Shown in pieces: positions 1 to 64,000 of a DNA stretch of 64,000 bases. Source of the DNA: Hymenopellis radicata (Eukaryota; Basidiomycota; Agaricomycetes; Agaricales; Physalacriaceae). The stretch lies in NCBI GenBank assembly GCA_015501595.1, contig JADNRX010000098.1:93624-157623 (forward strand), given 5' to 3'. The notes below the pieces were generated by a model that was not told where the DNA came from, made no database searches, and saw only the letters and a program-made list of their open reading frames with translations. The position numbers were made by a program, and so were the translations under genes. Numbering within the stretch: the stretch's first letter is position 1; the number at the start of each line of letters is the position of its first letter.

Positions 1-82
1 TGTGTTGTGGAATGCGCATATGCAAAAGGCCCCCGAATAGAAAACGAATAAGTAAAAACGAAAAATGCGAATTAGTGTGTTG

Positions 83-1622
83 TCAGAGTCGCTGCACGAC
101 CAACGCAGTATCGTCGATCCATGCAGACTCCATATCCAGTGTGAGCACCTTGCTCACCCTAAAATTATCCTCGCCTCCGAGCGCGCGCCTCAACAAACCC
201 AACGCCATATTCCCGTCGTGGTGTCTCCATTTGGTTGCCCAATCGGTTACGATCCGCCCATGACCCTCCCCACCGCACAAATCGACAAATCCATCCGAGC
301 AGAGAATCAGGTACTGCTCACCCTGGAGGCGAGTATGAACGATCTCGGGCTCCGTAGATATGTAGGGCGGCGTCCTGTTACGCACGAGGAACTCTTCCCA
401 GGGAGACACATCCGGCAGGCCCGGTGAGAGATTGTAGAGTATGCGGCGTGTGAACTCTGGCGGTTGCTTGAACGGTGTGTCACCTAGACACCGGAAGGGA
501 GCCAGGGCCCCAAGGACGCGACCGTCGACAACACATTCCGGTTCATTAGGATGCTGTCTCCGCACGCGCTCAATCTCCTCAGCATTGTACCCATTGTGCT
601 CGGTGGTAAGAACCCGGACATCCCAACCGTTGTTGGCCATAGCGGTCACAAGGGCTAGATCAGAGATTAGGCCTGGAAGCGAGGTAAGTGTATAGGTGCT
701 TACTGGCTTGACAGTCTCCGAGGTTGGCTACCCAGAGATTACTATGGTCCGGGTCCACCAAGGCCACGAGAGCGGTCGTCCCGTACATGTTCAACCGGGC
801 TTTCCTAAAATTGGCACCGCCGGTATGTTGATCATTTATGACGCGGCGAATGTCGGCGTCTGAGTAGTTTGCAAGGCCTTCAATACCGCCAAAGAGGTCC
901 AGGACGTCTCCGGCGATGGCATTATCAAAGGCAATGATGGAACGCGAGAAGAGTTGGGCGATGAATGAAGGGTCTGCCAAACGCGTAGGGGAGTCGGCGT
1001 ACGCGTCTTCCAGGAACTCTGCCACAATTATAGGCAGGTGATAGCATACATGCTCTACCGTGACATCCCCGAGGTGGCCTGTCGCAGGACGTCAGCCGAA
1101 ACAGGAGGAATGTGGCGGTGGCGGCTTACCATCGAACACGCCAGTCAGCGACCATTCCCGCCCGCCGACGGTTAGGGACTTGATAACATAACGGTCCTGC
1201 GTGCGTGTCGACGGCGACGGCTGGAAGTTGAGGCTATCCGCGCGACGGCCCGCAAGTTCAACGCTCTGCGGCTTTGCCAGTGCCTGCAATTCTTTCACCA
1301 CTTCCCCATCGCTCAAGACCTGATACGGCCGCGGCCATGGACCGTCCTCGGGCCCACAGCGGGAGCCAGGAATGTCGTCCGCGTACGCCCAGTCAAGCTT
1401 GAACGTACGCTGCTGAACTAAGGCAACCATCGGATGACAGAGCGCAAGAGCGCCGTCCCAGAGGCGCTTAATATATTCGTCGAGAATGTTGGCGACGTTG
1501 TTGAAGCCAGCGAGCTCGTTGTCAGCGACGGTAGTAGGCGGTGGTGGTGGTCCGGGAACAAGATTGCAAAGCTTTAAAGCTTGACGGAAGGAGCTGCTAT
1601 TTGCAATTTCGCTTACCCACAT
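83..1622 (-). CDS. PP2C-type protein phosphatase, copy 1
   Basis: Metal-dependent Ser/Thr phosphatase of the PP2C/PPM family, probably of the pyruvate-dehydrogenase-phosphatase type; the substrate is inferred only from family resemblance. Three exons can be read: 1622-1130, 1078-704 and 672-83. The first intron (51 bp) splits the metal-binding DGH motif (GVFDG|H). The second would be only 31 bp, so that junction is provisional. Visible PP2C motifs in order are GVFDGH, WVANLGDCQA (normally GDSRA), RCLGD, LILCSDGFVD and DDTALVV. The start is the first ATG in frame (MWVSEIANSS); the frame stays open upstream but has no ATG, so an upstream exon may be missing. There is no obvious targeting peptide. 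A nearly identical copy lies at 49736-51275. The neighbour downstream of the promoter is the cysteine-rich membrane protein on the same strand. Confidence 0.85.
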
Positions 1623-1649
1623 GGTTTCCCTGCCGGTCAACCGGCCCAA

Positions 1650-3409
1650 TGTTCTTAGTTTAGTCCGATTCCTCAGTCAAGCTCACCATCAAATGGGACT
1701 CGCGCCAAAAGCGAGCTGGTTCGTTAACGCCACCAGGCCGGCATCGCCGCGTCGCAACTAATGAGAGAATTACTTAGAATTGATTGCTTGATGACCTCGA
1801 AGTCTCGTTTCGCTGGCCGAGTGGCTCCGCTCTGTCTGTATGCACAGCGACCCACACCTGGTCCGGTACGTTACAACTTACGACTCACGAGATAAGAGAC
1901 TCGAAGCTCTACTACTATCCCATTATATACAGCAGTCTGAGTTTGTGGTAGGTATATGCACCTCCCCCCCCCCTTCAAAGATGTCCCGCTGGCATCTAGT
2001 GCGCTGTAGTGACAGTGTAGTGTTAGTTCCACACTGGCTGGATCCCTCTCAGTCGATCGCGGGCTAAGCCCAGCTTGCCATAAACATATATGTTCTGGGC
2101 ATGTTCTTAGACTCACCAAGTGAGCATCTATGAAAAAAAGACCTCTGAGTCACCTGAGGTGGAATCCTGGTGGACTGTTTAGGAAGCTCAGGCTCAACAA
2201 ATAACAGTTTGTCTACCGGAGCATTAGGATGAAGAATAGATGAGAATTGATTAAGTAGAGGGAACATTCATAAAGGGCTTGTGGCTGGTTCAACTTGTCA
2301 AACATCTTCCCCGAACCCATCTAGGCATTCAAACTTTCGAATTCTGTCACTTCTATTGAAGCAGACATGATGAAGGGAGAAATACGAGCAAAGAAACAGA
2401 GAATTTTCATTGTTAAGATCCACCAAATAAACCACATTGTTAGGAAATCACTGTTGAAGTTGCGACAAGTGCATTTCGTGCACCTCATCCAACAGGGTTC
2501 CTGAGCTACTCTATTGGGGAAAATCTGTTGTCAGGGCATCAGCGTTAGTGAACTCTTGTCAGTGGTTGTTCAAGAACAGCTTTATTTGTCGTAAACTACG
2601 TGGTACGTAGTCGTAGGGAGAAGGACATGGCCTTTGCAGACAAGTTCGAGGCGAGTTAGCAAGCCATCGAGTTTCCATCAACTCGCCCGATTTGGCATCG
2701 AGTTGAGTCGAGCCGATTTTTATGTGTTCTGCTGCTATGTTGTTCCGAGTTATGGGTTACGGGCTACGTGTTATGGGTTACGTGTTATGGGTATCGTCTG
2801 TTCTTTGCTTCAAAGGTGGGGGATTTTTGCTGGTGGTAGAATGTGAGACATTCTGAAACAATGCTGCTCGAGCGCACATCGAACCCCGTGCTGAGTGCCG
2901 GAAATACGAACCCTGCGTGGGGGGTAGCGCAGATAGTGTTCGTCGCCTGCTGAGTGGAAGGCGTGCGCCGGCAACTAGTTTTGTCGGAACAAAGCGCTGT
3001 TTGCTCAGTGGCCCGTGGCTGCCTGAACCGGCGAGGCAGTATGCGGGACCTGGTTGCCGTAAGAACTCGGTAATCGGGTGTATTACCTCCCTCATAGCTC
3101 ATAGCTCATAGCTCAGTGTTCGAGTTCAGTTCGACTTACGACAGCACTATCCTGTGCACTTGCTCAGCACCGTTTCAGCATGGATTTGGCACCATTCACT
3201 GCTGTAGTACAATCAGGTCTCGTGAACCCAGTCAACTGACAGATCTATTATCCCATTAAATGCCCAGTAAGGATATCAATAGGTGAAGAATACACTACGA
3301 AAAAGGTAGTAAATACAGTAACGTCAACGTAAGTAAATGTGTCTATGCGTGTACAGTGAGTGAATGCAGTCCATCATGATCATGTGGCGTAATTTCAACT
3401 AGTGTCCGT
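1650..3409. other. Intergenic region, no gene seen
   Basis: No convincing coding region is present. The stretch has an eight-C run near 1970, short imperfect repeats of a TATGGGTTACG-like unit at about 2750-2795, and a tandem CTCATAG repeat at about 3092-3114. Most of it is present, with small deletions, at 55445-56650 in the duplicated block. The deletions remove mainly the repetitive part at 2740-3110. Confidence 0.6.
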
Positions 3410-6334
3410 TCATTGCCGGAAGGGGTTGCGGGATCCCCCAGTCTGATTCGGCTCCATCCAGTACGCACCGCGCGTCGGCGGAGAGACTGGGGAATCAGAT
3501 CGGACTGCGTACGCATAGGCTTGCGCGTCCGTGCGCGGAGGCGGTGGCAGTAGCTCAGGCGATCCGCTGAACGAACCCGTGCTTGCCGAGAATCGCGACG
3601 TCAGGTCCTTCTTCAGCGGCTGGCGTACGTCTGGCGTCTGGCGCGGCTTCCCCGTGACCTGCGAGTAAATCGAGGGACCGGACAGCACACTCGCGTTGTC
3701 AGGGATGGGCGCTAACAAGCCGTTCTGCGTATGCAGGTGATGGTGATGGTGGTGATGGCTGTGTTTGGAAGGAGCCCGTGACGCGTCGTCGCGCATGTAA
3801 GATCCAACAATCTTCTCGATGGTCTGACTGCTGCTGTACCGCGCTTCCTCCGCGTACTTCAGCTTCATGAGCTTCATCTCCTCGCTTTCCATCTCCGGAT
3901 ACGCCCTTCGGCTTCGATTGTGCCCGAAAAGTTTCTCCCCGAATCGGACAAGTCTGTATCGCCAGGTGTCCTTGTGGGGCAAGTTCTTGGCAGACGCAAA
4001 CATCGCTGTGCGCTTCGCACGTTGCTTACGAGCACGCCGGCGCCAAAGCATCAAAATCGCCAAGAATATGAACGCACACCCCAACGCCATCAACAAGATC
4101 TGCCACCATTCCAGTTTTATGCCCGCTGTTCGACGTGATCGTGGTAGGATCCGAGACTCCAGTGATGGACGGCAGGGGACTACTTGAACTCGTCCCAGAT
4201 GCTTTCGGCACCTCCACAAGCTCCGATAAGCAGACACCGAGACCTGAAACTACACTCGTGCCATCCGCGCAGTTCGCAGCAACACATGATCCAGAACGAA
4301 GAACTTTGTCTGAACTGCACGATAAGCACTGGTTCGAACTGCTTCCATAACAGCTTGAACAGCTAGAGTCGCATGATTTGCAGGACCCCGCTGTCGTATC
4401 AAAAAACTGCGACGAGCTGCATGTTGGCAGGCAGCGTCCGTTGTTGAGAACTGGGCGATCCGAAGGGCAGGTCGAGCATTCGTTGAAAGAGCCACCAGAA
4501 CACGTAGCGCAATCGGGATGGCACGTTAAACACGTCCCCGAGTCCTTCTTAAAAGTACCCGATGGACACGACGCAACACAAGTCCCATCCGAAGCGAGTT
4601 GACTGTTGGGACAAGTCAGACAAAACGAGGCCGAACCCGCGCAAGTGGAGCAGCTAGAGTCACAAGCTAAGTACAACATTGGTTCAGTTATCGCCGGAAG
4701 ACGAAGAGATCCGACTTACCAGTGCACGTTGAATTATCGGAAGGGTTTACAAATGTTCCCGATGGGCAGCTGTCGATACACGCCCCGTTGGAGAGAAAAG
4801 AGCCTGGCAGGCACGCTGTACACTTCAACTGATCAACAGTCGAAGCAGTGGTAAAGGCGGCGATTTGACAAGATGTGCATTTCGCCCCGCAAGCTAAGAA
4901 CAATATTAGAAACCAAGAATAACACAAACCAAAACGAACTCACTATCGCACGCGCCCTTGTTATTATCAGCAATCAAACTCCCACCGTCACACACGCCAG
5001 TGGAGGATGCCGATACACAAGTACCGTTGAACACATACGTTCCAGACGCGCATGTCAAACAATTGTTGGACGTGGCGCCGTTGCAGGTCTTGCACGCAGG
5101 ATCACACGACTTGCACTGCGCACTTCCATCACCGAAACTACCATCAGGACAAACAGCGCCCGAAGACGACTTGGTCGACTCGGCCGTACACTTGGTCTTG
5201 TCGTTCGCGTTCTGTGTGAAGCCATCCGCGCAGGCGATGCAGACTCCGGTGCCGTCACTGCAAGAGGTGCAGCCAAGTTGACAAACTAGAAAAGAATTAG
5301 GAAAAAGTCAGCCAAAGACAAAAGGACACACTCTTGCAGTCCCCGGTCGAGGTCAAGAAGAACCCGTCTTGACACTTGGCGCAGGCTGTACCGTTCGAGG
5401 CCGCCGTCCATCCAGGATTGCACGTACAACTGCCAGACGATGAACACTCGCCGTTTAGGCAGTCGCAAGTCGACGGATCATTCTTCACTTCCAACTTGAG
5501 ACACCGACCACTACCCGTTATCCCGTCATCACAATCCGAGCACCCACTAGGGCATGCTTGACAATTAGGCCCAAAGAAACCGGACTTGCACGACTCGCAG
5601 GACGAGCCGGTAAAACCTGTTGCGCAGGTACATGTCCCAGATGCAGAGCATACACCATTCCCTGAACAACTGGGGGAACATGCAGTGGATTGTAGGTCGA
5701 GGAGTGCCATGTCACCTGAAAGGATACCGAACTGGGACACGTCGGGTACGGACTCCCATATAATGACGCGATCGGTGTTGCCTACGCTGACGGCGGCCCA
5801 GACGTTGGAGGACAGTGCGAGGGAGGAGGCGGCGATGGGGGTGGAGGAATTAGAGACGGGTTGAGAGGGAAGGGTCGTGTAGGCGGTGGATCCGCCATAG
5901 AGTGAGTCGGCATAAATGATCATGCCAGTATCCACGGCGACGGTGAGGGGGAGATTGAGGTTGGTGGAATTGGTGAAGCCAACCCCGGATGAAAGAGATG
6001 CGGAGGAGGAAGTGAGCAGGTCATGTAACAGTTGTGGGCTCGTAGTATCGGAATATGATCCAGGGAGTAATCGTAGACTCGTCGAGGAATCGTGAGACGT
6101 TAAAGTAACACCAACTGATGACCAGCATTAATAGCAGACGCGTCAAAGGTTGAGGGAACATACGGGTGATGTTGGAAAAGCCTTGCAGGCATTGTCCTGC
6201 AACGCAGACCACAGAGGATGTAGAATTGGCGGCTAGCGAAAAAGATAATGAGAGGCGCATAAGTTAGAAATGTAGATAATCCACGTACCGGCTGGAGCGC
6301 CGAATAACAGAAATGAAAGGAATAAACCCAACAT
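3410..6334 (-). CDS. EGF/furin-like cysteine-rich type I membrane protein, copy 1 (one frameshift)
   Basis: The multi-exon reading starts at ATG 6334 with a hydrophobic signal peptide ([15 protein letters not shown]). An intron with GTACGT..CTAG borders follows directly. A Ser/Thr-rich ectodomain comes next, then EGF-like modules at about 5450-5700 ([25 protein letters not shown]) and furin-like CxxC repeats at about 4200-5280 ([38 protein letters not shown]). A single transmembrane helix lies near 4100 ([20 protein letters not shown]), followed by basic residues and a cytoplasmic tail with a run of seven His. The family resembles growth-factor-receptor cysteine-rich proteins of basidiomycetes; function unknown, probably cell surface. 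An extra T in a T-run at about 4115 shifts the frame just before the helix; the copy at 57.4 kb lacks that T. Either the gene is broken here or the base is an error. Confidence 0.75.
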
Positions 6335-7100
6335 CGCGTCGGGATGATGGTGGGGAAGAGCAGGGAGTACAGCGACCAGTCACTGTCCAAATAGGTGCAC
6401 CGCCAGGGGCCTTCGTCAGTACAAGACCATTGTTCCCTTTGCGGGAGTGAACAATAGCAACCGTGAGAACAATAGACCTTGTCCTTTGTTTGGCCTCCAT
6501 ACCAAACATTACGTAATCCCAACTTCCATTACTTGCCCTTTTTGGATGGTCCTTCTCCTCCGTCGACCGTCGTTGCTAGCCGGCCCATGCGGTAGCTGCG
6601 AACAATAAACGACTTTCCTTCCCGGTATGAAGGGCACAGGTATGGAGGCCCAGGCTCGGGTCGTAAAACACTTGTTTTAAAGGGGATTCAGGAGATTACA
6701 ATAGTGAAATGCTTCATGCGGACATGCAATGGAGACGGCTGCATATGATATCTTTATCGTATCGAGCGGGCCCACGGAGGATGACTCTACTTTCTTCCAT
6801 CTTCAGTCGCGGAAGGAAATTTGACATATCGACATATCGCAGTAGGAATCTGTCGGTTCATCTGCTTATTCTAGGAGGAAGATTGCGCCCTTTCGACCAC
6901 CAACAAGGCAACATCTCCGTTTTACCTCGCATCAAAATCTGCTTTCCGACAATAGTGGACGCACCTGTATGTACTCCATTTTAGTGCAAGGTGAAGTTTG
7001 TTGACATTCCACAACAGGATTTACATACTTAGTACCATTTTACGGCGTTTCATCGTGCCCGTGCGATGTATATCGTACAGTATTTATTCCTTCTAGTCTC
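6335..7100. other. Divergent upstream region between the cysteine-rich gene and F-box gene 1
   Basis: No gene is supported. It would contain the promoter of the minus-strand cysteine-rich protein and that of F-box gene 1. The last ~110 bases (about 6988-7100) recur upstream of the truncated F-box copies at 17030-17165 and 37500-37630, so promoter and coding start were duplicated together. Confidence 0.5.
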
Positions 7101-7127
7101 ATGGTATTGCAACGCCGCCTGCCATTC

Positions 7128-9613
7128 ATGAATCCACAGACTTGCATCAACTGTGCAAATGGCATTGTCCTTGGCCGCGGAAAATTTTACCAACGCCAGT
7201 TTCACGACTCTTTTGAGCGCCTTCGCACAACCAACGAAGTACCCACGGACGCGGAGGGGAAAAACATTGCGTCCATCGTTGACAGTATCTCGGCCGAGAT
7301 CTCTCTCGTCGATGCTGCACTCCGTCAGTTCCAAGAGGAGCGCAAAGTCCTACACGATGCAGCCCAGAGGTTCACCCAGCTGAAATCTTCCCGTCGCCGT
7401 CTCCCTCCAGAGGTCCTTTGCGAGATATTCCGGACGGCATGCCGTGATGTTTACGACCCGGACGATGAGGAATTTGACAAGGACAACGACGAAGATGACA
7501 CGCATGATGATGGTGATGATGAGGGAGACAAGAAAGCGGGGGCCATCCTGGATCCGAAAAGCCCATACTGGACTCTGACCAGGGTCTGTCGGGTTTGGCG
7601 CGATGTTATGCTTTCCGACGCAAGCATCTGGGCCCAGCTGCATTTCCGCATTTATTGGTTGGACCAGGTATACATACAGCGAGATTTTGAGACGCCAGTC
7701 CTCACAGCTCTCTCACGTGCCGGACAAAATCCCCTCGACATAAGCTTCGACATATCTGATATGATGATATCATCTTCCACCGCCGAAGTAATTGAACCTA
7801 CGCCCGAGATGCGCGCATTGCGCGATAAACGGCAGAGGGCGGTGTTTGGACGTATCTGCGCCGCAGCGGAACAATGGACTCGTGCATCTCTGACTTTGAT
7901 TGTCTGGGGCCAGGAGAGAGTACCGTCTCTCCTGCAGCGTTACGGCGTACCATCCATGGTTCACAACCGACTCGTCCTGCTCGAACAGCTCACATTGTTC
8001 GCTGCGGGCCATCCCTGGTGTAGCTTCCCTTCTGACAGACTCGGCTTTGGGCTCTGTCCATCCCTCCGACGTGTTACATTAAAAAATGCATTTTGCGCCG
8101 ACCTTCCCTGGCAGCAGATTACTCATCTGCATATTGAGACCTTTCGCGACAAAGACGACGGCCACGAACTCTCGTACCTGGATGTCATCCGATCCTGTCG
8201 CGTTCTACGCGCCTTAAAGGTGCGAACGCGTTACTTCGATATATTCCGCGGCACCCCCGTCAACATCCCCACACTGCGATCGTTAGATACCAACTTCTGC
8301 GACATAGTTCATGCGCTCGTTGTGCCGAATCTCTTGGAACTCAGTGTTCCAAACTGTGAGTGGGAAGACGAGCTGAGGGTTGATTATGGATTGGTGGCTC
8401 TCATCGGGCGGTCAAAGTGCTCAGCCTCCCTTACTTGTCTACGCCTCATTGGTATCACCTTATCCAACGCGCTCGACTCTACACTTACCCAAGCACTTAC
8501 GAATTTGGAGCATTTCGCGACATCGGTGGATTTAGACATACCTGAAGAGGGTTCTGATGTACATCTTCGGAACACGGTCCTCCTCCTTCGCCGTCTTACT
8601 CCCCCAGATATCATTTGGCCCAGATTGCGGACCCTCAGTATCGATGTCTCTGGATATACGAATGAGAGCCCTTAGCTTGATGATGAGTTGAACAGGATGT
8701 TGAAATACAGGTCTGAGCGTCGTCCGAGTGGTGCTGTACGACTGGAGTCCTTCAGATTGAATGTCGAAGCGGATGAGTTGTACGACCTCGACGTGGTAGG
8801 CGATGATGGTGTATTTCGCATGAAGAGTGCAACTGTCACATCAGGGGAACCAAATTTCCCCGGCTGAGGAAATATCTGAGGAAATCGTTCGAGGAAATTC
8901 AATTTCCTCAGTATGTTCCCGGGCCGAGGAAATCAGATTACCTCGAATGGGGAAAGTTCTGAGGAAATCAAATTTCCTCGGCCGTTTCCTCAGCTGAGGT
9001 AAGCGGATTTCCTCAGTTGCTTTCGTCAGCGGCTTTCTCGGTGATTTCCTCAGCGGAGGAAGTTGGATTTCCTGAGCTGAGGAAATCACTGAGGAACTCA
9101 GATTTCCTCATTGATTTCCTCCTTATAGTTCCTCAGTATATAAGAGTTTAAATATCATATTTTATTGTGTAATTTATTCTGTTCAAGGAATTGCTACAGA
9201 GGAAATTTGTGAGGAATTCAACGAGGAAATCTGAGTTCCTCAGTGATTTCCTCAGCTCAGGAAATCCAACTTCCTCCGCTGAGGAAATCACCGAGGAAGC
9301 CACTGACGAAAGTAACCGAGGAAATCCGCTTACCTCAGCTGAGGAAACGGCCGAGGAAATTTGATTTCCTCAGAACTTTCCTCATTCGAGGAAACCTGAT
9401 TTCCTCGGCCCGGGAACATACTGAGGAAATTGAATTTCCTCAAACGATTTCCTCAGATATTTCCTCAGCTGGGGAAATTTGATTCCCCTGATGTGTGTGA
9501 ACCTGAAGGAACTGGAGAAGCTGCGAGATGGGGGAATGGACATACGCATATGCATTAAGACGCGTTGCGCAATGGAGGGTCAAAGTTATACCAGGCTTTC
9601 ATTTGGGCAATAG
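7128..9613 (+). pseudogene. F-box protein 1, broken by a stop codon and a foldback insertion
   Basis: Large F-box/LRR-like protein of the expanded basidiomycete type, expected to be a substrate adaptor of an SCF ubiquitin ligase. The likely start is MNPQTCINCANG, shared with two truncated copies; an ATG 27 bases upstream (7101) is also in frame. It has an N-terminal CINC motif, a coiled region, an F-box near residue 95 (LPPEVLCEIFRTAC .. VCRVWRDVMLSDASIW), a D/E-rich insert and a leucine-rich C-terminal half. An in-frame TAG at 8672-8674 interrupts it; CAG to TAG is the simplest explanation. Reading continues in frame past it until a 659-bp foldback element at 8837. If that element and one TGT are removed, the frame continues and ends at 9613 with LRDGGMDIRICIK, the family's conserved C-terminal motif. 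Confidence 0.8.
8837..9495. mobile_element. Foldback (long inverted repeat) element in F-box gene 1
   Basis: The left arm (about 8837-9130) and right arm (about 9200-9495) are near-perfect inverted copies joined by an AT-rich centre of about 70 bp. The ends are CACATCAGGGGAA and its complement. The element is flanked by TGT at 8834-8836 and 9496-9498, a plausible 3-bp target duplication, and removing it with one TGT rejoins the F-box frame. Each arm is itself built from alternating GAGGAAA and TTTCCTC units, giving nested palindromes. There is no transposase. It is a non-autonomous foldback or MITE-like element, possibly PIF/Harbinger-like from the 3-bp duplication, but this is weak. Confidence 0.85.
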
Positions 9614-9924
9614 ATACATGTCGTAACTGAATTGTGGTTGACTTTGTACAGACTAGCATACTCGATGAGGCATCGATAAGAATACCAGCGCGGATAATGT
9701 GAAGGCGGAATAAATTATGGCCAGCACGCCCAGAATCAGAGGCATGGGAATGTTGCTCATCTCGAGTCGTTGGACCAAGTCAGCATTCCCGAGTACTCAG
9801 GGATGTGGCGCAAGTTTTGCCTGCATGAGGCACTGGGGTGAGTTCTCGCTAAAACGTTATGCGGGCTTCAATTTATCATTTAAGTGAGGAAATTCGAGTG
9901 TGGCGCACCCCTCCTTGTCTCATC
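9614..9924. other. Spacer between F-box gene 1 and tRNA-Ile
   Basis: No gene is visible. Homology to the inverted arm begins at about 9886 with a segment containing GTGTGGCGCA, about 20 bases before the tRNA. Confidence 0.5.
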
Positions 9925-10010
9925 GGCCGACTAGCTCAGCTGGTTAGAGCGTCGTGCTAATACAGAAGGTGTTAACGCGAAGGTCTTGGGTTCGATCCCC
10001 ACGTTGGCCA
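9925..10010 (+). tRNA. tRNA-Ile (AAU) with a 12-nt intron
   Basis: The mature part is 74 nt. The acceptor strands GGCCGAC and GTTGGCC pair, and the discriminator is A. The A box is TAGCTCAGCTGGTTAGAGC and the B box GGTTCGATCCC. The anticodon loop CTAATAA carries AAT and is interrupted after the base 3' of the anticodon by about 12 nt (cagaaggtgtta). A TTTT tract for Pol III termination follows at about 10032. This is the uninterrupted partner of the split gene at 43608/49119. Confidence 0.92.
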
Positions 10011-10129
10011 GTATCCGAGTGTATGATGATACTTTTGCTTTGACAATTTTGTCAAGCTCTCTGAAGAATTACGCCAGTGACTGCAGCTGCCGCAGTCATG
10101 AATTGCAATATTGTTGTAACTTGTAAGCT

Positions 10130-11525
10130 TAACCATACATGTTGCCGAAATCTACTCTTGATATTCTCTGCATCATACCTGGCGAATTTACTGTAGTACA
10201 CATGAATCGAAATCTTCATTCCATCATTCATCAAAACCTGCAGCGCCTCTTCCGTATCCGAGAATCACTTAGGTGATGAATCCTAGGCCTTATCATCCGA
10301 GCACTGCGCAAAGATCCCAAACCTAAACATTCTCAGCTTTTCCACACCCGAACCGCTTCCGACATTCCAACGTGACTGGAGAACTTTGACAAGCTCATCC
10401 TGCTATTCAAGATACAGAAAAATACAACCTCTCCAAATGCCTGGAGAGGTTGACGGAAAGATGATGAAGGAAGGGCGGCTAAAGCATGGAGAGAAGGGCC
10501 ATGATGCCCATGGCATCTGGGGTAGCATCAAAATGGGACATTTTTGCCCGGATTTCGAGCTTCGCAAGATTCTTGGTGAGTGAGAGAAGAGCGGACAGGT
10601 TGATCGTAGTACCAGTTTAAAAAATGGAGAAATGGTTCCCCACGTCGTAGTCTCCGGAATAGTCGACCCCAAGGCGCGGTTTTGAGGGCACAAAGCGGTA
10701 CCACTGACGACGCGTCCTCGAGGGGACGTCGGGCGGCAAAATCAACCTGGAGCGTGGGTTGCGCTTATGGGAGATTCGTCTCGGTGATTAATGGGTCATG
10801 GAGGACGACAGTTCGCAAACTCAGATACTGAGTGAATTCAGTCGAGAAACGAGGAGGAAAAGTGTTTTCCCACACTGATGTCTAGTCGAGGATAGCTGTC
10901 ACACAAGATGTCGAGAGTGAATTCGGCGGTGTTGTAGTAAAGGGTCGTTTTCGTAAGTTGCACCAGCGAGATGAATGCGCACGGATGCGCGCCATCAAAT
11001 GTCGAACATGAGGATCATCGCCGTATGTGACGGCGACTCTAACCCTTAGAGGATGCGCGTCTAAACGATGAAGGATTGTATCGAGGGCAGAAGTGGGAGG
11101 AAAAGTTGGTCGGAGAGCTACATCGATGGATGACCAGAGGGGCGAGCAGGATGGTGCGCCATTTACCTGAGGCATAATCCAATGGATATGAGTGCTATAA
11201 AAGGTGTGGAGCCATCCATGGAGGGCGCACGCGTGCTGGAATATTTCCATCAGCAGCTCAGGTGGAAAATGGCGGATTGGGGACAGGAGCGACTTGAAGT
11301 CGTGTGTTTATTCCTTTCCTCTGTAGCTCTACACGTCGCGTCCACAATATCCGTATCGTCTTGGATTGCTCGAAGCACGGTATTATTAACGTAGTCAGCC
11401 TCATCCTCTGACGGTGGCTCATGTGTCGTCCGAAGTCTATGCAGATGATGGGGATGGAAATAAAGGGAGTGGTATTCGACAAGACGAGACTGGTAGGTAG
11501 CTGTGCGGCAATTTAGACATTCCAT
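10130..11525 (-). pseudogene. F-box protein relic
   Basis: The reading starts at ATG 11525 with MECLNCRT, the CxxC start typical of this family, followed by a coiled region and an F-box-like segment (MEIFQHACALHGW .. SCSPLWSSI). Frame is lost near 11250 and several internal deletions remove much of the LRR half. The C-terminal motif LMNDGMKISIHVY-like is still visible at 10200-10250. The inverted copy at 41684-43058 keeps more of the middle part. It converges on tRNA-Ile 1. Confidence 0.75.
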
Positions 11526-11855
11526 AGGGCCAACCTCAGAACTGTATCGCTTGTTCGGCTGTTCAGCTTCGGGACAGGGTGCGCGATACGCGACTCACCG
11601 TAACGTCGTGGTGGGAAGAACGCAGTCAAGTCCACGTGACGTCACGGTCACTCACCTTTTGGAAACAGTCATGGCCTTGAATACCTCGCCGTTGCGCCGT
11701 TTCCGACCAAGAATCACTCGCCAGACGTTGGTGTCAGAGCACCCGCCCTGCTTTGGCGTGTATACAAATATGGGCGTGCGACGCGTCTGGTATGCGCTGT
11801 GAGACGGTGCTTTGTATCGAATCTGGGCCTGTTTTCTTTCTTTCCTCCAACCATC

Positions 11856-13642
11856 ATGGCCATCGACCAGACGCCTCCCGACATTGTCCAGCCCACATCC
11901 TCCGCTGACCGTGAGAAGACATCCGACGTAGGAGAAAGTGCGCCTGATTGGGCTCAGGTCAGCGACAGGCCAAAGTATGATGGTCATCAACGAGGACGCG
12001 GACGTGGCCGTGGTGGAATGAACAACGCGTCGCGTAATTGAGAGTCCAGTGGACCGCGCAAGGAGTGGCACGAGGAATGGAAGGATCTCGAGGACTACAT
12101 TCATCCAGGAGGCTATAATCCGTATGATTTGTCCCTAGTATTCTCTGAGAGAAATGGCTGATGTTTCCGTTAGGAACACACCTGTAACGGATCGGGTCCG
12201 CTCTGCAGCTATGGGCTTTGCGAGGAACCGTATGTGACCGCGCGAATTTGATTCGAATGCCTCTATGACTGTTCGTGATCAGTGGGACCAAGTACGCTTC
12301 TGTATACATTTCTCCGTTCCATTCTTATTCAAGATTAGTTCCAAATCTTCATCATTATCATGAATATGCCCATCTGGAACAAAGTGGTTGAAGGCGCGCC
12401 CGAAGATCAAGACGATGGCGCAGACTTTGGAGATGAACGTTATCAGGCGCGATGACTTTCGCGGCCAGAATATCAAGAAACCGCTCAAACCTCGCCCTCC
12501 TTACGCGAACTATGCCAAAGCCCCCACCGTCGTCCATTCCGACGAGGAAATTCAGGATCTGTTGCAAAGTGCCGATGCTGAAAAGAATGAGAAGCTCTTT
12601 GATTTTTGCGACAATCCCGAGAAGATGGTCCCCATCTTTCTTTCCTCCTACATGATTGACCAAGGCATCTACTATGTATCTTTCTGTTTCTCGCCTTTCC
12701 TTCCCCTCAACGATTTCTGTCAGTTCCGATCGCTTCTTGTTTACGATTTCTCGACTGGTCCGCTTCTTCCTAAACTACTTGCTCAAAAACGACGTATTGG
12801 ACGGTAGAGCGGACGAATTGAAAAATTCGCTCAAAGTCGCGGACCTTGCCATTGTTCAGACTTCCAAGATTGCAAAGGCCCTCCCTGACGCTCTCCATAA
12901 CGCACTCTCGCCTTCGTTCTCGTCCAAAGTCACTCCGGAAGAGGACGCGTTTACGAGATCCCTCCAGGAGCAAGGTGTCGAATTTGTTAGCATCGACGTA
13001 GAGATTGCTGCTGTGAAGGATGTAATGGAGGATAATGTCGATGCAGAGGACGGTGGATGGGCATTCCAACGACGGATTGGAAACTTCCCGCGAGAAGACC
13101 CTTTCTACGTTGCTGGAGTGACAGCTCCCATTCTCAGCGTCACTCATACTACTGGCGTCGTCGAAAGCTCTACCCGGCGCGTCACGGCTATTGTTCATCC
13201 CGCTGATGCGGCGTCGTCAGAGCTTTCGAGCAAGTTTTCTAAGATTGTCCTCAGTCCGTGGCCCGACGCCCGGGTGAATCACCCCATCATTGAGGAGACT
13301 TCCAAAGGACACGGTCTGGCAGAAGACGAGGGCTCGGCTCCGGGTGCACATAACCCGTGGAAAGATGATATCGCGATCCTAGTGGAGGATGAGACTGCAG
13401 CGGTATTAAAGGTGGGCATGGGACTGGAGGGTATGTTTGTCCAGATGGTCCGCCGCGATGGTGTTGACGGGGAGGCGGGGATGTGGTGTCTGCGCAAGCT
13501 TGTGGCGACCTTGCCGAGCTATTATATATTGTCTGATGAGGTTTGGATGAGGTGGTTGAGTTGCACCCCGATTTTTGAGTTGATCTATACTGTAGTAATC
13601 TGTTGTTTTGATCTTGTTGTCGAAATCATTCTGTATCTGTAG
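11856..13642 (+). pseudogene. Arb1-like Argonaute siRNA chaperone subunit, probably damaged
   Basis: It resembles the Arb1 family (fission yeast ARC complex, RNAi-directed heterochromatin): KLFDFCDNPEKMVPIFLSSY, then LVRFFLNYLLKNDVL, SKIAKALPDAL, APILSVTHTTGVVESSTRRV, LSPWPD, HNPWKDDI and VGMGLEGMFVQ in the order expected for the family. The likely start at 11856 is followed by an RGRGRGRGG stretch. An in-frame TGA occurs near 12040 (RN*ESSGPRKEWHEEW), where TGG is the likely ancestor. An intron starting GTATCT at 12676 is evident but its acceptor does not restore frame cleanly. At 13057-13120 three separate one-base losses relative to the copy at 41.5 kb jointly shift and restore the frame, scrambling about 20 residues. 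Family assignment is from memory of motifs. Confidence 0.55.
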
Positions 13643-13976
13643 AACACTTCTCATGGAGAGCAAGGGTAAACTCGAGCCAAGTCTCAATGTGTAAAGTTTC
13701 ATTGCATGTGAGTAAATAGCAACGGACCAAGTTACGTACTAGTGGTCGATCACCAAAGTGTTTCTTTCCAAACCACCATCTTCAGCCGCGTCATTGGGCT
13801 CTCCAACGTGCCCACCAAAGTCGTTTATCACTGCGAGAAGTCTTGATATCTTATAGGGCATCCAGGTGCGTATTGACGCCTTCTCAAAAACGCGTTCTTA
13901 CCTTTTCTTTTAGTGGGCAGTGGACACCTGGTGGACACTTCAAATTTCCTGTTGTTCGAGTCAGTCGGCGTCCAGG

Positions 13977-15713
13977 ATGCAGCAGATTGCGTCCCAATGC
14001 ACCAATTGTGGTGCTTTCACAAGACGGAGTCTCCATCACGAAGAGGAGTACCAGAGCTCTGTGGTCCTTGAACGGCTCCGTACCTCGAACCTCCCAGCAA
14101 CGGATGAGGAGATCTCCCACATACGACACACCATCTTATCCACTGTCTCCGACGAAATATCATCCATTGATTCCAAAGTCGCATCCCTGCATGAGGCCAT
14201 CAGGTCGATGGAGGAAGAGCGAGAGAGGTTGAAAACCGTCCAGAAGAAGTACACCAACCTCGTTTCCTTGCATCGCACTCTCCCCTCGGAAATCTGGTCG
14301 GAAATATTCCTGCACACGCTTTCTAGTGCCTCTGATTCCAACGCATTCAACGTGTCTGGGTCTATATGGCAGTTCAGCCACGTCTGCCAGAGATGGCGAA
14401 ACGTCGCTTTATCCCTTCGTTCGTTTTGGTCAACTATGACTCTTCGTTTGCCGGAAGCGGCGCAGCATGAAGGAGATGTGCAGCGCTTGGAGGCAGTTAT
14501 TCAACGTTCCCATCAGGGACCACTAGACGTTTCCCTCACAACACGCTATAACAGCCAGACACCCATCCCTAATCCCTCTATCCTAAAGCGCATCCTCGAC
14601 ATCGTCCTAGCAGAATCGCACCGGTGGCGAAAGTTATATCTATCAGATTTCCCAAGGAGTTTGAATACGCTCTATGTGCCACTTCATAATCGGCTTTCTC
14701 GCCTCGAGTCATTATCCCTTTATGATGTTCCGGAGGAAGAATTAGCAGTGTCTGTCTTCGAACATTGTCCACGTCTTACGAAATTGAGTCTTGGTGGAGG
14801 TACGCTGGGCATTGAATTTCCGTGGGATCAAATCACGGAGCTCGACCTTTCTCGTATGGACTTAGATGGTGACGAGGAGGAGCGCAAATCATGTATGCGT
14901 TTGATTGGACAGTGTCCATATCTTGAAACCCTCTCTATGCCTGAGTGGGGTTCGAGGGATGATCAATCGGCGTACACGCCGATTACCTGCTCCAACATGC
15001 ACCAGCTCGATACCATGTCGATGCCCGTCGTCAATACTCTTACGCTTCCTCATCTGCGGGAGGCTTCCCTTCATCTGGACCCTGTCACGCTTCACTACGA
15101 TGCCCTGTATTCATTTGAACGACTACTCATTCGTTCCAATTGTTTAGGCGCCCTCACCAGACTCTCGCTTAGCAGTCTGCCGCTTGCTGCCTCGCCCGAG
15201 CATAGCCTGCATTCTATCCTTTCCCAGACACACAGTCTTGCCTTCCTCGACCTATCAGTAGCCATAGCGGATTATGATGCTGAAACGGATGTTAGCGACC
15301 GGGAACAAATAGTAGCGATCGTGAAATCCCTTGCGCCTACCGAATCTGTCACTTTCCTTCCCCTCCTTTCGTCTCTCCGCATTCGGGTGTATAACCACTG
15401 TGACTCGCAGAGGCTACTGTATTTTGGACCTGTCGGTAGTTTTGCTTCGACAGTCGAGACCCGGTGGAAAGGAGACCAGACTCGCGGCCTAGCAAGGCTT
15501 AAGACATGCCACTTTTCTGTACACGCGCGGCATTTGATGCCAAACCGCATATATCGGGATGGTTGGAGGCCCGTCGCAGGTATCTTCAATGAAGCGGAAA
15601 GGTTTATCTTCAAGGCCCTAGTTGACGATGGGATGGACCTCGCTATACGGGTTACATCAAGTTTGACTGAAAGCTTTCCAGGCAATAGCGTGGTTTTTGC
15701 AGTTTCCAGGTGA
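13977..15713 (+). CDS. F-box protein 2 (intact, about 578 aa)
   Basis: Uninterrupted single reading frame from ATG 13977 (MQQIASQCTNCGAFTRRS) to the stop at 15711-15713. The start is supported by the inverted paralogue, which begins MPQTVSQCTNC. Order of parts: N-terminal CxxC; a coiled helix with EEERERLKTVQKK; an F-box at residues ~100-150 (LPSEIWSEIFLHTL .. FSHVCQRWRNVALSLRSFW); leucine-rich repeats with patterns such as LTKLSLGGG and LTRLSLSSLPLA; and a C-terminal LVDDGMDLAIRV motif shared by all copies here. Expected to act as a substrate receptor in SCF ubiquitin ligases; substrate unknown. It is the only undamaged member of the family in the window. Confidence 0.88.
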   Translation: MQQIASQCTNCGAFTRRSLHHEEEYQSSVVLERLRTSNLPATDEEISHIRHTILSTVSDEISSIDSKVASLHEAIRSMEEERERLKTVQKKYTNLVSLHRTLPSEIWSEIFLHTLSSASDSNAFNVSGSIWQFSHVCQRWRNVALSLRSFWSTMTLRLPEAAQHEGDVQRLEAVIQRSHQGPLDVSLTTRYNSQTPIPNPSILKRILDIVLAESHRWRKLYLSDFPRSLNTLYVPLHNRLSRLESLSLYDVPEEELAVSVFEHCPRLTKLSLGGGTLGIEFPWDQITELDLSRMDLDGDEEERKSCMRLIGQCPYLETLSMPEWGSRDDQSAYTPITCSNMHQLDTMSMPVVNTLTLPHLREASLHLDPVTLHYDALYSFERLLIRSNCLGALTRLSLSSLPLAASPEHSLHSILSQTHSLAFLDLSVAIADYDAETDVSDREQIVAIVKSLAPTESVTFLPLLSSLRIRVYNHCDSQRLLYFGPVGSFASTVETRWKGDQTRGLARLKTCHFSVHARHLMPNRIYRDGWRPVAGIFNEAERFIFKALVDDGMDLAIRVTSSLTESFPGNSVVFAVSR

Positions 15714-16240
15714 CTTGTGCGTTTCGGGAACTTAACAACACCTTGAAGGTAGAGATCTCATGATAGTGGATGACTTTTTCTGAATCCGTATATCAGGAGT
15801 ATTTTAATGTCTTGAATTTTGGATGTCGTACAACTTGGACATAGACGGGCAACGGGGACCTGTTCCTTCTCCACAGTCACTATCTATGTCTTGAACATAC
15901 TCCTTTCGATGTATATGCTAGCAAAACTTTAAACACGGAACCGTTACTGTACGGAGGATCCATGAACTGTTGAGAACCCACTTGGTTTGCTGCCGTTCGA
16001 CCACGTGCCATCACTATTTCTTACTTCCGACCATCATGTTGGCAAACTCTTGTTAACCCGTTCAACACCAAAAATACCTTTGGAATCCTTTCGACTCTGA
16101 CAAAAATCCAGCTTGGTGTGTAGCTCACTAGCTTTTACGCGTCATTGTCTAATCCTAGCTGTAGACGCGTCGCCTGCTCTTCGTCATTCGTGTCACGCCA
16201 TGTCAGTGTCGCTGTACACATAATGTGGGACTGTTTCCAA
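15714..16240. other. Spacer, no gene seen
   Basis: Intergenic sequence between F-box gene 2 and an F-box relic. A recognisable counterpart exists at 38540-38920 in the inverted arm, with small indels. Confidence 0.5.
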
Positions 16241-16249
16241 GCCTAGTCT

Positions 16250-17035
16250 TCAGTATACCAACGAACTCGAAACGTCCTCCCTGCTCTACAACCTTCGCGC
16301 ATCCAATTTCTCCGCAACAGACCAAGAGTCTTCCCATATCCATCTGAACCCAACATGGACGCGGATATATCCTCCATAATCGCCGAAATCAGGTCCCTCC
16401 AGCAGGAACGAGATGCGTCAACGACTGCACGAAAAACCTGCCGAGGTCTAATTTCCCCTTGTCGCGCTGTACCCCCGGCGTGAACTCTTGGGAACAAATC
16501 GTTCACGAGGATGGGCAGATTGGTGACGAGGAGTTCACTGTTTCCGACCCGACTTGTTCCCATTTGGGACTTGACCAAAGTGTGCCGGACCTGGCGCGCC
16601 GTCGCCGTATCGCTTCACTTGACCTGGACAAAGTTGCATCTCGAATTCCCCAAAGACAACGAGACGGAGCAGGACGTGCAGGCCTCGGAAGTGGCTCTCC
16701 AGCGCTCTGGAAAGCATCCTTTGGACATTATACTCAAAAGCGGCTATAATACCCCCGACTTCGAGTCCTCCTTTCGCAACCGGATGCTTGCGATGGTCCA
16801 TGCAGAAATCGCATCGATGGCGGGATGCGCGTTTGGCGGACTGACATATGAACTCGGATATCCCTGTACGAGCCGCTTCGCGGCCGACTTCCCATGCTCG
16901 AATCGTTGAACCTATATCTCTCGGGCGATTTCCCCATCCGCATACCAATGGAGCAGCGATCTGTTCTCACTATTTTCAACGACTGTCCGCAGCTTACGAA
17001 AGTGGTCCTGACCGGAACGCAGTGCAAGGCGAAGT
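16250..17035 (+). pseudogene. F-box relic 3, 3'-truncated
   Basis: Fragments of an F-box protein in several frames: a helix region with SLQQERDA-like wording, an F-box remnant (VCRTWRAVAVSLHLTWTKLHLEFP) and QRSGKHPLDIILKSGYN, which matches the QRSHQGPLDVSL segment of F-box gene 2. Stops and shifts are frequent. At about 17030 the sequence joins abruptly to a copy of the upstream region of F-box gene 1, so this is a chimeric junction. The same junction is present at 37630 in the inverted arm, so it predates the duplication. Confidence 0.7.
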
Positions 17036-17167
17036 TTGTTGACTTTCGACAACAGGATTTACATACTTAGTACCGTTTTACGGGATCTTACCGTGCCCGC
17101 CGTGCGATGTACGTCGTGCAATATCGATTCCTTCTAGTCTTATGGGATTGTCACAGAGCAACGCGGC

Positions 17168-17600
17168 ATGCCATTCATGAATCCACAGCCTTGCATCAAC
17201 TGTGCAAATGGCATTGTCCTTGGCCGTGGAGAATATTACCAACGCCGATTTCAAGACTCTTTTGAGCGCCTTCGCAAAACCAATGAAGTACCCACGGACG
17301 CTGAAGTTCCCGGAAAAACATTGCGTCCATCATTGACGCCATCTCGCCTGAGATCTCTCTCGTCGATGCTGCACTCCGTCAGTTCCAAGAGGAGCGCAAA
17401 GTCCTACACGACCCAGCTGAAATCTTCCCGTCGCCGTCTCCCTCCAGAGGTCCTTCGCGAAATATTCCGGACGGCATGCCGTGATGTTTACGACCTGGAC
17501 GATGAGGAATTTGAGAAAGACGACGATGTGCTGAGACGCATGATGATGATGATGCTGAGGGAGACGAGAAAGCGGGGGCCTCAGTTGACAGTCGATCGCG
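17168..17600 (+). pseudogene. F-box relic 4, 5' fragment of F-box gene 1
   Basis: It copies the first ~450 bases of F-box gene 1 with its promoter: MNPQPCINCANGIVLGRGEYY, then a frameshift near 17305, then LPPEVLREIFRTACRDVYDL. It ends at about 17600 in the D/E-rich segment and runs into the upstream region of the homeodomain-like gene. The missing LRR half makes function unlikely. Confidence 0.75.
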
Positions 17601-17679
17601 TAGTAAGACAGGCGCGGGTCAGAGATGTCGTATTTAGACTCCGCTTCTTTACTCTTACCATCATCAGTGACGCTTTGGT

Positions 17680-19009
17680 ATGGACGACGATACTAACACT
17701 CAGGACGCCTCAGTGGTGGCAGTGGCAGGAGGGCCCGAAACAAAACAACCGAGACTTAACGTCGCTGGCAGAGCTTTGTTGAAAGGTGAGTGCAGTCTCA
17801 ATTTCCTAGCCCTCACTCACACCGAGTGACACAGATTTCCTTCAAACTGTGTCCAGCGCTCCTACCGTCGCCCAGAAAGAGGAACTACTCGTCAAGATTT
17901 TGGCCTTGGGCAATGAACACTACAATATCGGCAAGCTCTCGAACTGGTTCGTGAAGGCTAGATACCGGCGCCATAAGGGTAACCGTACGTGGATATTCTA
18001 CTTATCACGCTATTTTGACTTCGCCATTGGTTTTAGAATTCAATCTCACTGATCAGGCCGTCGAGACGCTCAAGTTCCTTCTTCACGTGAACCCAGACCC
18101 GACCGAAGACACGATGCGCGCATGGGCAGGTATTCTGGACGCTCAAGTCGAATCAGTTCGCTCTTGGGTTGCGCGATCACAGGAAGCACCCGAAAACTCG
18201 ATAGGCCCTCCTTTCAACTCGTTACCGCCTCCGCCGCCCACCGTCTCTCAGACGCCGGTGCTGCGGGACTCTACTAATGCGCCGGGTACGCTGCTTCTCT
18301 GTTGAATCACTTGGAGATCTCAGTTTCTATGCAGAGCCTACTAATTACCTTGAGCTGTGGTTTCGTGAAACACCTTATCCGACAGACGATAATCTCAAGC
18401 TATGGGCGTCCAATCTCGGCCTCACATTCGAAGTTGTTCGCAAATGGGTGCATGCACAAAGGACTCTACCAGACTCTCGAGATCTGTTCTTTGATTACAA
18501 AGTCGAAAACCGAGGATATACGCAGGACCACTTGAACTCGCATACGCAAACGGACGTGTTAGCAATGAACGCACCTTTCCCTCTTCCGCCCGCTCTCGTA
18601 CTTCCAAAGGCTCCTCCCGTATGGCGAATCGTAGTACGTTGTTTGTTTCTAATCCGGTCTTTTTCGACTCAAGAGGCGTCTGAAGAAACCGCCAGTGAAA
18701 CCCGTTGATCAAAACACACGTCTTCTGTTCGACATTGCGGAGAAAATGGATCTTGACGACCCGCCTACGACCCACGCTCTTTCTACTAGTCTATCCGAAC
18801 CTGGACCTTGCGGTCAGCCGCCGTCGGAACTACAGCCCCAGGAATCAAGCTCTAAAAGTATGACCCGTGAACAATTTCAGAGTAGCTTTGGACCTATAGA
18901 GATCAAGATGAGGCGCTTTATGGACCAAGTGGGGCAGGGCGCGTTGGAGACAGAAGGCTGGGATAAAGGTACATTCCTTATCGATGTTTCTTCGTGGTAC
19001 CGGTGTTAA
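17680..19009 (+). CDS. Protein with three homeodomain-like segments
   Basis: Likely start ATG 17680 (MDDDTNTQDASVVAVAGG). A GTGAGT..ACAG intron lies at about 17789-17835, then exons at about 17836-17983, 18035-18285, 18310-18640 and 18680-19009. Three segments resemble the last helices of a homeodomain: LSNWFVKARYRRHKG; NPDPTEDTMRAWAG followed by VRSWVARSQ; and TPYPTDDNLKLWAS followed by VRKWVHAQR. The C-terminal part is Pro/Ser-rich with IAEKMDLDDPPTTHAL. Conserved Asn of helix 3 is not obvious, so DNA binding is only an inference. Splice sites are approximate. The inverted copy at 35456-36965 has a stop in its first exon. Confidence 0.5.
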
Positions 19010-19333
19010 CGCGTTCGCTTGTAGCGTTCGTTCCCGAACGATTTCAAGTTATCGCTTCCGCTTTGTGACCTTTAGACTTGTCCCTTTCGCATTGCTATCT
19101 GCCGCTGTTGTGTTATTGTCTTCGCTTTCTCTAGTCACTGCCGCCGCTTGTACTTCAGCTGTTGTATAATCATGATGCATGATAATCCAAACTTCAACAG
19201 AGTGGTCCCAATTCTCATCTCCGAAGAGATTAATTACTGGGTGCCAAAAACACGGAATCTTCTGCCACTTCTTCTAATCAATTCGCTGTTGGCGAACCGC
19301 CCGGCAGCAATAATGTGGCGCAACCACTTTCAT

Positions 19334-19430
19334 GGCCGACTAGCTCAGTTGGTTAGAGCGTCGTGCTAATATCAGTTCTACTGCAACTGGTTTGACGCGA
19401 AGGTCTTGGGTTCGACCCCCACGTTGGCCA
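19334..19430 (+). tRNA. tRNA-Ile (AAU) with a 23-nt intron
   Basis: Same tRNA as at 9925: acceptor GGCCGAC/GTTGGCC, A box TAGCTCAGTTGGTTAGAGC, anticodon AAT, B box GGTTCGACCCC, discriminator A. The intron (tcagttctactgcaactggtttg) follows CTAATA. Pol III terminator-like T runs (TTTTATTTTT) follow at about 19447. TGTGGCGCA lies about 10 bases upstream and again about 40 bases downstream. This is the uninterrupted partner of the gene split by Ngaro copy 1. Confidence 0.92.
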
Positions 19431-19639
19431 TGGAGGCATGGTAGTTTTATTTTTAATCTTTGTGGCGCAGTACTCAGTAATAAACCAGGCTTCAAGAATC
19501 AACACAATAGTTTCTGTGCCCGAATCTCAGGCCTCAGGCCTCAGGGACTGTGGTCCACAACAGGCATACTACAGAGTGTGTCTTGCCATTTGTTGAATGG
19601 AACGTAGATGATGTCTCCTAGCTCAACTTAGCAGTGGGC

Positions 19640-20655
19640 GCGCCGCCAAGCAGTCAAATACGAATGGGTACACCAGTAGGTACCGCTGTTCCGTCGATGA
19701 TGGTCGGGGAAGTGTTCACCCGCACAAGAGGGATTGGAACGAAGTCCTACTTTGATGACTCCAGTTCACAAGCCTTGAGCATTCTTCTCCCTTAGAAGAA
19801 ACGATTGAATTCACAAGTAACGGTAACTTCTTGAGCACCTCATATGAGAACAGTGTATCCTTCAAGTTCCCACTGGCCAAGCAGCTTTGAGTTTCTTCTT
19901 GACCGGTTCATTGGAGAGGAGGTGGAAGAACCCTAGCGTCATAGCCGTGTCCGCACCTGCAATGAGAAGGAGCATGGCCTGTGCAAGTCTCGTAAACCAA
20001 TAATCTGACAGTGAAGATATCAAACGAACCTCGCCTTCTTCGATGGAACTTGTCCCAGCTTGATCGACTCAGGCGTAACGAAACGACTCGTGCTCCGCCT
20101 CCCGTAATATTTCTGGATCTTTCAAAATTCCATTGACCTGCGCCTCGAGAAACGCTTTCATGTAAGCGAGACCTCCGAGGTCAGGATTGATCATAACGCC
20201 CAGCCAATCCGGGATTTGATGTACTTTGTACGCGGAGGACTCTGGGAAGTACAGAGCTGCCGTCATCACGGCTAATGTATGTCGGAAACGTAGCGAGCAG
20301 TTGGAGATGAACTCACCTTTTTCTGGAGAACATTATCCAGCTTCAAGATTGAGGATTCCCCGCCGCCGCTTCTTCGACGTCAATGATTCCGAAAGTCGAG
20401 TCGTCTTACCCGAAGTGGGCGTAAAGGGCCAGGTCCTTGGTGAAGCCCGAATGGGGAGGGTAGATGGCGAAATACGCTTCGGGGTAGAAAAGTGTAGCTA
20501 AAATCGAGGCCTGTACTGGTTGGGAGACGTGGTCCGGGAAAAGCCTTCAGCGGGTGAAGGCACAATCTGTAGAAGAGGACATAAAGAAGGCCAAAAAAGA
20601 CAACGAGGCCGACAATCTGGAGATAGGATAACTGCTTAAACGAGTCGCTAAACAT
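19640..20655 (-). pseudogene. Cytochrome P450 relic
   Basis: The start at ATG 20655 gives a P450 membrane anchor and proline hinge (IVGLVVFFGLLYVLFYRL .. HPLKAFPGPRLP). A frameshift then moves to FYPEAYFAIYPPHSGFTKD. After a GTGAGT intron, IPDWLGVMINPDLGGLAYMKAF follows to a stop at about 20069. Further fragments continue: LLLIAGADTAMTLGFFHLL, the helix I region, and IPLVRVNTSPTIIDGTAVP at about 19650-19740. The ExxR and haem-binding cysteine regions are absent, so it is not functional. The family resembles CYPs of basidiomycete clans 64/67, by general impression only. Confidence 0.75.
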
Positions 20656-21137
20656 GACGGTATATTGAGGGCCATGTCGTAGCGCGAGGACATGGGAAAG
20701 AAAGAAGGAATTAGGATGCGTCCGAGGGTGCATCACAGTTCGTCCAGGTCAGTTGCCCAAGTGAAGTCGACATTGACAGCTGTGATTGAAGCACGTTGCG
20801 CCGGGAAACGCGGATGGATGTCAAGGCAAGAGCGCGTTTATCTTTCAAAGTTTTCCCATCGACTCCGTCGATCATGCGGTATGCACACCCAATTAAAGTG
20901 TCTGGATTCTAATACGTTCAAAACTCTATGCACTCGTTAGTCCTGACGCACATGTTGAACGCAGACTGACCTAGTACTACGTCCTGGCAGTGACCCATCA
21001 CGTTCATCATCTTCCTTGCGCTGCTCGTTTCAGATAAATAATGGATAATACTCACAGCCTCCTTGTTGTGATTACGATAGCATCTCTACACTGGAGCAAT
21101 GTACATCACTAGAACAACAAAAACTAGGTGTAATAAA
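20656..21137. other. Spacer, no gene seen
   Basis: Short chance reading frames only; no recognisable domain, RNA or repeat. Confidence 0.5.
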
Positions 21138-22833
21138 TTAAGCTAGGATCATAGAAAGGAACATCAGTGGCATTAATAAGCCAGAACTTAGTCCGATGTG
21201 TGGCGCAGAGTTGCCCGAGGTAGTCGCGCTGGCAGCCGCACTGGTCCCAGTGGAAGTAGACGATCTAGAAAGAACGCGAATGAGCACTGAGGATAGTGAC
21301 ATTTAAACTTTACACACCTAGTAGTCGTGGTAGAAGTAGAAGTAGAACCAGCACCAGAACCAGAACCTGCACCTGCACCTGCACCTGAGCCCGAATTCGA
21401 CGAGGAAGAGTTGCCACCATTATCATTACTTCCATTGTCTCCATTGTCGGTGGATAGCAGGATGCTATCCGGAGTCACAGTAGTGCCGTCGCCAGTGCCG
21501 GCGGAGTTCTGGTACGCGCTGTCGGCGCTGAGAAGCGCCACCGACTTGGTCTCCCAGCCGTTCGACTTCATGACGGGGAACGCATCCATGAAAGCCTGCA
21601 CGGTGTCATCGGTGAGTTCGTGCTCGAGGATAATAAGACCGGGGCTCTTGGGTCCTGCGTATCGCTGTGAGGAGGTGTTGATCGGAGAATCATGTGGCTT
21701 ACCAGTGATCCACTGGGTCATGGACGCGTTGATGGCCTGCATGGTCGTACCGTTGGTCGCCATGCTCCAATCTTCGGTACTGACAAACGGTTAGATAGGC
21801 CCGCGTGTAAACTGTTAGGGGTGAAACACTTACTCTTGGTTCCAGATAATGACTTTCATTCCGAAGATCTGTTTGTTCAGTCTAATTGAATTTCTGTCTG
21901 TCGAATTTAACAGATGGCAGCTCACCTCCTCTGCGATCGCCCTCACTCTGTTATCAGAGTCGCCGTAAGGAGGACGCCAGAACTTGGGCACTCGGCCACC
22001 GGTCGAGTTGTGGATGATCTCCATCGTCCAACCAAGCTGCAACAAGTTAGAGAGGATCTCCACGAGGACATCAGGGCGACATGTACCTGCGCAACGACCT
22101 GTTCGTTAGTCTGAGTCGTCATGTACGGATGCGTGTATGTGTGCACAGCGATATCTCCGCCTTGCTCGAGAATGGCCAAAAATTGGTCCGGCTCATTGCG
22201 AATGTTGATACCGATGAGGAAATGCGTAGCCGTCTCATCTTGCTCAGTCAGGAATTGGATGAGTTTCGTGGTACCCTGTGTGACGATCAAATTTCAGTGA
22301 ATAGATTGGCGTGTGGAGAGGGGATAACGTACGGCCGCAGGTCCATCGTCGAAGCCGATACCGACGTGGCCATCGGGCGCATCCCAAACATCGTCGGGAT
22401 TTCTGCACTTGTACGTTGCAGAGCAAACCGCTGCGCTCATGGGGTCAAGACCGTTCGGGTAAGTCGGGGAACCGCCAGTACTGGTTGAAGGTGGGATGTC
22501 GGGAATTTTTCCAGCTTTTACGGCGGCGTCGAGCGCGTCCTTCCACGCCTGGGGCATCTGAGCCGGATCGGGGGTGGTCGTCGGATACGCCGCGGACCAC
22601 GCTGGACGTGTCCACATTAGTCAAGAGAGATAAGAAGTAGTACGCGATAACGAACTGCTGGAGCCCACTTCAGGATATTCGGTGCCATCGTTAGAGATGC
22701 GCTTGAAGAGGCCGTGGACGGGGTGGTCTCTTTCTTGATACCAGGTGCCAGTGCGACGGCCAGGGAGATGGATGGGGGAGTGCGATAAGGCAGAGGAGGC
22801 GAAAGCTAATAGAAGGGGTAAAGAACGTAGCAT
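21138..22833 (-). CDS. GPI-anchored chitin deacetylase (CE4)
   Basis: Removes N-acetyl groups from cell-wall chitin, giving chitosan; acts at the plasma membrane or wall. The start at ATG 22833 gives a signal peptide (MLRSLPLLLAFASSALS). CE4 motifs appear over several exons: GIGFDDGPA (motif 1), HTYTHPYMTT (motif 2, metal-binding His pair), FWRPPYGDSDNRVRAIAEE (motif 3), a VIIWN stretch (motif 4 region) and GLIILEHELTDDTV (motif 5). The C-terminus is a Ser/Gly/Thr-rich stalk of about 80 residues and a hydrophobic GPI-signal tail (LSSGLLMPLMFLSMILA), which ends at TAA 21138-21140 after a last intron with a CTAG acceptor. Introns are short and numerous. The gene appears intact. Confidence 0.85.
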
Positions 22834-23853
22834 AGTCAAAGGAGCGACGGTGGACGAGAGCAAAAAGAAAGGAAAAGATGTCCGAAGGGTTTGGGCAGGG
22901 AATAGAGTCTATAAGTAGGCCTGCCAGGGTATGATTGATTTTTCCGGGGCCGGGGACTTGAAACCGTGTCTGATGTGGTACGAGCGCGCTTCATGGGCGC
23001 GTCTAAACCGTCGGCATTTATATGGCGGATTGGCAATCCTCCATATCGACCACAGAACTGTTATACGGTGGGTTTAAGGCCTGCACATTGTCGATCGCGA
23101 CGATCTCCTAAATCCGCTAGACTTTTTGTCAATACGAAATACCTTGTACGCTGACAGGAGTCTCGAGAAGGAATATTAGCACATAATTCTCCTTGAAGTT
23201 GTCGGTATTCTTTGCCCATATGCGCCGGCAGTGTGAACCAGATGCGAAACCTTTTCCCCTTCGATGGAGACAGATGGAGACGCGAGTTCGTTTCAAAGAA
23301 CCGAAGCCGCAAAGATCGCCCGAGCGGATGTATTGTTGGGTGTAACCGAGCAAGTAGCGCGGCCTGATAGAGCCGATGGTGATGCCTCCCGCATCTGCTC
23401 TTTTCGACTGGGTACAGTCGGGAAAGGTGTTACTTATACATGAGAGTGGCCCAGAGAAGTACTCGGGGCGAGGAAATGTCCATAAATCATTTGAATCAGA
23501 ATAGTGGGAGGACAAGTGACGGGCCGGAGCGGACATGAGCAAGGAGCGGACATTGAGCGGACATGAGCAAAGCTGGATATTGTTTTGAGGGTTCCGCTCC
23601 ACGAGCCACGCGAAACGCACGTGGCTTGCCATGCTCTTATCTGAGGCCCGGCTTGGGCCGGCGGCAGTCAACTGCTGCTCACTGACAACTGATATCAAAC
23701 TGATACATATGCTTAATAAAGTGCTCAAATGCTGCCTTGGACCCTTGCTTTGTTGACGCTCTGGCTCGCGCAATCGAAGACATAATTTTAATCTTACTAT
23801 GACTCAAAAACCTGCACGGAGAGCAACATCTCTCATTCTGAACCTCGCCAACG
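22834..23853. other. Intergenic region, no gene seen
   Basis: Divergent promoter region of the chitin deacetylase and the MFS transporter. A short repeated GAGCGGACAT..GAGCAA unit occurs three times around 23529-23573. No RNA gene is recognised. Confidence 0.5.
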
Positions 23854-25690
23854 ATGCTCGACGACACAGACTTTCAAAAATCTTCGAGCTCCGATTCCGC
23901 GGATACCTCGCTCGCGATGCCTGCTCTCGAGATGCATCCTACAGCTGTCCCGCTCGAACACGATCTTCGCTCATCTCAGCAGCCTATTGTTCCATCTCAT
24001 GCTTCTTCGTTGCCTCCAATGGTCCATTTCCCGCTTTGAAACCTGTCATCAATTCATCTCGTCTTCGTGTAGGACCGCGGATTCGATGCCTGGGCTTATC
24101 TCGCCTGCGCGTGGCTCATCGAATTCCTCGTCTGGTAAATCGCCCCACATCCACTCCCGACTCCGAGTCTCTAACCCAATCATCGACAGGTCCTACCCCT
24201 TCTCCTTTGGTGTCTTCCTCAACCACTACACGACACACGAGTTCTCGCATGTCCCGCCGTCCACCCTTACCCTCGTCGGATCAACATGCACAGGCCTCAT
24301 GTACTTTTCCTCCCTTATCATGGTGCCGGTAATGAATAGATACCCGTGGCATAAGAAGACGATCATGTACGTCGGCGTGGTTCTCTGCATCGCAGGTCTA
24401 GTGGGAGCTGCGTTCGCCAAGAAGGCATGGCATTTGATCCTCACGCAAGGTGTTACATACGCGCTAGGCGGGAGTACGTGTCTTGCATTTGTCGCGAGAG
24501 ATGACTGATGAAATAGGCATGCTCTATTTTCCTGTCATGACTTATCTCTGGGAATGGTTCTCCGAAAAGAAAGGCTTGGTAAGTTCGTAACATCGAAGCT
24601 GAAGAGACGTTCATTTCTTCGCAGGCCAATGGATTAATCTATTCAGGGACTGGTCTGTGTGGCGTTCTTGACGAGGTTCTCTTCTCATTTCTTTAGGAAT
24701 CGGCGGTGTCGTCACCCCTCTGGCGGTTGAGGCTCTTCTAAATCGATATGGCTCGAAAACGACATTGCTCGCTATGGTATGACTTTTGCGCTGGAACAAG
24801 TGACACGCTTTGCTTATACAAATCACACATAGGGTATCAGCTTCTCTCTCATCATTCCCGCATTTGTCTACATCAGGCCCCGTGTGCCGATATCGCGTGT
24901 AGTAAGGCCTAAAGCACTAGACACTCAGTTCCTCCGTTATACCCCATTCTGGATTCTGTTCTTGGCGAACGCGCTGCAAGGTCTAGGGACGTTTCTTCCT
25001 ACTCTATACATCCCAAGTCAGTCCAGGTGTTTTCGATTTTGTCGAGAATACTCAGATGGATTTAGCCTTCGCGTCCGATCTCAATCTCGACAATGGCGGA
25101 ACTATTGCATTGTCGCTTATGAACGGCAAGTATCTGATTATCTTCCTTAAAATGCAGGGAGTAACAAACTCGTCAGGTACCTTCGCCCCCGGCCTCATCT
25201 TCTTCGGCTACCTCTCCGACCACTTCGACCTGCGCATCTCCATCCTCATCTCCGCCGTCGGCTCCAGCATCGCCGTCCTCCTCATCTGGGGCTTCACCTC
25301 CAACCTGCCCTCCCTCCTCGCCTTTGCCTGCGTCTACGGCTTCCTCGGCCCGAGCTGGTGCGCCCTCTGGCCGCGCTTCGTCTCAAAGGTCACTGTGGCT
25401 GGCCCCGAAGACCCGCACGATTCGACTTCGGCGACGGTCATGTGCATCTTCATCGCTGGGCGCGGGATCGGGAACGTGCTGTCGGCGCCGATTGCGTCTG
25501 GCTTGTTGCACGCGACAGAGAACATGAGTATGCACTATGGGCTCCGCGGATATGTGGGTCTTGTTTTTCGCCGTCGTAAATCCCTTGCTGAAGTACTTGC
25601 TATAGGGACCGTTGATTTTATTCACCGGCAGCATGTTGATGGCCAGTGCGATTGGGATGACTTATCACAACTTCGAACGACCGTCTTTGC
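23854..25690 (+). CDS. MFS monocarboxylate-type transporter
   Basis: Twelve-helix major facilitator of the fungal monocarboxylate (MCT/Mch) group; substrate not predictable. The start ATG 23854 gives a hydrophilic Ser/Pro-rich N-terminus. Exons then read GFDAWAYLACAWLIEFLVW, a 55-bp GTAAAT..ACAG intron, FSFGVFLNHYTTHEF, PPSTLTLVGSTCTGL, and GLANGLIYSGTGL at a further junction. Later parts are GIGGVVTPLAVEALL, ANALQGLGTFLPTLYIP, SGTFAPGLIFFGYLSDHFD and CVYGFLGPSWCALWPRF. The end, near FTGSMLMASAIGMTYHNF, needs one more intron after MHYGLRGY, so the stop at about 25690 is approximate. No clear damage is seen, but splice sites are inferred by eye. Confidence 0.7.
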
Positions 25691-26034
25691 AGAGATTTTC
25701 AATACGATTAGCTGCCAGGCGGGCGTCGATGTCTATGCCTTAAGCTCCCCACCTTCTAGGTTCATTTTGGGTTCATTTGTCTTTTGGGATTAGATTCGTG
25801 TGCTTTCCTTTGGGTTTTGTTTTGACTTGGTTGTTTGTTACAAATAGATTTGATGTGCATTGTTTTTGTGGTCGTTTTCTTCTGTAGAGGATGTGGCGCG
25901 TCGCACTCACTGCTTTGAACTAGGAGGAGAAATCATCGGACATCGGTCATCGCTCGATACATACGTGTTCCATGCAAGAAATAGCAACTTGACATGCCTG
26001 TCACGGTCCCGAGCATTGAGATTCGGGTGCACAC

Positions 26035-26416
26035 TAGGGTTGCGCAGGATACCCCCAATATCGCGCCGTTGGATATTTAACCAGTTATTAACTGTTAATA
26101 ACCGGGTTAATAACACCCCAGGAGGATCAGGTGGGGGTTATTAACCTGCCAGTCATGTGATCAGTGATGGTGTAGTTGTCGGATCATCGGGACCTCATAT
26201 TGTAGCATGAGCAAGGTACTTTGAGTAGAGAATGCACTGGAGACTTGAATTAGCCTTGAATTTATTTATTTTGAGGGATGAGAAGGCAAAAACGGAAGGG
26301 TGAGGGGAAAATGCGCCACATATATTAACTGTTATTAACGGTTAATAACACCCCTAAAATGGGGTATATCCCGCCGATGTTAGTAACCGGGCGGGGGAAT
26401 ATACTGCGCAACCCTA
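26035..26416. mobile_element. hAT-type MITE (382 bp)
   Basis: Terminal inverted repeats TAGGGTTGCGCA and TGCGCAACCCTA enclose an AT-rich core rich in TTATTAAC/GTTAATAA motifs. The direct 8-bp flanks GTGCACAC (26027-26034 and 26417-26424) are exact, as expected for hAT insertion. It has no coding capacity and lies about 90 bp from the 3' half of the split tRNA-Ile. Confidence 0.88.
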
Positions 26417-26505
26417 GTGCACACTGCATAAACTGAGAAACTCTTGTGTTGAACCCTAGTTTACTGCGCCACAGTATATAAAAAGGATTCAGAATATACT
26501 TTCAA

Positions 26506-26564
26506 TGGCCAACGTGGGGGTCGAACCCAAGACCTTCGCGTCAAATCAATCCACAGTGGGGGTC
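26506..26564 (-). tRNA. Split tRNA-Ile (AAU), 3' half plus intron remnant
   Basis: Read on the minus strand, 26542-26506 is the 3' exon: anticodon-stem strand CGCGA, B box GGTTCGACCCC and acceptor GTTGGCC with A. Bases 26543-26564 are the 3' part of the intron, ending in GATTTG like the intact paralogue's GGTTTG. The 5' half lies 8.74 kb away at 35303-35342. The gene is interrupted by Ngaro copy 1 and cannot give a normal tRNA. Confidence 0.88.
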
Positions 26565-27178
26565 CCAATCTGATGAACCTGTCGGGGACACGGTAGCCAA
26601 AAAGCCGACCGCCACCGCGGCGGCCGCGAGTATGATTGATGTTCGTAGGGTAAGTGGTACAAGTATGAGGATACGAATACAAACGGGCGGGCGACGAGAA
26701 TACAATACTGGCGTGAAACAGTAAGAGACTGAGCCTAAGAGAAAAAATACAAGAACGCACCTGGCGGGGCACAGTAAGAGCTGAGGGATGCGAGACATCC
26801 TCGGCTGCATACCTAAGCTGCCCGCCAGGTATGGAAATCAACGATCGACCTAAGAGAAAGATGTGGCGCTGAGAGCTGACCACGTCAAAGTCTCGCTGTA
26901 AGCGAGGATAACGTCCCGAAGGCAGAAGAGTCTCACCTGGTTCATTTTGCGACCCGGTGGGTAACGAACCATAAGTACAGCATTTTAGATCTGAAGGATC
27001 TGTAATGAGTACTGTTGGTGAGGATTGCTGTGAGCATGGAAAGCGAAATGGCGTACCTCATATTGGCCTTGAGTAATCAAAAGATTAATCTCGACCAATC
27101 TGATGAACCTGTCGGGGGACACGGTAGCCAAAAAGCCGACCGCCACCGCGGCGGCCGCGAGTATGATTGATGTTCGTA
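26565..27178 (-). repeat. Ngaro copy 1, B1-A2-B2 3' repeat block
   Basis: B units of about 83 bp (CAATCTGATGAACC .. GATGTTCGTA in plus orientation) lie at about 26565-26640 and 27096-27178 and flank the A2 unit. The outer B has small changes from the inner one (one G fewer in GGGGG). B1 and A2 meet directly, reproducing the junction a circular intermediate would have. Confidence 0.85.
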
Positions 27179-27214
27179 AAAGTGGCTAATAAATGAGTCG
27201 GAAGATGATATCAA

Positions 27215-28205
27215 TCATTGTTGGGTTCGGTTGAAGAGTAGTGCCTGTAGGAGAACGGGGTTCTTCCTGATATAAATCTGGAAGGTGTTTGAAGCCCAGC
27301 GTCCCGCAGCCTGAATGAGGTGGGGGGCGCATCCGTCCTCGGCCATCGCTGTCGCTCCTCCAGCTCGCATCGATTGGCCAGCAAATTGTTCGTCTGGCTC
27401 AAGGCGTCGAAGACGCTTCATGAACCAAGTTCGCGTCGGGATCTCGTTCTTTGCTGTCACCCAAAGGAAAGGATTCAGGCGCGAAATCTTGTCACGCGAG
27501 ACGATGTAGCGGCGAAAGACGGGAGCGGGATTGAAATCGCCACGACGGATGATCCGTATCTTGTTGCCCTCGAAGAACCGGTCTGCCTTGTGATATGGTA
27601 GGTCGAAGCCATACCCGTCATCGAACCACGTCACTGTGGACCGGCGCGAACACTTGCGCAGGTCACGGATCGCGACGTTGTCCGGGAGCGACATTTCGCC
27701 AAGACGGAGTAAAGCCATGAAACCCGTTGTCAGCATCGCGGCGAAGAGCAAACTGTCGTGGGAAGCGTTCGGCGGAAGGTCATTGATGGTGGAAAGAATG
27801 TGCTGTCGGGCTAGAGGGAGTTTCCTCTGGATTGGAGTTCCGTACCTCTTCATGCAACCTGACAAAGATCGCGCCACTAAGATTGATTTTCGGTTCGCGC
27901 TGACACCGGGGAAATATGGTTCGAGTTTATTGCAAATCCCGGTTAAGTAGGATGCGACGGAGCGTGGCTTGATGTTCGCGCACATGTAGACAACGTTAGA
28001 ATGATAGAGTGTCGGGTGTTGGTTCGACGGGGAAGTGATGCAGAGTGCAGAAGTTGAGATAAGAGTTCAAGTGGGAGTCGTAAGTCGCACTGGTGGAGAT
28101 GTCGATGGCAAGTCCTAGTGCAATGGCTCTCTCATGGAGAAGCCGTTCGCGGGACCAAGGTTCCCTACGCCGTTGCCTCGGCATCCGCAATTGAACGATC
28201 TTCAT
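27215..28205 (-). pseudogene. Tyrosine recombinase of Ngaro copy 1 (frameshifted)
   Basis: Same protein as the 329-aa recombinase at 44310-45299. An additional T at about 27991 splits it into a 69-aa start (MKIVQLRMPRQRR) and a 256-aa remainder. Catalytic blocks remain readable: LLRLGEM (Arg I), QSMRAGGAT (Arg II block) and GRWASNTFQIYIR with the nucleophile Tyr. Confidence 0.88.
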
Positions 28206-29504
28206 TTTTGTGTTGCCCCCAGCGTAAGTCGAGGAGGTTTAAATGTGTCGATGTATAAGTTCGGCACGAGAGACTGCACGACGTCAAGGTAGTCGCGAGA
28301 GAGGGCGTCCGCTACGGTGTTCAGTTCGCCAGAGATGTGCACGACGCGTAGATCAATATTTGACCGAATACGAATATCGACCGCTGCTTTGAGGATAGGG
28401 TTGTAATCCGGTAGCGCGCGGAGGGTGTCAAAGATGTTGACTGTATTCGTGTTATCAGTAAAAATAGTTAAGCGAGCTGGGCACTCAGGTGTGGCAAAGA
28501 AGGCGAGGTTCGACTGCTCGTACCAGACGAGGGCGCCGAGAACACAGAGCGCCTCCCAAAAGAAGATCTTGTCTCGCATCAAGTCACCCGCAACAGCGCA
28601 CGTGAAACCGAGGTCCATCTCCGGTACCCAAAAACCCATGCTGTCAGAGACGCGTCGCAGAAGATCACCATGTTCGCCTCTGTGAAGGGATTCCAGTCAA
28701 GATTAGCGAAGAAGAACATGCCAGACGAAGCCTCAACATGCTCTTCAAACCATGCCAAATCTTGAACGATCGCCTTGTTAAGGTAAATTGGTGCATGCGA
28801 GCGTTCTTTTCCAGACATTTTGGCGTATATGTTCGATAACGCGGGCTTGAGTAGAGGATAGACGTTCAGCGACCAGTTTATCCAACCGGTCAACTGCTCG
28901 AAGTCGTGGAGCGTCTGGCGTCGACGGGCAACGTGTGCGAATTGGTATACGTGACGGATGAGGTCAGACTTTGAATCGTCCGGAAGAGTCGCTGTCATAG
29001 CGTTCGATCAACGAGGAAGCCGATGATGACGAGAACTTCTCCCCAAACTTGCTTCTTCGCTTTGTGGGGAATGCCGAGCCAATCCCACAGTCGAGAAGTC
29101 GGACTTGATCCGTCGGATAGAATTGCTCGTACGGATCGTACCATGTCATGTCGTCGACTAAGCCTACGCTGTAGCAGTCGTCAACATAACAGCAAAGGAA
29201 GACCATGTTCAGAAGACATATCGCTATCCACACGACAAGACCCATCACCGACGCTCATGCTCTCGGAGAAGCGCGACTTCCGAAACAGGCACGCCAGTCC
29301 ACGTAACGCAACCATGCGGTCTTGTCTGTCTTGCTTTCTCCCACCATGGACGTTACAACCTGCTTCAACTGCCACAACGGATGAACGGGTATCGTTCGAA
29401 ATGCACCCATCACGTCAGCCTTCCAGAGGAGTAATCTCTTGCCAGGATGCAAGCTGGAGAACATCAAAAGTAACGGGATGAAAACGAGGAGAGAGTCCAA
29501 ACGT
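28202..29504 (-). pseudogene. RT/RNase H 3' part of Ngaro copy 1
   Basis: It contains RT catalytic block YVDD (about 29185) and the preceding DVMGAFRTIPVHP block, followed by RNase H blocks FTDNTNTVNIFD and HISGELNTVADALSRD. Three single-base deletions relative to copy 2 break the frame. Its upstream continuation starts at 32819, beyond the nested TIR transposon. Confidence 0.9.
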
Positions 29505-29879
29505 ATGAAACCTGACCAAGGTTTCTTAAGATCCTTCGATCGTGATCGGGATAAGATAAGATTTGTCTTAAGCTCAATCTTATCTTAATAAATATTACCC
29601 CTCCACCTGAACCTACCCTAGTGAGAAGAATGTCTTAAGTTAAAGATGTAAAAAGAATATCTTAAGATGAATTTTAAGATACAATCTTAACTGCAGATAA
29701 ACGGTAAATTTCGTTCGTGTGTTACGAGCATGCCCATGCTAAATAGCACGGGTAGCATTTCGTAGAGCACGAGGATTCACTCATACCTCCCGACAATGTA
29801 ACATTGTAGACAATGTTGCACCACCACAAGGCAATGAGGGAAGGGGGAAGGGATCAAGAAGGGCATTGTGCTTGTTGTT

Positions 29880-30893
29880 ATCGTCGTTCATATGATGAAC
29901 GCCTCGCGTTCTCGTCGTGCTCGATAGCACCCTTCTCTTGCTCAGAGTCGTCATCATCAATATCGTCGGTGCTTGGGCAAAGCATCGCCGGATGGAACAG
30001 AAGCAGCCTCGAAGTGGGAGTCACATTATTCGGGACCCACCGCGGTCGCCACAGCGATGCCAAGGCAATAATAACGGTAGAGATACCTGAAACGACAGTC
30101 AACATCCGCATCGCGATTGGAAGCAAAGGAAAACGTACCCATGGTAGACCTCTACAAGTCCACTATCCGATTTCCGCCTGATGAATCACGACTTGAGCCG
30201 ACGGGGACGAGATCATGTTAGTAATACCAGGGAATGATGTCCGGAAGGCGACAGGCGACAGCTCGCTCAGGTCTAGCGGTGTCGGTTAGTACTGTTGTGT
30301 TGAAGACGGGGTAATGGAAAACATATGAATGAGAATAACACCCCAAGCGCCCTGGATGAAGAACTGCGTAAAGAAGCAGGAGGCGGAGAGGCTGCGCTCG
30401 ATAGTATTAGTAGGCAATATCCAGGCTGGGATCATGCAGCAAGAGATGATGGCGGCGGCTACGATGGCACGACGACGTCTGACGAACTGGGATAGCCAAG
30501 CGATGATCGTTCCACCAACGCAGGCACCAGTGTTCATGAGGATACTAGCACGACTGGAGCTGTCATTGTAGCTGTCCTTCGACGAGTGGGAGTAGTAGTT
30601 GAACCAGGTCATCAAGACGATGCAGTAGACTGAATTGAATACACGTTAGCACGAACGAACACGGACTGTTCAGAACAACGTACACATCATCTTTCACTCC
30701 TTCCTGAAGACCTTCTTGAACGCAGCAGAGTGTGGGCCTCGCTTGCCCGACTTCTTCGCCTCGACGAACTGCCTCGACTCGGGAACAACAGACGGACGAA
30801 TCCGACGGCAATCGAAGCACCAGCGGCTCCCCAGAAAGCAGGGTTAGGGTACGAATCTGGCGCATCACTGTTTTTAGAGCTTCGCAGCCTCAT
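29880..30893 (-). pseudogene. Captured fragment of a Jen1-like carboxylate/MFS transporter
   Basis: On the minus strand, exon-like blocks read PNPAFWGAAGASIAVGFVRLL, then a block with TWFNYYSHSSKDSYN, ASILMNTGACVGGTIIAW and CCMIPAWILPTNTIERSLSA to FFIQGAWGV, then LSPVAFRTSFPGIT. These are the middle to late helices of the Jen1-type lactate/pyruvate permease family. Intron-like gaps lie between blocks, so genomic DNA rather than cDNA was captured. The N-terminal helices are missing and stops occur; not functional. Confidence 0.72.
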
Positions 30894-31796
30894 TCGAGGG
30901 CTTACGCGTCCTAAGGGGCCGTTCTCTTCGTCTCAAAGTCCCACACTCGCCTCCGTGGTGTTGTCGTCGACGACGTGGTCATGGTGAAGGAGTCGCAGTT
31001 GTCGTAATTATCGTGCAACCGTCGGTGTGGTCGTGGTGCCGTTGCCTGTGTCGTGACGAGACCGTGGCATGGTTGTCGGAAGTCGTGGTCTCGGTTGTAG
31101 GCGTGTCGTAGTCGTGGTCTTGCCGTGGTAATTGCGGCGGCGGCTTCATCATAGCAGCCTCGGCGCCATTGTGGTGGGCTTGTCCAAGTGGAAGTTGTCA
31201 ATGTAAGCAAAGACAAAGAGAAAAACACGCGCCTTGAGGACGCCGCCTGCAGCAGACAGCGCGGCGTCGAGTTCATCAGTCCACTACCCTCCGGAGGTCA
31301 CCATCGTCGCAGTTGAAGCTTTGCAGCCTCGTTGGAGGGCTTACGTGTCCTGCGGGGCCGCCGGGGCTCTTCAAGCCCGCGTATCCACGAAAAAAGCATA
31401 AAAAAGAGTTGGATCAAAGAAGAAGGACGCCTGGAAGACCCGCGTCCCATGGTCGGGTCGTCGGCGTCCAGACGTCGCGAGATGGTGACGGTAGAGGGTG
31501 AGATCGAACACACCAAAGTGTCTCGATCACCACCCGGATGATCGGACCGGATCTCTTTGTTGATGCCAAACAAAGCGACTCATCGCGACCATCGCCACCT
31601 CTCAGTCCTCTGTCTCTTACCACCACCATACAGTCTGGCGACGGTGGCTGGACTGCATGTCGCCGCTGTACGACGCGGCAGATGCTCGACTGTATGTCGA
31701 TCGCCTTTCCTTCTATACTCCGCGATATTAGCCACCCACTGCGAGTCGCGACGACGTCCCTCGGGCCTGGGAGGATGGACCTGATAACTTTCAGCT
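30894..31796. other. Unidentified middle part of the nested transposon
   Basis: GC-rich, with a repeated segment (CAGCCTC.TT.GAGGGCTTACG.GTCCT) at about 30888 and 31324. Several chance open frames are present but none is recognised. Further captured DNA may be present. Confidence 0.4.
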
Positions 31797-32140
31797 GTAG
31801 ACTGGACTTCAAAGGTCGCGTCCTTGACCACAAGCACGCTAAGCGCAAGTCTCGTGTTGCCACGAAGGAGGATGCTCAGTTCTACCGTGGAAAGGTGCGT
31901 TTCGGTGGATTGTGATATTGTTGACTGATAGACAGTATACAGCATGTTGCGTACGTCTACAAGGCCAAGCAGGAGATTCAGGGATCCAGAGTGTGAGTGA
32001 TCTGGGAGAGCGTGTCTCTACCCATGCCAGTCTTCGATGCCGGTATGCTCAATTGATTATCCTGCAGACGGGTGGCCCTACACGGCAGCTCTGGTGTCAT
32101 CAAGTCAGAATTTTTACCTTTGGTTAGTTTCCTCGCGATC
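31797..32140 (+). pseudogene. Captured fragment of ribosomal protein eL33 (RPL33/L35A)
   Basis: Reads RLDFKGRVLDHKHAKRKSR, then VATKEDAQFYRGK, a GTGCGT..ACAG intron at 31895-31942, then HVAYVYKAKQEIQGSRV. After a second gap comes HGSSGVIKSEF. This matches eL33 (RLYVKG.., AQFYLGK, AYVYKAK, HGNSGVV) but lacks the LIKIEGV segment and the end. Introns are retained, so it was captured from genomic DNA. Confidence 0.78.
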
Positions 32141-32818
32141 CAGAGTCTTCGATTTTAACGGCTCCACCAACGCCCTAGGACTACTTGGCGCGATGTCTAT
32201 TGCTACCTCGGCGGGAACTTTGGTGCGTTGTTCTCACCCGACTTCATTGACATTTCCTTACCTTCAGCCAGTTTCATTCAATCTGTGGGTTCAAAGCCGG
32301 CTCAACAGTACGCTGTCTCTTGTCCTTTTGGTTTGTTTGGACTGATTATTGCAGTAGGCACGACTTCGGATTGAGCTTGATTGACAACTCGGGCCGGTGA
32401 TAACATTTACGGCGGCGATACCCAGGACAACAAAGATGAACTCTACCCCTCGGCCAGGTGCACTTGCACTATGGCGCTAAGTCGAGGTTGATATGGGACC
32501 GGTGAGTGCGGAACATTCGGACAAAGGTGTGAGCTTAAGATCAGTATCTTAGGATCATTCAACGAGCATCTTAAGACGCATCTAGAGGCAGTTGTCTTAA
32601 GATTGTGCTAGGATACATGATAGATCTGTCTTAAGACACTGAATGATATTGAGCAGTCTATGTAGATAATATCAAGTTGTATCTTAAGATTGTTTGAACC
32701 CTATCTGTATGTGGAATAGCCTGAAAAATGGGCCTTGTTGAAAGTTAAGACTTCAGACAGATCTTATCTTATCCCGGTCACGATCGGGAGATCTTAAGAA
32801 AAGTCTGTCATGGTTTTG

Positions 32819-34862
32819 CAAACGTGCGCCCTTCGTTTGAGACTTGTCCACCATGTTGTTTTGACAATATTCTCCCGCAGATTAATTCGCGACGAGGCGG
32901 AGATCGTCTGAGTGAGGTTTGGGAACAGCAATATTGGGCGTGCTGTACATGCCTGGAAGTAGGTGTGGGCCGAACGCTGGTGAGTGTTGACCCTTGTCTA
33001 CTTCTTCTATGCATTGCGCCGCAATAAACTGACTCTCCTCAGTTGACGGGATCTTTGCCCACGCGTTGTCCCACGTTTCTGGAAAATCGCTCGATGGATT
33101 CGTGTCGGCTCATGGCCATAACCCGATTTTCAATGTTCGAACGACGGAGGCGACGAACGCTCGATTCGGATGTATGGCTAGAGCGCTTGCGAAACGATCT
33201 ATATTGATCGGAGTGGAAACGTGGAAAAGGTGAGGATTTTCATGGATAGTTTTCATAGCTACATGATGGTACTCTTTTTCAGGTGGGTGCAGAAGAGGTT
33301 CGTCTACTTCCGTGAACCACGCCGTTCGACTGCCTTGCGGGGCCGCGTTCCTCCATCCGAAACCCCTCAGGTAGCGTGGCAGGAAGGATCCGAAGCCACT
33401 CTCTTTTTCATCCTCCACACGACTCTCTTCAATGTCTTCTATTTCCTCATCTTCCCCTCCTCCACCTGCGAAATGACGCGCCGCGTGCCACAGGCTTGCC
33501 ACGAAGGAAGAGCTAGTCGAGGACTCAGCTGCTTTTCGGTTTACACAAGGTGACGACGTGCGGTCCTTCGCAGGAGCTGCAGACATGGCGTCTGGAACAA
33601 GCGCTACGGAAGCACTTCCCCTCGTTCCAGTTGTTGCAGATCTCTCGCTCTCGCTTCTTTGCCAATTTTGTTCTCGCAGATTTTGCGCTCCCACCTGTGC
33701 CTCCAATATCATTGTACCGAACGCCGTCTCTGTCGAGGAAAGCTCGCTGGAGTTTCGTGATCTCGGGGGCGTTGTACTGATTGAAGAGGATGGCTGGGTT
33801 CGACCCGATAACTTTGCGAGCGGCGATGTCGTACGCAATGACTCGGGCATGGGAATCTTCGACCTTGGACGTGAAGAGGTCGTCGATGTGCTCTCGCCAG
33901 GCTCGGAGTTCGTTCGTCCGGTAAGGGAAGATTGTCTCGACTGCCTTGACATACTTATCAAAGCATCTAAACCAGACGACTGACGAACTAACAGTCTTCT
34001 TCTCCGCGCTTCGTCCCAAGGCTTTGTGAAGTGCCGATTCGACCGTACTGACTGGAGTGGGGTCGAGGTCGAGTTTGGTGGAGAAGAAGAAAGCGTTGAT
34101 CTCGTCGAAGTCGACGACTTGATCAAGGAGGATTTTCTTCCAGAGAGCTTCAGGGAAGACGGGGGCGAGTCCTGTGCGCAAAAGGTTGTGCAAGGTGTAC
34201 TTGACGTCGCGTCTGTGATTTTCGACGGCGTCGCGGATTTTCTTGTGCTCAGCTGAGAGAACGACTTCTTGGACGACGGCGGCGGCGGCCCATCCGAAGA
34301 GATTGTCGTCTGGTACATCGCCATCATTGGACTCGCGAGCGTGGTGGTGTTTGCGAGGAGGTTTGGACTTGGGTTTGTCGTCTCCTCCACTCTCATATTC
34401 TGAGAGCGAACTATTGGAATTGGGTGTCTCTGCCCGTTTGCGTTTAACTCCGGGTTTGACACTCTCTTCGTGGTCATCACCGTCCTCTTCCTCGTCGACG
34501 GTCTCTTCTCCTCCGGATACGTCATCGTCATCTTTTCGCGACTTTCCCAACTCTTTCCCTCGTTGCTTGGCTCGCTCGAGACGTCTAGCGTCGCTCTCGA
34601 GTTGCTCGAACCACGGCTTGAGCTCGTTACGTCCGCTGAAGTCGTACAGTCCGGCTTCGGAAACACCGCCGATGTAGGCAACGACTGTGGTTTGAACGTC
34701 AACTTTGGACGCCCGTCCCTCACGGTATCGACTGACGATCTCTTCGAGGGTTTTCCGTACAGCTTCGCAATACTGCTCCTCCATGAGTTCTGAGTCAGGG
34801 ATGTCAGGGATAGAACAGTCTCCGGCTTTTCGCTTTTTGCTGCCTTCGGCATGTCCGGGCAT
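32819..34862 (-). pseudogene. gag and pol 5' part of Ngaro copy 1, in two overlapping frames
   Basis: The gag frame runs from ATG 34862 to a stop at 33525 (445 aa): acidic/basic low-complexity N-terminus, a helical core, and a C-terminal zinc-binding block ICNNWNEGKC..CSRRHVCSSC..HVVTLC. A second frame (+1) is open from ATG 34852, only ten bases downstream. It continues through the whole gag region into the pol frame (PPEKEYHHVAMK, INIDRFASAL) until 33110, and the transposon at 32818 cuts pol further on. Copy 2 has one C fewer at the equivalent of 33617-33620, which fuses the two. Confidence 0.82.
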
Positions 34863-34899
34863 AATCGTATGAGTCGTTAGATGGAAATTTATTTCGCAA

Positions 34900-35302
34900 A
34901 CGACGAGAATACAATACTGGCGTGAAACAGTAAGAGACTGAGCCTAAGAGAAAAAATACAAGAACGCACCTGGCGGGGCACAGTAAGAGCTGAGGGATGC
35001 GAGACATCCTCGGCTGCATACCTAAGCTGCCCGCCAGGTATGGAAATCAACGATCGACCTAAGAGAAAGATGTGGCGCTGAGAGCTGACCACGTCAAAGT
35101 CTCGCTGTAAGTGAGGATAACGTCCCGAAGGCAGAAGAGTCTCACCTGGTTCATTTTGCGACCCGGTGGGTAACGAACCATAAGTACAGCATTTTAGATC
35201 CGAAGGATCTGTAATGAGTACTGTTGGTGAGGATGCTGTGAGCATGGAAAGCGAAATGGCGTACCTCATATTGGCCTTGAGTAATCAAAAGATTAATCTC
35301 GA
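34900..35302 (-). repeat. Ngaro copy 1, repeat A1 (5' terminal)
   Basis: About 403 bp, nearly identical to A2 at about 26692-27095 and to the A repeats of copy 2. It starts with TCGAGATTAATC next to the tRNA 5' half and contains the start region upstream of gag. Confidence 0.88.
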
Positions 35303-35342
35303 AATATTAGCACGACGCTCTAACCAACTGAGCTAGTCGGCC
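35303..35342 (-). tRNA. Split tRNA-Ile (AAU), 5' half
   Basis: On the minus strand: GGCCGACTAGCTCAGTTGG with the rest of the A box, then GCGTCGTGCTAATAT, ending one base into the intron, where the Ngaro 5' terminus begins. TGTGGCGCA lies about 12 bases upstream. Partner 3' half at 26506-26564. Confidence 0.88.
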
Positions 35343-35455
35343 ATGCAAGTTTGTGCGCCACACTATTGGCGCTGGGCCGCTCGCCCTAGACACATGTAGG
35401 TTGCGGAATGATGCATGCAAAGACTCTGTTGAAGTTGGATTATCATGCATCATGA

Positions 35456-36965
35456 TTATACAACAGCTGAATTACAAGCGGTGGCAGTGACTAGAGAAAG
35501 CGAAGACAATAACACAACAGCGGCAGATAGCAATGCGAAAGGGACAAGTCTAAAGGTCACAAAGCGGAAGCGGCAACTTGGAATCGTTCGGGAACGAACG
35601 CTACAAGCGAACACGTTAATACCGGTACCGCTAAGAAACATCGATAAGGAATCTACCTTTATCCCAGCCTTCTGTCTCCAACGCGCCCTGCCCACTTGGT
35701 CCATAAAGCGCCTCATCTTGATCTCTATAGGTCCAAAGCTACTCTGAAATTGTTCACGGGTCATACTTTTAGAGCTTGATTCCTGGGGCTGTAGTTCCGA
35801 CGGTGGGTGACCGCAAAGTCCAGGTTCGGATAGACTAGCAGAAAGAGCGTGGGTCGTAGGCGGGTCGTCAAGATCCATTCTCTCCGCAATGTCGAACAGA
35901 AGACGTCTATTTTGATCAACGGTTTCACTGGCAGTTTCTTCAGAGACACCTTTTGAGTCGAAAAAGACCGGATTAGAAAACAAACAACGCACTACGATTC
36001 GCCATACGTGAGGAGCCTTTGGAAGTACGAGAGCGGGCGGAAGAGGGAAAGGTGCGGTCATTGCTAACACGTCCATTTGCGTATGCGAGTTCTTATTTGG
36101 AGACGAGGGTAAGTGGTCCTGCGTATATCCTCGTTTCGACTTTGTAATCAAAGAACAGATCTCGGGAGTCTGGTGGAGTCCTTTGTGCATGCACCCATTC
36201 GCGAACAACTTGGAATGTGAGGCCGAGATTGGACGCCCATAGCTTGAGATTATCGTCTGTCGGATAAGGTGTTTCACGAAACCACAGCTCAAGGTAATTA
36301 GTAGGCTCTGCATAAAACTGAGATCTCCGAGTGAGTCAACAGAGATGCAGCGTACCCGGCGCATTAGTAGAGTCCCGCAGCGCCGGCGTCTGAGAGACGG
36401 TGGGCGGCGGAGGCGGTAACGAGTTGAAAGGAGGGCCTATCGAGTTTTCGGGTGCTTCCTGTGATCGCGCAACCCAAGAGCGAACTGATTCGACTTGAGC
36501 ATCCACAATACCCGCCCATGCGCGCATCGTGTCTTCGGTCGGGTCTGGGTTCACGTGAAGAAGGAACTTGAGCGTCTCGACGGCCTGATCAGTGAGATTG
36601 AATTCTAAAACCAATGGCGAAGTCAAAATAGACGATAAGTAGAATATCCACGTACGGTTACTCTTATGGCGCCGGTATCTAGCCTTCACGAACCAGTTCG
36701 AGACCTTGCCGATATTGTAGTGTTCATTGCCCAAGGCCAAAATTTTGACGAGTAGTTCCTCTTTCTGGGCGACGGTAGGAGCGCTGGACACAGTTTGAAG
36801 GAAATCTGTGTCACTCGGTGTGAGTGCGGTCTAGGAAATTGAGACTGCACTCACCTTTCAACAAAGCTCTGCCAGCGACGTTAAGTCTCGGTTGTTTTGT
36901 TTCGTTCCCTCCTGTCACTGCACTTCTGACACGTCCTGAGTGTTATTATCGTCGTCCATACCAAA
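35456..36965 (-). pseudogene. Homeodomain-like gene, inverted copy
   Basis: Counterpart of 17680-19009. All three segments are present (LSNWFVKARYRRHKS, NPDPTEDTMRAWAG, ETPYPTDDNLKLWAS). The first exon (ATG at about 36960) meets a TGA after about 14 codons because bases are missing relative to the left copy. Other differences include a small insertion (LPSSPNKNSHTQ). If translation starts in a later exon it could still be expressed, but as drawn it is damaged. Confidence 0.6.
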
Positions 36966-37069
36966 GCGTCACTGATGATGGTAAGAGTAAAGAAGCGGCT
37001 TCTAAATACGACATCTCTGACGCGTCGGTCACGCTTCTCTTAGCGCGCCTGTCTTACTACGCGATCGAC

Positions 37070-37485
37070 TGAGGCCCCCGCCTTTCTCGTCTCCCTCATC
37101 ATCATCATCATGCGTCTCATCATCTTCGTCGTCTTCCTCAAATTCCTCATCGTCCGGCTCGTAAACATCACGGCATGCCGTCCGGAATATTTCGCAAAGG
37201 ACCTCTGGAGGGAGACGGCGACGGGAAGATTTCAGCTGGGTGAACCTTTGGACTGCATCGTGTAGGACTTTGCGCTCCTCTTGGAACCGACGGAGTGCAG
37301 CATCGACGAGAGATCTCAGCCGAGATACGGTCAACGATGGACGCAATGTTTTCCCCTTCAGCGTCCGTGGGTACTCCGTTGGTTGTGCGAAGGTGCTCAA
37401 AAGAGTCTTGAAATTGGTGTTGGTAATATTCTCCACGGCCAAGGACAATGCCATTTGCACAGTTGATGCAAGGCTGTGGATTCAT
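37070..37485 (-). pseudogene. Truncated F-box relic 4, inverted copy
   Basis: Starts MNPQPCINCANGIVLGRGEYY at 37485, with a frame slip near 37310. It then reads LPPEVLCEIFRTACRDVYEPDDEEF and a D/E-rich tail that stops at the same breakpoint as the left-arm copy. Confidence 0.75.
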
Positions 37486-37639
37486 GAATGGCAGGCGGTG
37501 TTGCTCTGCGGCAATCCCATAAGACTAGAAAGAATCAATATTGCACGACGTACATGGCACGGCGGGCACGGTAAGATCCCGTAAAGTGGTACTAAGTATG
37601 TAAATCCTGTTGTCGAAAGTCAACAAACTTCGCCTTGCA

Positions 37640-38530
37640 CTGCGTTCCGGTCAGGACCACTTTCGTAAGCTGCGGACAGTCGTTGAAAATAGTGAGAACA
37701 GATCGCTGCTCCATTGGTATGCGGATGGGGAAATCGCCGTTGAGATATAGGTTCAACGATTCGAGCATGGGAAGTCGGCCGCGAAGCGGCTCGTACAGGG
37801 ATATCCGAGTTCATATGCCAGTCCGCCAAACGTGCATCGCGCCATTGATGCGATTTCTGCATGGACCATCGCAAGCATCCGGTTGCGAAAGGAGGACTCG
37901 AAGTCGGGGGTATTATAGCCGCTTTTGAGTATAATGTCCAAAGGATGCTTTCCAGAGCGCTGGAGAGCCACTTCCGAGGCCTGCACGTCCTGCTCCGTCG
38001 TTGTCTTTGGGGACTTCGAGACGCAACTTTGTACAGCACAAGTGAAGCGATACGGCGACGGCGCGCCAGGTCCAGCACACTTTAGTCAAGTCCCTAATGG
38101 GAACAAGTCGGGTCGGAAACAGTGAACTCCTCGTCACCAATCTGCCCGTCCTCGTGAACGTACGAAAAGATTTGTTCCCAAGAGTTCACGCCGGGGTACA
38201 GCGCGACAAGGGGAAATTAGACCTCGGTAGGTTTTTCGTGCAGTCGTTAACGCATCTCGTTCCTGCTGGAGGGACCTGATTTTGGCGATTATGGAGGATA
38301 TATCCGCGTCGATGTTGGGTAAGATGGATATGGGAAGACTCTGGGTCTGTTGCGGAGAAATGGGATGTGCGAAGGTTGTAGAGCAGGGAGGACGTTTCGA
38401 GTTCGTTTGTATACTGAAGACCAGGCTTGGAAACAGTCCCACATTATGTGTACAGCGACATTGACATGGCGTGACACGAATGGCGAAGAGCAGGCGACGT
38501 GTCTACAACTAGTATTAGACAATGACGCGT
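37640..38530 (-). pseudogene. F-box relic 3, inverted copy
   Basis: Counterpart of 16250-17035 with its own indels: LLGTNLFVRS, VCWTWRAVAVSLHLCCTK, QRSGKHPLDIILKSGYNTPD. The chimeric join to the promoter-like region of F-box 4 is preserved at about 37630. Confidence 0.7.
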
Positions 38531-38926
38531 AAAAGCTAGTGAGCTACACACACCAAGCTGGATTTTCTCAGAGTCGAAAGGATTCCAAAGGTATTTTTGG
38601 TGTTGAACACGTTAACAAGGGTTTGCCAACATGATGGTCGGCAGTACTTAAGAAATAGTGATGGCACGTGGTCGAGCGGCAGCAAGCCAAGTGACGGATT
38701 CTCTGTACAGTAACGATTCCGTATTCAAAGTTGTGCTAACATATATGTCGAAAGTAATATGTTCAAGACATAGATAGTGGCTGTGGAGAAGGAACAGATC
38801 CCGTTGCCCGTCCATGTCCAAGTTGTAGGACGAAAGACATTGAAATACTCCTGTAATATACGGATTCAGAAAAAGTCCTCCACTATCATGAGATCTCTAC
38901 CTCCAAGGTGTTGTTAAACGCACAAG

Positions 38927-40655
38927 TCAACTGGGCACTGCGAAAACCACCTTACTGCCTCCAGCGCTTTCAGTTAAATCGGACGTGACCCGTATAGCGA
39001 GGTCCATTCCATCGTCAACCAGGGCATTGAAGATAAACCTTTCCGCTCCATTGAAGATATCCGAGACGATCCAAGCATCCCGATATATGCTTCGGGACAT
39101 CAGATGCCGCGCCTGCACAGTAAAGTGGCATGTCTTAAGCCTTGCCAAGCCAACCGAAGAAGACCCTTTCCAGCGCGCCTTGACCATGGAAGCAAAGCTG
39201 CCAACACGCCCAAAATATAGTAGGCTGGATGGATCACGGTGATTATACACTCGAATGATGAGAGACGAAAGGAGGGGGAGGAAAGTGACAGTTTTCCTCC
39301 GTATAACCTTGAGGGATTCCACGATGGCCGCTATTTGTTCCCGGTCGTTAACACCCGTTTGATTGTCAAATTCCTGCAGGGATACAACGAGGTCGAGGAA
39401 AGTAAGACTACGTGTCTGGGAAAGGAGAGAATGGAGGGTACGGTCCGATGAGGCAGCAAGTGGCACACTAGCAAGCGAAAGGCTGGTGAGAGCACTCAAA
39501 GCATTGGAACGAATGAGGAGTTGTTTAAATAAATACAGGACATCGTAGTGAGCCATGTCAGGGTTAGGATGAAGGGAAGCCTCCCGTAGACAAGGAAGCG
39601 TGAGAGCATCGATGACGCGCACCGACATGGTATCGAGCTTGCGCACATTTGAGCAGGTGGTTGGGGTGTAGGGCGATTCGGCCTCGTCGTCTTCCAAGTA
39701 CCAGTAAGGTACAGAGAGGGTCTCAAGAGATGTACACAGTCCAATCAAATGCATACATGCCCTGAGGTCGTCGCCTTCGCGGTCCATACCAGAAAGGTCT
39801 AGCTCCGTAATCTGGTCCCACGGAAATTCGACGACCGGCGGGCTTTCACCAAGACTCAGTTTCGTAAGACGAGGACAATCATTGAAAACTGATTGCTCCT
39901 TCGGCTCTATCTGAACACGCTCAAGGTTTTAGACACTGAAGACGAGGAAGCCGATTATGGAGTGGCGCGTAGAGCATCTTTAAACCCCTCCCCAATCTGA
40001 CAAATGTAACACCCGCCACCGGTGCGATTCTGCCAGGACGATGTCGAGGATGCGCTTTTAGGATGGAGGGATCAGGGTTGGGTTTCGGACTATAGAGAGA
40101 TACATCTAGTGGACCCTGACGGGAACGCTGAATGACTGTCTCCAAACGCTGCACATCTCCTTCGTGATGCGCCGCTTGCGGAAAACGAAGAGCCATAGTC
40201 GACCAAAACGAATGAAGGGATAAAGCGACGTTTCGCCAGCTCTGGCAGACGTGGCTAAGCCGCCATATGGACCCAGACGCATCAAAGGCGTTTGAATCGG
40301 AGGCGCTAGAAAGCGTGTACAGAAATATTTCCGACCAAATTTCCAAGGGGAGAGTGCGATGCAGGGAAATGAGGTTGGTGTACTTCTTCTGAACGTTTAT
40401 CAACCTCTGTCGTTCGTCTTCCATTGACCTGATGACCTCGTGAAGGGTTGCGACTTTGGAATCAATGCATGATATTTCGTCGGAGACAGTGGATAAGATG
40501 GTGTGTCGTATGTGGGAGATCTCCTCATCCGTTGCTGGGAGGTTCGAGGTACGGAGCCGTTCAAGGAGCACAGAGCTCTGGTACTCCTCTTCGTGATGGA
40601 GACTCCGTCTTGTGAAAGCACCACAATTGGTGCATTGGGACACAGTCTGCGGCAT
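38927..40655 (-). pseudogene. F-box protein 2, inverted copy with frameshift
   Basis: Starts MPQTVSQCTNCGAFTRRS at 40655, with the F-box LPLEIWSEIFLYTL .. LSHVCQSWRNVALSLHSFW intact. Frame is lost at about 40050 (SILKAHPRHRP instead of SILKRILDIVL) and a stop follows at 39921. The second half (MDREGDDLRACMHLIGLC to the C-terminal LVDDGMDLAIRV and the stop at 38927) is open again from about 39787. A short deletion lies between. About 80-85 percent similar to 13977-15713 by eye. Confidence 0.8.
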
Positions 40656-40999
40656 GCCGAACGCAAACTGATTTGAAAACTAAAAATAAAAAATGGTAAG
40701 AACGCGTTTTCGAGAGGGCGTCAATACGCACCTGGATGACCTACAAGATATCAAGAATTCCCGCACTGATAAACGACCTTGGTGGGCGCGTCGGAGAGCC
40801 CAATGACGCGGCTGATGGTGGTGGTGGTTTGGAGGAAACCTTTGCGATCGACTACATACCAATCAGTACGTAACTTGGTGCGCAACACAAGGTGCTATTT
40901 ACCTACTCGCATGCAATGGAACTTTATACATTACAATACAGAAATATGTCGACAAGAAGATCAAAACGAAAGATACAAAGGTACGGACATTCAACTAAA

Positions 41000-41684
41000 A
41001 AATCGGGGTGCGGCTCAACTACCTCATCAGCTGCAGACAACATATAATAGCTCGGCAACGTCGCCAGGAGCTTGCTCAGATACCACATCCCCTCCCCCCG
41101 TCGTCGCCACCACGCCGGGCCATCTGGACACACGTACCCTCCAGTCTCATGCCTACCTTTAATACCGCTGCAGTCTCATCCTCCACTAGGATCACGTGCA
41201 CGATATCATCTTTCCACGGGTTATGTGCACCCAAAGCCGAGCCCTCGTCTTCTGCCAGAACGTGCCCTTTGGAAGTCTCCTCAATGATAGGATGATTTAC
41301 CCGGGCGTCGGGCCACGGACTGAGGACAACCTTAGAAAACTTGCTCGAAAGCTCTGACGACGCCGCATCAGCGGGATGAACAGCCGTGACGCGCCGGGTA
41401 GAGCTTTCGACGACGCCAGTGGTATGAGTGACGCTGAGAATGGGAGCTGTCGCTCCCAGCAACGTAGAAAGGGTCTTCTCCGCGGGAAGTTTCCAATCCG
41501 TCGTTGGAATGCCCCATCCACCGTCCTCTGCATCGACATTATCCTCCACTACATCCTTCACAGCAGCAATCTCTACGTCGATGCTAACAAATTCGACACC
41601 TTGCTCCTGGAGGGATTTCGTAAACGCGTCCTCTTCCGGAGTGACTTTGGACGAGAACGAAGCCGAGAGTGCGTGATGGAAATA
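41000..41684 (-). pseudogene. Arb1-like gene, C-terminal fragment
   Basis: Reads ALSASFSSKVTPEEDAFTKS, then GGWGIPTTDWKLPAEKTLSTL, LLGATAPILSVTHTTGVVES, LSPWPDARVNHP and HNPWKDD. Its middle block agrees with the Arb1 family better than the left copy, which has three small deletions there. The 5' half of the gene is missing: at 41684 the sequence switches to an F-box gene on the other strand. Relative to the left arm, about 1.65 kb (11250-12900) is deleted. Confidence 0.6.
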
Positions 41685-43058
41685 TTCCAGCACGCTTGCG
41701 CCCATGATGCATGGGACGACACCTTCTACTACACAAAACCTCATTGGGCTATACCTCACGTCTGCAGGGAATGGCGTCGCGTCGCATTATCCTGCCCGCC
41801 CCTCTGGTCATCCATTCATGCATTTCTGAGGCCAACTTCCTTCCCTGCTATTCCCGCTCTGGATGCAACATCGTTCAGGAACACGCCCTCTAACCGTGAG
41901 ACTCGTCAACTACGAATATCATGACCATCCTCATGTACGAGACGTTCTTGGACACATCCGAGCGCAATCGTGGCGCTGGCGCGCTCTACAGATAAATGTT
42001 GCCTACACCGCCGTCGAAGACACGCTTGAATTTTTGCGTGGTAGCTATCCTCTTCTTGACCGATTAGACATTGATGTTGGAAAGTGCTTTTCCTCCGACG
42101 CGTTTCCCGACTTCCAGAGAACCGGTTTCTCCCAGTATCCGAATTTGCGAACTGTCGTCCTTCAGGATCCACTAATCACCGAGATGGAGCACAACTCACT
42201 ACACTGATAATCACCGATAGATTTAGGGGTGCTTTACTGTGGTATACTGAAGCTTTTCGACAATGTCCGTCTTTGCAGAGACTCCAGGTCGATTTTGCCG
42301 CGCGACTCGAGGGCGTGTCGTCAGTGGTACCCCTTCGCGCCCTCAAAAGTCTTGATACTGCTTTCGACGCTGTCATAATGAATCACATCGTGGTGCCTCA
42401 GTTAGAGGAAGCACGCCTTGGGGTCGACTATCCCGGAGACTATAACGAGGGGGTCCTGGACAGTACCATTCCTCCGTTTTATAAACTGGTCCTGCGATCG
42501 AATTGCGCATTGACTATCACCTCCCTACGTCTGAGGAAGATTCCGGTCTCGGAGGACCTGATCGCTCTTCTCTCACTCACCCAGAATCTCGCGACGCTCG
42601 AAATCCGCGCAAGAATGTCCCATTTGAATTTCGGCGGTACCCCCGACGCCGCGGGCATGAAGACCATCATGACTCTCGTCTCCATGCTTCAGGTCACAAA
42701 CCCGCCCTTCCTTCCCAAACTGCGCCATCTTTCCATCAACCTCTCCAAGCATTTGGACAGGCGGTATTTCCCGTATCTTGAAAAGCAGGACAAGCTTGTC
42801 AAAGCCCTGCAGTCGCGATGGAATGTGGGAAGCGGTTCGGGTGTGGAAAAGCTGAGGATGTTTAGGTTTGGGATATTTGCGCAGCGCTTGGATGACAAGG
42901 ATTCGGCACCCAGCGATTCACCGTTAGAGTTGGACCCGGAGACGGAAGAGGCGCTGCAGGTTTTGATGAATGATGGAATGAAGATTTCGATTCGGGTATA
43001 CAGTAAATTCGCCAGGCATGACGCGGAGCATGTCAGAGTCAATTTTGGCAACATGTAG
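41684..43058 (+). pseudogene. F-box protein 5, 5'-truncated with two frameshifts
   Basis: The CxxC and coiled N-terminal part are missing; the sequence begins inside the F-box (VMEIFQHACAHDAWDD, ALSCPPLWSSIHAF). It moves to a second frame near 41890 (ALQINVAYTAVEDTLEFL) and a third near 42200 (LQRLQVDFAARLEG). The last frame then stays open through the LRR part to the family motif LMNDGMKISIRVYSKF and the stop at 43056. Homologous to the relic at 10130-11525. Confidence 0.75.
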
Positions 43059-43209
43059 AGATTCAGAATAGCAAAGGAGTATCCAGCTTTCTCGTAGGAA
43101 TGGAGATTTGCATATTTGTTAAGACATTGTCTAGTGCTTGGGGAGTAGGGGTTATAGTTAAGCTTAGGGTGGCAAAAGATAGGTTTTGGCCAAATTCCAT
43201 TATTCCAAA

Positions 43210-43531
43210 TAGGGTGGTGAAGTAAACCCTAGGTTTTGATACACCTCGGGTTTACTGCGGTTATTAACAGTATTGATACGGTATTGAAACCCTGGGGGGT
43301 CAGTAGGTAGGTTTCGATACCGGCACGTGACTGTTCACGTGCCGGTGCGCAGGCGCTGAAACAAGCGGGACAAAGGCGGTCTGAGGGCGGTGCGCCACTG
43401 CGCCACATCACGTGGCCATAGTCACGTGCCGGTATCGAAACCGTTACTAACGGTTTCAAAACCAGAGGCTCCCGGGGGGTCGGTATCAATACCGTTACTA
43501 ACACCCCCCGGAGGTTTACTGTGCCACCCTA
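43210..43531. mobile_element. hAT-type MITE (322 bp)
   Basis: Ends TAGGGTGGTGAAGTAAACC and, inverted, TAGGGTGGCACAGTAAACC. The exact 8-bp target duplication ATTCCAAA lies at 43202-43209 and 43532-43539. The interior has palindromic CACGTG-rich and TATTAAC-type segments and no coding capacity. It lies in the 3' flank of the split tRNA-Ile and is absent from the matching left-arm flank. Confidence 0.88.
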
Positions 43532-43607
43532 ATTCCAAATTTCCAATTAAAAACTTAGAGAGCTTGAAAAAGTTCTCAAGCAAAAAAGAACAAGATTCAA
43601 ACGGCAA

Positions 43608-43657
43608 TGGCCAACGTGGGGATCGAACCCAAGACCTTCGTGTTAACACTTGTCAGC
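43608..43657 (-). tRNA. Split tRNA-Ile (AAU), 3' half plus intron remnant
   Basis: On the minus strand the 3' exon reads A, CACGA, AGGTCTTGGGTTCGATCCCC and acceptor GTTGGCC with A (about 43645-43608). Its CACGA strand pairs fully with TCGTG of the 5' half, whereas the other copies have CGCGA with one wobble pair. Bases 43646-43657 are the intron remnant (ends AGTGTTA, like the intact paralogue's GGTGTTA). Confidence 0.88.
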
Positions 43658-44272
43658 CCAATCTGATGAACCTGTCGGGGGACACGGTAGCCAAAAAGCC
43701 GACCGCCACCGCGGCGGCCGCGAGTATGATTGATGTTCGTAGGGTAAGTGGTACAAGTATGAGGATACGAATACAAACGGGCGGGCGACGAGAATACAAT
43801 ACTGGCGTGAAACAGTAAGAGACTGAGCCTAAGAGAAAAAAAATACAAGAACGCACCTGGCGGGGCACAGTAAGAGCTGAGGGATGCGAGACATCCTCGG
43901 CTGCATACCTAAGCTGCCCGCCAGGTATGGAAATCAACGATCGACCTAAGAGAAAGATGTGGCGCTGAGAGCTGACCACATCAAAGTCTCGCTGTAAGCG
44001 AGGATAACGTCCCGAAGGCAGAAGAGTCTCACCTGGTTCATTTTGCGACCCGGTGGGTAACGAACCATAAGTACAGCATTTTAGATCCGAAGGATCTGTA
44101 ATGAGTACTGTTGGTGAGGATGCTGTGAGCATGGAAAGCGAAATGGCGTACCTCATATTGGCCTTGAGTAATCAAAAGATTAATCTCGACCAATCTGATG
44201 AACCTGTCGGGGGACACGGTAGCCAAAAAGCCGACCGCCACCGCGGCGGCCGCGAGTATGATTGATGTTCGT
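43658..44272 (-). repeat. Ngaro copy 2, B1-A2-B2 3' repeat block
   Basis: B units 44190-44272 and 43658-43740 are about 83 bp and virtually identical. A2 43786-44189 is 404 bp and matches A1 at 48676-49079. The GC-rich B unit contains a CCGCCACCGCGGCGG inverted repeat. The B1/A2 join reads CAGATTGG|TCGAG on the element strand. Confidence 0.9.
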
Positions 44273-44309
44273 AAAAATGGCTAATAAATGAGTCGGAAGA
44301 TGATATCAA

Positions 44310-45299
44310 TCATTGTTGGGTTCGGTTGAAGAGTAGTGCCTGTAGGAGAACGGGGTTCTTCCTGATATAAATCTGGAAGGTGTTTGAAGCCCAGCGTCCC
44401 GCAGCCTGAATGAGGTGGGGGGCGCATCCGTCCTCGGCCATCGCTGTCGCTCCTCCAGCTCGCATCGATTGGCCAGCAAATTGTTCGTCTGGCTCAAGGC
44501 GTCGAAGACGCTTCATGAACCAAGTTCGCGTCGGGATCTCGTTCTTTGCTGTCACCCAAAGGAAAGGATTCAGGCGCGAAATCTTGTCACGCGAGACGAT
44601 GTAGCGGCGAAAGACGGGAGCGGGATTGAAATCGCCACGACGGATGATCCGTATCTTGTTGCCCTCGAAGAACCGGTCTGCCTTGTGATATGGTAGGTCG
44701 AAGCCATACCCGTCATCGAACCACGTCACTGTGGACCGGCGCGAACACTTGCGCAGGTCACGGATCGCGACGTTGTCCGGGAGCGACATTTCGCCAAGAC
44801 GGAGTAAAGCCATGAAACCCGTTGTCAGCATCGCGGCGAAGAGCAAACTGTCGTGGGAAGCGTTCGGCGGAAGGTCATTGATGGTGGAAAGAATGTGCTG
44901 TCGGGCTAGAGGGAGTTTCCTCTGGATTGGAGTTCCGTACCTCTTCATGCAACCTGACAAAGATCGCGCCACTAAGATTGATTTTCGGTTCGCGCTGACA
45001 CCGGGGAAATATGGTTCGAGTTTATTGCAAATCCCGGTTAAGTAGGATGCGACGGAGCGTGGCTTGATGTTCGCGCACATGTAGACAACGTAGAATGATA
45101 GAGTGTCGGGTGTTGGTTCGACGGGGAAGTGATGCAGAGTGCAGAAGTTGAGATAAGAGTTCAAGTGGGAGTCGTAAGTCGCACTGGTGGAGATGTCGAT
45201 GGCAAGTCCTAGTGCAATGGCTCTCTCATGGAGAAGCCGTTCGCGGGACCAAGGTTCCCTACGCCGTTGCCTCGGCATCCGCAATTGAACGATCTTCAT
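44310..45299 (-). CDS. Tyrosine recombinase of Ngaro copy 2 (329 aa)
   Basis: Integrates the circular cDNA by site-specific strand exchange. The frame is complete from ATG 45299 to 44310. N-terminal SAM-like helical part: basic start MKIVQLRMPRQRRREPW, then STSATYDSHLNSYLNFC. Catalytic half: TGFMALLRLGEMSLPD with Arg I, a K-containing beta region (LPYHKADRFFEGNKIRI), QSMRAGGATAMAEDG with Arg II (the usual His two or three before it is Gln here), GRWASN (Trp at the His/Trp position) and FQIYIRKNP with the nucleophile Tyr. It starts within the pol stop codon (ATGA), suggesting coupled reinitiation. The likely determinant of tRNA-Ile targeting. Confidence 0.92.
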   Translation of the reverse strand: MKIVQLRMPRQRRREPWSRERLLHERAIALGLAIDISTSATYDSHLNSYLNFCTLHHFPVEPTPDTLSFYVVYMCANIKPRSVASYLTGICNKLEPYFPGVSANRKSILVARSLSGCMKRYGTPIQRKLPLARQHILSTINDLPPNASHDSLLFAAMLTTGFMALLRLGEMSLPDNVAIRDLRKCSRRSTVTWFDDGYGFDLPYHKADRFFEGNKIRIIRRGDFNPAPVFRRYIVSRDKISRLNPFLWVTAKNEIPTRTWFMKRLRRLEPDEQFAGQSMRAGGATAMAEDGCAPHLIQAAGRWASNTFQIYIRKNPVLLQALLFNRTQQ

Positions 45300-48200
45300 T
45301 TTTGTGTTGCCCCCAGCGTAAGTCGAGGGGGTTTAAATGTGTCGATGTATAAGTTCGGCACGAGAGACTGCACGACGTCAAGGTAGTCGCGAGAGAGGGC
45401 GTCCGCTACGGTGTTCAGTTCGCCAGAGATGTGCACGACGCGTAGATCAATATTTGACCGAATACGAATATCGACCGCTGCTTTGAGGATAGGGTTGTAA
45501 TCCGGTAGCGCGCGGAGGGTGTCAAAGATGTTGACTGTATTCGTGTTATCAGTAAAAATAGTTAAGCGAGCTGGGCACTCAGGTGTGGCAAAGAAGGCGA
45601 GGTTCGACTGCTCGTACCAGACGAGGGCGCCGAGAACACAGAGCGCCTCCCAAAAGAAGATCTTGTCTCGCATCAAGTCACCCGCAACAGCGCACGTGAA
45701 ACCGAGGTCCATCTCCGGTACCCAAAAACCCATGCCTGTCAGAGACGCGTCGCAGAAGATCACCATGTTCGCCTCTGTGAAGGGATTCCAGTCAAGATTA
45801 GCGAAGAAGAACATGCCAGACGAAGCCTCAACATGCTCTTCAAACCATGCCAAATCTTGAACGATCGCCTTGTTAAGGTAAATTGGTGCATGCGAGCGTT
45901 CTTTTCCAGACATTTTGGCGTATATGTTCGATAACGCGGGCTTGAGTAGAGGATAGACATTCAGCGACCAGTTTATCCAACCGGTCAACTGCTCGAAGTC
46001 GTGGAGCGTCTGGCGTCGACGGGCAACGTGTGCGAATTGGTGTACGTGACGGATGAGGTCAGACTTTGAATCGTCCGGAAGAGTCGCTGTCATAGCGTTC
46101 GGATCAACGAGGAAGCCGATGATGACGAGAACTTCTCCCCAAACTTGCTTCTTCGCTTTGTGGGGAATGCCGAGCCAATCCCACAGTCGAAGAAGTCGGA
46201 CTTGATCCGTCGGATAGAATTGCTCGTACGGATCGTACCATGTCATGTCGTCGACTAAGCCTACGCTGTAGCAGTCATCAACATAACAGCAAAGGAAGAC
46301 CATGTTCAGAAGACATATCGCTATCCACACGACAAGACCCATCACCGACGCCCATGCTCTCGGAGAAGCGCGACTTCCGAAACAGGCACGCCAGTCCACG
46401 TAACGCAACCATGCGGTCTTGTCTGTCTTGCTTTCTCCCACCATGGACGTTACAACCTGCTTCAACTGCCACAACGGATGAACGGGTATCGTTCGAAACG
46501 CGCCCATCACGTCGGCCTTCCAGAGGAGTAATCTCTTGCCAGGATGCAAGCTGGAGAACATCAAAAGTAACGGGATGAAAACGAGGAGAGAGTCCAAACG
46601 TGCGCCCTTCGTTTGAGACTTGTCCACCATGTTGTTTTGACAATATTCTCCCGCAGATTGATTCGCGACGAGGCGGAGATCGTCTGAGTGAGGTTTGGGA
46701 ACAGCAATATTGGGCGTGCTGTACATGCCTGGAAGTAGGTGTGGGCCGAACGCTGGTGAGTGTTGACCCTTGTCTACTTCTTCTATGCATTGCGCCGCAA
46801 TAAACTGACTCTCCTCAGTTGACGGGATCTTTGCCCACGCGTTGTCCCACGTTTCTGGAAAATCGCTCGATGGATTCGTGTCGGCCCATGGCCATAACCC
46901 GATTTTCAATGTTCGAACGACGGAGGCGACGAACGCTCGATTCGGATGTATGGCTAGAGCGCTCGCGAAACGATCTATATTGATCGGAGTGGAAACGTGG
47001 AAAAGGTGAGGATTTTCATGGATAGTTTTCATAGCTACATGATGGTACTCTTTTTCAGGTGGGTGCAGAAGAGGTTCGTCTACTTCCGTGAACCACGCCG
47101 TTCGACTGCCTTGCAGGGCCGCGTTCCTCCATCCGAAACCCCTCAGGTAGCGTGGCAGGAAGGATCCGAAGCCACTCTCTTTTTCATCCTCCACACGACT
47201 CTCTTCAATGTCTTCTATTTCCTCATCTTCCCCTCCTCCACCTGCGAAATGACGCGCCGCGTGCCACAGGCTTGCCACGAAGGAAGAGCTAGTCGAGGAC
47301 TCAGCTGCTTTTCGGTTTACACAAGGTGACGACGTGCGGTCCTTCGCAGGAGCTGCAGACATGGCGTCTGGAACAAGCGCTACGGAAGCACTTCCCTCGT
47401 TCCAGTTGTTGCAGATCTCTCGCTCTCGCTTCTTTGCCAATTTTGTTCTCGCAGATTTTGCGCTCCCACCTGTGCCTCCAATATCATTGTACCGAACGCC
47501 GTCTCTGTCGAGGAAAGCTCGCTGGAGTTTCGTGATCTCGGGGGCGTTGTACTGATTGAAGAGGATGGCTGGGTTCGACCCGATAACTTTGCGAGCGGCG
47601 ATGTCGTACGCAATGACTCGGGCATGGGAATCTTCGACCTTGGACGTGAAGAGGTCGTCGATGTGCTCTCGCCAGGCTCGGAGTTCGTTCGTCCGGTAAG
47701 GGAAGATTGTCTCGACTGCCTTGACATACTTATCAAAGCATCTAAACCAGACGACTGACGAACTAACAGTCTTCTTCTCCGCGCTTCGTCCCAAGGCTTT
47801 GTGAAGTGCCGATTCGACCGTACTGACTGGAGTGGGGTCGAGGTCGAGTTTGGTGGAGAAGAAGAAAGCGTTGATCTCGTCGAAGTCGACGACTTGATCA
47901 AGGAGGATTTTCTTCCAGAGAGCTTCAGGGAAGACGGGAGCGAGTCCTGTGCGCAAAAGGTTGTGCAAGGTGTACTTGACGTCGCGTCTGTGATTTTCGA
48001 CGGCGTCGCGGATTTTCTTGTGCTCAGCTGAGAGAACGACTTCTTGGACGACGGCGGCGGCGGCCCATCCGAAGAGATTGTCGTCTGGTACATCGCCATC
48101 GTTGGACTCGCGAGCGTGGTGGTGTTTGCGAGGAGGTTTGGACTTGGGTTTGTCGTCTCCTCCACTCTCATATTCTGAGAGCGAACTATTGGAATTGGGT

Positions 48201-48637
48201 GTCTCTGCCCGTTTGCGTTTAACTCCGGGTTTGACACTCTCTTCGTGGTCATCACCGTCCTCTTCCTCGTCGACGGTCTCTTCTCCTCCAGATACGTCGT
48301 CGTCATCTTTTCGCGACTTTCCCAACTCTTTCCCTCGTTGCTTGGCTCGCTCGAGACGTCTAGCGTCGCTCTCGAGTTGCTCGAACCACGGCTTGAGCTC
48401 GTTACGTCCGCTGAAGTCGTACAGTCCGGCTTCGGAAACACCGCCGATGTAGGCAACGACCGTGGTTTGAACGTCAACTTTGGACGCTCGTCCCTCACGG
48501 TATCGACTGACGATCTCTTCGAGGGTTTTCCGTACAGCTTCGCAATACTGCTCCTCCGTGAGTTCTGAGTCAGGGATGTCAGGGATAGAACAGTCTCCGG
48601 CTTTTCGCTTTTTGCTGCCTTCGGCATGTCCGGGCAT
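45296..48637 (-). CDS. Gag-RT-RNase H polyprotein of Ngaro copy 2 (1113 aa)
   Basis: Starts at ATG 48637 (MPGHAEGSKKRKAGD). Residues 1-415 are the gag region with a D/E/K-rich stretch. At about residue 415 a one-C deficit relative to copy 1 (CCC instead of CCCC, about 47395) moves translation from the gag to the pol frame. This loses the gag zinc-binding tail and fuses the proteins. RT blocks: KADVMGAFRTIPVHP (about 705), FGSRASPRAW, YVDD (about 784). RNase H blocks: VIFCDASLTGMGF, FFWEALCVLGALVW, FTDNTNTVNIFD, HISGELNTVADALSRD. Copies the element's RNA into DNA. Its stop overlaps the recombinase start (ATGA). Whether the fusion is natural or a sequencing artefact is open. Confidence 0.9.
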   Translation of the reverse strand: MPGHAEGSKKRKAGDCSIPDIPDSELTEEQYCEAVRKTLEEIVSRYREGRASKVDVQTTVVAYIGGVSEAGLYDFSGRNELKPWFEQLESDARRLERAKQRGKELGKSRKDDDDVSGGEETVDEEEDGDDHEESVKPGVKRKRAETPNSNSSLSEYESGGDDKPKSKPPRKHHHARESNDGDVPDDNLFGWAAAAVVQEVVLSAEHKKIRDAVENHRRDVKYTLHNLLRTGLAPVFPEALWKKILLDQVVDFDEINAFFFSTKLDLDPTPVSTVESALHKALGRSAEKKTVSSSVVWFRCFDKYVKAVETIFPYRTNELRAWREHIDDLFTSKVEDSHARVIAYDIAARKVIGSNPAILFNQYNAPEITKLQRAFLDRDGVRYNDIGGTGGSAKSARTKLAKKREREICNNWNEGSASVALVPDAMSAAPAKDRTSSPCVNRKAAESSTSSSFVASLWHAARHFAGGGGEDEEIEDIEESRVEDEKESGFGSFLPRYLRGFGWRNAALQGSRTAWFTEVDEPLLHPPEKEYHHVAMKTIHENPHLFHVSTPINIDRFASALAIHPNRAFVASVVRTLKIGLWPWADTNPSSDFPETWDNAWAKIPSTEESQFIAAQCIEEVDKGQHSPAFGPHLLPGMYSTPNIAVPKPHSDDLRLVANQSAGEYCQNNMVDKSQTKGARLDSLLVFIPLLLMFSSLHPGKRLLLWKADVMGAFRTIPVHPLWQLKQVVTSMVGESKTDKTAWLRYVDWRACFGSRASPRAWASVMGLVVWIAICLLNMVFLCCYVDDCYSVGLVDDMTWYDPYEQFYPTDQVRLLRLWDWLGIPHKAKKQVWGEVLVIIGFLVDPNAMTATLPDDSKSDLIRHVHQFAHVARRRQTLHDFEQLTGWINWSLNVYPLLKPALSNIYAKMSGKERSHAPIYLNKAIVQDLAWFEEHVEASSGMFFFANLDWNPFTEANMVIFCDASLTGMGFWVPEMDLGFTCAVAGDLMRDKIFFWEALCVLGALVWYEQSNLAFFATPECPARLTIFTDNTNTVNIFDTLRALPDYNPILKAAVDIRIRSNIDLRVVHISGELNTVADALSRDYLDVVQSLVPNLYIDTFKPPRLTLGATQK

Positions 48638-48675
48638 AATCGTATGAGTCGTTAGATGGAAATTTATTTCGCAAA

Positions 48676-49079
48676 CGACGAGAATACAATACTGGCGTGA
48701 AACAGTAAGAGACTGAGCCTAAGAGAAAAAAAATACAAGAACGCACCTGGCGGGGCACAGTAAGAGCTGAGGGATGCGAGACATCCTCGGCTGCATACCT
48801 AAGCTGCCCGCCAGGTATGGAAATCAACGATCGACCTAAGAGAAAGATGTGGCGCTGAGAGCTGACCACATCAAAGTCTCGCTGTAAGCGAGGATAACGT
48901 CCCGAAGGCAGAAGAGTCTCACCTGGTTCATTTTGCGACCCGGTGGGTAACGAACCATAAGTACAGCATTTTAGATCCGAAGGATCTGTAATGAGTACTG
49001 TTGGTGAGGATGCTGTGAGCATGGAAAGCGAAATGGCGTACCTCATATTGGCCTTGAGTAATCAAAAGATTAATCTCGA
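48676..49079 (-). repeat. Ngaro copy 2, repeat A1 (5' terminal)
   Basis: 404 bp, matches 43786-44189. Begins TCGAGATTAATC directly after the tRNA 5' half. Probably holds the element's own promoter and 5' UTR upstream of gag. Confidence 0.9.
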
Positions 49080-49119
49080 AGTATTAGCACGACGCTCTAA
49101 CCAGCTGAGCTAGTCGGCC
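49080..49119 (-). tRNA. Split tRNA-Ile (AAU), 5' half
   Basis: On the minus strand GGCCGACTAGCTCAGCTGG with the rest of the A box, then GCGTCGTGCTAATAC, ending one base into the intron. GTGTGGCGCA lies about 20 bases upstream as at the uninterrupted partner 9925. Partner 3' half at 43608-43657, 5.4 kb away. Confidence 0.88.
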
Positions 49120-49139
49120 GATGAGAGCCGTTTAACTGC

Positions 49140-49735
49140 GCCACACTCGAATTCACCGCTTGAATACTAAATCTTTGCCCGCGTAAAGGTTTGCGCCACT
49201 CGGATCGTTGACTTGGTCCGACGACTCGAGATGAGCCACATTCGTTTCAGCGCGTGCCGGGCATAATCTATTCAGCTGTATCCGCGCTGCTATTATTATC
49301 GCATCGATGCGTCCTTCACAATCCAATCCATCCACATCTTTTATCGACATCGATTTACGACTTGGATGTTGCGTTCTTTTCGGCCGACCTCACTTGAAGG
49401 GAAGACGTATTTGACACAGGTACCATCGTCTATTGATGACGGGTAACTGGACAGCCCATCTCGCCTCATGTCGGGATCCAGGAAGGGGAATTGAGACCCG
49501 AACGACGAGCCCCATAGGCACGTACGATATAAAAATAAGTACATTTGGACAGCAAAGGCAGAGCGAATTTATACAAAGCTACAATGGGACGAAATACGTG
49601 GTATGTACAGTAAATTGAGGTATTAATTGGTGTCGTGAGGTATCGTATGTGTGTGTGTTGTGGAATGCGCATATGCAAAGGGCCCCCGAATAGAAAACGA
49701 ATAAGTAAAAACGAAAAATGCGAATTAGTGTGTTG
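49140..49735. other. Spacer left of the second phosphatase copy
   Basis: Between the inverted arm and the direct duplication, which begins no later than 49654. No gene is supported; one plus-strand stretch near 49600 is AT-rich. Confidence 0.5.
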
Positions 49736-51275
49736 TCAGAGTCGCTGCACGACCAACGCAGTATCGTCGATCCATGCAGACTCCATATCCAGTGTGAGCA
49801 CCTTGCTCACCCTAAAATTATCCTCGCCTCCGAGCGCGCGCCTCAACAAACCCAACGCCATATTCCCGTCGTGGTGTCTCCATTTGGTTGCCCAATCGGT
49901 TACGATCCGCCCATGACCCTCCCCACCGCACAAATCGACAAATCCATCCGAGCAGAGAATCAGGTACTGCTCACCCTGGAGGCGAGTATGAACGATCTCG
50001 GGCTCCGTAGATATGTAGGGCGGCGTCCTGTTACGCACGAGGAACTCTTCCCAGGGCGACACATCCGGTAGGCCCGGTGAGAGATTGTAGAGTATGCGGC
50101 GTGTGAACTCTGGCGGTTGCTTGAACGGCGTGTCACCTAGACACCGGAAGGGAGCCAGGGCCCCAAGGACGCGACCGTCGACAACACATTCCGGTTCATT
50201 AGGATGCTGTCTCCGCACGCGCTCAATCTCCTCAGCATTGTACCCATTGTGCTCGGTGGTAAGAACCCGGACATCCCAACCGTTGTTGCCCATAGCGGTC
50301 ACAAGGGCTAGATCAGAGATTAGGCCTGGAAGCGAGGTAAGTGTATAGGTGCTTACTGGCTTGACAGTCTCCGAGGTTGGCTACCCAGAGATTACTATGG
50401 TCCGGGTCCACCAAGGCCACGAGAGCGGTCGTCCCGTACATGTTCAACCGGGCTTTCCTAAAATTAGCACCGCCGGTATGTTGATCATTTATGACGCGGC
50501 GAATGTCGGCGTCTGAGTAGTTTGCAAGGCCTTCAATACCGCCAAAGAGGTCCAGGACATCTCCGGCGATGGCATTATCAAAGGCAATGATGGAACGCGA
50601 GAAGAGTTGGGCGATGAAGGAAGGGTCTGCCAAACGCGTAGGGGAGTCGGCGTACGCGTCTTCCAGGAACTCTGCGACAATTATGGGCAGGTGATAGCAT
50701 ACATGCTCTACCGTGACATCCCCGAGGTGGCCTGTCGCAGGACGTCAGACGAAACAGGAGGAATGTGGCGGTGGCGGCTTACCATCGAACACGCCAGTCA
50801 GCGACCACTCACGCCCGCCGACGGTTAGGGACTTGATAACATAACGGTCCTGCGTGCGTGTCGACGGCGACGGCTGGAAGTTGAGGCTATCCGCGCGACG
50901 GCCCGCAAGTTCAACGCTCTGCGGCTTTGCCAGTGCCTGCAATTCTTTCACCACTTCCCCATCGCTCAAGACCTGATACGGCCGCGGCCATGGACCGTCC
51001 TCGGGCCCACAGCGGGAGCCAGGAATGTCGTCCGCGTACGCCCAGTCAAGCTTGAAGGTACGCTGCTGAACTAAGGCAACCATCGGATGACAGAGCGCAA
51101 GAGCGCCGTCCCAGAGGCGCTTAATATATTCGTCGAGAATGTTGGCGACGTTGTTGAAGCCAGCGAGCTCGTTGTCAGCGACGGTAGTAGGCGGTGGTGG
51201 TGGTCCGGGAACAAGATTGCAAAGCTTTAAAGCTTGACGGAAGGAGCTGCTATTTGCAATTTCGCTTACCCACAT
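49736..51275 (-). CDS. PP2C-type protein phosphatase, copy 2
   Basis: Exons parallel to copy 1 (51275-50783, 50731-50357, 50325-49736) with the same motifs: GVFDG|H across the intron, ANLGDCQA, RCLGD, CSDGFVD, DDTALVV. Differences are minor (for example AMGNNGW instead of AMANNGW). The first ATG is again MWVSEIANSS. The upstream region is cut by the extra DNA starting at 51305, so its promoter differs from copy 1 and expression may differ. Confidence 0.83.
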
Positions 51276-53166
51276 GGTTTCCCTGCCGGTCAACCGGCCC
51301 AATCTTCTCAGGGAAAATTGGTCATTTCGAGGCACCCGTGATGCCCTCTGGTGCTATTTTTGAACCGAGGCAAATCCAAATCCGGACGCAAAACTTGTCG
51401 AGGCAGTTCTATTTTGGGACCGCCGCCTCCTTCTTCCACCCTCCATCCAACCATCTTATTACCTCCTTTATTGAGTTCCACATCCGCAAACGTACATTCA
51501 CATCCGGATGGTCAATCATGGCCAAGATCACTGGCTCCGTGATGCGACTCTGTGATGGCATTTACGACTTGCATTCCTACTACCATCACGTCGTCGTCGC
51601 CACTGCTGCCGCTGCCTCGGATGTGTTTCGGTGTATGCTTTCTGAATGCTTCTCTTCACGACAGCACGGTGTTGACGCGGGCTCACCCGACGCTCAGCAT
51701 AATTCCTCAGGACGAGGCGGCTGCGACCTGCAATACGGGATTTACATAAATTGCTAGATTGATTGGATCTTGGTCAGATAGCACATGCATCCTGGCACAA
51801 AGGTATGTTCCTTCATATCATTGTTGGCACATTTCCAAGCTCATCTGCTCGAGTACCTTCCCGGGCCTGCCTTTCACCACCCTCACGCATCTCATCCCCC
51901 GCGCTCTCACTCCCGCGGCCCTTGCTCTACATCCTCTACCAAAAGACTTAGATTTCCCTGTTCCCCACCGGTTATTCATGGACTGATCGTGTTCTTTGAG
52001 CTCGTCTCTGTCCCGACCACCACATTTTGTTATTACATTCATTAATCAACTCCCTTGCCGTTCGGGGCCTTGGAGGGTTCGACACCCTCAAGGGAGAATA
52101 TACATAATTTTCCCAAGTACTAGTGCAGGCAAATGAGCATCAGAACCGTCTTCTTCTGCTGTATCATACAGCTCCTTTGACGGTTACTCGACAACGTCTT
52201 CAGCTACTTCGCATTCTCAGTGGTCATTCATGGACTTCCCTTTCAGCGACTACGCGTCTTTGTCGTCTTTCGGTTTCAACTCTGGTTTCGTCCTTCGGGG
52301 CAACGGGAACATGTTCTGGCACCTACCACTGCTTTTGAACAATGACAAAGGATTCACATATGGACTACTTGCACCCGCCTGGCAGCTTGCCACTACAGGA
52401 CGACGAGAACTTCTTCTCGTCGTACTTGGACCCGCCGATGTCGCTGTCTGAGGACCAGGCGGGCGGCCAGAGCCCGACCCAGCCGATGATGTATGTATAC
52501 CAACATGATTTCGCACGAGTATAATTTGCATATGCGGACTGAGCGAATTGCGCGTTCTTGCGCTCGGATCTGGTTGGCCGTCGGGCACCACCTTCCATCG
52601 AACATTATGATTTCTTGCATGTGTCTCATTGCATCTCACTTATCAGAATCTGTCCATCATAGCATTTTACATACTCCCGACTGCCCTTGTTCTCTTCTTC
52701 CCGTTTTACGCCAAGCTCCCGCTAGATGTTCTTTCATCTTACATTCTCGCATTTCCTCAGCGAAGACTCCGAGTGTGGATAATGGCGTTCAAGTTGTCTT
52801 CAATGGACTTCAATACAAGTAGTCTACTTTACTTGCTAAACAATCTACATGTAAAGACGCCCTGTCGACAGTCGTCGCGCACATATCCCTACTCCGAGGG
52901 TAGTCGAATACATATCCACATGGTGTTCGCTGATAAACTGCTGCGAGAAGGTTAGTACCTGTTAAAGTAGGTCGAAGGACAGCTGTAGGTACACTTGAGT
53001 ACAGCGACAATCTCTATTTGAAGATCTGTATTGCAGAGTAGTTAGTAGGGTAGACACGACAATGAGCATAAGCTTGTCTTACTAGAAGAACAAGACTTGC
53101 GACGTCGACTAGTGTGAGCTGAAATGAGTTCAGCGCGAGAAAGAGAAGTAACGCAATGACCTACCC

Positions 53167-53215
53167 AAGTCCGTCGTCCGTCATCCGTCATCCGTCATCC
53201 GTCGTCCGTTGTCCA
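53167..53215. repeat. CCGTCATCCGT simple tandem repeat
   Basis: About seven imperfect copies of a 7-base unit (CCGTCGT/CCGTCAT/CCGTTGT). Confidence 0.8.
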
Positions 53216-54099
53216 TTGTAAATCAGTCGAGAGCGGTCGTCAATGTCCATTGTATCACTTGGCGGGAGTCTGAAGAGAGACGGCGCAGCCACAGATAAGC
53301 ATTCGACCAGCACGGAACCACTGTCAAGTTAGAGGAGCTCACGGAGAGCAGCAGGATGCTGGGTGATACTGAAAAACGCGTGATTGAACGTGTCGAGTAA
53401 CAAATGAATTTAGATGGAGGATCAAGGAGGTGGACCGAATGGCGCGGACGGCGACGGCTAATGGCGGCGCAAGTGGCGACCGTGCAAGGTCACGATGATG
53501 CACTCCATAGCCTCCTGGGCTGGGCAGGTCCGCGGGTGATAACTTGAAGTGCTGGGCGATCGATAGGCGGGCGTGCGGCCTCCAGAAGGCGCTCAAGCGG
53601 GTCAGCCATCTTGGAGGCGAGAAATCGGCGCGGGAAGATTTCGACTCATCGTAGTCTTCCCACGACGAGCATGCAGACGACGAAGTCGCGTTGAGTGAGA
53701 GGAGGGTAAACGCGTCTTTATTTGACGCTGTTTGTTATGCAGATCAGAGTCGTCTTGATTTTGGCCCATGGGCCAAATTCAAGACGACTCGATCAGAGCT
53801 TATCATAGCTCACTCTTCTTCTCCCACTTCCACAGTTTTTTCTTTCCTCTGTGTCCCGAATCGCCTCCCTACGACTTGGATATCGACCTCGAACGCGTAA
53901 GCCGTCAATTTGAGACGCAGCCTACATCTAAGCCCCCAGAAATGGGGCATCCAAGCTCACGCTGTCTGAGCTGAGCGACGGCGTAAACCCTCCAACGAGG
54001 TTGCCAGCATGGATATTAATTTCGACGCTGGCACTGTCATTGCACCAAGCAACGGGACAGACGCCAACGACGACGACGCTGGAGATGGTAGATGACACC

Positions 54100-55010
54100 G
54101 AAGGTGGCGGAAGTCGTGTGAAGAGACGCCGCGGACGCGACTACTTGGGCCGAGCGCCGATGTGCGTGTCTGTCGATTCGGTATGTCTCACTTTGCTGGA
54201 GGTCGACAGCTTATCTTTCCTTTGCGTAGGCCAAGATCCAGGATAAGGAAGGCATTCCTCCTGACCCGGATTTCACCAAGGCTACGGATATCGGTACCAC
54301 ATCTCCCCGTTATGTCCATAATCCCTCTGATCTTTGATATACTTATTCAGTCAAAATATCGTGCCCCAGATGCCTGGCCGGCGAGGCCACCACTCGCGAC
54401 CTCAAGCTGCTCAACTTCTTATTTTCGCCACCAACATGAACTCTCAAGCAACTCCTTCGACCTCTTCGCCTTCCGTCAAGCGAGATCGATTCCCCTTGAC
54501 ATAAATGCGATAGATTATCACGCAGCGCTTCATCCGTAAGTTGCCATGTTCTGTGCCAGCTTTCATATCAGTGCTAAAGCAAATTTCCAGCCTAACGTTC
54601 CAAGTTCCGTACCTGGCCGGCGAGGCCGTCGCCGCGGCTCACCAACATCGCGGTGACCCCCGTCTCTCTACCGGTACTCATCCTTGCCTCCATCTTCCTC
54701 CGCGAAAGCAGTTGTCAGGATGGTAAGCCGTTCCCGTTGTGCTCGACTCCGGGTTTGGTTTCTGACTGAACTTACAGCCGATCTTTTGCGCACGCTCCAA
54801 CTACAACATCCAGAACGAGGATACCCTTCACCATATCCTTCGTCTGTGCACCTGTCTGCGCGTAGGTGCGCAGATCTTCGCTTCATTTGAGACGTTGACC
54901 GACTAGATCATTACGCTACAGGTTGAGGCTTTCGATACTATCAACAACGTTGTGGCTAAGATCCAGGACAGGGAGGGTATCCCACTGATTTCGTCGCCGG
55001 TATGCGGATT
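54100..55010 (+). pseudogene. Polyubiquitin relic
   Basis: Two ubiquitin-derived stretches: AKIQDKEGIPPDP at about 54229-54267, and SNYNIQNEDTLHHILRL with, after some 16 changed residues, TLQVEAFDTINNVVAKIQDREGIP at about 54796-54985. The second spans a repeat-to-repeat junction (end of one ubiquitin, start of the next), which shows the parent was polyubiquitin. A TAG stop sits within it and the core of the repeats is missing. Unrelated fragments (LAGEA..TRDL twice) lie between. Confidence 0.75.
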
Positions 55011-55223
55011 GCTCTCTTGAGCATTCCGCGCCGCGCCGATATCTGAACCGATTCTCCAACAAGCACCGTGCCCCGCTGCGTTGATTACATTGAATAGGAA
55101 CGCGTGTAGAACACATGTATTACATTATAGAATACATACATGTTAATGACAATGACCTGGATGTGGGCATGCGCCACAATTCGCTGCGCCTGCGCTCACC
55201 AGGCAGTAAGATTTTCGAGGGAC

Positions 55224-55226
<3 letters not shown>

Positions 55227-55255
<29 letters not shown>

Positions 55256-55330
55256 GGGGGGGGTGGGGATTCGAACTCTCGCTCACTCGGGCGAGAATCG
55301 AGATGACCGAGGCGTCCGAGTCACGTGCCT
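55227..55330 (-). other. tRNA-like segment ending in a long T run
   Basis: On the minus strand a sequence with a B-box-like AGTTCGAATCCC, a preceding TCGC..GCGA hairpin like a long variable arm, then CCCCACC, a C run, and more than 20 T. It may be a degenerate tRNA-Leu/Ser-type gene or a tRNA-derived SINE; the 5' part does not fold clearly. Confidence 0.3.
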
Positions 55331-55444
55331 CGAATTGGTCGCTTCGGTTAAAATCGGTCTTCAAATCGGTCGCTCGGGAAAAATTGGTGAAATCGGTCGT
55401 GTGGCTGTGCTGCCTCGACATGACGATAGTCCCCTTCTCAGTTA

Positions 55445-56650
55445 GTCCTGCAAGCTCACCATCACGCGCCAAAAGCGAGCTGGTTCGTTAACGCCACCAG
55501 GCCGGCATCGCCGCGTCGCAACTAATGAGAGAATTACTTAGAATTGATTGCTTGATGACCTCGAAGTCTCGTTTCGCTGGCCGAGTGGCTCCGCTCTGTC
55601 TGTATGCTGCAGTATGCACAACGACCAACACCTGGTCCGGTACATTACAACTTACGACTCACGAGATGAGGAACTCGGAGCTCTACTGCTGTCCCATTGT
55701 GTACGTCAGTCCGAGTTTTTGGTAGGTATATGCACCCCCCCCACTTCAAAGATGTCCCGCCGGCATCTAGTAGACTGTAGTGACAGTGTAGTGTTAGTTC
55801 CACACTGGCTGGATCCCTCTCAGTCGATCGCGGGCTAAGCCCAGGGTGGAAGCTCCCTCACCTGCAGCTTGCCATAAACATATGTTCTGGGCATGTTCTT
55901 AGACTCACCAAGTGAGCATCTATGAAAAAAAGACCTCTGAGTCACCTGAGGTGGAATCCCGGTGGACTACAGTTTGTCCACCGGAGCATCAGGATGAAGA
56001 ACAGATGAGAATTGATTAGAGGGGACATTCATAAAGGGTGAATTTTCATTGTTAAGATCCACCAAATAAACCACATTGTTAGGAAATCACTGTTGAACTT
56101 GCGACAAGTGCATTTCGTGCACCTCAGCACTCTGCCTCATCCAACAGGGTTCCTGAGCTACTCTATTGGGGAAAATCTGTTGTCAGGGCATCAGCGTTAG
56201 TGAACTCTTGCCAGTGGCTGTTCAAGGACAGCCTTATTTGTGGTAAACTACGTGGTACGTAGTCGTAGGGAGAAGGACACGGCCTTTGCAGACAAGTTCG
56301 AGGCGAGTTAGCAAGTCATCGAGTTTCCATCAACTCCATCGCCCGATTTGGCATCGAGTCGAGTCGAGCCGATTTCAGTGTTCGAGTTCAGTTCGACTTA
56401 CCTCTGGCCACTTGCTCAGCACCGTTTCAGCATGGATTTGGCACCATTCACTGCTGTAGTCTCGTGAACCCAGTCAACTGACAGATCTATTATCCCATTA
56501 AATGCCCAGTAAGGATATCAATAGGTGAAGAATACACTACGAAAAAGGTAGTAAATACAGTAACGTCAACGTAAGTAAATGTGTCTATGCGGTACAGTGA
56601 GTGAATGCAGTCCATCATGATCATGTGGCGTAATTTCAACTAGTGTCCGT
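55445..56650. other. Intergenic region of the duplicated block, no gene
   Basis: Corresponds to 1690-3409 with several deletions, the largest removing the repetitive part found at about 2740-3110 in copy 1. Confidence 0.6.
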
Positions 56651-57866
56651 TCATTGCCGGAAGGGGTTCCGGGATCCCCCAGTCTGATTCGGCTCCATCC
56701 AGTACGCACCACGCGTCGGCGGAGAGACCGGGGAATCAGATCGCACTGCGTACGCATAGGCTTGCGCGTCCGTGCGCGGAGGCGGTGGCAGTAGCTCAGG
56801 CGATCCGCTGAACGACCCCGTGCTTGCCGAGAATCGCGACGTCAGGTCCTTCTTCAGCGGCTGGCGTACGTCTGGCGTCTGGCGCGGCTTCCCCGTGACC
56901 TGCGAGTAAATCGAGGGACCAGACAGCACACTCGCGTTGTCAGGGATGGGCGCTAACAAGCCGTTCTGCGTATGCAGGTGATGGTGATGGTGGTGATGGC
57001 TGTGTTTGGACGGAGCCCGCGACGCGTCGTCACGCATGTAAGATCCAACAATCTTCTCGATGGTCTGACCGTGGCTGTACCGCGCTTCCTCCGCGTTCTT
57101 CAGCTTCATGAGCTTCATCTCCTCGCTTTCCATCTCCTCGCTTTCCATCTCCGGATAAGCCCTTCGGCTTCGATTGTGCCCGAAAAGTTTCTCCCGAATC
57201 GGACAAGTCTGTATCGCCAGGTGTCCTTGTGGGGCAAGTTCTTGGCAGACGCAAACATCGCTGTGCGCTTCGCACGTTGCTTACGAGCACGCCGGCGCCA
57301 AAGCATCAAAATCGCCAAGAATATGAACGCACACCCCAACGCCATCAACAAGATCTGCCACCATTCCAGTTTATGTCCGCTGTTCGACGTGATCGTGGTA
57401 GGATCCGAGACCCCAGTGATGGACGGCAGGGGACTGCTTGAACTCGTCCCAGATGCTTTCGGCACCTCCACAAGCTCCGATAAGCAGACACCGAGACCTG
57501 AAACTACACTCGTGCCATCCGCGCAGTTCGCAGCAACACATGATCCAGAACGAAGAACGTTGTCTGAACTGCACGATAAGCACTGGTTCGAACTGCTTCC
57601 ATAACAGCTTGAACAGCTAGAGTCGCATGATTTGCAGGACCCCGCTGTCGTATCAAAAAACTGCGATGAGCTGCATGTTGGCAGGCAGCGTCCGTTGTTA
57701 AGAACTGGGCGATCCGAAGGGCAGGTCGAGCATTCGTTGAAAGAGCCGCCAGAACACGTAGCGCAATCGGGATGGCACGTTAAACACGTCCCCGAGTCCT
57801 TCTTAAAAGTACCCGATGGACACGACGACAAGTCCGAGTTGACTGTTGGGAGAGAACGAGGCCAAA
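56651..57866 (-). pseudogene. EGF/furin-like cysteine-rich protein, copy 2, truncated
   Basis: Holds the cytoplasmic tail, transmembrane helix and last furin-like repeats ([22 protein letters not shown]). Here the frame into the transmembrane helix is intact ([14 protein letters not shown]), but one C is missing from a C run at about 57192, which shifts the frame just after the helix. A 15-bp tandem duplication adds MESEE in the tail. Everything upstream of about 57866 (signal peptide, EGF modules, most repeats) is absent, replaced by unrelated sequence. Confidence 0.82.
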
Positions 57867-59380
57867 CTTCCCACGCAGTAGATTTTCAGTCTATACTGGA
57901 AATGAACCAAATAAGGAAAGGGATTTGCAGCCGCTGGCAGCCGAGACGCGTCAAGTTTGCAACGACCCGCGTCTTTTTTCAAAAAATCACTCAAGTCCAA
58001 CTTCATTTTTGGAAAATTTGACAATAGTTTCCCCTCCCGAAGGCATCAGGGAGCAAAACAAAGAAGTGGGGGTACACAAATCATACTACAGAGGTGCGTG
58101 ACCCCGTATAGACAATGTGGCGTACAAAAAAAAAGAAATCCGGTCCCAACTGTGCGGTTGCTGGGGTCGCGACATTCATTCAAGCACGCTCAGACCACCA
58201 GGAGGCCGCACAGTCCACGAGAGGGCGGTCGTCATCACCGTGGCACCGGACTAGAGAGAGGACACCTATGGGGGGAAACTGGGGGAACTTGGCTGGCGTC
58301 CGAGCCCTCTTTATACTCCCTGGTGGTGGCGGTGCTGTTGGTTCGTTTGTTGATTGATCAGGTGGTCTGACGACACAGGCGCTTGTTAGACTTTGACCTG
58401 ACCCGAACTGTGATCTCGAGTGTCGTCTGTTTCCCGTCCCCTCACCACGACATGAAAGGCCTTCTCAGCAGCTCTTGAATGATGTATATATGTCTGTATT
58501 TTCTACCATACGACGTTGCAGATTGAAGACTCAAGTCCTGGCTGTCCGTCGACCGCGGCGCAAAAGTGTGGCACGATAAATTCCCCTGGCAACGCACACT
58601 CACATCTAAGCTGAATTGGTCTGAACACATCTTGAGAATCTTAGCAATGTCTATCCCTTGTGTGCGATTGAAATCCCTTGCAAATCCAAACTCAATGCAT
58701 GTAAAATCGTCTCAAAACACCCAGTGGAACGAGAACAAAAGACAAGACAAGTTCACCGAATACGCGTGCTCAGGTCCCTCTATTGAAAGCTTGAAGCTAC
58801 GGTGATCGCGGCTCCCTGGACTTGTCGGATTTCTTACAGCACTCCTTCGCCCACCATCACTCTACTTACCCCGCGCGCTGTCGTCGTCGAGAAACTACTA
58901 TGCACCCGATCCTCCTTCTTCAGATTCGTTCTCTTCACCAATTCACCTCGCGCTCTAGACTGACATTCTTTGAATTAGCTGTTCAAATTGAGATGGTAAG
59001 CATCTCACCTATGGCTCTTGTCGAAGCTGATGACTTCAAAGGCGGCCAGAGGCGCGAAGCTCTCGGTCAGCCTCGTGTCCTCGCCTTCGGAGTCGATCTC
59101 AAGCACCTCAGGATGGCGGCGATACAGCTGAGGGTCCGCGACGTGCACAGGTCTGTAAGATTGCCTTTGACCGCGATTCGAAGCTGACGACATCCAGTTT
59201 CCATGGTGTCACGCCCTCCATTCGACCACAAGATTGACTGTATTTGTCGTTCGGCGACCGACTTGAACAAGTCCCGACGTAACGACAATGAGGACGGATC
59301 CTGGATATCACGGCGGCCAAAAGTTCGTGGACTTCTTGTCGCGTTGATTCTGACAATTTCACCATCAGTTTGAAGGGTAT
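57867..59380. other. Unrecognised region, no gene supported
   Basis: No domain, RNA or clear repeat recognised. It includes a G-rich stretch (about 58200-58350) and scattered short open frames on both strands. Confidence 0.45.
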
Positions 59381-59399
59381 TTCAGCTGCAGAAAGGTGG

Positions 59400-62360
59400 G
59401 ATTTACCTTTCTTTTGAATCGTGTACCCGCTCAATTCCTCCAGAATCGAGTTCGGCCAACTTGACGCACCATACTCAAGGGCGTTGAGAATAGTCAAAGG
59501 GAGGGCGACACGTTCGTGCGGCGACAATCACTCCCCGCGAGGCTCCAAAATTCGCCGCAATTCAAGTTTCGTTCTGACACTCTGTCAGAAACGCCGACTT
59601 GGATCAGGACACGGTAAGCTTACCCTCATCGATAAGATCCCAGCTAAATTCAGGTCAGATTGCCAACTTCCACTAGCGCCACGATCGTCGGACGACCTCA
59701 TTCGCATTTATTGAGATCTGGATCTGAAGGAATTGAGTGTTACGACGTCGCGTTCGGTTCCATAGAGTCAAGAACGGTACGTCACCTTTATCATTTGGAT
59801 GGTTCGAAAGTTGAACATCCAAACAGGGAAAAAATCTTAATAGCAGCCCTCGAGTATGGAGTATCTGTCCTCAGAACCATCTCGCTGTGTTCCTCCGCCC
59901 GAACTAGGCGGTTTTGTGTCCGACCTCGCTCCTCTCGCTCATCGCGCGGGCAAAAATGTCGGGAAGATTTGAATTTTCTTGTGGTATGAATCTGACATTC
60001 CCATTAGTCAGTCTTCAAAGTTCATCTTAGAAACGGTGCGCATTACCTTTTGTTTTCGCGGTACCTGCTCAATTTCTTCAGAATTGGATTCGGAGTCGCC
60101 CGACGCCCGATTGATGGTGGAGTACGCGACGACGAGGTACCCAGAAACGGACAGGGCGGGTTGCGAGAGACGGGCGGCGTCAATTTGGTTCACTTGAGGT
60201 TCGCACGTCTTGAGGTTTGTTTCCGCGAGAACCGGCTACCAAATCTCATGTTAGTATATTCGAGAGCTTACCTTCAAGCCAGAACATCACCGAATGCAAA
60301 CAGGTCCTTCGGTTTCGGCAGCGAGATGTCGCTCGCCGCGGGGCAAAAGTGTGAGGCACATCTGCCTTCATTTCCTCCGTAACTCTGACAGTTATGTCTT
60401 CCCTTTAGAAACGGTGACTTTTACCTTTCTTTTCATGACTGCAGCTGCGCAGTTCGTCCAGAATTGGATTTTGGAGCGACAGGCTGAGTGACGCCAGAGG
60501 AAGTGACAATAAGGTCCCAGCGGGACGTGGACATCGTATCGCTCGTAGAGAGGGCTCGAAGTACGCCAATATCGACGTGTTGATTTGCGTTAAACTGACA
60601 AGATCTAGATCTGTTCCCGCGAACATCCGATATGTTTACCTTCCAACTCGAGCAGTCCAAATTTGAGGTCGTCTCCCCGAGCACACGAAACCCTATTGAA
60701 ACCGAGCGAGGACGAGGCCTTCATCTTCGTGCGGCGTAATGCCACTCGGCACAAGGTACAAATTGTCAGTGAATTCGGCTGTTGTCTTTGATTTGAATCT
60801 GATAATCGGAGGTTAGTTCTGAGGCCAATTCCGACGGTGAGTTTTTTTACCTTTAATCGAGAGGTCGTATCCGCTCAACGGTTCCAGAACCGAGCTCAGT
60901 ATCCTCACTCGAATACAGGCCGGAGTACGCATGGGGAGAACGTGAACGGGAGCATGGCGCGACATTGATTCCAGGAAACTCGGTAAGTCTCTGTCGATTC
61001 ATCCGTCTATACTGGACTCTGAAGGTTATCCAGGGCACCTGCGGATTGAAGCATCAGTTACAATGTCATAGATCGATTATACGGGTACGCTTACCTCCTC
61101 AGGATGAGAGCGCGGCTGAATTTAGTCCATAACGACAAGGAACACCCAGCGCCACGTAACAAGGCAGCAATCAACAACGACCGCATTCGGACTTGATGAA
61201 GATTTGGATCTGAATGAATTGACCGTTAATCCCTCGTGTTCGGTTCCAGAGAATTAAGAAAGGTACGTTACCTTTTAATGACGCTGCTTCGAAAGTTGAA
61301 CATCTCAACAAGGCAATAATCCTCGAGACGACGCCAACTACGGGATACCCAAGTACTTCTAACCATCTCGTGGCGATCCCCGGGTCAATACTTACAGCTG
61401 TCTTGTGTTCAACGTCATTGTCGTCTGCGCCCCCCACTTCATAACCCTCTCGACTCGCCATCAAACCGGCAAGCGAGTACACGCCCCACGGTAAGCGTAG
61501 TATTATTCACCCGCATTCGCCGCTGAAGTCGCTCTAGATTCCACGCGCAGTCCATCACCAATCTGACGCCACACAAGAACGTCGAGCGACCTCGCCCCCA
61601 TTAGGACATGATGGCGATTTAGATCTGGGAAAATTCGGAATTAACTCCGCGGGTTGGTTTCCAGGGTTCAAATCGAAGTACGTCACCTTTATTGTGATGT
61701 TCACAAAGTTGAGCATTCATTCTAGGAAATCTTGGGCGCATTTGGCGAGATCCGAACAGTCTCGGAGGACGACACATGCGGAGGGCGCCGTCATCGCCAG
61801 CACCTGCATCCTATGACGGAACGTCGACGTTGGTGCTACGCGCTCGATATCTTGAACAAGTACTGTTCCTTGCATCGAAGTATGCCGGCACCATTTTTGT
61901 TGGGATTTCGGTTACTGACGCCGTCAGATGCACCTCGCCAACAGAGGAACGAGTCAATCTGTTGATATCGATTCTTCCCTCGGCGTTACAACGGGGGCTA
62001 GAACATCACATCAAAATTCAAGACGCCACACATGTTGAACTTTCAGGTGACGTACCTTTTTTTGCATCGTTGGATCCGCGGTACCTGAATAAAATTTAGA
62101 CTTGGTGTACTGCAATGACGACGTACCTAAAAGAGGGATTGGTCGCGCGACGTCAAACTTTGTGACACCATGTTCGGATAGGCGGTAGGTTTTCGTCAAT
62201 TACCCGAAGACAACGAGACTGACTCGGGGTTACAGCCGACGGGAGTAGCGCTATGAGTCTGTAAAGAGTTCCTCGCGCTGGTGTCAGCGCCGGCAGGGCG
62301 CTGTACGGATAAATGAGGGCAGAGTCAATATGTGTTGAACAGAATGTACGTACCTTGCGC
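59400..62360 (-). repeat. Series of diverged ~400-bp repeat units
   Basis: A TACCTTT-type motif recurs at about 59403, 59781, 60046, 60418, 60848, 61266, 61685, 62053 and 62350, often followed by variants of GCTCAATTCCTCCAGAA..GAGTTCG. Some units are closer to each other, for example 61260 and 61680 with CTTTCGAAAGTTGA..CAT-like wording. On the minus strand these motifs read as exon ends (CAAAAG|GTAA). This suggests either a gene with tandemly duplicated exons or a decayed tandem array. No protein family is recognised. Confidence 0.45.
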
Positions 62361-63125
62361 ATTTTCCGATCTCCGTTGCAACTGACAATAGATTTAGAGT
62401 TATCATCAACTTCATGCCGTTCTCGCATGCCTGCAAAGGCGCGACAACGGGGCGCGCGAAGGGCTTGAATCTTCCGGCGGCGGGATTTAGACAAACGAAC
62501 TTGGGCATGGACAAGGAGAGGGAGATGTAGTCAATTGCAGAGTAAACTATATACAACTGGGCTGTATATCGCAAGGCCAAGTAGACGAGAATGAACTAAA
62601 ACTTCTTGAAAATGAGATAAATGAAGTGAACTTCAAAACTCACCTGTGTTACTACTTCGGGGGGCGTCACCTCGCCCCCAACGTCTCCGGAATCGATAGC
62701 GCCTTCCCCGAGCACCAGAGGACTCGAAGAAGGCACAGAATCCCTCCCTGTGGCTGCGGCAATAAAGGTTGCATGTTACAAACGATCCGCACTCACGAAT
62801 ACACAAGACTCACTGTTAAATTCGACGTTAACAGAACCCTAAAGCTCTCGACATGCGTGTTCTCGAAGCTCTAAGTCACGGTGAACCGAGGAACGTTCTG
62901 CATCGTTTAAATAAAAGCTTACCTTGAAATTCCGACCGATTCCGGGGGGATCACGCGTGTTCGACGTGTCGTAAGTCGTTCACAGTCTCCGTGGTCGGCG
63001 CAGATTGTCTTGGGGTTTGCTTGAGGTCGTCGTCGTGGTCGAGGCTCGGAATTGCATGTCGAAGGTCGTGGTAACAGGTCAAGATCCGAATCAGGCAAGT
63101 CCAAGTGATCGGACTGACTTGAACA

Positions 63126-63542
63126 TTGACGCTGAGGTTGTTTTATTATTTCGATGTATACCTTCCCTCTCTCCACTTGCGCGGGTCTGTTCACACTCGG
63201 AATCTACTCTTCCTTCGACGTAACCAACATCCCGACGGAACGCAGGGCCATAAACGCGCCAAAACGCGTCCTATTCTCCTTGCTTTGTTTTCTGTCCGGT
63301 CCGCCGCTGTTAAGGACGACTTTCATTATCTATGACGACTCTCCCAGGTGCCTCAAATACTCAATCTTATCGCGTCGGGACCGACACCCTGGGAAACGGA
63401 GGGTAAGGTGACGCAAGCCACTTGCACCTTGCCCCCATCCCCCATCCTGGATCCTCGTTTCCTCGGGCTTCCCTCGGCGGCGCTCAGCCAGCGCACGTAC
63501 ACGCTAATCTGCATCTCGACGCTCTATAATAACGCTCTTTGA
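63126..63542 (+). other. Possible exon fragments of an unidentified gene
   Basis: An open stretch at 63348-63542 reads PQILNLIASGPTPWETEG and LPPSPILDPRFLGLPSAAL, with amino-acid use that looks coding, preceded by a possible CCAG acceptor. No homologue is recognised, and the flanks to 64000 show nothing else supportable. Confidence 0.25.
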
Positions 63543-64000
63543 ATGTCCCGCAGATTCTAATTGAACATTTCCACATGTGGGTTCATTCACGAACAAGGTA
63601 AGATTCCCATTCAGTGCGGTTCTTGTTCTCCGGTTGCATTGACGTTTCGGATTAGGCTTTTGCTCTGGAATGTTTGCGGATCCGCTAACAGCGCGGTCGA
63701 ATAGTTTGACTTGGACACTTTTGAAACCGCGGATGGAATTCAACGGGTTTAGAATGGTGGGGATTAGGGCATTTACGTGGTGACGTTGGGAGGGAAACGA
63801 GGATACGGCACAGATTGTACGGTCTCGCGAACGTTGGCATTCTTACCGTTGAGGAGATCTCGATTTCGTCGGCGTGGTATGTTCCAATTCCATTTCTCGC
63901 CCCACGCTCGCTCACAGTTCACCCAGATCTATTTAAATCATAACACCTCATGTCCTTGGACCTCTTCGCTTCGATATACTTTCAATTGAATAACATTTTC

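Follow-up and report, generated by a model that had tools for sequence, protein, structure and literature searches.

The window, meaning the whole stretch of DNA that was analysed, is 64,000 nt of Hymenopellis radicata (GCA_015501595.1, JADNRX010000098.1, positions 93,624-157,623 of the forward strand) and comes from a draft assembly of 75.5 Mb in 1,405 contigs, the single genome studied. It carries two intact tRNA-Ile(AAU) genes on the plus strand, one with a 12-nt intron (9925..10010) and one with a 23-nt intron (19334..19430), which ARAGORN run without introns mislabels as Cys and Asp, respectively. Two more tRNA-Ile(AAU) genes, both on the minus strand, are split by Ngaro elements. In one of them, delimited by comparison with paralogs, the 5' exon (49082..49119) and the first two host intron bases, CT (49080..49081), lie to the left of copy 2 (5,422 bp, 43658..49079), and the other 14 nt of the intron (43644..43657) and the 3' exon (43608..43643) lie beyond it. 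In the other, the 5' exon (35305..35342) and the intron bases TT (35303..35304) are separated by copy 1 (26565..35302) from the remaining 23 nt of intron (26542..26564) and the 3' exon (26506..26541). Once the coordinates were re-read, both elements, both split genes and the two intact paralogs lay where a sequence-only reading of the window had placed them. The sequence GTGCTAATAY occurs five times in the window against 0.11 expected per window from shuffling, and the occurrence at 23173 has no tRNA around it.

Both elements are read on the minus strand and belong to a family with the split direct repeats A1-pol-B1-A2-B2. Copy 2 shows the full layout of the family, A1-gag-RT/RNase H-YR-B1-A2-B2: a 404-bp A1 repeat (48676..49079) that is 100% identical to A2 (43786..44189), an ORF of 1113 aa for gag and RT-RNase H (45296..48637), a tyrosine recombinase (YR) ORF of 329 aa with a Cre-like fold (44310..45299), the 84-bp B1 repeat (44190..44273), and B2, which shares those 84 bp at 100% and forms the right end (43658..43741). 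The element ends of the family are fixed at ATTGG|TCGAG, and a T4 run lies within the first 20 bases. Copy 1 is 98.9-99.2% identical to copy 2 across their common parts, with broken pol and YR frames and a nested element of about 3.3 kb (29504..32819, bounds approximate) that has imperfect terminal inverted repeats and a 7-bp duplication, ACGTTTG. The copies on contigs C21 and C722 carry the same nested insertion.

The assignment to the Ngaro type, already made in the sequence-only reading, agrees with the repeats and with the folds of both enzymes. An AF2 model of the YR (pLDDT 80.7) matches Cre with a Foldseek E-value of 1.5e-10, and a profile search also found Cre chains (best E 1.1e-4). 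In Pfam, the match of the window protein was under the cut-off, its homolog P0086 was just over it, and a scan of 3 further YR homologs gave no match. The RT-RNase H model (pLDDT 86.3) matches RT-RNase H structures with an E-value of 5.7e-17, whereas the evidence by sequence alone was weak in some searches and absent in another. The terminal repeats of copy 2 are direct, not inverted, and its two ORFs had no Pfam match to a methyltransferase domain at E up to 0.1, which sets these elements apart from DIRS. The window elements are Ngaro-type retrotransposons with a Cre-like recombinase.

Both insertions had been described as lying one base into the tRNA intron. With the element ends taken from the B1|A2 junction inside the element (CAGATTGG|TCGAGATT), the position is two bases into the intron in both cases, CTAATA|TT| for copy 1 and CTAATA|CT| for copy 2, and neither has a target-site duplication. 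When the flanks were rejoined by script, ARAGORN called a tRNA with an intron of 25 or 16 nt, though it labeled the rejoined genes 'Asn(att)' with a shifted anticodon; it calls the intronless paralog L007 Ile(aat). The rejoined host pieces of copy 2 give a 16-nt intron, a length also seen in tRNA-Ile paralogs, and therefore probably no base was gained or lost.

One insertion followed by duplication or gene conversion to a second tRNA-Ile gene would account for two elements that sit at the same base on the same contig and are 99% identical. However, homology ends at most 4 bases from the tRNA gene ends, no stretch is common to the 2-kb 5' flanks and just one 15-bp word to the 2-kb 3' flanks, the introns differ on both sides, and of the two copies just copy 1 has the nested insertion. 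The duplication offered earlier as an alternative is thus extremely improbable, and the unrelated flanks and different introns establish copies 1 and 2 as independent insertions, as had been proposed. An assembly chimera might also be suspected in a draft of 1,405 contigs, since repeats are prone to misassembly, but rejoined flanks give paralog-like tRNA genes of several kinds and the pattern recurs on several contigs, so the chance of this explanation is close to nil.

The sequence-only reading also proposed sequence-specific integration, with CTAATA|Y of tRNA-Ile as the target. Both Ile insertions do lie at the identical base. However, with up to 2 mismatches allowed, the Ile junction was found only twice in the 75.5-Mb assembly, the other copies lie elsewhere, and 16 intact Ile(AAU) genes are left in the assembly. 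Strict integration at this sequence is very improbable and is refuted as a general rule of the family, whose sites have no common target sequence; what stands from the proposal is a preference linked to tRNA genes, without a fixed tRNA-Ile sequence as the target.

This preference became visible when insertions were collected across the genome. In the main family, 17 distinct insertions had a readable host junction, and 8 of these were inside tRNA genes: two in Ile introns, three in Gly(GCC) introns (in the opposite orientation and at three positions, after base 9, 20 and 10), one in the D-stem of tRNA-Asp, one in a D-loop on C1387 and one in the anticodon region of an untyped tRNA on C347. The last two each have one readable junction, and the 22-nt tRNA 5' half on C1387 was identified purely by visual inspection, with no paralog that matches it at one mismatch or fewer. 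Another two insertions lay near a tRNA gene, at 58 and 83 bp. The sister families had 1 of 11 insertions inside a tRNA gene, in the D-arm region of tRNA-Glu, and 2 of 11 at 13 and 29 bp, which brings the events inside tRNA genes or at most 100 bp away to 10 of 17 in the main family and 13 of the 28 counted. The other 15 were more than 100 bp from any detected tRNA gene (main family 7/17, sister families 8/11), and the tRNA preference is therefore a bias, not a rule. Most copies lying in unrelated sequence, which the sequence-only reading had named as the finding that would speak against it, was thus the case in the sister families and not in the main family.

Empty sites could be read for several of these events. 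The tRNA-Glu site, GGCTAACA|TTGCCGCC, is identical to intact paralogs, the tRNA-Asp site, TCTCTGATAGT|ATAT-GG, fits paralog L114 except for one base, and wherever an empty paralog permits the test (Glu, Asp and Ile copy 2) there was no target-site duplication or loss. ARAGORN called a tRNA at all 7 two-sided sites in tRNA bodies once they were rejoined (with shifted labels for Ile, Asp and C1395) and at none of the 6 rejoined two-sided sites that lie elsewhere than in or beside tRNA genes; at the fourteenth two-sided site, C523, the rejoined sequence shows the adjoining tRNA-Arg. It was considered whether the element itself had produced the short host pieces in the Gly introns, given the likeness of the host GGGTCGA to GGTCGA, the core of the circle. 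This was rejected because introns of intact Gly paralogs span the same length range and because rejoining gives paralog-like sequence at the Ile, Asp and Glu sites.

The insertion counts are lower bounds from one genome. The YR matches considered were the best 30 plus C47, C774, C709, C752:92743 and 12 distant-lineage loci. Copies that share a flank count as one insertion (two copies on C585 with C241, C464 with C73, C47 with C774). Left out, in part because no host end was readable, were the YR loci L051, L055, L057, L060, L065 and C709 (L110), the end-repeat matches C1179, C1118, C469:116679, C498 and C369:8025; the second, tandem element on C469 was not counted either. A search for the left ends of C460, C539, C999, C505:77k, the second C469 element and C963 found none. 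The pieces that separate the halves of the C752 copy yielded no element, and both of its junctions were assigned to one copy because the tRNA-Asp halves match. At the end of the C21 copy is a repeat whose letters resemble a B box; neither Rfam (E up to 5, paralog L129) nor ARAGORN called a tRNA there, and it was counted as not tRNA.

With a total of 2,877 tRNA genes assumed, 8 of 17 inside insertions gives P 7e-16, 6 of 15 without the two window seeds gives P 1.1e-11, and 4 of 15 without the seeds and both one-junction cases gives P 2.3e-7; on the same assumption the inside of tRNA genes is enriched 110- to 130-fold over the rest of the genome. Even with that many tRNA genes, a chance origin of these insertions is unlikely. 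The preference could still be passive, with a recombinase that enters open DNA and tRNA genes that are simply open, being heavily transcribed and nucleosome-free, and survivorship would add to this because tRNA genes are redundant. The insertions that merely adjoin tRNA genes (13, 29, 58 and 83 bp), the 7 of 17 main-family insertions elsewhere and the weakness of the site motif are consistent with such a view. However, other open or neutral DNA would presumably be far commoner, which is difficult to reconcile with the size of the enrichment. In addition, a distant Ngaro lineage with the same architecture in the same genome showed no tRNA next to its intact right ends (7 distinct flanks of 38-113 bases), a small sample (12 loci, 8 of them with an intact right end and 7 distinct as L098=L106; L100, L102, L103 and L105 are truncated there). 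A purely passive preference is therefore unlikely, though it keeps some weight.

The positions inside tRNA genes also bear on how the target is chosen. All 9 inside insertions of the main and sister families are 5' of the B box, and all are 5' of the T-arm (P 0.045, with small position counts). Among the main family's 8, 5 or 6 are intronic, and at least 4 tRNA kinds and both orientations are represented. The inside positions vary between genes, and flank insertions occur on either side of the tRNA gene. The sole common sequence noticed was a weak T-W-N-W left of the insertion in 9 of 14 two-sided sites, for which the P of 1.5e-8 is exploratory because the motif was picked after viewing the sites. 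This motif and the identical base of both Ile insertions could suggest that the recombinase reads a DNA sequence or fold common to tRNA genes, like bacterial tRNA-targeting integrases. Direct recognition of this kind is nevertheless quite unlikely, as the sites differ among Ile, Gly, Asp, Glu and others and occur in both orientations, and the intron positions differ in introns that are hypervariable between paralogs.

Repeated insertion inside tRNA genes, mostly in introns, points to tRNA-gene-directed integration, and as a whole it is likely that this Ngaro-type family integrates preferentially into H. radicata tRNA genes. The best reading is a recombinase with a short degenerate site, guided to tRNA genes either by Pol III factors or by open chromatin. 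In the mechanism we propose, reverse transcription would yield a circle carrying the B-A junction, which the Cre-like recombinase would recombine with a short, degenerate chromosomal site. The locus may be set by the recombinase or Gag through a putative contact with Pol III factors on the DNA (TFIIIC/TFIIIB), and these bound factors could leave the DNA from A to B box available while shielding the B box. A tRNA gene split in this way is probably no longer functional, judging from boxes that are several kb apart and the T4 run in the element start, and its loss would be tolerable because these tRNAs have many copies.

Target choice of YR retrotransposons is little studied in the literature consulted. 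Recent insertions whose empty sites can be read are available in this family, together with hits inside the tRNA gene and, in the same genome, a distant lineage that shows no sign of tRNA bias in a small sample. If the choice is guided by protein, a partner can steer a Cre-like recombinase to a genomic address, which would be relevant to Pol III biology and to genome engineering.

Bacterial and archaeal integrative elements also combine a tyrosine recombinase with a tRNA gene as the target, but their integration relies on sequence identity and leaves the gene restored, whereas the H. radicata tRNA gene stays split and no element-borne tRNA piece was seen. As described in parts of the reports on fungal (PMC3783388) and Cafeteria (PMC8547959) Ngaro, known elements have A-pol-B-A-B repeats, gag, RT-RNase H and YR; the H. 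radicata family is like them in repeats and gene content, and differs from what these parts describe in its preference for tRNA genes. None of the terms tRNA, target and insertion site appears in the main text of that fungal survey (PMC3783388), and the literature search found no report of tRNA-gene-directed integration by Ngaro-type elements. Types of Cafeteria Ngaro do differ in their integration preference for endogenous virophages, with ORF1/Gag suspected, according to PMC8547959. Dada DNA transposons, according to PMC8869645, use the same two regions as the H. radicata family, but with another enzyme class and with target-site duplications, and related Dada lineages use similar target sequences, which was not seen here. 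In PMC5006619, DIRS-1 is a YR retrotransposon that inserts into its own kind, somewhat like the C469 tandem, but it has inverted terminal repeats and forms centromeric clusters, not at tRNA genes. The same paper lists Ty3, DGLT-A, TRE5/TRE3 and Skipper-2 as retrotransposons with a tRNA-gene preference and links Ty3 and TRE5-A to TFIIIB; these retroelements insert beside the tRNA gene, whereas the H. radicata family also inserts inside it. The fuller proposition, to which we give an even chance, is that Pol III-directed integration into the tRNA-gene body, in the stretch from the A box to the B box, has arisen in a eukaryotic YR retrotransposon whose Cre-like enzyme itself requires no more than a degenerate site of 4 bases, convergently with Ty3/TRE, Dada and the prokaryotic tRNA-integrating elements.

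The sequence-only reading had described two Ngaro-like retrotransposons at the same intron site of two tRNA-Ile(AAU) genes. The identity of the elements was confirmed, since copy 2 (5,422 bp, 49079-43658, minus strand) has the order A1 (404 bp)-ORFs-B1 (84 bp)-A2 (404 bp)-B2, with 100% identity between A1 and A2 and between B1 and B2, which is the A-pol-B-A-B arrangement described for Ngaro elements in PMC3783388. Pfam by itself was weak for both its 329-aa protein and its other ORF. The structure model of the 329-aa protein resembles Cre, in agreement with a profile search, and residues 560-1113 of the other ORF are predicted to resemble reverse transcriptase plus RNase H; a profile of this ORF found no match by sequence among solved structures. 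In the copy 2 host, exon 1 (49119-49082) and two intron bases (CT) precede the element, and 14 bases of intron separate its far end from exon 2 (43643-43608). In the copy 1 host, exon 1 (35342-35305) and TT precede the element (35302-26565), and 23 bases of intron separate its far end from exon 2 (26541-26506). Both loci are read on the minus strand. The shared intron site therefore stands, though it lies two bases into the intron and not one.

Copies 1 and 2 align at 98.9-99.2% identity along their common parts. Similarity between the loci stops no more than 4 bases from the ends of the tRNA genes, comparison of the 2 kb host flanks gave no common sequence 5' of the genes and a single common 15-bp word 3' of them, and the host introns differ both left and right of the element. 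For these reasons the copies are separate insertions, as first proposed, and not products of a duplication. Both intact paralogs, at 9925 and at 19334, were confirmed, and the assembly (75.5 Mb, 1,405 contigs), in which the window is C1384:93624-157623, holds 18 Ile(AAU) genes at no more than 1 mismatch, 16 intact and two split, and 26 intact Gly(GCC) genes versus three split by insertion. Paralogs of both types have near-identical exons and strongly varying introns, which are either absent or 10-26 nt long and in many pairs show little similarity. As a separate observation, TGTGGCGCA begins 20-26 bp upstream on the same strand in 13 of the 18 Ile(AAU) genes (9899, 19314, 35354 and 49137 in the window; numbered loci L003-L020), occurs 11 times in the window against 0.46 expected, and may be a promoter element for Pol III upstream of these genes.

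Copy 1 is degraded; its tyrosine recombinase (YR) frame is broken and its pol is interrupted by a 3.3-kb element (29504-32819) with imperfect terminal inverted repeats of ~60 bp and a 7-bp duplication. The same insertion, at the same base, was found in Ngaro copies at different genomic sites on contigs C21 and C722 (L062, L068), with a 100% match across the 145 and 84 bases compared. Because it recurs in Ngaro copies at other places, the composite probably moved as one unit, presumably in trans, and a broken Ngaro element with its cargo seems to have been mobilised.

Copies were gathered by YR protein (the best 30 of 119 matches taken) and by the A2B2 end (57 matches), and both sets are lower bounds. 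The main family, with ends ~95-99% identical to copy 2, comprised 17 distinct events, each readable at one end or both. The element ends were established, and the junctions placed eight of these events inside tRNA genes, two near and seven neither. Besides copies 1 and 2, three lie in Gly(GCC) introns, each in the orientation opposite to that of the tRNA, following intron base 9 (C696:166k), 10 (C696:180k) and 20 (C1395). Another follows nt 11 of tRNA-Asp(GTC) on C752, where junctions 22 kb apart were treated as a single copy with nested DNA because the tRNA-Asp halves match. The remaining two have one end each: a left end on C1387, 22 nt into a tRNA-like 5' half of unassigned type that was identified by eye from acceptor and D-arm letters and has no paralog at 1 mismatch or fewer, and a right end on C347 in an untyped tRNA, at its anticodon loop or intron. 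The paralogs of the C347 tRNA, at C457 and C91, are recognised as tRNAs by Rfam. The nearby insertions are a right end 58 bp from a tRNA 3' end on C722 (labelled Phe(aaa) by ARAGORN, read here as Leu(AAG)) and a left end 83 bp away from a tRNA-Asp 5' end on C1023. No tRNA was found in or near the insertions on C21, C585, C629, C976, C1338, C464 and C496 (flanks of ~150-850 bases). The C21 copy ends within a tRNA-like repeat carrying A- and B-box-like letters (C21:4391; also C485:358842 and C879:1982-2010 plus just upstream, L060), of which the copy tested, L129, gave no Rfam score. On C585, an extra, internally shortened A-B unit lies 3' of B2 (205100-205471).

In the sister families (52-80% YR identity, 11 events), one insertion follows nt 24 of a tRNA-Glu (C1018), and others lie 13 bp from a tRNA-Arg (C523), 29 bp from a tRNA-Ala (C469) and 396 bp from a tRNA-Cys (C963, scored as not near). 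The flanks at C202, C782 and C674 showed no tRNA, nor did the right flanks, the side examined, at C505:77k, C999, C629:216k and C47=C774. In a distant Ngaro lineage (~35% YR identity), 8 of the 12 loci taken keep the right end, and none of the seven distinct intact right flanks (38-113 bases each) had a tRNA. At C469:91400-92800 (L086) the right end of one Ngaro element directly joins the left end of an element from another Ngaro family, as if one had integrated at the end of the other. A repeat shared by their flanks, with matches 167-235 bp long at 83-93% identity, is found ~100-540 bp from four insertion sites in or beside tRNA genes (window ~43365-43533; flanks of C1395, C523 and C1018), possibly a second tRNA-associated repeat.

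When the two-sided sites in tRNA bodies were rejoined, ARAGORN called a tRNA in 7/7, compared with 0/6 away from tRNA genes; its labels for the Ile, Asp and C1395 sites were shifted or wrong, and types were taken from paralogs. It also found the adjoining tRNA-Arg at the rejoined C523 site. The rejoined Glu site is identical to intact paralogs at the junction, the Asp site matches paralog L114 except for one base next to the insertion point, and Ile copy 2 regains a 16-nt intron, a length present in paralogs. Thus no target-site duplication or base loss was seen at these three sites, as expected of a tyrosine recombinase.

One caveat of the chance estimates is the tRNA gene number, assumed to be 500, 1,000 or a generous 2,877 (the first-look candidates of an Rfam search, 63 of them scored). 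Even with 2,877 genes, P was 7e-16 for the 8/17 main-family insertions inside tRNA genes and 1.1e-11 without the two seed copies (6/15). Additional removal of C1387 gave 5/15 (P = 1.8e-9) and of C347 as well 4/15 (P = 2.3e-7), both slightly conservative as 15 was kept as denominator. For all counted families, 13/28 lay inside or within 100 bp (P = 1.5e-18). Events within one family are partly dependent, and these values serve as guides. The family's insertions are biased towards tRNA genes. Longer persistence of insertions in tRNA genes than elsewhere cannot easily account for this, as such survivorship would be hard to reconcile with so strong an enrichment relative to neutral intergenic DNA.

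The sequence-specific integration at one tRNA-Ile site that was first suggested does not hold as a general rule, since Gly, Asp and Glu genes were also entered, positions vary and the site is weak. Inside sites occur in both orientations relative to the tRNA, at least 5 of 9 in introns, and the bases left of the insertion show T at -4 (11/14) and A/T at -3 and at -1 (13/14 each). This suggests that the recombinase, acting on a putative circular intermediate, would require just a weak site left of the insertion. All nine inside sites lie 5' of the T-arm and thus of the B box (P = 0.045 under simple assumptions), the main TFIIIC contact. Locus choice may be set by Pol III factors on the tRNA gene, through protein contact at the target; open chromatin in place of these factors is a less likely basis for it. 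The split tRNA gene would lose its function.

Among the papers listed for Ngaro, DIRS or YR retrotransposons together with tRNA, most of them covered by title and opening of the abstract and drawn from a collection that lacks bioRxiv and most subscription journals, none described a YR retrotransposon that targets tRNA genes. The passages covered in PMC12220804 and PMC3212892 do not mention Ngaro in tRNA genes. Integration preference varies among Cafeteria Ngaros, with ORF1 the suspected cause (PMC8547959). According to PMC5006619, DIRS-1 inserts into DIRS-1, retrotransposons of dictyostelids and yeast integrate next to tRNA genes, and TFIIIB is implicated in such insertion by Ty3 and TRE5-A.
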